Part shown: piece after piece, positions 1 through 34,008 of the stretch
How positions within the stretch are numbered: the stretch's first letter is position 1
Layout: the number at the start of each line of letters is the position of its first letter
NCBI RefSeq assembly: GCF_001895045.1
Contig: NZ_BDAM01000013.1
Coordinates: 1-34,008 of the forward strand
Reading direction: 5' to 3'
Length of the DNA stretch: 34,008 nt
DNA from: Rhodococcus coprophilus NBRC 100603
Lineage (GTDB): Bacteria; Actinomycetota; Actinomycetes; Mycobacteriales; Mycobacteriaceae
The notes under the pieces: generated by a model
Seen by the model: only the letters and a program-made list of their open reading frames with translations
What the model was told of the DNA's origin: nothing
Databases searched by the model: none
Program-made: the position numbers and the translations under genes

Positions 1-9
1 GTGTAACAC

Positions 10-1221
10 ATGCTGACACTGAAGGCGGCCGGTCTGCTCGACGTAGACACCGGCGAGATCATCCGCCCCGGCATCCTGCGCATCGACGGCGACCGGATCG
101 TCGGCATCGGCGGCGAACCGGAAGGCGAGGTCATCGACCTCGGGGATCAGATCCTGATGCCCGGTCTGATGGACATGGAGGTCAACCTCCTGATGGGCGG
201 ACGCGGCGAGAAGCCCGTCTACTCCACCGTGCAGGACGATCCGCCGCTGCGCATGCTCCGCGCCGTCGGCAATTCCCGTCGCACCCTGCGGGCCGGTTTC
301 ACCACCGTGCGCAACCTCGGGTTGTTCGTGAAGACCGGTGGCTACCTGCTCGACGTCGCGCTCGGCAAGGCGATCGACGCGGGCTGGGTCGACGGACCGC
401 GCATCGTTCCCGCCGGCCACGCGATCACCCCCACCGGCGGCCACCTCGATCCCACGATGTTCGCCGCGTTCGCACCCGGCGTCCTGGAACTGACGATCGA
501 GGAGGGCATCGCCAACGGCATCGACGAGGTCCGCAAAGCGGTCCGGTACCAGATCAAGCACGGTGCTCAGCTCATCAAGGTCTGCGTCTCCGGTGGCGTC
601 ATGTCCCACACCGGACTTCCCGGTGCACAGCACTATTCGGACGAAGAACTTCGGGCGATCGTCGACGAGGCGCATCGCCGCGGCCTGAAGGTCGCGTCGC
701 ACACCCACGGGGCCGACGCCGTCCGTGCGGCCGTTGCCGCAGGTATCGACTGCATCGAGCACGGTTTCCTCATCGACGACGACGCGATCGACCAGATGGT
801 GCAGAACGGCACGTTCCTCGTGCCGACCACCCGGCTCGCCGACGCCATGGACATCTCGCACGCCCCGGCCGATCTGCAGGCCAAAGCAGCCGAAATGTTC
901 CCCAAGGCACGCACTTCGGTGCTCGCCGCGTACAAGGCGGGGGTGAAGATCGCGGTGGGCACAGATGCCCCGGCCATTCCGCACGGCAAGAACGCCGACG
1001 AACTCGTCGCACTCGTCGATCGGGGCATGCCGCCGTTGGCGGTCATCCAGGCAGCGACGATCAACGCGGCCGAACTCATCGACGTCGACGATCGCGGGCG
1101 TCTGGCCGAAGGCCTGCTCGCAGACATCATCGCCGTTCCCGGCGATCCCACCGAAGACATCACCGTCACCCAGAACGTGCGGTTCGTGATGAAAGGCGGA
1201 AAGGTCTATGTCAACAACTGA
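10..1221 (+). CDS. Amidohydrolase (imidazolonepropionase-like) with altered metal site
   Basis: 403-residue protein of the amidohydrolase superfamily (COG1228-like: N-terminal beta-sandwich, TIM barrel, C-terminal sandwich strand). Visible active-site elements are K190 (LIKVCVSGG, the carbamylated-lysine position), H231 and H233 (SHTHG), H251 (IEHG) and D319 (GTDAP). The usual HxH after the first strand (PGLIDxHxH) is replaced: the segment reads PGLMDMEVN, giving E57 and N59 where histidines are expected. Only part of the usual binuclear metal site is therefore present, and hydrolase activity is not assured. The ATG at 10 follows an in-frame-looking TAA at 4-6, so an upstream gene of the same operon probably ends just outside the window. 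The 3' end overlaps the next gene by 14 bases. The substrate is unknown; a cyclic amide, lactone or C-C hydrolase role is inference from its position beside beta-oxidation genes. Confidence 0.85.
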   Translation: MLTLKAAGLLDVDTGEIIRPGILRIDGDRIVGIGGEPEGEVIDLGDQILMPGLMDMEVNLLMGGRGEKPVYSTVQDDPPLRMLRAVGNSRRTLRAGFTTVRNLGLFVKTGGYLLDVALGKAIDAGWVDGPRIVPAGHAITPTGGHLDPTMFAAFAPGVLELTIEEGIANGIDEVRKAVRYQIKHGAQLIKVCVSGGVMSHTGLPGAQHYSDEELRAIVDEAHRRGLKVASHTHGADAVRAAVAAGIDCIEHGFLIDDDAIDQMVQNGTFLVPTTRLADAMDISHAPADLQAKAAEMFPKARTSVLAAYKAGVKIAVGTDAPAIPHGKNADELVALVDRGMPPLAVIQAATINAAELIDVDDRGRLAEGLLADIIAVPGDPTEDITVTQNVRFVMKGGKVYVNN

Positions 1222-1624
1222 CGACCTGGTCGAGATCAACCAGCTTCTGGCACGTTATGCGGTGAACATGACGAAGGGCGATGTCGCCGGCGTGGTCGCG
1301 GTCTTCACACCCGACGGCACGTACAGCGCGTTCGGCGATGCGTTCACTCTCGACCAGTTCCCCGAGCTGGTCGCAGCGGCCCCGAAGGGCCTGTTCATGA
1401 CCGGAACCTCGCTGGTGGAACTCGACGGTGACACCGCCACCGGAACGCAGCCGCTGTGCTTCGTCGACCACGCGACGCACGACATGCGCATCGGGTACTA
1501 CAACGACACGTATGTGCGCACCGAGAACGGATGGCGGCTCCGCACCCGGGCCATGACCTTCATGCGTCGCAGCGGCGCGCACGACTCGGGCATTCCGCAC
1601 GCATTCGAGCGGCCGTCGGCATGA
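1208..1624 (+). CDS. SnoaL-like / NTF2-fold protein
   Basis: 138-residue single-domain protein with the SnoaL-like (NTF2 superfamily) pattern. It has an N-terminal helix (DDLVEINQLLARYAVNMTKG), then VFTPDGTY, and later strands ending in RTENGWRLRTRAMTFMRR. Members of this fold include small dehydratases, isomerases, cyclases and hydroxylases; no specific activity can be read here. The ATG at 1208 lies inside the end of the amidohydrolase gene and has a purine-rich ribosome site (GGCGGAAAGG, about 1194-1203). Its TGA overlaps the next ATG (ATGA, 1621-1624), so it is translationally coupled to the dehydrogenase pair. A second SnoaL-like protein lies at 3558-3989 on the other strand. Confidence 0.82.
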   Translation: MSTTDDLVEINQLLARYAVNMTKGDVAGVVAVFTPDGTYSAFGDAFTLDQFPELVAAAPKGLFMTGTSLVELDGDTATGTQPLCFVDHATHDMRIGYYNDTYVRTENGWRLRTRAMTFMRRSGAHDSGIPHAFERPSA

Positions 1625-2709
1625 ACGTGACCGAGTTCAGGAACGCGGTACGCGCCTGGCTCGACGAGAACGACCTCCGGCCCGGCCCAGATCACTCGTT
1701 CGACGCACAGGTCGAACAACTGGGCCGGGTCCGGCGTTCGTTGTACGACGCGGGCTGGATGCGACACGGATGGCCGGAGGAGGTCGGTGGCCTCGGTGGC
1801 GACGCGATGTTGCGCGCCGTCCTCGGGGAAGAGGTCGCGACACGCGATCTCGCCGAGCCCGGCATCTATTCGATGATCGAAGTGCTTGCCCCCACGATGA
1901 TTTCGTACGCGCGTCCGGAACTCGCGGCCGAGATGGTTCCGAGACTGCTCAGCGGTGACGAACAGTGGTGCCAGGGCTTCTCGGAGCCTGGTTCCGGAAG
2001 CGACCTCGCGTCGTTGTCCACCCGGGCGGTGCAGCGCGGCGACGAATGGGTGATCAACGGCCAGAAGGTATGGACCAGTCTGGCGCAGTTCTCGTCCCGG
2101 TGTGTCCTGCTCACGCGGACCGCACCCGGCCACGGTGGAATCACCGCGTTCTTCGTGGACATGGATACGCCCGGCATCACGGTCCGGCCGTTGCGCACCA
2201 TGCACGGCGTCGACGAGTTCGCCGAGGTGTATTTCGACGACGTCGTCGTCCCGGACGACCGCATGCTCGGCAACCCCGGTGACGGGTGGAAGCTTGCGAT
2301 GGATCTGCTTCCCCACGAGCGGTCCACGTGCTTCTGGCATCGGATCGCCTATTTGTTCACCCGGCTCGACCGGCTCGTCGAGGAGACGGATTCGGTGGCC
2401 GACGACGAACTCGGCGCCGCGTATCTCGCGCTGCACACCGTGCGCAGCCGCTCCTACGCCACGCAGCAGCGTCTCGCGTCGGGTGCCCCGCTCGGCCCGG
2501 AGACGTCGGTCGACAAGGTTCTCCTCGCCACCGCGGAACAACAGTTGTTCGATACCGCGCGTGATCTGTTGCCCGGCGTCCTGGAGCTTTCGGACGGGGA
2601 ATGGCGCACCGAGTTCCTGTATTCGCGTGCGGCGACGATCTACGGCGGCACTGCCGAGATCCAGCGGAACATCATCGCACGCCGGCTGCTCGGATTGGGG
2701 AACGAATGA
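1621..2709 (+). CDS. Acyl-CoA dehydrogenase, large subunit of a heteromeric FadE pair (pair 1)
   Basis: 362 residues with full acyl-CoA dehydrogenase layout: N-terminal helical domain, WCQGFSEPGSGSDLASL at 116-132 (FAD/substrate segment), VWTS, then a C-terminal helical domain ending IYGGTAEIQRNIIARRLLGLG. The glutamate found in the common IYEGT motif is G342 here, a pattern shared by the other two large subunits in this window. In mycobacterial alpha2beta2 FadE enzymes of steroid catabolism the active site is built at the interface of unlike subunits. The start chosen is ATG 1621 (MNVTEF), overlapping the previous stop; a longer reading from 1456 would run through the SnoaL gene and is not credible. 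It overlaps the small subunit by ATGA. It should introduce an alpha,beta double bond into an unknown acyl-CoA, passing electrons to ETF. Confidence 0.9.
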   Translation: MNVTEFRNAVRAWLDENDLRPGPDHSFDAQVEQLGRVRRSLYDAGWMRHGWPEEVGGLGGDAMLRAVLGEEVATRDLAEPGIYSMIEVLAPTMISYARPELAAEMVPRLLSGDEQWCQGFSEPGSGSDLASLSTRAVQRGDEWVINGQKVWTSLAQFSSRCVLLTRTAPGHGGITAFFVDMDTPGITVRPLRTMHGVDEFAEVYFDDVVVPDDRMLGNPGDGWKLAMDLLPHERSTCFWHRIAYLFTRLDRLVEETDSVADDELGAAYLALHTVRSRSYATQQRLASGAPLGPETSVDKVLLATAEQQLFDTARDLLPGVLELSDGEWRTEFLYSRAATIYGGTAEIQRNIIARRLLGLGNE

Positions 2710-3527
2710 CGACGTACAACCCGGCGCCTGCCACAAACTCCGGGGCGACGGACTCCGAACTGGATCTGCTCGCGACCGCTCTGCGCAAGTCCATGCAGAC
2801 CACCACCGGAGCTGCGCTCGACACTGCGCTCATCGAGCTTGGGTGGCACGAGATGCTCGACGAAATGCCGGAGACGGCAATCCCTCTCGTCTTCGGTCTG
2901 CTCGGAGAGACCGGGGCGCACGCACCTCTCGTCAACGATGTCGTGCTTGCGGAGGCCGGATCCGAGATCGGTGGTTCCGTGCCGCTGCCGTACACGGGGA
3001 GCACGTGGATCGAGTGGTCCCGGAGCGACCGTGAGACGTCGGCGCTCGATGCCGAACTCCCCTTGCGCGTAGTCGAATCCGGCGATTCGGTGCCGGTCGC
3101 TGCGGGCAGGCGTGCCCTCGGCTGGTGGCTGGTCGGTACCAGCCGGGCGATGCTGAACCTGGCGCGCACCCACGCACTGGACCGGACGCAGTTCGGTAAG
3201 CCGATCGCGGGGTTCCAGGCGGTGCGGCACCGTCTCGCCGAAACCTTCGTCGCCATCGAGGGAGCCGAAGCCACGTTGCATGCGGCGACCGACGATCTGG
3301 GTTCATTGCTCGCCAAAGCGGCGGCCGGTCGCGCTGCGATCGTCACTGCGCGGCATTGCCAGCAGGTCCTCGGCGGCATCGGCTTCACCGCCGAGCACGA
3401 CCTGCACCGTCATGTGCGGCGCGCGCTCGTGCTCGACGGCCTGCTCGGCAGTTCCCGCGAATTGACCCGCGAGGCGGGTGCACTCATCCGGACGAGCGGT
3501 TCCGCGCCGCGTCTGGTGAATCTCTGA
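2706..3527 (+). CDS. Acyl-CoA dehydrogenase-like small subunit (pair 1)
   Basis: 273 residues, much shorter than a full acyl-CoA dehydrogenase. The N-terminal two-thirds is degenerate. The C-terminal helical domain is recognisable: TSRAMLNLARTHALDRTQFG, then GFQAVRHRLAET, and a QVLGGIGFTAEHDLHRHVRR segment near the end. It is the partner subunit of the preceding gene; the genes share ATGA at 2706-2709. The start at 2706 (MTTYNP) is chosen for this coupling; reading from 2601 only adds residues that shadow the large subunit. Such short FadE proteins in actinobacteria pair with a large subunit to make one composite FAD site. It ends just before a bidirectional hairpin terminator. Confidence 0.85.
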   Translation: MTTYNPAPATNSGATDSELDLLATALRKSMQTTTGAALDTALIELGWHEMLDEMPETAIPLVFGLLGETGAHAPLVNDVVLAEAGSEIGGSVPLPYTGSTWIEWSRSDRETSALDAELPLRVVESGDSVPVAAGRRALGWWLVGTSRAMLNLARTHALDRTQFGKPIAGFQAVRHRLAETFVAIEGAEATLHAATDDLGSLLAKAAAGRAAIVTARHCQQVLGGIGFTAEHDLHRHVRRALVLDGLLGSSRELTREAGALIRTSGSAPRLVNL

Positions 3528-3543
3528 GGTACCGTGTGTCGTT

Positions 3544-3577
3544 CCGATCCGGCGGAGTCAGTTCTTCGCCGGATCGG
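3544..3577. terminator. Bidirectional hairpin terminator
   Basis: CCGATCCGGCG (3544-3554) pairs with CGCCGGATCGG (3567-3577), 11 perfect base pairs. Three further pairs (one G-T) shorten the loop to about 6 bases. It lies between convergent genes and covers the last codons and stop of the - strand SnoaL gene. There is no long T run, as is common in high-GC actinobacteria. Confidence 0.65.
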
Positions 3578-3989
3578 GGTGATTGGAGAACCACAGGCTC
3601 TCCTCGATGAGCCGGCAACTCTTCCAGCCGTCGGCGGTCCGAACCACCTCGTGATGGTAGTTCCCTCCGCAGTAGGTCAGTTCCGTCATCCCCGGCAGTC
3701 GCATCGGGTTGTAGAACATCGCCCGCACGCGCGCGGTGTCGCCGTCGAGATCGACCTCGATGTTGGTGACGAAGTGCTGTGTCATCGGTAGCTGGTCGAG
3801 CGCCTTCTGCAGAATCGCCAGCACCTCGTCGCGGGGTCCGGGCGCATATCCCACCGAGCTGTAGTCGAGATGGGCGTCCTCGGTGAAGACCGAGGTCATC
3901 CGTTTCCAATCCTTCGTGTCCACTGCCGTGGCGTACCGGTAGACGAGTTCGGCGATTTCCTGCTTGTCACTCAGTTCCTGCGGTGTCAT
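3558..3989 (-). CDS. SnoaL-like / NTF2-fold protein
   Basis: 143 residues. It has the N-terminal pattern QEIAELVYRYATAVDTKDW and then SVFTEDAHLDYSS, typical of the SnoaL_4-type NTF2-fold family, with central TQHFVTNIEVDLDGDTA and the C-terminal strand RTADGWKSCRLIEESLW. The Y..D..D..D/H arrangement resembles polar pocket residues used by family dehydratases and isomerases, but the reaction is unknown. A strong ribosome site (GGAGGAG on the - strand, about 3997-4003) precedes the ATG. It is transcribed divergently from the SDR at 4075, with a weak copy of the regulon palindrome between them. Confidence 0.82.
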   Translation of the reverse strand: MTPQELSDKQEIAELVYRYATAVDTKDWKRMTSVFTEDAHLDYSSVGYAPGPRDEVLAILQKALDQLPMTQHFVTNIEVDLDGDTARVRAMFYNPMRLPGMTELTYCGGNYHHEVVRTADGWKSCRLIEESLWFSNHPDPAKN

Positions 3990-4029
3990 TGCGCATCTCC
4001 TCCGTAGCTGGAATTCAATTCTTGCAGAT

Positions 4030-4044
4030 GAGAACGTGCTTTCC
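4030..4044. promoter_or_regulatory. Weak copy of the regulon palindrome
   Basis: GAGAACGTGCTTTCC has a good left half (GAGAAC against GAGAAT) but a poor right half (3 of 6). It is noted because it sits in the 85-base divergent region between the SnoaL-like gene (-) and the SDR (+), the same placement as the strong copies at 14161 and 25416. On its own it would be unconvincing. Confidence 0.3.
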
Positions 4045-4074
4045 TAGAGCGGCTTTTTGAGGCATGATCCATAC

Positions 4075-4842
4075 ATGTCGCAACTCGATTCTCTACATGA
4101 TCTGAGCGGGAAAACCGCTGTCGTCACGGGTGGTTCGCGTGGAATCGGCAGGGCCATCGCCGAGATACTCGCGCAGGCCGGGGCCGACGTCGTGATCGCC
4201 TCCCGCAAACTGGACAACTGTGTCACGGCCGCCGAGGAAATCGCGGAGACGACGGGGAGAAAGCCCCTACCCGTCGCCTGCCACGTCGGCCGCTGGGACG
4301 ACTGTAACGACCTCGTAGACACCACCCTCGAGCATTTCGGGCGCCTGGACATCCTCGTCAACAACGCCGGCATGTCCCCGTTGTACGAGAATCTCGAGTC
4401 CATCACCGAAGACCTCTACGACAAGACATTCGGCGTCAATCTGAAGGGCCCGTTCCGCCTCGCCGTCCGCGCGGGCGCGTACATGGCCGACCACGACGGG
4501 GGATCGATCATCAACGTCGGTACCGCAGGGTCCCTGGTAGCCAGTGTGCGCGAACTGCCGTACGCGTGCGCGAAGGCGGGTCTCAACGCGTTGACCGTCG
4601 GACTCGCCGAGGCGTACGCCCCGAAGGTACGGGTCAACGCGATCCTGCCCGGACCGTTCCGCACCGATCTCTCGAAGGCGTGGGCGCCGGCCGAGGACGA
4701 GGACGCACCGTTCGTACCGATGCGGCGGATGGGCCGACCCGAGGAGATCGCGCCGCTGGCACTGCATCTCGCGAGCGACGCGTCCAGTTTCACCACCGGG
4801 GCCATCATTCGCGTCGACGGGGGCGTCACCCGCAAGGTCTGA
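4075..4842 (+). CDS. Short-chain dehydrogenase/reductase
   Basis: 255-residue classical SDR. It shows VTGGSRGIGRA (TGxxxGxG nucleotide loop), NNAG, and Y-x-x-x-K in LPYACAKAGL, with PGPFRT after strand six and a C-terminal VDGG. The position of the usual catalytic serine reads VGTAGS, so a threonine or the later serine may serve. It is likely a 3-hydroxyacyl-CoA or alcohol dehydrogenase of the island. ATG 4075 (MSQLDS) is preferred; an in-frame TTG at 4057 would add six residues, and the only GAGG-like ribosome site is rather far from 4075, so the start is not certain. It stands alone between a divergent gene and a terminator. Confidence 0.86.
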   Translation: MSQLDSLHDLSGKTAVVTGGSRGIGRAIAEILAQAGADVVIASRKLDNCVTAAEEIAETTGRKPLPVACHVGRWDDCNDLVDTTLEHFGRLDILVNNAGMSPLYENLESITEDLYDKTFGVNLKGPFRLAVRAGAYMADHDGGSIINVGTAGSLVASVRELPYACAKAGLNALTVGLAEAYAPKVRVNAILPGPFRTDLSKAWAPAEDEDAPFVPMRRMGRPEEIAPLALHLASDASSFTTGAIIRVDGGVTRKV

Positions 4843-4857
4843 CCACGACCACGACGA

Positions 4858-4889
4858 AGGGCGCCCCTCCGTGAAGGAGCGGGCGCCCT
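4858..4889. terminator. Bidirectional hairpin terminator
   Basis: AGGGCGCCC (4858-4866) pairs with GGGCGCCCT (4881-4889). An inner CTCC/GGAG stem (4867-4870 / 4876-4879) follows after one bulged base, with the loop GTGAA. It lies in the 59-base gap between the convergent SDR and enoyl-CoA hydratase genes. Confidence 0.75.
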
Positions 4890-4901
4890 CGTACGTGACG
4901 T

Positions 4902-5684
4902 CTATTTGATGTTCTGCTTCATCTCGTCGAGTTTCATCAGCACCGGCCAGCCACCGACGCTCAGCGCGTTTCCGTGCCCGGTCTGGTGGATGTCGAATAC
5001 CGACTGGATCGCCGCGTAGAAGCCCTGCACGTCCAGCGTCTGATTGACAGCCCGCTTCGCCTGTCGCAGCCCGAACGGCGGCATCTGCGCGATCTGCTCG
5101 GCAAGTTCGCGAACCTCGGCATCGAGACGATCCCGGGGCACGACCTTGTTGACCATCCCCGTCTTCTCCGCTTCCTCGGCGGTGACCGGGCGGCCGGTGA
5201 ACAGGATTTCCTTGGCCTTGCGGGGGCCGAGTTCCCAGGTGTGGCCGTGGTATTCGACACCGCCGATACCCATCATCACTACCGGGTCGGAGAACGAGGC
5301 GTCCTCCGAGGCGACTATGAGATCGCACGGCCAGCAGAGCAACAGTCCGCCCGCGATGCATCTGCCCTGGACCGCGGCGATGGACGGCTTCGGGATGTTC
5401 CGCCACCGCATCGAGTATTCGAGGTACCGGCGCGACTCGGTCGAGTAGATCATCTCGAGGGTGATCTTGTCGGGGACCGGACCGCCGCCTCGCATGTCGT
5501 GTCCGGCCGAGAAGTGCTTGCCCTCGGCACGGAGCACGATCACCGACACTTCCGGATCGTCCCCGGCCTTGCGCCATGCGGCATCGAGTTCGTCGAGCAG
5601 GTCGGCATTCTGGGCGTTTGCGGCGTCGGGCCGGTTGAGCGTGATCGTTGCGATCTTGTCCTCGACGTCGTACAGGATGTACAT
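4902..5684 (-). CDS. Enoyl-CoA hydratase/isomerase (crotonase) family protein
   Basis: 260 residues with crotonase features: TITLNRPDAANAQN near the N-terminus, the first oxyanion segment KHFSAGHDM, the second CIAGGLLLCWPCDL, and GPRKAKEILFTGRPVTAEEA after the active-site region. The stretch where hydratases carry their second glutamate reads MGIGGVEYHGH, so classical hydratase chemistry is not certain; an isomerase or hydrolase role is possible. The ATG at 5684 has an AGGAG site just upstream. It is the last gene of a - strand operon, 10 bases after the stop of the dehydrogenase large subunit. Confidence 0.87.
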   Translation of the reverse strand: MYILYDVEDKIATITLNRPDAANAQNADLLDELDAAWRKAGDDPEVSVIVLRAEGKHFSAGHDMRGGGPVPDKITLEMIYSTESRRYLEYSMRWRNIPKPSIAAVQGRCIAGGLLLCWPCDLIVASEDASFSDPVVMMGIGGVEYHGHTWELGPRKAKEILFTGRPVTAEEAEKTGMVNKVVPRDRLDAEVRELAEQIAQMPPFGLRQAKRAVNQTLDVQGFYAAIQSVFDIHQTGHGNALSVGGWPVLMKLDEMKQNIK

Positions 5685-5694
5685 TCCGGACTCC

Positions 5695-6870
5695 TCATCC
5701 ACGGGGAAGGCCGAGTACTCGTTCGGCGATGATGTTCCTCTGAATTTCCGAAGTGCCGCCTGCGATGGTGCCTGCGAAACTCCGGACGAAGCGTTCGAAC
5801 CAACTGGACGAGAAGTTGTCGAGATTCCACGGCACGTACGCCGATGTGGTTGCGGGGTGCGCCAGTCCGTCGGCACCCGCCGCATCGAGCGCGTATTCCG
5901 CACCGTTCTGCACGGCTTCGGAACCGAGCAGCTTGAGCACCGACAACGCGGGCACGTCCTGGTTACCGCGCGACTCACGCACAAGCGCTGCCGAACCGAG
6001 CAGTTTCAGTGCCTGATGATCCATGACGAGACTGGCGAATCGATCGCGATCGAGCACCGTCCGGGGGTGGAAGTCCTCGACGAGATCCTGCAGCCGATCC
6101 GAGAAGCTCAGCCACAGCAGGGTCCGCTCGTGGCCGAGCGAGCCGTTGGCGACCTTCCAGCCACCGTTCAGTTCCCCGATCAGATTCTCCGCAGGCACCC
6201 GGACGTCGGTGAAGAACACCTCGTTGAAGTCCCGGTCGTCGCCGTCGGCGATCGAGGCGAACGGGCGCCGGACGACACCCGGGGTATCGGTGGGAATGAG
6301 CAGGACGCTGATGCCCTTGTGTTTCGGTGCATCGGGATCGGTCCGTACGAAGGTGAGGAGAACGTCGGCGTCGTGAGCACCGGAGGTCCAGACCTTCTGG
6401 CCGTCGACGACGAAGTGATCGCCGTCGAGCACCGCGCGGGTGCGCAGCGACGCGAGATCGGAACCCGCGCCGGGCTCACTCATTCCGAGCGCCGCGGTGA
6501 TCTCGGCTCGCAGGATGGGTACGGCCCAGCGCTTCTTCTGCTCCTCGGTTCCGAACGACAGCAGCGACGCCGCGATGATGCCGAGTCCCTGCGGGTTGAA
6601 GCTGTGGTAGATCCGTCGCTTCGACAACTCCTCGAGATGGACGTACTGCTGGAGAATCGTCGCGTTCCGGCCCCCGTATTCGGGTGGGTTGGCGGGGAGC
6701 AGCCACCCGTTGTCGAACTGCGTACGTTGCCAGCGCCGTGCCCACTCCGGGACGTCGGCGCTCGAACGTGCGCGTTCGCCGGCCTCGGACTCGTCGGGCA
6801 GGTTCTCGTCGAGGAACGCTACGAACTCGGCGCGGAACTCCTCGACATCGGAATCAAACGAAAGTTGCAC
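5695..6870 (-). CDS. Acyl-CoA dehydrogenase, large subunit (pair 2)
   Basis: 391 residues with complete acyl-CoA dehydrogenase architecture: LGMSEPGAGSDLASL at 128-142, the VDGQKVWTSGAH segment, KGISVLLIP, and the C-terminal IAGGTSEIQRNIIAERVLGL. As in the other pairs, glycine (G371) replaces the glutamate of the IYEGT motif. It overlaps the preceding small-subunit gene by 17 bases and is followed by an enoyl-CoA hydratase, consistent with successive beta-oxidation steps. The N-terminal region is longer than in the other two large subunits. Confidence 0.9.
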   Translation of the reverse strand: MQLSFDSDVEEFRAEFVAFLDENLPDESEAGERARSSADVPEWARRWQRTQFDNGWLLPANPPEYGGRNATILQQYVHLEELSKRRIYHSFNPQGLGIIAASLLSFGTEEQKKRWAVPILRAEITAALGMSEPGAGSDLASLRTRAVLDGDHFVVDGQKVWTSGAHDADVLLTFVRTDPDAPKHKGISVLLIPTDTPGVVRRPFASIADGDDRDFNEVFFTDVRVPAENLIGELNGGWKVANGSLGHERTLLWLSFSDRLQDLVEDFHPRTVLDRDRFASLVMDHQALKLLGSAALVRESRGNQDVPALSVLKLLGSEAVQNGAEYALDAAGADGLAHPATTSAYVPWNLDNFSSSWFERFVRSFAGTIAGGTSEIQRNIIAERVLGLPRG

Positions 6871-7846
6871 GGTACTCCTCGGCGATCAGCGCCCGATGCT
6901 CCGACGCGGAGCCGAGCATGTGCTCGGCGGCCCGGGCTCGCTTGAGCGCGAACTGAAGGTCGTTCTCCCAGGTGAATCCCATGGCGCCGAACAACTGCAG
7001 GCCGTTGCGGAAGACGAGGGATTGGCATTCTCCCGCAGCGGCTTTCGCCATGGATGCTGCGAGTCTGCGGCGCGGGTCGTTCTCCGCGACGGTCAGTGCG
7101 GCAAAGTAGGCGAGCGCGCGAGCGCGCTGGATGGCGACATGCATGTCGGTCGCCCGGTGCTTGACCGCCTGGAACGAGCCGATCGCGACGCCGAACTGCT
7201 GACGGTTGCGCACGTGGTCGAGCGCGAGATCCAGAACACGCTGGCACGCACCGACTGTGGAGAGAGCCAGACCCGTGAGTGCGATGTGACGGGCCCGCTC
7301 GACGTCGATACCCGTCAGCGGATCGTCGACCCGCACGGCGTCGAAGGTGACGTCGGCGACGTGGAGCACCGGGTCGAACACAGCGCTCCGCTTGGCGGTG
7401 ACCTTGTCGGCGGCCACGGTGAACACACCGGTCTCGGTGGCGACGGCGATCTGCTCCGCCCTGTCGCCGTCGAGCACACGGAGCGCCGTGCCGTGCAGGA
7501 CCCAGCCCGACGAGTCGCGATACGCCTTCACGCCGTCGTAGACGGCGGCTCCTGCGTGGTCCGGCCCGCTGTCGCCCGCGAGCGGCGCGTATTGCGTCGT
7601 CGTGGCGAGAAAAGGAGTCGGGTCCGTGGCCCGGCCGAGCTCTTCGACGACGATGGCCAGTTCGACGGCCGCGTCGGGGTCTGCGAGTTCTGTCCAGCCC
7701 ATCCCCAGATAGCTCTTCCACAGGGGCGCCGGATCAGCGCCTCCGTCGACGACGCTGCGGATGAGCGTGGGTGGACATTCCTTCGCCGTCACTTCGCGGA
7801 CGGTTTTCTGCCACAACTGTTGATCTGAGTCGAACTCGAAGAGCAT
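6854..7846 (-). CDS. Acyl-CoA dehydrogenase-like small subunit (pair 2)
   Basis: 330 residues. It has an N-terminal dehydrogenase-like domain, with ELGRATDPTPFLATTTQYAP recognisable and the core poorly conserved. The C-terminal domain carries DHVRNRQQFGVAIGSFQAVK and LFGAMGFTWENDLQF. It partners the following large subunit. The start chosen is ATG 7846 (MLFEFD), which has an AAGGAGG ribosome site nine bases upstream; the longer in-frame reading to 8002 would cross the promoter and operator. First gene of a - strand operon whose -10 (TATTCT) lies inside the palindrome at 7890-7904. Confidence 0.87.
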   Translation of the reverse strand: MLFEFDSDQQLWQKTVREVTAKECPPTLIRSVVDGGADPAPLWKSYLGMGWTELADPDAAVELAIVVEELGRATDPTPFLATTTQYAPLAGDSGPDHAGAAVYDGVKAYRDSSGWVLHGTALRVLDGDRAEQIAVATETGVFTVAADKVTAKRSAVFDPVLHVADVTFDAVRVDDPLTGIDVERARHIALTGLALSTVGACQRVLDLALDHVRNRQQFGVAIGSFQAVKHRATDMHVAIQRARALAYFAALTVAENDPRRRLAASMAKAAAGECQSLVFRNGLQLFGAMGFTWENDLQFALKRARAAEHMLGSASEHRALIAEEYRATFV

Positions 7847-7889
7847 TCCGGCATGCCTCCTTGCCAGTGCTGCGATGCACAATGGGACC

Positions 7890-7904
7890 GAGAATAACAT
7901 TCTC
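7890..7904. promoter_or_regulatory. Regulon operator (perfect palindrome) over the -10 of the pair-2 operon
   Basis: GAGAATAACATTCTC is a perfect 6-3-6 inverted repeat. On the - strand it contains TATTCT, a good -10 element, placing a transcription start about 40 bases upstream of the small-subunit ATG. A repressor bound here would block that promoter. It lies in the divergent region shared with the TetR gene, about 75 bases upstream of the probable tetR promoter. The same 6-3-6 pattern recurs at 8675, 14161, 15881 and 25416. Confidence 0.75.
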
Positions 7905-7978
7905 TTATGTGGATAGTAAGAGTCTCTAGTCCCGGGGAGAGGGTACAGTCGCTCCCTCGAATCGTCCCTACCCTCCGG

Positions 7979-7984
7979 TACAGT
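7979..7984 (+). promoter_or_regulatory. Probable -10 element of a leaderless transcript (tetR)
   Basis: TACAGT fits the actinobacterial TAnnnT -10 pattern and is followed after six bases (GCATCT) by ATG at 7991. This is the spacing expected if transcription starts on the ATG itself. An identical TACAGT at 7954-7959 could be a second start. Confidence 0.5.
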
Positions 7985-7990
7985 GCATCT

Positions 7991-8029
7991 ATGTCCACCC
8001 AAAGTGACGAAGTGCGGCTCCAGCGGTGA
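7991..8029 (+). CDS. Putative 12-codon leaderless upstream ORF overlapping tetR
   Basis: ATG 7991 encodes MSTQSDEVRLQR and stops at TGA 8027-8029. That stop overlaps the GTG start of the TetR gene (GTGA, 8026-8029). The -10 TACAGT lies six bases before the ATG, so the mRNA probably begins with this AUG. Leaderless short ORFs coupled to a downstream gene are known in mycobacteria. Alternatives are that the peptide is only a vehicle for coupling, or that a frameshift split a longer TetR N-terminus. The peptide itself has no recognisable function. Confidence 0.45.
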   Translation: MSTQSDEVRLQR

Positions 8030-8673
8030 CCGGCCCCAGTGAAGAGCCGGCCTGGAAGCAGCGGGCAGTGGAGCGGTCCATCCGGACCGCCAAACTGCGC
8101 GCCGAACAGCGCGTGCAGAGGTTCCTCGACGCAGCCCAGGCGATCATCACCGAAAAGGGAAGCACCGACTTCACGGTCCAGGAAGTCGTCGACCGGTCGA
8201 AGCAGTCGCTTCGCAGCTTCTACCTGCAGTTCGACGGCAAACACGAGCTCCTGCTCGCCCTGTTCGAGGACGCGCTCGGCCGCTCCGCCGACCAGATCCG
8301 TGCCGCCGCAGCCGGGAAAGACGACCCGCTCGACCAGCTTCGCGTCGCCGTCGAGTTGCTCTTCGAATCGTCGCGTCCGGACCCGACCGCCCAGCGTCCG
8401 TTGTTCACCGATTTCGCCCCTCAGCTGCTGCTCACGCATCCCGCCGAGGTCAAAGTCGCCCACGCGGCGATGCTCACGCTCTTCACGGAACTCATGGAGA
8501 AGGTCGCGGCGGCCGGCAAGATTCGGGCCGGTGCCAACCCGAAGCGCATGGCAGCGATGACGATGCAGACCGTGATGTTCATCGCTCAGTCCAGTGGTGG
8601 CGACGACACTGCGCGAGCGATCACCGCCGAGGAAGTCTGGGCCTTCTGCTCCGAAGGATTCGCTGCTCGCTGA
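8026..8673 (+). CDS. TetR-family transcriptional regulator (candidate regulon repressor)
   Basis: 215 residues. The N-terminal DNA-binding domain (about 30-80) has RFLDAAQAIITEKGSTDFTV, the helix-turn-helix EVVDRSKQSLRSFYLQFDGK, and then HELLLALFEDAL. The C-terminal all-alpha domain is the expected ligand-binding part. TetR regulators of catabolic clusters usually repress until a pathway intermediate, often an acyl-CoA, binds. The GTG start at 8026 overlaps a short upstream ORF (GTGA). Perfect palindromes lie 120 bases upstream (7890) and immediately after its stop codon (8675). It is the only dedicated DNA-binding regulator gene inside the catabolic part of the window, so it is the natural candidate for binding GAGAATnnnATTCTC. 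That assignment is inference. Confidence 0.88.
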   Translation: MTGPSEEPAWKQRAVERSIRTAKLRAEQRVQRFLDAAQAIITEKGSTDFTVQEVVDRSKQSLRSFYLQFDGKHELLLALFEDALGRSADQIRAAAAGKDDPLDQLRVAVELLFESSRPDPTAQRPLFTDFAPQLLLTHPAEVKVAHAAMLTLFTELMEKVAAAGKIRAGANPKRMAAMTMQTVMFIAQSSGGDDTARAITAEEVWAFCSEGFAAR

Positions 8674-8674
8674 C

Positions 8675-8689
8675 GAGAATCCTATTCTC
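8675..8689. promoter_or_regulatory. Regulon operator (perfect palindrome) upstream of the thioesterase
   Basis: GAGAATCCTATTCTC is a perfect 6-3-6 palindrome starting two bases after the tetR stop. A -10 element TACACT (8708-8713) follows, then six bases, then the GTG start at 8720. The palindrome therefore overlaps the expected -35 position of a leaderless promoter. Confidence 0.72.
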
Positions 8690-8719
8690 AAAGCTGCGCA
8701 AGTCCCTTACACTCGGCGT

Positions 8720-9538
8720 GTGCCCGAGCTCTGGAACGATCTCCTCAACTGCCTCGACCTACGCGCATGCCCCTCGGACGAAGACCGAGACGACATCGCC
8801 CTCTTCGACGGAACCAACCAGCAACTGGAGTATCACCGGTTGTTCGGGGGCCAGCTCCTGGCCCAGCTGGTACGCGCCGCGCAACTCTCCTGCCCCGGCA
8901 AGAGCATCAAATCGCTGCATGCGGTGTTCGCGCGTGAAGGCCGTGCGGACGAGCCCGTGCGGTACGAAATCACCCGTCGCCACGAGGGCCGCTCGTTCGC
9001 GACCCTGTCGGCCGTCGCTCAGCAGTCCCGCGGCGTGCTCGCCACCGCGTCGGTCTCGATGCACGCGCACGAGGACGGACCCGAACTCCAGACGATAGAG
9101 GCCGTGCCGCCGGTTCTCCCCGCCGATGCACACACCGAGTTCACGCTGATCCCGTGGGAAACCCGCACGACCACCGACCTCTCCCACTCCGGAGTGTCGG
9201 CTCCCGAGTTCGAGATGTGGATGCGCACTCCGGAGGTCGATCCCGATTTCGCCCCCGCGCTCACCGCGTACGCGACCGACCTCAATCTGATCGGTACCGC
9301 GCTGCTCGGTGTCGACGGTTTCGACCACACCGGCAACGGAACGAAGTTCACATCGGCGGTCACGTCGCACAACCTGTGGTTCCACCGACCGTTCCGAAGC
9401 GACGAATGGTTGTTGCTGCGGCAGCACAGCCCGATCCTCGTCCACGGCCGCTGCTTCGGCCGCGGCGACGTGCTCACCGAAAACGGCAGCCTCGTCGCGT
9501 CGTTCGCGCAGGAAGCCCTCGTTCGCATTCCCCAGTAG
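8720..9538 (+). CDS. tesB: Acyl-CoA thioesterase II (TesB-like)
   Basis: 272 residues, close to the usual 280-290 of TesB double-hotdog thioesterases. Typical segments are YHRLFGGQLLAQLVRAAQ near the N-terminus, then SIKSLHAVFAREGRADEPV, YEITRRHEGRSFATLSAVAQQ, and the second hotdog with HNLWFHRPFRSDEWLLL and GRGDVLTENGSLVASFAQEA. The family hydrolyses acyl-CoA to free acid and CoA, relieving CoA trapping by slowly processed intermediates. The start is GTG 8720, preceded at leaderless spacing by TACACT (8708-8713). It is the first gene of a two-gene + strand unit with an operator directly upstream. Confidence 0.86.
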   Translation: MPELWNDLLNCLDLRACPSDEDRDDIALFDGTNQQLEYHRLFGGQLLAQLVRAAQLSCPGKSIKSLHAVFAREGRADEPVRYEITRRHEGRSFATLSAVAQQSRGVLATASVSMHAHEDGPELQTIEAVPPVLPADAHTEFTLIPWETRTTTDLSHSGVSAPEFEMWMRTPEVDPDFAPALTAYATDLNLIGTALLGVDGFDHTGNGTKFTSAVTSHNLWFHRPFRSDEWLLLRQHSPILVHGRCFGRGDVLTENGSLVASFAQEALVRIPQ

Positions 9539-9581
9539 TCGATCATGCTGTAACACAACCCTTTCCGTGCGATACCCGTCG

Positions 9582-10688
9582 ATGTCGAGGTATGAAGTGG
9601 AACAGCCGTTTCGGTCCGTCCCCGTCGGTACAGCGGTCGCTCCGGAAGGGGACGGCAACCGCCCGTTGCGAGTGGTTCAATGGGCCACCGGCAACATCGG
9701 CACACGCGCCCTCCGGGCAGTGATCGACCACCCGAATCTCACCCTCGCCGGGGTCTACGTACACAGCGACGACAAGGCCGGGCAGGAGGCGGGCGAACTG
9801 TGCGGCCGCGACCCGGTGGGTGTGCGGGCGACCCGGGAACTCGACGACATCCTGGCACTGGACGCCGACTGTGTGCTGTACATGCCGCTGAGATTCGATC
9901 TCGACGAAGTGTGCCGGATCCTCGCGTCGGGCACGCACATCGTCACCACGCGAGGAGAGTTCCACCACCCGAGGACCATGGATCCGGCGATCCGTACCGC
10001 GGTGGAGGAGGCGTGCGCTCTCGGACGCACCTCCATCCACAGCACCGGCAGCAGCCCAGGATTCATCACCGAGGCCGTGCCGCTGGTCCTTTCGTCCATC
10101 CAGCGTCGGCTCGACCACCTGGCAATCGACGAGTACGCAGACCTCTCGCAGCGCAACTCGCCGGGAATCCTTTTCGAAATCATGGGTTTCGGCGGACCCG
10201 CCGACACCTTCGAGGAATTCCGGCTCGCGCACGTGCAGTCCAACTTCGGGCCGTCCCTCTCCGCCCTCGCCGACGCTCTCGGACTCTCCCTCGACTCGAT
10301 CGAGGCGTCCGGTGAAGTCGCCCTCGCCCGGAACCCCGTGACCATCGCAGCAGGAACGATCGACGCAGGGACCGTTGCGGCACAGAGGATCACCGTGTCC
10401 GGCATGAAGGACGGCCGGGAGCTCATGCGCTTCCGGCCGACCTGGTATTGCACCGGCGATCTCGACGCCGACTGGGACTTGCATTCGACCGGGTGGCACA
10501 TCTCCGTCGACGGCGACGCCCCACTCGACATCGAGATGCGGTTCCCGGTACCGCTCGACCGGATGAGCGAGGTGTCTCCGTCCTACACGGCCAACCGCGC
10601 GGTCAACGCGATTCCCGCGGTCTGTGCAGCGCAGCCCGGTATCCGGACCACCGTCGAACTACCCCTGATCGTTCCCGAGTTCAGCTGA
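9582..10688 (+). CDS. NAD(P)-binding oxidoreductase, dihydrodipicolinate reductase-like
   Basis: 368 residues. A Rossmann N-terminus (LRVVQWATGNIGTRALRAV, GxxGxxG-like at about 36-42) and DDILALDADCVLYMPLRFD match the DapB N-terminal-like family that also includes 2,4-diaminopentanoate dehydrogenase-type proteins. The C-terminal half has STGSSPGFITEAVPL and many conserved-looking polar stretches but no assignable catalytic motif. Members of this family are frequent in actinobacterial catabolic clusters with unknown substrates. The start is uncertain: ATG 9582 (MSRYEV) or GTG 9567, with no clear ribosome site. The stop lies 8 bases inside the end of the convergent MeaB gene, leaving no room for a terminator. 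Confidence 0.8.
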   Translation: MSRYEVEQPFRSVPVGTAVAPEGDGNRPLRVVQWATGNIGTRALRAVIDHPNLTLAGVYVHSDDKAGQEAGELCGRDPVGVRATRELDDILALDADCVLYMPLRFDLDEVCRILASGTHIVTTRGEFHHPRTMDPAIRTAVEEACALGRTSIHSTGSSPGFITEAVPLVLSSIQRRLDHLAIDEYADLSQRNSPGILFEIMGFGGPADTFEEFRLAHVQSNFGPSLSALADALGLSLDSIEASGEVALARNPVTIAAGTIDAGTVAAQRITVSGMKDGRELMRFRPTWYCTGDLDADWDLHSTGWHISVDGDAPLDIEMRFPVPLDRMSEVSPSYTANRAVNAIPAVCAAQPGIRTTVELPLIVPEFS

Positions 10689-11595
10689 CCGGACGACGGG
10701 AGACGGCGCCCGTCCCGATCCCGAGGATCAACTGCTCGGCGGCGGCGTACGGATCGCTGCTGCCGTCCGCGACCGCGTCCGCCAGGCCGTCGAGCGCAGG
10801 GTGCGTGCGAAGCAAGGTGTGCGCCAGAGAAAGGATCTGACCGCGGGCGCGGGCACTCCGTCGTTCCGGTGTGTCCGCGCGCTGGTGCGCGTCGATGGCG
10901 TCGATCAGCTCCGTCACTCCGGTGCCCTCGGACGCGACCAGCTGGAGGATCGGCACCTTCGCCTCGGTCCTCAGATCCCGGACCGTCTGAGCGGCTCCTT
11001 CCCGGTCGGCCTTGTTGACCACGAGAAGGTCGGCGACTTCGAGCAACCCGGCCTTTGCCGCTTGAATCGTGTCGCCACCACCGGGATTGAGGATCACCAC
11101 CGTCGGGTCGGCCACCGAAGCGATCTCGATTTCGGATTGACCGACGCCAACCGTCTCGAGCACGATCACGTCGTAGTTCAGTGCGGCCAGCAGCCGGATC
11201 GCGGCAGGCACCGCGGCCGCGAGTCCGCCGAGATGGCCGCGCGAGGCCACGGACCGGATGAGCACGTCACGGTCGTGCACGTGCTCGGCCATCCTGATGC
11301 GATCCCCGAGCAACGCACCGCCGCTGTAGGGAGACGACGGATCCACAGCGAGGACCGCGACCCGCAGTCCTCGCGCGCGGTATTCCGCGGTCATCGCTCC
11401 GACGGTGGTGGATTTACCCGCGCCCGGCGGCCCGGTCACCCCGACCACCCGTGCGGTGGCCGGCCCGAGCGCATCGAGTACCTCGTCGCGCCGGGGGCTT
11501 TCCACAAGGCTCAGCAATCGCCCTGCGGCGCGCGGGGATCCCCCGCGCGCCGCAGCGAGCAATTCGGCGATGTCCGCCCCGCCGGAACCACTCAA
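10681..11595 (-). CDS. meaB: MeaB/ArgK-type G3E GTPase, chaperone of a B12-dependent mutase
   Basis: 304 residues. Walker A GPPGAGKST (about 55-63), AVDPSSPYSGGALLGDRIRM, ETVGVGQSE and VVNKAD (GTP-binding guanine motif) identify the MeaB/ArgK family. MeaB proteins load and protect adenosylcobalamin in methylmalonyl-, isobutyryl- or 2-hydroxyisobutyryl-CoA mutases. The likely partner is the split mutase at 28654-30632, 17 kb away in the same probable regulon. The start is TTG 11595, whose TTGA overlaps the thiolase stop; the ORF runs open further upstream, but those codons shadow the thiolase. Third gene of the synthetase-thiolase-meaB unit. Confidence 0.88.
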   Translation of the reverse strand: MSGSGGADIAELLAAARGGSPRAAGRLLSLVESPRRDEVLDALGPATARVVGVTGPPGAGKSTTVGAMTAEYRARGLRVAVLAVDPSSPYSGGALLGDRIRMAEHVHDRDVLIRSVASRGHLGGLAAAVPAAIRLLAALNYDVIVLETVGVGQSEIEIASVADPTVVILNPGGGDTIQAAKAGLLEVADLLVVNKADREGAAQTVRDLRTEAKVPILQLVASEGTGVTELIDAIDAHQRADTPERRSARARGQILSLAHTLLRTHPALDGLADAVADGSSDPYAAAEQLILGIGTGAVSRRPVS

Positions 11596-12731
11596 GGCGC
11601 GGGCACCTCGATGACGGTGGCCGAGCCCATGCCTCCGCCCGCACACATTGCTGCGACACCGATACCGCCACCACGACGGCGCAACTCGTGGACGAGCGTG
11701 ACCAGCATCCGGGCACCGGTCGCGGCGACCGGATGTCCGAGGGAACAACCGCTGCCGCTGGTGTTGACCTTCTCGGGATCGAGGTCGAGCAGCTTGATGC
11801 ACGCGACGCACTGCGCGGCGAATGCTTCGTTGATCTCGAAGAGGTCGACGTCGGCGATGGACAGTCCCGCCCGCTTCAGCGCCTTCGGGATCGCCTCGAC
11901 CGGCGCGAGACCGGTGATCGCCGGATCGACGCCGACCGAAGCCCAGGCGCGGACGATGCCGAGCGCAGGCAGGCCGAGGTCACTGCTGGCGATGGCGAGC
12001 GCCGCCGCGGCGTCGTTGCCGCCGCTGGAGTTGCCCGCGGTGATACCGAAGCCCTCGATCTCCGGGTGCAGCACCTTCAGCGATGCAAGCTTCTCGAGGC
12101 TGGTGTCGCGGCGGGGATGCTCGTCGACGGAGAACAGGCCGTGCGGGGTGTCGATGGGGACGATCTCTTCCTTGAACCGACCCTCGTCGATGGCCCGAAG
12201 TGCCATCTGATGGGACCGGAACGCCCAGGCGTCCATCTCTTCCCGGGTCACGCCGGCCTTCACGGCGGCGTTCCAGCCGACGGTGATGGACATGTCGCGG
12301 TTGGGGGCGTCGGGCTGATCGGGATGGGTGGGAGACATCCACGGCACCCACTCGTCACCCTTCCGGACCATCGACCTCGGGGACGTGGACGCGGAGTTGA
12401 CGCCCCCGGCGATCACGAGTTGGTCCATCCCGGCGCGGATTCCTGCCGCTGCGGTCTGCACGGCGGCGAGACCGGCTGCACAGTGCCGGTTGTGAGACAG
12501 CCCGGGCACGGAGACGAGCCCGGAGGTGAGCGCGGCGTGGCGCGCAATCACGCCGCCGCCGTAGAGGCCCTCACCGAGGATCACATCGTCGATCAGGCTC
12601 TTGTCGAGGTCTTCCGCGGTGGCCGACACCACGTGGTGGGCGAGTTCGAACGCGGTGGTGTCGCGCAGTGTGCCCTTCATGGCGGTACCGATCGGGGTAC
12701 GCAGGGCGGAAACGATGACGGCATCAGGCAT
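11592..12731 (-). CDS. Thiolase (acetyl-CoA acyltransferase)
   Basis: 379 residues. Thiolase active-site residues are all visible: nucleophile C84 in HNRHCAAGLAAVQ, NEAFAAQ (301-307), H333 in GHPVAATGAR, and C363 in MCAGGGMGSATV. It should cleave a 3-ketoacyl-CoA with CoA, the last step of a beta-oxidation turn. ATG 12731 (MPDAVIV) overlaps the end of the acyl-CoA synthetase by 8 bases, and the TGA overlaps the TTG of meaB. An apparent extension to 13148 in this frame is a shadow of the synthetase gene. Confidence 0.92.
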   Translation of the reverse strand: MPDAVIVSALRTPIGTAMKGTLRDTTAFELAHHVVSATAEDLDKSLIDDVILGEGLYGGGVIARHAALTSGLVSVPGLSHNRHCAAGLAAVQTAAAGIRAGMDQLVIAGGVNSASTSPRSMVRKGDEWVPWMSPTHPDQPDAPNRDMSITVGWNAAVKAGVTREEMDAWAFRSHQMALRAIDEGRFKEEIVPIDTPHGLFSVDEHPRRDTSLEKLASLKVLHPEIEGFGITAGNSSGGNDAAAALAIASSDLGLPALGIVRAWASVGVDPAITGLAPVEAIPKALKRAGLSIADVDLFEINEAFAAQCVACIKLLDLDPEKVNTSGSGCSLGHPVAATGARMLVTLVHELRRRGGGIGVAAMCAGGGMGSATVIEVPAP

Positions 12732-14160
12732 GGGTGTTCTCCAGTTCGGCGAGTAGGTTGCGGCGCAGAAGTTTTCCGGTTTCCGTCTTGGGAAGTTCGT
12801 CCCGGAACACGATGGTGTCGGGGGTCTTGGACGAGCGGAGCCGGTCCTTGACCCACTGACGTATTTCGTCGGGATCGGCGGAGCCGACGAGTACCGCCAC
12901 GAGTCGCTGTCCCCACTCGGGATCGGAAACGCCGATGACGGCCGCCTCGATGATCGCGGGGTGAGCGAGCAGCACGTCCTCGATCTCGGCCGGGGCGATG
13001 TTCTCGCCGCCCCGGATGATGGTGTCGTCGGAGCGGCCCTCCACGAACAGGTAGCCGTCGCTGTCGAGATGCCCGAGATCGCGGGTGGAGAACCAGCCCT
13101 CCTCGTCGAGGACGCTCCGGTTGCCGTATTCACCGGAGATCTGTTCACCGCGCACGTAGATCAGGCCGCTGTCGCCGGCTTCCACCGGTGTTCCGTCTTC
13201 GGTCCGGATCTCGATTTCGATGCCGGGCAGCGGGCGACCGACGGAGCCGAGGCGTTCGCGGACCGCGGGATCGTCCGAAGCGAACGCCACCCGGTGATCC
13301 TCGGGGCCGAGCACCGCGACCGACGACGCGGTCTCGGTGAGCCCGTAGGCGTTGACGAATCCGGTGTCCGGGAACGCCCGCAGGGCGTGCTCGAGGACGG
13401 GTCGAGGGGTCCGGGAGCCACCGTACGCAAGACTCTGGAGTGAGGGAGTGGCAGCTTCGCGGTCGCCCAGTTCGGCGACGATGCGGGCCAGCATCGTCGG
13501 CACGAGCATGGCGTGGGTGACGCCCTCGCGCCGGACGGTGTCGAGCCACACCTTCGGATCGAAGGCGGCTAGGTACACCACTCGGCGGCCCGTGTAGAAA
13601 TTCGACAGCAGATTCGTCAGGCCCGCGATGTGGTACGGCGGGACCGACACCAGAGACGCGTCGGTTTCGGCGGCCGAGGAGAACTCCATCGTGTTGAGGA
13701 CGTAGGCCAGCAGATGGCGGTGCCGGAGGATCGCAGGCTTCGGATCGGACGTGGTTCCGCTCGTGTAGATGATGGCCGCGACCTCGTCACCGTCCCACCG
13801 CCCTTCCAGATCGGAGGTGTCGATCTCGTCGAGGGCGTCGTCGGTGAGCGCATCGAGGTCGGCTTCCTCGAGGACGAGCGCCCCTGGGTGCCGGTTTATC
13901 AGCGCCGTGAGTTGCTGTTCCCCGAGCCGATAGTTGAGGGGAACGAACGGCACGCCGGCCAGCGCCGCACCGAACAGAGCCACGGGGTAGGCGAGATGGT
14001 TCGCCGCCAAGTACAGCACCGCCGGGTGATTCCGGAAGTCGAGGGCAGCGCGCCGTGCCAACGTATCCAGGCGCGCGGCCGTCAGCGTGCGATCACCGAC
14101 GGTCGCCACCGCTCGATCGCCGTTGCTTGCGGCCATTTCTAGAATCATGCTTAGGTTCAT
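12724..14160 (-). CDS. Acyl-CoA synthetase (AMP-forming, FadD/4CL-like)
   Basis: 478 residues of the ANL superfamily. P-loop YTSGTTSDPKPAI (132-144; the usual G after TT is S), the A5-like GLTETASSVAVL, STRDLGHLDSDGYLFVEGR with the hinge aspartate region, GGENIAPAEIE, and the catalytic lysine K463 in KTETGKLLRR. It activates a carboxylic acid to its CoA thioester via an acyl-AMP. The start is uncertain: ATG 14160, 14148 (MILEMAAS) or 14136. The - strand -10 TAATGT lies within the operator immediately upstream, so the mRNA must begin very near these ATGs. First gene of the synthetase-thiolase-meaB operon. Confidence 0.9.
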   Translation of the reverse strand: MNLSMILEMAASNGDRAVATVGDRTLTAARLDTLARRAALDFRNHPAVLYLAANHLAYPVALFGAALAGVPFVPLNYRLGEQQLTALINRHPGALVLEEADLDALTDDALDEIDTSDLEGRWDGDEVAAIIYTSGTTSDPKPAILRHRHLLAYVLNTMEFSSAAETDASLVSVPPYHIAGLTNLLSNFYTGRRVVYLAAFDPKVWLDTVRREGVTHAMLVPTMLARIVAELGDREAATPSLQSLAYGGSRTPRPVLEHALRAFPDTGFVNAYGLTETASSVAVLGPEDHRVAFASDDPAVRERLGSVGRPLPGIEIEIRTEDGTPVEAGDSGLIYVRGEQISGEYGNRSVLDEEGWFSTRDLGHLDSDGYLFVEGRSDDTIIRGGENIAPAEIEDVLLAHPAIIEAAVIGVSDPEWGQRLVAVLVGSADPDEIRQWVKDRLRSSKTPDTIVFRDELPKTETGKLLRRNLLAELENTHA

Positions 14161-14175
14161 GAGAACATTATTCTC
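14161..14175. promoter_or_regulatory. Regulon operator covering two divergent promoters
   Basis: GAGAACATTATTCTC is an 11-of-12 match to the 6-3-6 palindrome. It contains TATTCT on the + strand (14169-14174, for the SDR pair) and TAATGT on the - strand (for the acyl-CoA synthetase operon). A single bound repressor dimer could therefore silence both divergent units. Confidence 0.7.
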
Positions 14176-14213
14176 ACAGGTGCAGAGCCGCAGTTGCAAG
14201 AAGGGAAATCGAG

Positions 14214-14981
14214 ATGCAGGTAGAAGGTAGCTCCGCGATCGTCGTCGGCGGTACGGGTGGGCTCGGTCAGGCCACGGTCCGTCGTCTCCACGCAGCCGGC
14301 GCCAAGGTCGTCATCGCCGACGTGAACGACGAGAAGGGCAAGGAACTCGAAGAGGAACTCGGCGTTCGCTACGTCAACACCGACGCAGGTGACGAGGATT
14401 CTGTCTCGGCCGCGATCGCAGAGGCGCAGTCGTTGGCACCGCTGCGCATCTCGGTCGACTGCCACGGCGGTCCCGCCGGCGGTGGCCGTCTCGTCGGCAA
14501 GGACGGCAGCGCGATGCCGCTCGAGGCCTTCACGAAGACGATCCAGTCGTACCTGACCTCGACCTTCAACGTCATGCGCCTCGCCGCCGCCGCGATCGCC
14601 CAGCAGGATCCGTTCGACGAGGAAGGCAGCCGCGGCGTCATCATCAACACCGCGTCGATCGCCGGATACGAGGGCCAGATCGGCCAGCTTCCCTACGCGG
14701 CGGCCAAGGGCGGAGTCATCGGCATGACGCTCGTCGCCGCACGAGACCTGTCTCCGCTGGGGATCCGCGTGAACACGATCGCTCCGGGCACCATCCTCAC
14801 CCCCGCATACGGCAAGGCCGGCGACCAGCTCGAGGCGTACTGGGGACCCCAGGTGCCGCACCCCAAGCGCATGGGACGCCCGAACGAGTACGCAACCCTC
14901 GTCGCCTCGATCGTCGAGAACGACTACCTCAACGGCGAAGTCATCCGTCTCGACGGCGCCCTGCGGTTCCCGCCGAAGTGA
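14214..14981 (+). CDS. SDR, 3-hydroxyacyl-CoA dehydrogenase-like (HSD10 type)
   Basis: 255 residues. VVGGTGGLGQATVRRL (nucleotide loop), ADVNDEKG (acidic residue after strand two, favouring NAD), TASIAGYEGQIGQLPYAAAKGG (catalytic S, Y, K) and APGTILTP. The layout, with DCHGG at the usual NNAG place and a long loop after it, resembles type II 3-hydroxyacyl-CoA dehydrogenase (HSD17B10-like). AGAAGGGA about 10 bases upstream of the ATG serves as ribosome site. It overlaps the next SDR by GTGA (14978-14981). First gene of the two-SDR unit driven by the divergent operator at 14161. Confidence 0.88.
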   Translation: MQVEGSSAIVVGGTGGLGQATVRRLHAAGAKVVIADVNDEKGKELEEELGVRYVNTDAGDEDSVSAAIAEAQSLAPLRISVDCHGGPAGGGRLVGKDGSAMPLEAFTKTIQSYLTSTFNVMRLAAAAIAQQDPFDEEGSRGVIINTASIAGYEGQIGQLPYAAAKGGVIGMTLVAARDLSPLGIRVNTIAPGTILTPAYGKAGDQLEAYWGPQVPHPKRMGRPNEYATLVASIVENDYLNGEVIRLDGALRFPPK

Positions 14982-15730
14982 GCCTCCTCGACGGAAAGGT
15001 CGCTTTCGTCGCCGGAGCAAGCCGGGGGATCGGCGCGGCGATCGCCGTGGCACTCGCCGAGGCGGGCGCCACGGTCGCGGTTGCCGCACGCTCGGAACGA
15101 GAAGGCAAGCTCCCGGGCACGATCCACTCGGTCGCCGAACGGATCACCCATGCCGGCGGGCATGCCATTCCCGTCCCGTGCGATGTCACCGACGAACAGT
15201 CGGTCGACGAGGCGATCACCGCGACCGTCGAGACCTTCGGCGGCCTCGACATCCTGGTCGCCAATGCCGGCGTGCTGTGGATGGGACCCATCGAATCGAC
15301 ACCGGCCAAACGCTGGCAGTTGTGCCTCGACGTCAACCTCACGGGCGTGTTCACCGTGACGAAGGCAGCGATCCCACATCTCCGCGCGCGCGGCGGCGGC
15401 TCCATGATCGCGGTGACGACCAACGGCGTCACCATGATCGATCGCGGCGCCAACGCCTACTGGGTGTCGAAGGCGGGGGTCGAGCGCCTCTACACAGGTC
15501 TCGCCGCAGACCTGAAGGCGGACAACATCGCCGTCAACTGCCTGGCACCGTCGCGGGTCGTCCTCACCGAGGGATGGACCGCCGGTGGTGGCGGGCGGGC
15601 GATTCCACCCGAGATGGTCGAACCACCCGAGACGATGGGCGCCGCCGCGGTTCTGCTCGCATCACAGGACGCGGCAGGCGTCACGGGCACCATCTCGCAA
15701 TCCGAAGTGCTCGTGCCGCAGAGGCAGTGA
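14978..15730 (+). CDS. Short-chain dehydrogenase/reductase
   Basis: 250 residues. VAGASRGIGAAIAVAL, NAGVLWMG, and Y-x-x-x-K in AYWVSKAGVERL; the catalytic-serine region reads VTTNGVTM, so a threonine may replace serine. The end is unlike most SDRs (TISQSEVLVPQRQ rather than VDGG). GTG 14978 overlaps the previous stop and is therefore translationally coupled. The adjacent SDRs suggest two successive hydroxyl/ketone steps or one heteromeric enzyme. It is followed by a 21-bp perfect hairpin. Confidence 0.86.
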   Translation: MSLLDGKVAFVAGASRGIGAAIAVALAEAGATVAVAARSEREGKLPGTIHSVAERITHAGGHAIPVPCDVTDEQSVDEAITATVETFGGLDILVANAGVLWMGPIESTPAKRWQLCLDVNLTGVFTVTKAAIPHLRARGGGSMIAVTTNGVTMIDRGANAYWVSKAGVERLYTGLAADLKADNIAVNCLAPSRVVLTEGWTAGGGGRAIPPEMVEPPETMGAAAVLLASQDAAGVTGTISQSEVLVPQRQ

Positions 15731-15786
15731 GGTACCCAGCAGCGCATATTCGTAGAACACGAGCGGCCTGCACGACACCCAGATCC

Positions 15787-15833
15787 GCGACGGAGGTCCC
15801 GGTCATCCACAAGATGACCGGGACCTCCGTCGC
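15787..15833. terminator. 21-bp perfect inverted repeat, likely terminator
   Basis: 15787-15807 and 15813-15833 are exact reverse complements with a CACAA loop. It lies about 55 bases after the SDR stop and ahead of the ferredoxin promoter. No T run follows, but the long uninterrupted stem is consistent with an actinobacterial intrinsic terminator. Confidence 0.75.
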
Positions 15834-15880
15834 TGTGTGGCAACAACGCGGCAATCGAATCCTTGCCGATCGCACGGTCA

Positions 15881-15895
15881 GAGACTATGGTTCTC
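15881..15895. promoter_or_regulatory. Regulon operator / -10 of the ferredoxin-P450 operon
   Basis: GAGACTATGGTTCTC matches the 6-3-6 palindrome with one change in each half. It contains TATGGT (15886-15891), a TAnnnT -10 element on the + strand. Transcription would start near 15898, leaving a leader of about 88 bases before the ferredoxin ATG. Confidence 0.55.
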
Positions 15896-15985
15896 GCAAT
15901 TCGGAAGGCCATTCTGGAATTAGAGAGCGTCCGGAGAACAGACAAACACGTTGCACGGAACGGGATCACAGAAATCGAGGTCGCA

Positions 15986-16177
15986 ATGAAGGTGGCAGTG
16001 GACGCACAACGTTGTCAGGGACACACACTGTGTGCCATGGCGGCACCCGCACTTTTCGAATTGAGCGAGATCGACGGGCACGCCACCGCCGTCGACGCCG
16101 AAGTCCCCGCTGTGCTCGAGGAGACCGCACGCGAAGCCTCCCGAAGCTGCCCGGAACAGGCGATCACCATCCTCTGA
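15986..16177 (+). CDS. P450-type [3Fe-4S] ferredoxin
   Basis: 63-residue ferredoxin with C10-Q-G-H13-x-x-C16 and C55-P. Histidine in place of the second cysteine gives the CxxHxxC...CP pattern typical of single-cluster [3Fe-4S] ferredoxins that serve bacterial cytochromes P450. The downstream gene is a P450, so this is its probable electron donor. The start is ATG 15986 (MKVAVDAQ) after GAGG; the reading to 15863 would begin before the predicted promoter. Confidence 0.92.
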   Translation: MKVAVDAQRCQGHTLCAMAAPALFELSEIDGHATAVDAEVPAVLEETAREASRSCPEQAITIL

Positions 16178-16219
16178 CGTCCCATCCGTATCGCGATCAC
16201 CGCACGAGAGGGCAAGGCA

Positions 16220-17563
16220 ATGAGTGTCGACGACGCCACCGAAATCGGTCACCGGACACCAGTTTTCCAGTTCGACAGGCACGCGCCGGACTACCGCGAC
16301 AACTTCCTGGACATCACCGAGGAAATGCACTCGAAGTGCCCGGTCGCCTGGTCCGACACCCACGGGGGCCATTGGGTCGCCGCCGGCAGCGACGCAGTCT
16401 TCGCACTCACCCGGTCGGCGGACATCTCGAACGATCACGACGTCAAGGGCGTGCGCCGCGGCTACAAGGGGATCATGATCCCGGCGGCGGCCAGAGCCTC
16501 GGGAGTCCGCGGCGGCATCCTGGAAATGGACGACCCCGAGCACCGTGAATTCCGTGCGGTTCTCAACCCCTATCTGTCACCGGCCGCGGTGAAGAAGTGG
16601 ATCGCGCCCATCGACGAAGTCATCCGCGCATGTCTCGACGACAGGATCGAATCCGGCGAGATCGACTTCATCGACGACCTCGTGAACATCGTTCCCGCCG
16701 TGATCACCCTCGCGATGCTGGGCATTCCGGTCGCGAAATGGAAGGTCTACTGCGAACCCGTCCACGCCGCGATGTACACGCCGCCGGATTCGCCCGACGT
16801 TCCGCGCGTGGCCGAGTTGCACCGCAACATGGGCCTGGACCTTCTCGGCAGTCTTCACGAAATCCGCGAGAATCCGCGTCCCGGAATGATCGATGCGGTG
16901 GCCCGCGCCACCGTCAACGGCGAAAAGCCCGACGATCTGGAACTTCTCGGCGTTCTCAGCCTGCTCATCGGCGGCGGTTTCGATACCACCACCGCGTTGA
17001 CGTCCCACGCACTCGAGTGGTTGTCGCAGAACCCCGATCAACGCGAAATTCTCAGCACCGAACGCGACCGGCTCCTCGATTCGGCAACCGAGGAGTTCCT
17101 GCGCTTCTTCTGCCCATCGGCAGGCGACGGCCGCACCTTCTCCGCGGATACCGAAATCGCCGGTACACAGTTCAAGGAAGGCGAGCGGGTGTGGCTGTCC
17201 TGGGCGATGGCGAATCGCGACCCCGCCCTGTTCACCGACCCACACAGCGTCGACCTCGAACGTAGTGGCAACCGGCACTTCAGCTTCGGGCTGGGAGTCC
17301 ACCGCTGCATCGGGTCCAACCTCGCCCGCATCATGTTCAAGCGGATGCTTGTCGCGGTACTCGATCGCATGCCGGACTTCCGGTGCGACCCGGACGGCAC
17401 CGTGCACTACGACTCCATCGGTGTCATCCAGGGAATGCGCAAGCTCCCCGCCACTTTCACCCCCGGCCCCCGGCTCGGCGCCGGCCTGGACGAGACCCTG
17501 GCCGAACTCCAGCGGGTGGTCGACGAGCAGGCACTCGCCGCACCGGTAACGGCCCGGAACTGA
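16220..17563 (+). CDS. Cytochrome P450
   Basis: 447 residues, soluble bacterial P450. The I-helix oxygen-activation motif is GGGFDTTTAL (251-260), ExxR is E292-R295 in EEFLRFF, and the heme-ligand loop is FSFGLGVHRCIGSNLAR with C363. DDPEHREFRAVLNPYLSP is the C-helix region. It probably hydroxylates the growth substrate or an early intermediate, with electrons from the ferredoxin 42 bases upstream; the FNR-type reductase at 25468 could complete the chain. The CYP subfamily cannot be assigned by eye. Ribosome site GAGGGCAAGG before the ATG. Confidence 0.95.
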   Translation: MSVDDATEIGHRTPVFQFDRHAPDYRDNFLDITEEMHSKCPVAWSDTHGGHWVAAGSDAVFALTRSADISNDHDVKGVRRGYKGIMIPAAARASGVRGGILEMDDPEHREFRAVLNPYLSPAAVKKWIAPIDEVIRACLDDRIESGEIDFIDDLVNIVPAVITLAMLGIPVAKWKVYCEPVHAAMYTPPDSPDVPRVAELHRNMGLDLLGSLHEIRENPRPGMIDAVARATVNGEKPDDLELLGVLSLLIGGGFDTTTALTSHALEWLSQNPDQREILSTERDRLLDSATEEFLRFFCPSAGDGRTFSADTEIAGTQFKEGERVWLSWAMANRDPALFTDPHSVDLERSGNRHFSFGLGVHRCIGSNLARIMFKRMLVAVLDRMPDFRCDPDGTVHYDSIGVIQGMRKLPATFTPGPRLGAGLDETLAELQRVVDEQALAAPVTARN

Positions 17564-17578
17564 CAACGTCGACGCGTC

Positions 17579-17613
17579 ACCGGCTCGGCCCGCGTACATA
17601 CGCCCGAGCCGGT
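17579..17613. other. Intercistronic hairpin between the P450 and amidohydrolase genes
   Basis: ACCGGCTCGG (17579-17588) pairs perfectly with CCGAGCCGGT (17604-17613), and GCGT/ACGC pair inside. The hairpin fills most of the 67-base gap and ends shortly before the amidohydrolase ribosome site (GAGGA). It could be a partial terminator or mRNA-stability element setting P450 against downstream expression. Confidence 0.55.
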
Positions 17614-17630
17614 AACGAAAGAGGAATCCG

Positions 17631-18902
17631 ATGAATCTCGACGATATGGTGATGATCAGCATCGACGACCACGTCGTGGAACCGGCTGACATCTTCGAAA
17701 AGTATTTCCCCAAGAGCCTGATGGACCAGGCACCGCGCCTGACCGCCCATCCGCGCAATCCCAACGTGCAGGCCTGGCTGTTCCAGGACACGGTCGTGGG
17801 AAGCTCCGGCCTCAACGCCGTCGTCTCCTGGCCCAAGAGCGAATGGGGCATGGACCCCACCGGATACGCCGAGATGCGGCCCGGCGTCTACGACATGGAC
17901 ATGCGCGTCCGCGACATGGACGCCAACGGCACCCTCGCCGCAACGCTGTTCGCGACCTTCCCCGGCTTCGCCGGCACCCACCTGGCCAGCCTTCCCGACA
18001 AGAAGCTGTCCCTCGCCGCGTGCAAGGCGTTCAACGACTGGGTGGTCGGTGAAGTACCCAACGCGCACCCCGGACGGTTCATCCCGCTCGGCATCATCCC
18101 CTTCTTCGACGTCGACGAATCCGTCAAGGAGATCCAGCGGCTCGCCGCCATGGGCTGCCGCTCGATCAGCATCCCCGAAACCCCCTACGGTGTCGGCGAG
18201 GGTTACCCGGACTTCAAGTCCGGCTACTGGGACCCGATCTTCAAGGCCTGCGTCGACAACAACATCGTGCTCAGTCTGCACATCGGCGGCGGTATCAACC
18301 TGGTCAAGCGGCCCGAAGGCTTCAACATCGACGACATGTTGATGCTGACGCCGCTCATCTCCACCATCGCAGCCACCGACATCATGCTCAGCGGGGCCTT
18401 CCGAAAATTCCCGACCCTGAAGGTCGCCATGAGCGAGGGCGGTGTGGGCTGGGTCGCGCCGTGGCTCGACCGGCTCGAGCGGCACATCGTCAACCAGTCC
18501 TGGACGGGAGCGAGCTTCCTGCCCGATGGCAAGACGCCGACGGACGTGTGGCGCAAGAACTTCCTCGCCTGTTACATCACCGAGCCGAGCGGTCTGAACA
18601 ACCGCGACCACCTGGGTATCGACACCATCGCGTGGGAATGCGACTACCCGCATTCGGATTCGACCTGGCCGAACTCGCCGGAAGTGCTGAAGACCGAACT
18701 GGACAGGGCGCAGTGCACCGACGAGGAGATCGACAAGATCACCTTCGGAAATGCTGCCCGGTTCTTCGACTGGGATCCGTTCGCGCACATTCCCCGTGAG
18801 CAGGCAACCGTCGGTGCTCTTCGTGCCCGGGCGACCGACCACGACATCAGTGAGACCTCCAAGACCGAGTACCGCCGACGCTACGAGCTCACCAACTCGT
18901 AG
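17631..18902 (+). CDS. TIM-barrel amidohydrolase (amidohydrolase-2 / ACMSD-like family)
   Basis: 423 residues. The N-terminal ISIDDHVVEPADIFEKYFP matches the actinobacterial amidohydrolase-2 group, where the early motif is DDHxxEP rather than HxH. Later metal-site candidates are the histidine in LSLHIGGG and the WECDYPHSDSTWP segment near residue 340. Relatives include decarboxylases and C-C hydrolases of ring catabolism, so ring cleavage or decarboxylation is possible but not shown. GAGGA ribosome site seven bases before the ATG. Third gene of the ferredoxin-P450 operon, separated from the P450 by a hairpin. Confidence 0.88.
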   Translation: MNLDDMVMISIDDHVVEPADIFEKYFPKSLMDQAPRLTAHPRNPNVQAWLFQDTVVGSSGLNAVVSWPKSEWGMDPTGYAEMRPGVYDMDMRVRDMDANGTLAATLFATFPGFAGTHLASLPDKKLSLAACKAFNDWVVGEVPNAHPGRFIPLGIIPFFDVDESVKEIQRLAAMGCRSISIPETPYGVGEGYPDFKSGYWDPIFKACVDNNIVLSLHIGGGINLVKRPEGFNIDDMLMLTPLISTIAATDIMLSGAFRKFPTLKVAMSEGGVGWVAPWLDRLERHIVNQSWTGASFLPDGKTPTDVWRKNFLACYITEPSGLNNRDHLGIDTIAWECDYPHSDSTWPNSPEVLKTELDRAQCTDEEIDKITFGNAARFFDWDPFAHIPREQATVGALRARATDHDISETSKTEYRRRYELTNS

Positions 18903-18933
18903 GCACGCGCGCACCGACCGACAAGGAACAGGC

Positions 18934-19695
18934 ATGACAGATGCTCCACAGCTCGACGGCAAGGTCGCCATCGTCACCGGCGCCGGAGGCGGAATCGGCC
19001 GAGCGTACTCCCGTGGCCTCGCCGAAGCCGGTGCAGCCGTGGTGCTGGCCGACGTCAACATCGATTCGGCCACGGCCGCTGCCGACGAACTGACCGCCGA
19101 AGGGCACCGCGCGCTCGCCGTGGCCGTCGACGTCCGGGACGAAGCGAGCACGACCGAGATGGCCGCCACGGCGGCCGGCCGATTCGGGTCCGTCGACATT
19201 CTCGTGAACAATGCCGGGTTGATGGCCGAGGTGGTCGGCGAGGGCTCGCTGACCACCATGGACATCGACCTCTGGAACCGCACGCTCGCCGTCAACCTCA
19301 CCGGGCCGCTTCTGTGCAGCCGCGCCGTGGTGCCGTACATGAAGGAGCGTGGCTACGGCAAGATCGTGAACCAGTCGTCGAGCGGTGCCTTCATGGCCGC
19401 CCAGGCCTACGGCATCACCAAGCTCGGGCTCGTGAGCATGACGGTGTCGCTGGCACGCGAGTTGGCGCCGTTCGGCATCCGCGTGAACGCCATCGCGCCG
19501 GGAATGGTCAACACCGAAGCCGGCTCGATCGCCTCACCACCCGAACTCAAGGAGATGGTGAAGAACGCCATTCCCTTCCCCTTCGGCGAACCGGAGGAAC
19601 TGATTCCCGGCCTGCTGTATCTGGTGTCGTCGGGCAGCGACTGGGTAACCGGCCACACTCTCAACATCGACGGCGGCTGGGTCGTACGGGTCTGA
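18934..19695 (+). CDS. Short-chain dehydrogenase/reductase
   Basis: 253 residues. IVTGAGGGIGRAYSRGL, LADVN (acidic residue favouring NAD), NNAGLMAE, QSSSGAFMAAQAYGITKLG (S, Y, K), NAIAPGMVNTE, and the C-terminal LNIDGGW. A typical catabolic SDR, likely oxidising the alcohol made by the P450 or a later hydroxyacyl intermediate. ATG 18934 (MTDAPQ) follows AAGGAACAGG; the reading from 18751 shadows the amidohydrolase. Confidence 0.9.
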   Translation: MTDAPQLDGKVAIVTGAGGGIGRAYSRGLAEAGAAVVLADVNIDSATAAADELTAEGHRALAVAVDVRDEASTTEMAATAAGRFGSVDILVNNAGLMAEVVGEGSLTTMDIDLWNRTLAVNLTGPLLCSRAVVPYMKERGYGKIVNQSSSGAFMAAQAYGITKLGLVSMTVSLARELAPFGIRVNAIAPGMVNTEAGSIASPPELKEMVKNAIPFPFGEPEELIPGLLYLVSSGSDWVTGHTLNIDGGWVVRV

Positions 19696-19735
19696 GTTTT
19701 CTTATTTACCAACGTTTCTCACGGAGAGTGCACGC

Positions 19736-20062
19736 ATGAAGAACTATCTGCTCGTCGAATCGCATCCTTCTCATCCGGACCGCCTGGACGAATTCAACAG
19801 GTGGTACGACGAGGTCCACATCCCCGAGGTGGTGGCACTCGACGGATTCGTCGGCGCCATCCGGCTTGCTCCCGCAGACGCGGACGGCGGCCCTTCGGTC
19901 ACGCTCTACGAACTCGAGGGTGACCCGCAGACGGCCAAGGACAACGTCCATGCCGCTGCCGCCGCGAAGCAACTGAACATGTCGGATTCGCTGAGCTACG
20001 GGCCCATCCCGAAGATGCGCATCATGCAGCTGCAGTCCGAGCACACCAAGACCGCGAGCTGA
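19736..20062 (+). CDS. Small EthD-like / dimeric alpha-beta barrel protein
   Basis: 108 residues. HPDRLDEFNRWYDEVHIPEVVALDGFVGA resembles EthD-like and related dimeric ferredoxin-fold proteins (WYDEVHIPE helix). These are often found beside P450 or oxygenase systems with poorly defined roles: isomerase, lactonase or accessory. No catalytic residues can be claimed. A GGAGAG ribosome site precedes the ATG. Last gene of the ferredoxin-P450 operon, convergent with the esterase. Confidence 0.75.
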   Translation: MKNYLLVESHPSHPDRLDEFNRWYDEVHIPEVVALDGFVGAIRLAPADADGGPSVTLYELEGDPQTAKDNVHAAAAAKQLNMSDSLSYGPIPKMRIMQLQSEHTKTAS

Positions 20063-20107
20063 CCGGCGACCACACTACGAGGATCGTCGTATCCTCCTGC
20101 GACGGGC

Positions 20108-20148
20108 GGGGACGCAATGCGTCTCCGCTCTCGCCGTCATGCGTCCCC
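20108..20148. terminator. Possible terminator hairpin
   Basis: GGGGACGCA (20108-20116) pairs with TGCGTCCCC (20140-20148) around a 23-base loop. It lies in the convergent region after the EthD-like gene and overlaps the last codons of the esterase. A smaller GAGGAT/ATCCTC hairpin (20079-20096) lies just before it. Moderate support only. Confidence 0.4.
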
Positions 20149-21060
20149 GAACACTCCACGCGAGTGACGCACACCCAGCGCGCCTGCCAGCACCGCGCAC
20201 TGCTCGTCGAAGAACCCCTGCGCGACACGCGTCCTCGACGCCACCGAATCGAATCCGTGGAACGCCCCGTCGACGATGTGGAAGCCGCACGGAACACCCG
20301 CCGACGACAATCGATCGGCGTATGCACGATTTTCGGCAAAGAACAGATCGTGTGATCCCACACCGATCCAGGCGGGGGGGAGATCCCCCAGGTCGTCACG
20401 TCGCGCCGGAACCGCTTCGTCCCGGTCGGCCGCGCCGAGGTAGCTCTCCCAGCCGAACCGGTTCGAGGTCGCGTCCCACATGCGGGTGTGCCGCGGGCCC
20501 GAGTCCGTGCGGTCGTCGAGCATCGGGTAGACCAGCAACTGGAATGCCGGGGTCGGAATCTCACGGCCGCGGATGCGGAAGGCCAGCGCGGCCGCCAGTC
20601 CCCCACCGGCACTCGCGCCGCCGATCGCCAATCGTGAGGTGTCCACATCCGGTCGCCGCGTGAGCCACTCGTAGATCCGGTCGCAGTCCTCCACCGGCAC
20701 CGGGTACGCATGCTCCGGTGCAAGCCGGTACTCCACCGACGCCACCGTGATGCCGAGTTCTTCCGCGAAGCGCCGGCACAGCGCGTCGTCCTGGGCCGCC
20801 CGGCCGAACACGTATCCACCGCCGTGAATCCACAGCAACGCCGGCGTGCGCTCGTCGGCGCGCGCCGACGACGGCCGGAACCAACGGACCGCGACTCCGG
20901 GTTCGAGCACATAGACATCCGGGTCGCGGCCGCGGATCGCGCGGGTCAGAGTGCGCAACACCCGCAGCGACCTGGGGGTGACCGTCCTGCGCGGCGCGAG
21001 CAGCGCTGTCCAGCGGAGGTCGGGGTGGAATCCAGGTAGCGAACGCAGGCGGTCGATCAA
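20137..21060 (-). CDS. HSL-family alpha/beta-hydrolase (esterase/lipase)
   Basis: 307 residues from TTG 21060. Hormone-sensitive-lipase family motifs are HGGG (79-82, oxyanion hole), GGASAGG with nucleophile S150, D238 in GSHDLFF and H268 in GAFHGF. It probably hydrolyses an ester or lactone in the cytoplasm; there is no signal peptide. The start is unusual: the well-placed AAGGAG (21099-21094) serves an ATG at 21086 that opens only nine codons and stops at TGA overlapping this TTG (TTGA). Either translation is coupled from that mini-ORF or a frameshift split the N-terminus. The gene has its own -10 (TATTAT). Confidence 0.85.
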   Translation of the reverse strand: MIDRLRSLPGFHPDLRWTALLAPRRTVTPRSLRVLRTLTRAIRGRDPDVYVLEPGVAVRWFRPSSARADERTPALLWIHGGGYVFGRAAQDDALCRRFAEELGITVASVEYRLAPEHAYPVPVEDCDRIYEWLTRRPDVDTSRLAIGGASAGGGLAAALAFRIRGREIPTPAFQLLVYPMLDDRTDSGPRHTRMWDATSNRFGWESYLGAADRDEAVPARRDDLGDLPPAWIGVGSHDLFFAENRAYADRLSSAGVPCGFHIVDGAFHGFDSVASRTRVAQGFFDEQCAVLAGALGVRHSRGVFGDA

Positions 21061-21086
21061 GAAGCACCTCGGTCGGCAACCGGCAT
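21057..21086 (-). CDS. Nine-codon upstream ORF overlapping the esterase start
   Basis: ATG 21086 encodes MPVADRGAS and ends in TGA that overlaps the esterase TTG (TTGA). It has the best ribosome site in the region (AAGGAG, seven-base spacing). It may only couple translation, or mark a +1/-1 frameshift from an ancestral longer esterase. Not demonstrably a functional peptide. Confidence 0.4.
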   Translation of the reverse strand: MPVADRGAS

Positions 21087-21117
21087 TGTTGATCTCCTTG
21101 TAGTTCCGGGTTCGGCG

Positions 21118-21123
21118 ATAATA
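21118..21123 (-). promoter_or_regulatory. -10 element of the esterase promoter
   Basis: TATTAT on the - strand is a near-ideal -10 hexamer. It lies about 30 bases upstream of the mini-ORF ATG at 21086 and downstream of a hairpin that follows the enoyl-CoA hydratase gene. The esterase is thus probably its own transcription unit, without the GAGAAT palindrome. Confidence 0.5.
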
Positions 21124-21130
21124 GACGCAT

Positions 21131-21170
21131 CGAGACGGACCCCGGATGCTCGGTCCCGGAGCCCGTCTCG
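21131..21170 (-). terminator. Probable terminator after the enoyl-CoA hydratase gene
   Basis: CGAGACGG (21131-21138) pairs with CCGTCTCG (21163-21170), with further partial CCGG/CCGG pairing inside. It lies 13 bases beyond the hydratase stop and ahead of the esterase promoter. Confidence 0.5.
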
Positions 21171-21182
21171 TAGCTCGCCGGA

Positions 21183-21950
21183 TCAGGACTTGCCGGCAGT
21201 CAACCTTGCGATGTTGGCCTGGAAGTCCTCGCTCTGGAACGTCATCTCCTCCGCGCTCATCGCGTAGTCGAGTGTCGCGAGCACCGCACGCTCGAGGTGG
21301 ATGTTGAGGAGTCGCTTCGTCGCCTCGATCGCCTTCTGAGGCTGTTCGGAGATGCGCTTGGCGCATGCGAGCGCCTCGGTCAGCGGATCCTCGACGACGT
21401 GGTTCGCCAATCCCAGTTCGCAGGCCCGCTGGGCGGAAATCCTCTGGCCGGTGAACGCGAACTCCTTGGCCTGCAACAAGCTGATCTGCAACGGCCATGT
21501 CAAGGGACCGCCGTCCGCGGCGACGAGACCGACCTGCACGTGAGGATCGGCCAGGTACGACTTCTCGGCCATGTAGACCATGTCGCTCAGCGCCACCAGG
21601 CTGCAGCCCAGCCCCACGGCCGGGCCGTTGACCGCCGCGACCACCGGCACGCGGCACCGCGCCATACCGAGGACGATCTCACGGCCGTCGGCGATGGTCT
21701 TCGCCCGCAGGTCCGCATCGCGCGCCAGTTCGGCAAGGTAGGCGAAGTCGCCGCCTGCCGAGAATGCGCGGCCCGCGCCGGTGATCACCGCGGCACGTGC
21801 CTCGCGATCGGCTGCCAGCCGTGGCCACAACCGGGCCAGGCCCTCGTGCAGCGGATCGTTGACGGCGTTGAGGTCGTCGGGCCGGTTGAGCGTGATGATC
21901 CGCAGGGAGCCGTCGGCCTTGACGTCGATCTCGTCGGGCATGTCGTACAT
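21183..21950 (-). CDS. Enoyl-CoA hydratase/isomerase family protein
   Basis: 255 residues. Crotonase features are IITLNRPDDLNAVN, the oxyanion segment GRAFSAGGDFAYL, NGPAVGLGCSLVALSDM as the second oxyanion segment, and SLLQAKEFAFTGQRISAQRA. The position of the usual second glutamate is not clearly conserved (VGLVAADGGPLTWP), so isomerase or another crotonase activity is possible. The ATG at 21950 lies one base after the dehydrogenase large-subunit stop; a second Met (MPDEID) is three codons in. Last gene of the 25364-21183 operon. Confidence 0.88.
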   Translation of the reverse strand: MYDMPDEIDVKADGSLRIITLNRPDDLNAVNDPLHEGLARLWPRLAADREARAAVITGAGRAFSAGGDFAYLAELARDADLRAKTIADGREIVLGMARCRVPVVAAVNGPAVGLGCSLVALSDMVYMAEKSYLADPHVQVGLVAADGGPLTWPLQISLLQAKEFAFTGQRISAQRACELGLANHVVEDPLTEALACAKRISEQPQKAIEATKRLLNIHLERAVLATLDYAMSAEEMTFQSEDFQANIARLTAGKS

Positions 21951-21951
21951 G

Positions 21952-23040
21952 TCAGACCCCCAATCCGAGGATGCGTGAAGCGATGATGTTCTTCTGGATC
22001 TGGGACGTGCCGCCCATGACGCTCTGCGCCCGGCTGTACATGTACGAGCCCAGCAGTTCGGGGTCGCGCGTCCCGGCCACGGACAGCGCCGCGTGCCCGA
22101 CCGACTGGTCGACCCACGTCATGAGCAGCTTGTCGAGCGAGCCCTCCGACCCGTGCGACACGCCGTCGAGCTGTTCGGACAACCGGCGGCGGACGTGCAG
22201 ACGCAACATCTCCGATTGCACTGCGGCCCAAGCCAGATCCTCCGGCGGCCTGCCGTCGACCCGCGCGGCGAGCTGGCGCACGAGCTTGCCGTAGCGCGCG
22301 GCGAAACCGAGGGTGGACGGTTCGCGTTCGTGGCCGACGACCGTCATCGCGACGCGCCACCCTTCACCGGGCGCACCGACCATCCGGTCGGCGGGCACCC
22401 TCGCACCGTCGAAGAGCACCTGGCCGAACTCCTTGGTGACCCCGCTGATCATCTTCAGGGGTCGCTGCTCGATCCCGTCCTGGTGCATGTCCACGATGAA
22501 CGCGGAAATACCCTTGTGGCGAGGCGCATTCGGGTCGGTGCGAGCAAGCAGCAGGCACCAGTCGGCCACATCGGAATAGCTCGTCCAGACCTTGTGGCCG
22601 TGCAGGACGTACTCGTCTCCGTCCTGCGTCGCCGTCGTGGTGAGCGACGCGAGGTCGGAGCCGGCGCCGGGCTCGCTGAATCCTTGGCACCAGCGCTCGG
22701 TGCCGTTGATCATGCCCGGAAGGAACCGGTCGCAGAGTTCTTCGCTGCCGTGATGTCCGAGCCCGACGACGAGGTAGCCCAGGCTGGGACGCGGCGGAGC
22801 GCCCGCGATGGCCAGTTCCTCGTCGAGGATCACGTCGTAGACCGGCGGCAGATCCTGCCCGCCGTGCTTTTCGGGCCAGGACAATCCGAAGAATCCGGCT
22901 CCGTACAGAGCCTGATGCCATTCACCCTGGCGCGCCCAGTATTCGTCGCCCGAGGTGGGGAACGTACCGGCTACACCGGCGAGCCAGGTGCGCAGGCGTT
23001 CGCGGAAAGCTGCTTCGTCCGGCGAGTCACGAAAGTCCAA
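21952..23040 (-). CDS. Acyl-CoA dehydrogenase, large subunit (pair 3)
   Basis: 362 residues. WCQGFSEPGAGSDLASL at 117-133, GHKVWTSYSDVADWCLLLA, KGISAFIVDM, and the C-terminal VMGGTSQIQKNIIASRILGLG. The glutamate of the IYEGT motif is glycine (G343), as in pairs 1 and 2. It overlaps the small subunit by 14 bases and is followed by a crotonase. Closest in motif wording to the pair 1 large subunit (WCQGFSEPG), suggesting those two share ancestry. Confidence 0.9.
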   Translation of the reverse strand: MDFRDSPDEAAFRERLRTWLAGVAGTFPTSGDEYWARQGEWHQALYGAGFFGLSWPEKHGGQDLPPVYDVILDEELAIAGAPPRPSLGYLVVGLGHHGSEELCDRFLPGMINGTERWCQGFSEPGAGSDLASLTTTATQDGDEYVLHGHKVWTSYSDVADWCLLLARTDPNAPRHKGISAFIVDMHQDGIEQRPLKMISGVTKEFGQVLFDGARVPADRMVGAPGEGWRVAMTVVGHEREPSTLGFAARYGKLVRQLAARVDGRPPEDLAWAAVQSEMLRLHVRRRLSEQLDGVSHGSEGSLDKLLMTWVDQSVGHAALSVAGTRDPELLGSYMYSRAQSVMGGTSQIQKNIIASRILGLGV

Positions 23041-23932
23041 GGTCGATCTCCTCCAGGCTCACGGGGAACAGTTCGGTGGACGTCAGCGCCCGCCGCAGAT
23101 AGACGTGCTCGATGCACTCCCAGGTGTTACCGATGCCGCCGTGCACTTGGACGGCGGTCTCGCAGACGGTCCGTGCCGCACGCGCGCAGTAGATCTTCGC
23201 GATGCGCGCGGCGCGCACTGCTTCGTCCGGCGCGAGTTCGTCGACGGCCCAGGCCGCGTGCCGCAGTACGCTGATCGATCCCTCGATCAGCGCTTGGCTT
23301 TCGGCGAGCAGGTGCGCGACGGCCTGGTACGACCCGATCGCCTTGCCGTACTGCTCGCGGATCTTGGCGTACTCGACCGCGACGCTCTGCGCCCCTCGCG
23401 ACGTTCCGACGAGATCGGCGCACGTCGCGACCAGAGCGAGGGCGTATCCCCGCTCGATGTGCTCCGCGTCCACGGTCCCGATCGGCGTGCAGGGCGCGCC
23501 GAGTGTGGCGAACGCGCGGGTGAGGTCGGCGCCGGAAGCGGTTTCGCCGATCTCGGCGGAGAGCACCTCGGCGTCGCGCACCACCAGTGCTTGCTTCAGA
23601 CCGCGGGTGTCGAACGCGTCCTCACCGACCGCGATCGCCCACGTCTGCTGATCCTCGGCGACGTGGCGGCGCAGGTCGTCCGCGAGGACCGGCCCGAGGA
23701 ACGGAACGTCGACGAGACCGCGTCCGAATTCCTCCGCGACGATGGCCACTTCGACCCCGGAGGCGCCGTCGGAGCGCAGCGAGCGCCAGCCCGTGGAGTC
23801 CACGGTCTTCTCCAGTCGTGCGAGCCGTGCCGCGTCGTCGAGGTCCTGGACCGAGCCCGGTCCCAGGTCGTCGGCCAGCCTGGCGGCAGCATCTCGCAAC
23901 TGCTGTTGTTCATTCGTCAGACGTACGTCCAT
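23027..23932 (-). CDS. Acyl-CoA dehydrogenase-like small subunit (pair 3)
   Basis: 301 residues. The N-terminal helical part includes LTNEQQQLRDAAARLADD and AEEFGRGLVDVPFLGPVLA; the C-terminal domain has AKIREQYGKAIGSYQAVAHL and VHGGIGNTWECIEHVYLRR. It is the partner of the next gene. ATG 23932 (MDVRLT) is chosen; codons further upstream belong to the overlapping acyl-CoA synthetase (23 shared bases). Confidence 0.88.
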   Translation of the reverse strand: MDVRLTNEQQQLRDAAARLADDLGPGSVQDLDDAARLARLEKTVDSTGWRSLRSDGASGVEVAIVAEEFGRGLVDVPFLGPVLADDLRRHVAEDQQTWAIAVGEDAFDTRGLKQALVVRDAEVLSAEIGETASGADLTRAFATLGAPCTPIGTVDAEHIERGYALALVATCADLVGTSRGAQSVAVEYAKIREQYGKAIGSYQAVAHLLAESQALIEGSISVLRHAAWAVDELAPDEAVRAARIAKIYCARAARTVCETAVQVHGGIGNTWECIEHVYLRRALTSTELFPVSLEEIDLGLS

Positions 23933-25364
23933 GGCGCTCCTCGAGTAGTCGGCGCAACACCTTGCCGGAGGGCAAGCGGGGAATTTCGGGGACAAGGACC
24001 ACACGGCTGGGGCGCTTGTAGGAGGCGAGTCGCTCGGCGACGTAGCCGATGATTTCGCCGGAGTCGATCGTCGCGCCGGCGCAGGGGGTGACCGCCGCGA
24101 CCACCGCTTCACCCGCGGCCTCGTCGGCGACGCCGAACACGGCGCAGTCGGCGACGGCCGGGTGTCCGTGCAGGACCGCCTCGACTTCGGCGGGCGCGAC
24201 CTGAAAACCGTTGACCTTGATCATCTCTTTGGATCGGTCGGTGATGCGGATCCATCCGGCTTCGTCGACGGATCCGACGTCGCCCGTCCGATACCAGCCG
24301 TCGGTGAAGGCGTCGGCGGTCGCGTCGGCGGGCAGGTATCCGGCCATGAGCGACCGCGATTTCACCTGGATCTCACCGCGCTCACCGGGGCTGACCGGTT
24401 CGCCGGTGTCGAGCGACACCACACGCAGTTCCACGCCGGGAACCGCGCGACCCACGCTGTCGAGCCGTCCGCCGTCGATCGGGTTGCACGCGATCACGGG
24501 TATCTCGCTCGCTCCGTAGGCGGGCACCCACGGCACGCCGGTGCGGCGCGTGACCGTCTCTGCGATGCTCGGGGTCACGGGGGTGGCGCCCCACATGATG
24601 TATCGGAGCGAGGACAGGTCCAGGGACTCGAGGCCGGGATACGACGCGATGGCCATGGCGATGGGTGCGACGGCCATCTCGACGGTGATCCGGTCCCGCT
24701 CGATGTGCCGCAACATGGTTTCGAGGTCGAACCGGTGATGCAGCCGCATCCAGGCACCGGCTTCGAGGGCCGTGGCGATGTTGAGCAGTCCGAGGATGTG
24801 CGACGGCGGGGTGACGATCTGGATCCGGTCGGCCGGCGTGAGTGCGAGGGCATCCCGCCAGTGCGCCACGGCGGCGCCGAAGGAGGCGTGGGTGTGCCTG
24901 ACGGCTTTGGGCAGGCCGGTGGTGCCCGAGCTGAACACGAGCACCGCGTCCGATTCCCGGTCCACGCGCGGGAAGGTGAAACCGGACGGGACGTCGGTCG
25001 AGCCGGATTCGCCGGGATGCAGCTCGTCGAGATGCAGCATCGGGACGGGAACGTCCTGGCCGGCGACGGCTTCGGCAAGGACCGGGCTGTCTCCCACCGC
25101 CGCAACCGGAGCGGTGAGGCCGAACGCGTGGTCCACCTCGGTGCGCTTCCAGGACGGGCTCATGAGCACCACCACGGCACCGAGTCGCCAGACGGCCTGC
25201 ACCGCTGCCACGAACTCGGGACGGTTCGACGACATGAGCGCGACCCGGTCACCGATCCCGACGTCGTGTGCGCGGAGGCGGTGGGCAATGCCGTCGGCGC
25301 ACGAGTCGAGATCGGCGAGGGTGAACTCGCGATCTTCGAATGCCAGCACGGCAGGCTCTGTCAT
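23910..25364 (-). CDS. Acyl-CoA synthetase (AMP-forming, FadD-like)
   Basis: 484 residues of the ANL superfamily. The P-loop is SSGTTGLPKAV (145-155), then GASEIPVIAC, the hinge region WYRTGDVGSVDEAGWIRITDR, VNGFQVAPAEVE, and the catalytic lysine K468 in LPSGKVLRRL. All core motifs are intact. It activates a carboxylic acid, probably a different chain length or intermediate from the synthetase at 12724-14160. ATG 25364 (MTEPAV) with GAGAG upstream is preferred over ATG 25433, which lies at the operator. First gene of the synthetase-FadE-FadE-crotonase operon. Confidence 0.9.
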   Translation of the reverse strand: MTEPAVLAFEDREFTLADLDSCADGIAHRLRAHDVGIGDRVALMSSNRPEFVAAVQAVWRLGAVVVLMSPSWKRTEVDHAFGLTAPVAAVGDSPVLAEAVAGQDVPVPMLHLDELHPGESGSTDVPSGFTFPRVDRESDAVLVFSSGTTGLPKAVRHTHASFGAAVAHWRDALALTPADRIQIVTPPSHILGLLNIATALEAGAWMRLHHRFDLETMLRHIERDRITVEMAVAPIAMAIASYPGLESLDLSSLRYIMWGATPVTPSIAETVTRRTGVPWVPAYGASEIPVIACNPIDGGRLDSVGRAVPGVELRVVSLDTGEPVSPGERGEIQVKSRSLMAGYLPADATADAFTDGWYRTGDVGSVDEAGWIRITDRSKEMIKVNGFQVAPAEVEAVLHGHPAVADCAVFGVADEAAGEAVVAAVTPCAGATIDSGEIIGYVAERLASYKRPSRVVLVPEIPRLPSGKVLRRLLEERHGRTSDE

Positions 25365-25415
25365 TGGGCTCTCTCGCGTATGGGATTCAGGTCGAGAGGT
25401 TTCCCTCTCATGAGT

Positions 25416-25430
25416 GAGAATAGTACTCTC
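25416..25430. promoter_or_regulatory. Regulon operator covering two divergent promoters
   Basis: GAGAATAGTACTCTC, one mismatch from a perfect 6-3-6 palindrome. It contains TACTCT on the + strand (toward the ferredoxin reductase) and TATTCT on the - strand (toward the acyl-CoA synthetase operon). The layout is the same as at 14161. Confidence 0.7.
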
Positions 25431-25467
25431 CACTTAGCAGAATACTAATACCAGGAGGAGACGGTCC

Positions 25468-26508
25468 ATGGCGAGACCACCACTGTTTCAGCGCGCGACC
25501 GTGACCCGGATCGTGAAGGAGACGGACGACGCGCGCACCTACGTGCTCGCCCCCGACGACGGGCCCTTCACCTATCGATCGGGGCAGTTCTGCACCTTCA
25601 AAGTGACGGTCGACGGGACAGACCTGTACCGGTCGTATTCGATGTCGAGCGCCCCCGAAACCGACTCCGAAATGATGATCACCATCAAGCGGGTACCCGG
25701 CGGGTCGGTCTCGAACTGGCTCCACGACAACATCTCGGAAGGAGACAAAGTCGAAATCACCCGTCCCGCTGGCACTTTCCTGTTGCGCCCAGCCGAGGGC
25801 GCGGTACTCGGATTCGCGGGCGGTAGCGGCATCACACCGATCCTGTCGCTCGCCAAGAGTGCCCTCGCGTCGACCGACCGCCGGGTGCGCCTGCTCATCG
25901 CCGACCGCGACCGGGCGTCCGCGATCTTCGAAACGGTCGTTGCCGACCTCGCGGCCGAGTACCCGGGCCGGCTCGAGGCCGTCCGGCACTACGACGACGA
26001 GAGCGGACTGCTGGATCCCGCCGCCGTCGCAGCGTTCGTCGGTGCCGACACCGGCGCCGACAGTTACCTGTGCGGCCCGGAAGCGTTCATGGACATGATC
26101 GAAAGTGCGCTGAGCGGGAGCGGCCAGGTCTACAGCGAGCGATTCGGAAGCGCAGCCGAACCCATTCAGGTCGCAGACGTGCCTGTCGCCGAAACAGCCG
26201 TTGCCGAAACAGCCGTGGCACAGCCTGCGGAGATAACCGGCACGGTGTCGATCCGCCTGGGAAGCAAGCGGGTTTCGGTACCGCGCCACCCCGGAGAGAC
26301 TCTCCTCGAAAGCGCCCGGCGCGCCGGTCTGGCACCGCCGTTCTCCTGCGAGGCCGGCAACTGCGCGACCTGCATCGCCAAGATCGTCGACGGCAGCGCG
26401 ACGATGCGCGTGAACGACGCTCTCAGCGACGACGAGATCGCCGACGGTTACATCCTCACGTGCCAGGCGGTCCCCGACAGCAACGACATCAAGGTGCGGT
26501 ACGAGTAG
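25468..26508 (+). CDS. Oxygenase ferredoxin reductase, FNR type with C-terminal [2Fe-2S] (KshB/PaaE-like)
   Basis: 346 residues. The FAD-binding barrel has RSYS (55-58), the NAD-binding domain has GGSGITP (118-124) and YLCGPEAFM (200-208), and the C-terminal plant-type ferredoxin domain has C294, C299, C302 and C332. The order FAD-NAD-[2Fe-2S] is that of KshB, PaaE and Hmp-like reductases. The linker (about 238-256) contains a short tandem repeat, AETAV twice. Such reductases usually feed Rieske oxygenases; none is present here, so the partner may be the P450 ferredoxin or an oxygenase outside the window. Strong GGAGGAG ribosome site before the ATG. Confidence 0.92.
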   Translation: MARPPLFQRATVTRIVKETDDARTYVLAPDDGPFTYRSGQFCTFKVTVDGTDLYRSYSMSSAPETDSEMMITIKRVPGGSVSNWLHDNISEGDKVEITRPAGTFLLRPAEGAVLGFAGGSGITPILSLAKSALASTDRRVRLLIADRDRASAIFETVVADLAAEYPGRLEAVRHYDDESGLLDPAAVAAFVGADTGADSYLCGPEAFMDMIESALSGSGQVYSERFGSAAEPIQVADVPVAETAVAETAVAQPAEITGTVSIRLGSKRVSVPRHPGETLLESARRAGLAPPFSCEAGNCATCIAKIVDGSATMRVNDALSDDEIADGYILTCQAVPDSNDIKVRYE

Positions 26509-26516
26509 CGACACCG

Positions 26517-26582
26517 ATCTGCTCGCCGAAAAGTGATCTGCCCGGGAAGTTTCCCGGGCAGATCACTTTTCGGCGAGCAGAT
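26517..26582. terminator. 32-bp perfect inverted repeat, bidirectional terminator
   Basis: 26517-26548 and 26551-26582 are exact reverse complements separated by two bases; in RNA the loop would open to about six. An inner GC-rich stem is flanked by AAAA/TTTT, so transcripts from either side end in a short U run. It fills the gap between the convergent reductase and CoA-transferase genes. Confidence 0.88.
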
Positions 26583-26583
26583 G

Positions 26584-27654
26584 TCAGACCGACGATGTGG
26601 GCACTTCGTCGTGCTCACCGAGACGAGGCGGCGCGCCGTATCGCGGCTCGTACCCTTCCACACGGATCGGGCTGCCCACCAGGCGAAAATCACCCGCGGT
26701 GACGATCGCCTCCGGGGTCGCCTCGAGCGCGTCGGGCAGTGAGCGCACCGCGGCGGCCGGGACGCCGAGCGGACGAAGCCGCTGCTCCCAGCCCGACGCC
26801 GTGTCGCGAGCGAGCACCGCCGTGACGACCTCGAGCACCTCGTCGCGACGACTCGCACGCTCGGCCATCGTCTCGAATCCCGCGATACCGGCCTCTGCGG
26901 CGAATACCCTCCAAAAACCGTCGTGCGTGATGAACAGCGCCAGAGTCCCGTCGGACGTCGGGAACAGCTGTGCCGGCACGTAATACGAATGGGCACCGTT
27001 CGGCATGCGCTTCGGCTCGGTGCCCTCGTTGAGGTACGCGGATGCGCGGTAGTTGAGCTGCGAAAGCATCACGTCACGCAACGAGACGTCGAGTTGCCCA
27101 CCACGCCCGGACACGATCTGGGCAAGCAGGCCCAGCGCGGCGGTCAGCCCCGTCGAGTTGTCGGCCGCCGAATAACCGGGCAGGGTGGGCGGCCCGTCCG
27201 GATCGCCCGTCAGGGACGCGACGCCGGTGACAGCCTGGATGACATAGTCGAAGGCGGGGTCGTCCCCGGAGTTCAGGCCGTATCCGGTGAGCGCGACACA
27301 CACGATCTTGTCGTTGTGGGAGCGCAGCGCCTCGTAGGTCAGCCCGAACCTGCGGATCGCGGAGGGCTTGAGATTGACCAGCAAGGCGTGCGCTCCGGCC
27401 GCGAGTTCGCCGAGTTTTCGCTGGCCCTCGTCGGACGAGAGGTCCAGGCAGATACTGCGCTTGCCGCGGTTGAGGCTCGCGAAGTACGCGTCGCTCACCT
27501 GGCGGGAGAGATCGCCGGTGGGCGGTTCGATCTTCGTGACCTCGGCACCGAGGTCCGCGAGCATCATCGTGGCGTAGGGGCCCGCGAGGATGTGTCCGAC
27601 CTCGAGGATGCGGATACCCGCGAGGGGGCCCACATTCCGATCTTCCTCGGTCAC
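26584..27654 (-). CDS. Class III CoA-transferase (CaiB/BaiF family)
   Basis: 356 residues, somewhat shorter than the usual 380-400. GIRILEVGHILAGPYATMMLADLGAEV is the N-terminal Rossmann signature (28 residues shared with the family pattern; key GPYATM), then NRGKRSICLDL, VNLKPSAIRRFGL, and D165 in GYSAADNSTGL as the catalytic aspartate. It moves CoA between carboxylic acids, or in relatives racemises 2-methylacyl-CoA. The GTG start at 27654 overlaps the LLM gene's TGA (GTGA). Last gene of the mutase operon, so it may activate or epimerise the mutase substrate or product. Confidence 0.88.
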   Translation of the reverse strand: MTEEDRNVGPLAGIRILEVGHILAGPYATMMLADLGAEVTKIEPPTGDLSRQVSDAYFASLNRGKRSICLDLSSDEGQRKLGELAAGAHALLVNLKPSAIRRFGLTYEALRSHNDKIVCVALTGYGLNSGDDPAFDYVIQAVTGVASLTGDPDGPPTLPGYSAADNSTGLTAALGLLAQIVSGRGGQLDVSLRDVMLSQLNYRASAYLNEGTEPKRMPNGAHSYYVPAQLFPTSDGTLALFITHDGFWRVFAAEAGIAGFETMAERASRRDEVLEVVTAVLARDTASGWEQRLRPLGVPAAAVRSLPDALEATPEAIVTAGDFRLVGSPIRVEGYEPRYGAPPRLGEHDEVPTSSV

Positions 27655-28607
27655 CGCAATTCCTTGGCGAGCTCGGCGACCACCTCGCGCGTGCGGTACT
27701 TCGACGCGACCAGTTCGTCGCGGGTGTTGCCGATCGGCAGCAAACGCATCGACAAGTCGGTGACCCCGGCGTCACGGTAGCGGCGGAATCCGGCGAGAAT
27801 CGCCTCTTCGTCTCCCACGATCGCCATCTCGCCGATGTCCTTCGCCTCACCCTGTTCGAGCAGACGCTGGTAGTTCGGCGAGATCTCCGCCTCCGCGAGG
27901 ATGCGGTTGGCGCGCTCGCGGGCGATGTCCACCTCGTCCGGCGCGCACAGGCACACCGGAACACCGGCGACGACCCGCGGCGCCGGACGCCCTGCTTCGG
28001 CGGCGGCCTTGGTGATACGAGGCACGACGTGCTCGCCGATCGCGCGCTCGTCGGCCATCCACAAGATCGTGCCGTCGGTGTGTTCGCCCGCGATCCGGAG
28101 CATCACCGGTCCCAGAGCAGCCACCAGGATCGGCATCGGTGCGACCGGTGCGATGTCGAGTGGGTTGTGCACGGTGAACGTGTCGTTCTCGACATCCACC
28201 GACCCTGGTCCGTGCTGGGCCGCGTTGAGAACCTCGAGATAGTCGCGGGTGAGCTTGGCCGGCTTGTCGTACGGGAGTCCGAGCATGTCCTGCACGATCC
28301 AGTGGTGCGACGGCCCCACACCCAAGGCGAGCCGTCCGCCGAGAGCGGCATGGGTGGACAGCGACTGACGCGCCAACGCGATCGGATGCTGAGCCTGGAG
28401 CGGTACGACCGCCGTGCCGATTTCGATGCGGCTGGTCCTCGTGCCCATCAGCGCGACCGCGGTGAGCGCGTCGAAGTCGGTGGGAATCTGCGGTACCCAT
28501 ACCGTGTCGAAGCCTGCGGCTTCCGCCCATTCGACGTCTTTCAGCATGCGGTCGACCTTGCGGGCCGTGTCGCCCTGTTCCGGGCCGACCATCACTCCGA
28601 TACGCAC
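27651..28607 (-). CDS. LLM-class flavin/F420-dependent oxidoreductase
   Basis: 318 residues with luciferase-like monooxygenase TIM-barrel features: MRIGVMVGPEQGD, AEAAGFDTVWVPQ, TSRIEIGTAVVPLQAQHP, GGRLALGVGPSHHWIVQDM, and DGTILWMADERAIGEHV. The TSRIEIGTAV...R wording is common in actinobacterial F420-dependent members; FMN is also possible. Reactions in this class include hydride transfer to enoyl or keto groups and monooxygenation. A GGAGGAA ribosome site precedes the ATG. It lies 46 bases after the mutase small subunit in the same operon. Confidence 0.88.
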   Translation of the reverse strand: MRIGVMVGPEQGDTARKVDRMLKDVEWAEAAGFDTVWVPQIPTDFDALTAVALMGTRTSRIEIGTAVVPLQAQHPIALARQSLSTHAALGGRLALGVGPSHHWIVQDMLGLPYDKPAKLTRDYLEVLNAAQHGPGSVDVENDTFTVHNPLDIAPVAPMPILVAALGPVMLRIAGEHTDGTILWMADERAIGEHVVPRITKAAAEAGRPAPRVVAGVPVCLCAPDEVDIARERANRILAEAEISPNYQRLLEQGEAKDIGEMAIVGDEEAILAGFRRYRDAGVTDLSMRLLPIGNTRDELVASKYRTREVVAELAKELR

Positions 28608-28653
28608 GATTCCTCCAGCTTTCCGAACCCGATTGTGTGAGTGCCGCGCGTGG

Positions 28654-29055
28654 TCACAGCGGCGCGGCCGTGCCCGTCAGTTTCCGAACCTCTTCGACGA
28701 GGACGTCCAGCGGAGTGCTCGTGGGGCACACCGCTGCCGCGCCGGCGGCGAGAAGCTTGGGCACGTCGCTCTGCGGAATCGTGCCGCCGACGATCACGTC
28801 GATGTCGCCGGCGTCGGCCGCACGCAGTTCCTCGATCACCTTGGTGGTGAGTGCGACGTGTGCTCCCGAAAGGATGCTGAGGCCGACCACCGCCACGTCT
28901 TCCTGCACCGCGATGGAGACGATGTCTTCGACCTTCTGGCGGATTCCGGTGTAGATCACTTCGAATCCGGCGTCGCGGAGGGCGCGGGCGACGATCTTGG
29001 CACCGCGATCGTGGCCGTCGAGACCGGGCTTGGCGACAAGAATACGGGCGCTCAT
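28654..29055 (-). CDS. Cobalamin-binding small subunit of a split acyl-CoA mutase
   Basis: 133 residues. Base-off/His-on B12 domain: D13-x-H15-x-x-G18 in GLDGHDRGAK (H15 is the cobalt ligand), the SxL motif in LSILSGAH and the GG motif in VIVGGTIPQ. This is the separate small subunit as in isobutyryl-CoA, 2-hydroxyisobutyryl-CoA and archaeal methylmalonyl-CoA mutases. The ATG at 29055 shares one base with the large-subunit TGA (TGATG). It forms adenosylcobalamin-dependent mutase with the preceding gene and probably needs the MeaB at 10681. Confidence 0.93.
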   Translation of the reverse strand: MSARILVAKPGLDGHDRGAKIVARALRDAGFEVIYTGIRQKVEDIVSIAVQEDVAVVGLSILSGAHVALTTKVIEELRAADAGDIDVIVGGTIPQSDVPKLLAAGAAAVCPTSTPLDVLVEEVRKLTGTAAPL

Positions 29056-30632
29056 CAGAACACCACCGGCTGACGGAACTCGCCCCAGACGTTCTTGAGC
29101 GCGGAAACCATCTCTCCGACAGTGCAATACGCGTTGGCGCAGTCGATCAAACGGTGCATCAGATTCTCGGTTCCTTCCGCGGCGCGGGACAGTTCGGCGA
29201 GCGTGGTGCGTACGGCCTCGGAGTCGCGTTCCGCCTTCACTTTCGCGAGACGCTCGAGCTGCATCTCGCGGCCCATGGCATCGAGTTCGTACGTCGAAAT
29301 CTCCGGTGCCGGTTCGTCGGAGACGAACTTGTTGACACCGACCACGGGACGCTCACCGCCCTCGATCTCCTTGTGGGTCTTGTACGCCTCGTCCGCGATC
29401 AGACCCTGCAGGTAGCCGTCTTCGATGGCCCGGACCATGCCGCCGTGCGCCTCGAGATCAGCCATGATCTCGATGATGCGTTCTTCGGTCGCGTCGGTGA
29501 GGGCTTCGACGAAGTACGAACCGCCCAGCGGGTCGGCCACGCGCGTCACGCCGGTCTCGTACGCGAGGATCTGCTGTGTGCGCAGCGCCAGGGTCGCGGA
29601 TTCCTCACTGGGCAGGGCGAAAGGTTCGTCCCACGCCGCGGTGAACATCGACTGCACGCCGCCGAGTACCGAGGCCATGGATTCGTAGGCGACCCGCACC
29701 AGGTTGTTCTGGGCCTGCGGCGCATAGAGCGACGCGCCACCGGCCACGCAGCCGAAGCGGAACATCGACGCCTTGTCGGTGGTCGCGCCGTAACGTTCGC
29801 GGACGATCGTTGCCCAACGCCGGCGTCCGGCGCGGTACTTGGCGATCTCCTCGAAGAAGTCACCGTGGGTGTAGAAGAAGAAAGAGATCTGCGGGGCGAA
29901 CTGCTCGATGGTCATCCGGCCGCGCTCGAGGACGGTGTCGCAATAGGTCACGCCGTCCGCGAGGGTGAACGCCATCTCCTGCACCGCGTTGGCGCCCGCG
30001 TCACGGAAGTGCGCACCCGCCACCGAGATCGCGTTGAAGCGGGGAACTTCCGCCGCACAGAACTCGATGGTGTCGGCGATGAGCCGCAGCGACGGTTCGG
30101 GCGGCCAGATCCACGTTCCGCGCGATGCGTATTCCTTGAGGATGTCGTTCTGGATGGTGCCGGTGAGCTTCTCCCGCGGCACCCCCTTGCGCTCGGCGGC
30201 AGCGACGTAGAACGCCAGCAGAATGGCGGCCGTTCCGTTGATGGTGAAACTCGTACTGATCTTGTCGAGGGGAATGTCCTCGAAAAGAATCTCGGCATCG
30301 GCGAGCGTGTCGACGGCCACGCCGACGCGGCCCACTTCCTCACCGACCTCCGGGTCGTCGGAGTCGTAACCGCACTGGGTGGGGAGATCGAGCGCCACCG
30401 ACAGTCCCGTGCCGCCCTGCTCGAGCAGATAGCGGTACCGCCTGTTGGATTCCTCCGCGGTACCGAAGCCGGAGTATTGGCGGAACGTCCACAACCGGCC
30501 CCGATAGCCGGTGGCGAAGTTGCCGCGGGTGAAGGGGAAGCTGCCTGGCGCAGGCGGCTCGGTAACCCGGTCGTCCGGTCCGTAGACCGGCTCGAGCGGG
30601 ATACCCGACGAGGTTTCGGTGAAGTCGTTCAC
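29055..30632 (-). CDS. Acyl-CoA mutase large subunit, divergent methylmalonyl-CoA mutase family
   Basis: 525 residues from GTG 30632. TIM-barrel half of B12 mutases: WTFRQYSGFGTAEESN, TGTIQNDILKEYASRGTW, GGSYFVE and VGVNKF. Y53 and R171 align with P. shermanii Tyr89 and Arg207, residues associated with carboxylated (malonyl/succinyl-type) CoA substrates. Near-invariant pocket motifs are changed: GYH reads GAH (A207, H208 kept), HTQTAG/HSQTSG reads GCVAGG (294-299), and TQSLHTN reads VQSMFTA. The enzyme should perform a 1,2 carbon-skeleton rearrangement on an atypical, probably bulky substrate. The start is supported by a -10 (TAATGT, 30645-30640) seven bases upstream, suggesting a leaderless mRNA. 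First gene of the mutase-LLM-CoA-transferase operon. Confidence 0.92.
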   Translation of the reverse strand: MNDFTETSSGIPLEPVYGPDDRVTEPPAPGSFPFTRGNFATGYRGRLWTFRQYSGFGTAEESNRRYRYLLEQGGTGLSVALDLPTQCGYDSDDPEVGEEVGRVGVAVDTLADAEILFEDIPLDKISTSFTINGTAAILLAFYVAAAERKGVPREKLTGTIQNDILKEYASRGTWIWPPEPSLRLIADTIEFCAAEVPRFNAISVAGAHFRDAGANAVQEMAFTLADGVTYCDTVLERGRMTIEQFAPQISFFFYTHGDFFEEIAKYRAGRRRWATIVRERYGATTDKASMFRFGCVAGGASLYAPQAQNNLVRVAYESMASVLGGVQSMFTAAWDEPFALPSEESATLALRTQQILAYETGVTRVADPLGGSYFVEALTDATEERIIEIMADLEAHGGMVRAIEDGYLQGLIADEAYKTHKEIEGGERPVVGVNKFVSDEPAPEISTYELDAMGREMQLERLAKVKAERDSEAVRTTLAELSRAAEGTENLMHRLIDCANAYCTVGEMVSALKNVWGEFRQPVVF

Positions 30633-30657
30633 GCTGGATACATTACTTGCAGAAAAA

Positions 30658-30672
30658 GAGAATGCCAATATC
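30658..30672. promoter_or_regulatory. Weaker copy of the regulon palindrome between mutase and SDR genes
   Basis: GAGAATGCCAATATC has a perfect left half and 4 of 6 matches in the right half. It overlaps a + strand TATCAT (30669-30674) -10 candidate for the SDR and lies just upstream of the - strand TAATGT used by the mutase. Placement repeats that of the strong operators, but the match is weak. Confidence 0.4.
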
Positions 30673-30717
30673 ATCACTGAGAACGGAACGGTTTCACTGA
30701 TACGACCTGGGAGAACG

Positions 30718-31551
30718 ATGTCGAGCCACAACGCCCTCACCGACCGCACCATGGTCATCTCCGGCGCCAGCCGCGGGATCGGCCTCGCGATCGCCACCGC
30801 AGCGGCCCGGCAGGGCGCCAACGTGGTCCTGCTCGCCAAGACCGCCGAGCCTCACCCCCGCCTGAAAGGCACGGTCCACACGGCCGTGGCCGAAATCGAA
30901 GCAGCAGGAGGCAAAGCCGTCGCGGTCGTCGGCGACGTGCGCAAGGAGAGTGACGTCGCGCAAGCGATCGAAGCTGCCGTGGAGCGCTTCGGCGGTATCG
31001 ACTTCTGCGTCAACAACGCGAGCGCGATCGCCACGGAGCCGACGGAACAGCTGTCGGCCAAGAAGTACGACCTCATGCAGGAAATCAACTGCCGCGGCAC
31101 GTTCCTGCTCACCAAGGCGGCACTGCCGTACCTCCGGAACTCACCCAACGGACACGTACTCACCATCTCTCCGCCACTGAACATGAATCCCTACTGGCTC
31201 GGCGCACACCCGGCCTACACCCTGTCCAAGTACGGAATGTCCTTGCTGACATTGGGGTTCGCAGCCGAATTCGCCGAGGCCGGCGTCGCGGCGAACTGCC
31301 TGTGGCCCGAGACGTTCATCGCGACGTCGGCGGTGGCGCACATGCCGGACGGTGACACGCTCCTGTCGTCCTCGCGCAGCCCGGAGATCATGGCCGACGC
31401 CGCGGTGGAAATCCTGTCGCGGCCGGCGAAGGACACCACGGGCCGGTGCTTCATCGACGCGGATGTCCTCGTCGAAGCAGGCAAGACCGACCTGTCCGCC
31501 TACGGTGGCGGCGAAAATCCCCAGTGGGACCTGTTCCTCGACAAGGACTGA
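30718..31551 (+). CDS. SDR, HSDL2-like (SCP-less)
   Basis: 277 residues. ISGASRGIGLAIATAAARQG, a long loop with AEPHPRLKGTVHTAVAEIE, NNASAIATEPTEQ, MNPYWLGAHPAYTLSKYGMS (Y-x-x-x-K) and LWPETFIATSAV. These are the hallmarks of the hydroxysteroid dehydrogenase-like 2 (HSDL2) group, whose human member carries a sterol-carrier domain that is absent here. Substrate unknown. ATG 30718 (MSSHNA) follows GGGAGA; the reading from 30619 crosses the promoter. Divergent from the mutase operon. Confidence 0.88.
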   Translation: MSSHNALTDRTMVISGASRGIGLAIATAAARQGANVVLLAKTAEPHPRLKGTVHTAVAEIEAAGGKAVAVVGDVRKESDVAQAIEAAVERFGGIDFCVNNASAIATEPTEQLSAKKYDLMQEINCRGTFLLTKAALPYLRNSPNGHVLTISPPLNMNPYWLGAHPAYTLSKYGMSLLTLGFAAEFAEAGVAANCLWPETFIATSAVAHMPDGDTLLSSSRSPEIMADAAVEILSRPAKDTTGRCFIDADVLVEAGKTDLSAYGGGENPQWDLFLDKD

Positions 31552-31557
31552 CGCCAC

Positions 31558-31604
31558 CGCGCCGTACTCACTTGCCCTGACGACGGCCGGGTGGGTACGG
31601 CGCG
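31558..31604. terminator. Possible hairpin between convergent genes
   Basis: CGCGCCGTAC (31558-31567) pairs with GTACGGCGCG (31595-31604) across a 27-base loop. It lies at the convergent junction of the SDR and the TRIC-like gene and overlaps the last codons of the latter. Confidence 0.4.
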
Positions 31605-32203
31605 TGCAGGTCGAACCGCACACCGATCATCCGGATCACGAAGCACACTGCCGCCGCACCCAGCGCGACGAGTGTTCCTTGGTATCCGAAACTGTATGCG
31701 GCGGCATATAATACGGCTCCGATCAACGCCGGAATCGCATAGAGTTCACTTCGAAGTACGGTCGGTACGCGACCGATCATGACATCCCGGATGGTTCCCC
31801 CGCCTACCGCGGTGACGGCCCCCACGATGACGGCTTGGACGACACCGAAACCCAGTTCCAGCGCCTTGTAGGCGCCCAGCACCGCGAACACGCTCAATCC
31901 GATCGCGTCGAACACGGTGATCGTGCCGTTCAGACGATCGAGTCGGCTGCCGAGCACGAAGGCGACGAGGCCGCCTGCCGCTGCGGCCGCCAGGTAGCGC
32001 CAGTCGAGGAAGGTTGCCGGAGGCAGAGCGCCGAGGAGCACGTCGCGGACCGTCCCCCCGCCCAGACCGGTGAACATGCCGAGCGTGACGATGCCGACGA
32101 TGTCGAGTCGCTCGGCGCGCACCGCCAACAACGCTCCGTTGAGTGCGAATGCAAAAGTCCCGGCGAGGTCGAGGACCAGCCACAGCAGATTATCGGTCGG
32201 CAT
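31568..32203 (-). CDS. TRIC-family / UPF0126 membrane protein (YicG-like)
   Basis: 211 residues, almost entirely hydrophobic, with about seven predicted membrane helices in two homologous repeats. Each repeat carries a glycine-rich GGGTxRD motif: LGGGTVRDVLLG and VGGGTIRDVMIG. This is the bacterial trimeric intracellular cation channel (TRIC) / UPF0126 family, which forms monovalent-cation channels in the inner membrane. ATG 32203 (MPTDNLL) is preferred over 32224 because TATACC lies seven bases upstream on the - strand, a leaderless spacing. It is outside the catabolic regulon; no palindrome is nearby. Confidence 0.9.
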   Translation of the reverse strand: MPTDNLLWLVLDLAGTFAFALNGALLAVRAERLDIVGIVTLGMFTGLGGGTVRDVLLGALPPATFLDWRYLAAAAAGGLVAFVLGSRLDRLNGTITVFDAIGLSVFAVLGAYKALELGFGVVQAVIVGAVTAVGGGTIRDVMIGRVPTVLRSELYAIPALIGAVLYAAAYSFGYQGTLVALGAAAVCFVIRMIGVRFDLHAPYPPGRRQGK

Positions 32204-32286
32204 GGCACGAGGTATACCCGGCATCGCTGCCGGAGTCCCGGCTATGTGTGTGCCCGGCGCGCCGCGACGACCCCGTGACCGGCGCC

Positions 32287-32586
32287 CTAGGAGATCGGCC
32301 TACGCCGCTCGGCGCGGCGCATCCGGGTGCGTTCGTCTTCGGACAATCCGCCCCAGATGCCGTGCCGCTCACCCGAGTCCAGTGCGTATTCGAGGCATTG
32401 CGTGCGAACGACGCATTGTCCGCACACCCGTTTCGCAGCGGCGAGGCGGTTCTCCCGCGCTTCTCCTCGCTCGTTGTCGGGATGGAAGAAGAGCGAACCG
32501 TCCACGTCGCGGCATCCGGCGTGCATCTGCCACTCCCAGGACTCCGCGACGGGCGGGGGGAGTTTGAGCAGCTTCAGGGCCGGCAC
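32287..32586 (-). CDS. WhiB-family iron-sulfur transcription factor
   Basis: 99 residues. Four cluster cysteines C25, C55, C58 and C64 (C-x29-C-x2-C-x5-C), then GIWGG (76-80) and a basic C-terminus (RTRMRRAERRR). The WEWQ...FFHPDNERGEAR wording is closest to WhiB3 by eye, but the paralogue is not certain. WhiB proteins hold a [4Fe-4S] cluster and act with the primary sigma factor in redox-responsive control. GTG 32586 lies three bases after the pgi stop, with AAGGAGG (32601-32595) inside the end of pgi, so the two genes are coupled. Confidence 0.92.
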   Translation of the reverse strand: MPALKLLKLPPPVAESWEWQMHAGCRDVDGSLFFHPDNERGEARENRLAAAKRVCGQCVVRTQCLEYALDSGERHGIWGGLSEDERTRMRRAERRRPIS

Positions 32587-32589
32587 CGG

Positions 32590-34008
32590 TCACGCCTCCT
32601 TCGCCATGCGGCGGTAGGTGCGGATCAGATTATCCGTCGACCCATCACCCGACCCCGGATCACCAACACCCCCCAACACCGGCCCCAACACCGACGCCTG
32701 CTCCTTCCCCAACTCCACACCCCACTGATCGAACGAATCGATCCCCCACACCACACCCTCGACAAACACCTCATGCTCATACAACGCAATCAACTGCCCC
32801 AACGACGACGGTGACAACACCGGCGCCAAAATCGTCGTCGACGGACGACCCCCCGGCATCACCTTGTGCGCCACCAACTCCTCCGCCACCCCCTCCGCCC
32901 GAATCTCCGCCGCCGACTTCCCGAACGCCAACACCTTCGCCTGCGCAAACATGTTCGCCATCAACACCTCATGCATCGACCCCGACCCATCGACCACCGG
33001 CAGATCATCCGTCGACCGCCCGAACCCGATGAAATCCGCCGGCACCAGATGCGTCCCCTGATGCAACAACTGGAAAAACGCATGCTGCCCGTTCGTCCCC
33101 GGCTCCCCCCAAAAAATCTCCCCCGTCGCACACGACACCGCCGACCCGTCCACCCGCACCGACTTACCGTTCGACTCCATCGTCAACTGCTGCAGATACG
33201 CCGGAAACCGCACCAGATCATTCGCATACGGCAACACCACCCGCGACTGCGCCCCCAACACCGACGTGTACCACACCCCCAACAACCCCAACAACACCGG
33301 AACATTGCGCTCGAGCGGCGCCGACACGAAATGCTCATCGACCATCCGGAACCCCGCCAGCAACTCGGCGAACCGCTCCCGCCCGATCGCACACATCACC
33401 GACAACCCGATCGCCGAATCCACCGAATACCGGCCCCCCACCCACTCCCAGAACCCGAACATGTTCACCGGATCGATCCCGAACGCCGCCACCCGCTCCG
33501 CATGCGTCGAGACCGCCACGAAATGCGACGCCACCGCCTGCTCACCCAACGCCGCCACCACCCACCGCCGCGCCGCCGTCGCATTACACAACGTCTCGAG
33601 CGTCGAAAACGTCTTCGACGCCACCACGAACAACGTCGACGCCGGATCCAGCCCCGCCAGCACCCCCGTCAGATCCGCCGGATCGACATTCGACACGAAC
33701 CGCACCTGCGGGCCGTCGTGATAATGCCGCAACGCCCGCGTCACCATCACCGGCCCCAGATCCGACCCACCGATCCCGATATTGACCACCGTGGTGATCT
33801 TCTCCCCGGTCGCGCCCCGCCACCGCCCGTCCCGCACCCGATCGGTGAACTCCCCCATCGCATCGAGCACCTCGTGCACATCGGCGACCACGTCCTGCCC
33901 GTCGACGACCAACCGCGCCGACCGCGGCAACCGCAACGCGGTGTGCAGCACCGCCCGGTCCTCGGTGACGTTGATGTGCTCACCGGCGAACATCGCATCG
34001 CGGGCCTG
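32590..34008 (-). CDS. pgi: Glucose-6-phosphate isomerase, 3' part (5' end outside the window)
   Basis: The C-terminal approximately 472 residues of phosphoglucose isomerase, which interconverts glucose-6-phosphate and fructose-6-phosphate. Diagnostic motifs are [61 protein letters not shown] and [10 protein letters not shown]. The frame is still open at the window edge (codons for [10 protein letters not shown]), so the true start lies beyond 34008. Codon use differs from the rest of the window, favouring TTG, GTG, GGG, TTT, ATT and CAT, which makes the + strand strikingly C/A-rich. It is followed by a coupled whiB gene. Confidence 0.97.

Follow-up and report, generated by a model that had tools for sequence, protein, structure and literature searches.

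In mycobacteria, the TetR repressor KstR controls itself and a large set of lipid and sterol catabolic genes through a palindrome overlapping the -10 region, given as TAGAAC-N2-GTTCTA in the accessible text of PMC1995591. The FadR-type TetR repressors of Bacillus and Thermus bind acyl-CoA and govern fatty-acid degradation. The operator of KstR2 is AnCAAGnnCTTGnT. On the metabolic side, Dit catabolism of abietane diterpenoids is described for Pseudomonas and Burkholderia (PMC6891630). Rhodococcus rhodochrous IEGM 107 transforms dehydroabietic acid, and the accessible text of PMC12294881 reports that its authors obtained no high-identity match to the Pseudomonas query enzymes.

The window (the whole 34,008-nucleotide contig analyzed here) contains a palindrome, GAGAAT/C-N3-A/GTTCTC, that shares its AGAA(C/T) half-sites with the KstR operator as printed in that source, and differs from it in having a 3-base instead of a 2-base spacer and an outer G instead of an outer T. 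The predicted sites and the genes around them, with scores from the operator matrix described below, are as follows:

10..3527, + strand: first operon, with an amidohydrolase, a SnoaL-like protein and two acyl-CoA dehydrogenase subunits; operator predicted outside the window
4009..4044: doubtful pair of degenerate sites (4009 and 4030, offset by 21 bp), flanked by a SnoaL-like gene (-) and an SDR gene (+)
4902..7849, - strand: enoyl-CoA hydratase and two acyl-CoA dehydrogenase subunits; putative promoter at 7890
7890..7904: predicted operator GAGAATAACATTCTC, perfect, 28.8 bits, between the FadE operon (-) and tetR (+)
8026..8673, + strand: TetR-family repressor of 215 aa, proposed to bind the operator
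8675..8689: predicted operator GAGAATCCTATTCTC, perfect, 29.1 bits, between tetR and the thioesterase gene
8720..9538, + strand: acyl-CoA thioesterase; putative promoter at 8675
10681..14160, - strand: MeaB GTPase, thiolase and acyl-CoA ligase operon; putative promoter at 14161
14161..14175: predicted operator GAGAACATTATTCTC, 1 mismatch, 28.6 bits, between acyl-CoA ligase (-) and SDR (+)
14214..15730, + strand: two SDR oxidoreductases; putative promoter at 14161
15881..15895: weak predicted operator GAGACTATGGTTCTC, 2 mismatches (one per half), 14.5 bits, 5' of ferredoxin and P450
15986..19695, + strand: ferredoxin, P450, DitZ-like amidohydrolase-superfamily protein (17631-18902) and SDR
21183..25364, - strand: enoyl-CoA hydratase, two acyl-CoA dehydrogenase subunits and acyl-CoA ligase; putative promoter at 25416
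25416..25430: predicted operator GAGAATAGTACTCTC, 1 mismatch, 22.0 bits, between acyl-CoA ligase (-) and PaaE-type reductase (+)
25468..26508, + strand: PaaE-type ferredoxin reductase; putative promoter at 25416
26584..30632, - strand: CoA-transferase, F420-type LLM protein, and small and large B12 mutase subunits
30658..30672: weak site GAGAATGCCAATATC, 2 mismatches (both in the right half), 13.0 bits, between the mutase operon (-) and SDR (+)
30718..31551, + strand: SDR divergent from the mutase operon

Scanning the window for GAGAATNNNATTCTC at up to 3 mismatches returned 20 matches, compared with a mean of 6.3 and a largest value of 13 in 100 dinucleotide shuffles. The window sites were also recovered by the operator matrix. 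Its training set, 118 distinct operator sequences, came from 79 loci outside this genome, and it is still tied to the starting pattern because the training sites had at most 2 mismatches to the same motif. In a simulated background (third-order Markov, 1 Mb), the density of sites reaching 13 bits is 0.14 per 34 kb, and no site reaches 16 bits. The original prediction had named seven sites. Six of them (7890, 8675, 14161, 25416, 15881 and 30658) recur at the positions it gave, and the two perfect copies, 7890 and 8675, indeed lie on either side of the TetR gene. The seventh, 4030, does not hold as a full operator: with 4 mismatches it falls outside the list of matches at up to 3, and it scores 0.9 bits (8.0 bits for its partner at 4009). 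Most copies had been said to cover a TAnnnT -10 element; such a -10-like hexamer is contained in or overlapped by all six accepted sites, on both strands at five of them.

The protein encoded at 8026-8673 carries a TetR_N domain (PF00440, 31.3 bits; cut-off 24), and its model (pLDDT 83) has the all-helical TetR fold. It is the single match to itself in its own genome at E <= 1e-5, and its sequence identity across Rhodococcus, Nocardia and Mycobacterium is about 80%. No relative of this tetR was found in the plasmid records searched at E <= 1e-20. The orthologue set comprised the best 80 of 394 stretches encoding a relative of this TetR. A comparison of the regions upstream of orthologous clusters had been proposed together with the original prediction, and in this set all 80 loci have at least one site at up to 1 mismatch adjoining tetR (upstream in 78, in most at about -137; downstream in 57), bearing in mind that the loci are related to one another and the counts are hence not independent. 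Over the 1.52 Mb of these loci, 215 sites occur at up to 1 mismatch and none for four control patterns. Across 121 genomes (Fisher test), perfect sites are present in 20 of the 21 genomes with a window-type TetR (89 sites), against 6 of the 100 without (6 sites). The remaining TetR-bearing genome (G015) contains no perfect site; next to its tetR stand one site with a single mismatch and one with two.

Conservation of the individual sites is graded. The same 15 bases at 14161 are found in four of four relatives and in several orthologue loci, and the site at 25416 is likewise identical in four of four. At 15881, alignable Rhodococcus relatives preserve the right half and vary in the left, and G006 has no alignable counterpart. 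The 15 bases at 30658 are the same in four of four relatives, but this conservation may stem from another element, as the spacer is kept too. Parts of both 4009 and 4030 are kept in all four.

The whole genome (4.55 Mb) contains six perfect and 11 one-mismatch sites. These 17 divide into four on this 34-kb contig, another four within the final 52 kb of contig C10, and nine at other places. At up to 2 mismatches the genome holds 87 sites, and a two-mismatch site alone therefore says little. Among the distal sites, C2:113613 (GAGAACACTATTCTC) lies beside an acyl-CoA dehydrogenase gene; its 15 bases are unchanged in both relatives checked and its neighborhood aligns in the one relative compared. 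Seven site loci from two relatives, representing part of their sites, were also compared: the neighborhood of C11:46502 aligns in two of these, and no matching neighborhood was found among them for the perfect sites C1:725046 and C9:152722, the latter located ahead of a solute-binding protein gene. In four relatives, the end of C10, which bears more sites, precedes the window across a gap. The conserved Rieske gene has an operator upstream in 53 of the 56 loci holding it, and the other three are cut by the locus edge. At the first operon (10-3527) the original prediction had seen no copy and had placed the promoter outside the window; predicted operators are indeed found beyond it in the relatives, and the missing operator is predicted to lie across the gap. 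When a relative's gap DNA was searched in this genome, the only matches were weak ones, either at 64-65% along roughly 1 kb or short, and the gap genes therefore seem absent from the assembly.

Next to several of the sites, a weaker copy of the motif may be discerned:

7912..7926: weaker companion GATAGTAAGAGTCTC, 22 bp from the 7890 operator
15902..15916: weaker companion CGGAAGGCCATTCTG, 21 bp from 15881
25438..25452: weaker companion half-site CAGAATACTAATACC, 22 bp from 25416

For the first, 77 orthologous regions upstream of tetR give +22 as the best offset among those tested (15-62 bp on either side). The second occupies the best offset of its class, which comprises two genomes, and the third the second-best of its class. 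Across 11 operator classes, some of two or three genomes only, a weaker motif likeness recurs 21-22 bp away. This signal is moderate, since 59 permuted palindromes rise at 21-22 bp too (mean 2.13, best 3.31, compared with 3.50 for the real motif; permutation test run on all rows but that of G006 in the mutase class).

Two other explanations of the repeats deserve consideration. Another TetR of the cluster could be the real binder, leaving the window TetR with a different role. Two candidates, C10:418293-418949 and C10:425943-426542, lie inside the extended cluster, and in one genome (G039) a perfect site stands about 200 bp before a homologue of the latter. Yet at E <= 1e-50 they occur in 12 and 17 of the 121 genomes, respectively, compared with 21 for the window TetR, and three genomes with perfect sites (G047 with six, G002 and G010 with one each) have the window TetR and lack both. 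Given this poorer co-occurrence and the invariable position of the sites beside the window-type tetR, we consider either C10 protein a very improbable binder. Even less probable is that the repeats are promoter or sigma-factor elements, or stems of transcription terminators. The TAnnnT hexamer at each accepted site and the ability of inverted repeats to form stems agree with such a role. However, dyad symmetry of the two arms is not required of a promoter element, which would also not track one TetR gene across genomes, and no T-run follows 7890, 8675, 14161 or 15881, all of which lie ahead of genes. The TetR regulon of the original prediction is thus supported by conservation, by co-occurrence across the 121 genomes and by the poorer co-occurrence of the two rival genes. 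We put the probability at about 0.9 that GAGAAY-N3-RTTCTC is the operator of the TetR at 8026-8673, acting as an autoregulated repressor of this regulon, as judged from sequence comparison.

What the regulon degrades is a more balanced matter. The protein at 17631-18902 matches PDB entry 8uyr, "DitZ", with 904 bits over 423 amino acids (about 89% identical, counted on the alignment). Mainly because of this one molecule name, we suggest cyclic terpenoid-like acids as the substrate class, at roughly even odds. The nearest chains to the P450 are CYP125, P450cin and CYP142, those to one acyl-CoA dehydrogenase are Tcur3483 and FadE26-type chains, and the B12 mutase has the large subunit of 2-hydroxyisobutyryl-CoA mutase as its nearest solved chain. 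A regulon for steroid or other lipid catabolism, with a steroid-type or branched acyl-CoA as ligand, would account for the steroid-type acyl-CoA dehydrogenases, the CYP125/142-like P450, the ChsH2-like and thiolase-like proteins and the KstR-like operator half-site. The DitZ match speaks against it, as does the absence of enrichment of KstR and KstR2 sites in the window, and we regard it as an unlikely, though serious, contender. The mycobacterial loci have only a core in common with the window cluster: a DitZ-like gene was found in none of 54 in the stretches searched (up to about 20 kb, with minimum thresholds of 50% for identity and 60% for length; this gene-sharing search excludes the row for the acyl-CoA ligase 23910-25433). 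As for the inducer, the solved sequences and folds nearest to the window TetR include acyl-CoA-responsive FadR proteins, and acyl-CoA enzymes are numerous among the products of the target genes, which by analogy points to a CoA-type ligand, probably a CoA thioester. The fold matches also include EthR2, Rv0078, RolR and QacR, and name no ligand because such likeness is common to many TetR proteins.

Taking the terpenoid-acid reading together with the operator, we infer the following mechanism. A TetR dimer would sit on the palindrome overlapping the -10 region and shut out RNA polymerase, both at the tetR promoter and at numerous catabolic operons, with six likely sites in this contig and more on the neighboring one. 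Two helical turns along the same face, at 21-22 bp, the weaker copy could take a second dimer and sharpen repression. Upon substrate uptake, the repressor would be released by an intermediate of the pathway, with a CoA thioester as the likeliest candidate, and the whole cluster would turn on together. The pathway itself may degrade cyclic, diterpenoid-like terpenoid acids via P450 and Rieske oxygenases, steroid-type two-subunit acyl-CoA dehydrogenases and thiolase/aldolase steps. As the palindrome beside tetR marks the starts of many breakdown operons, here and in relatives, one repressor probably switches the whole pathway. In its fullest form, a single conserved TetR would act as master repressor of a catabolic regulon for cyclic (di)terpenoid acids, partly common to rhodococci, nocardiae and mycobacteria and spanning about 90 kb in rhodococci, with tandem operators (a strong one at the -10 region and a weak copy two turns off recruiting a second dimer). 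This combined proposal is tentative, with the odds somewhat against it. If true, it could help explain how Gram-positive bacteria break down resin-acid-like compounds. The operator, the repressor and the set of target operons already offer a handle on a cluster with an unsettled substrate. Should the cluster carry out the dehydroabietic-acid transformation in strains such as IEGM 107, the regulon shows where to look, and its repressor might be turned into a sensor of these compounds.

Compared with the known systems, the window TetR is not KstR (equivalog NF033703, 19.7 bits; cut-off 280), and its target genes are others. In the window, the KstR operator TnnAACnnGTTnnA occurs at chance level (six one-mismatch sites against 3.5 expected, no perfect one) and the KstR2 type not at all at up to 1 mismatch, so that control by either is rejected. 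The original prediction was hence right to propose a separate regulon, but not in holding that the motif does not look like the operator of KstR, with which it shares half-sites. A search of the open literature for the exact operator strings returned no paper on this operator; an equal mycobacterial TetR motif may still exist, as the accessible motif table of PMC4482099 carries no letters. FadR-type repressors are near the window TetR in sequence and fold, yet only about 16-21% identical in fold alignments. The protein is not a FadR equivalog (NF053878, 30.8 bits; cut-off 200), and its target set is unlike fatty-acid degradation alone. With Dit catabolism, as far as the accessible text of its description extends, the window shares a match to a PDB chain named DitZ, and Rieske and P450 oxygenases in a large cluster. 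Between KstR and the window TetR, finally, one spacer base and one outer base may suffice to keep two TetR regulons apart.

The palindrome GAGAATNNNATTCTC matches the window 20 times at up to three mismatches, compared with 6.3 times in shuffled sequence (largest of 100 shuffles: 13). A scan of the named genomes yielded 394 stretches encoding a relative of the window TetR (8026-8673, plus strand), and the analysis used the best 80 of these as loci. A position matrix was trained on the tetR-adjacent sites with at most two mismatches in 79 of them (148 sites comprising 118 distinct sequences), without the 98%-identical locus L051, and has the consensus G-A-G-A-A-(T/C)-N3-(A/G)-T-T-C-T-C. In simulated sequence, a score of 13 bits or higher turns up 0.14 times per 34 kb, and scores of 16 bits or higher do not occur.

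Matches to the operator in the window (start position, type, matrix score)
7890, operator, 28.8 bits
8675, operator, 29.1 bits
14161, operator, 28.6 bits
25416, operator, 22.0 bits
15881, weak operator, 14.5 bits
30658, weak site, 13.0 bits
4009, degenerate site, 8.0 bits
4030, degenerate site, 0.9 bits
19561, unclaimed weak match, 9.1 bits
30138, unclaimed weak match, 6.7 bits
7018, unclaimed weak match, 4.7 bits

The copies at 7890 and 8675, predicted to be perfect, carry no mismatch; those at 14161 and 25416 carry the single mismatch ascribed to each, and 15881 carries two, as proposed. Of the two sites put forward as weaker, 30658 is retained (two mismatches), whereas 4030 has four mismatches and is not. 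All six accepted sites precede genes and contain or overlap a TAnnnT element, in agreement with the original prediction, and in five of the six TAnnnT is found on both strands. This layout fits direct repression at the -10 element in one or both directions. The 14161 site directly adjoins 14160, where the acyl-CoA ligase has its first possible ATG; alternative in-frame starts follow at 14148 and 14136. A start at 14160 might leave the transcript with little or no leader. A pattern scan of the 4.55 Mb genome finds six perfect and 11 one-mismatch sites; four of these 17 lie in the window, which is the entire 34,008-base contig C13, four within 52 kb of the end of contig C10 and nine elsewhere.

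Comparison of upstream regions in orthologous clusters, proposed as a check, finds the operator kept beside tetR. Allowing up to one mismatch, 78 of the 80 loci have a site no more than 250 bp upstream of the tetR start (at about -137 in most) and 57 have one 600-850 bp after that start; 55 loci have both and all 80 have at least one. Over the 1.52 Mb of these loci, 215 such sites contrast with none for four control patterns, and at exactly two mismatches there are 61 sites versus 22, 10, 7 and 3. Across 121 genomes (our own and 120 relatives), a close TetR orthologue (E <= 1e-100) is present in 21; two genomes with weak matches (G060 and G105, 28% and 33% identity) were scored as lacking it. 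Of these 21 genomes, 20 carry perfect sites (89 in all), as do six of the 100 others (six sites), an association with a Fisher p of 1.3e-16 among genomes that are related and hence not independent. Three same-genus genomes without the TetR (G003, G012, G016) have no perfect site. The exception is G015, which has the TetR and no perfect site, a one-mismatch site adjoining its tetR. We estimate a probability of about 90% that the window TetR and the operator, its predicted binding site, form a regulon.

It is unlikely that the binder is instead one of two further TetR genes of the extended cluster on C10. Homologues of these (E <= 1e-50) occur in 12 and 17 of the 121 genomes, and G047 has six perfect sites and neither gene. 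Our own genome holds no second match to the window TetR at E <= 1e-5. The second of these TetR genes may itself be an operator target, since its homologue in G039 is preceded, at a distance of about 200 bp, by a perfect site.

The predicted regulon extends beyond the window. No site had been seen at the first operon (10-3527), whose promoter was placed outside the window. In four relatives (G014, G017, G008, G006), the C10 end and the window start both align to a single stretch, in that order and separated by a few kb. The gap in G014 (locus L134, 1442-3023 and 5557-7138) carries a Rieske oxygenase and a 107-aa gene twice, with a CYP150-like P450 between. Such a region seems to be missing from our genome between C10 and the window, and the Rieske/107-aa repeat could have caused the assembly break. 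The perfect operator C10:432754, at the C10 end, precedes a gene that in relatives opens an operon of a putative CMD, Rieske, small protein, amidohydrolase, SnoaL and acyl-CoA dehydrogenases. The Rieske gene has an upstream operator in 53 of the 56 named loci holding it (52 at 567-678 bp, one at 147 bp), the remaining three being cut by the locus edge. G017, G008 and G006 have an additional one-mismatch operator directly before the gene that opens the window, and G014 has a two-mismatch site before its second Rieske copy. The relatives thus explain the missing site, as operators lie in their gap DNA and this stretch of our genome is unassembled. On C10, operators also precede a ligase/enoyl-CoA hydratase pair, an amidohydrolase, a TauD-type dioxygenase and an acyl-CoA dehydrogenase. 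Elsewhere in the genome, the perfect operator C9:152722 (L019) stands just before a family-5 solute-binding protein gene, with candidate ipdAB-like and nitronate-monooxygenase-like genes, named by eye from sequence, as neighbours. A distal one-mismatch operator, C2:113613 (L008, L022), lies next to genes for an acyl-CoA dehydrogenase and a flavodoxin, and its 15 bases recur unchanged in two relatives.

Motif similarity at other offsets was scored for two operator classes from the named loci and nine from five genomes. Among 47 spacings, 21-22 bp is the best (class mean z 3.48; all-spacing mean 1.04, sd 0.57); every one of the 11 classes has +21, +22, -21 or -22 among its top four offsets, and in seven one of these is the best. 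Some companions are poor: in the tetR-downstream, mutase and C10:432754 classes they match on average at 5 to 6 letters out of 12. Permuted palindromes (n = 59) also rise at 21-22 bp (mean 2.13, sd 0.48, best 3.31); the real motif ranks first of 60 (3.50). The spacing is suggestive of a place for a second dimer on the same helix face. A 6-4-6 near-palindrome, GAGAGG-N4-CCTCTC (25394-25409), stands 22 bp ahead of the 25416 operator, whose companion is on the other side.

The window TetR carries PF00440, and FadR of Bacillus halodurans is among the solved sequences nearest to it. The best AlphaFold model reaches a pLDDT of 83.4 (12-sequence alignment; other four models, 67-75) and resembles EthR2, FadR, Rv0078 and RolR, with KstR lower; such matches show the fold, not the ligand. 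Given the target genes and the known FadR and KstR ligands, the inducer is probably a CoA thioester. A 12-codon frame (ATG at 7991; 7991-8029) ends in a TGA that shares bases with the GTG start codon of tetR (GTGA), suggesting that tetR is translationally coupled to this short leader.

The window encodes two-subunit acyl-CoA dehydrogenases (one nearest to Tcur3483), enoyl-CoA hydratases, acyl-CoA ligases, a thiolase, a thioesterase, SDRs, a ferredoxin, a PaaE-type reductase, a CoA-transferase, an F420-type protein and a P450 nearest to CYP125, P450cin and CYP142. For the large B12 mutase subunit (28654-30632), the nearest solved chain is 2-hydroxyisobutyryl-CoA mutase, not methylmalonyl-CoA mutase; the window also has a gene for a MeaB GTPase, at 10681. 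The amidohydrolase-type protein 17631-18902 (PF04909) matches DitZ (PDB 8uyr) over its full length (904 bits; about 89% identical by hand count on the alignment), followed by PtmU3 (113 bits), and is distantly like AibH-type proteins. PtmU3 presumably belongs to a diterpenoid pathway, and we read Dit as diterpenoid. From these likenesses, 17631-18902 may encode a metal oxygenase, not a hydrolase. Within the sequence compared, the core of 54 mycobacterial loci comprises the first operon (51/54), tetR (54) and one acyl-CoA dehydrogenase (44/54). Oxygenases exist within the amidohydrolase superfamily (AibH1H2, PMC7782822); together with the gene content and the DitZ and PtmU3 matches, this makes the favoured substrate a cyclic terpenoid acid, which may be a diterpene acid, at roughly even odds.

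Five operator strings retrieved no paper from the mainly open literature covered, and the matches listed in further searches include none on the window TetR. A structure under the name DitZ is available, so others have already worked on part of a similar cluster. The contention that the operator is unlike that of KstR survives in part: its 3-base spacer sets it apart and the window TetR scores below the KstR and FadR equivalog cut-offs in a family-model search, but its half-sites resemble those of the KstR operator (PMC1995591). The system is probably a TetR catabolic regulon, a regulon of a known type.
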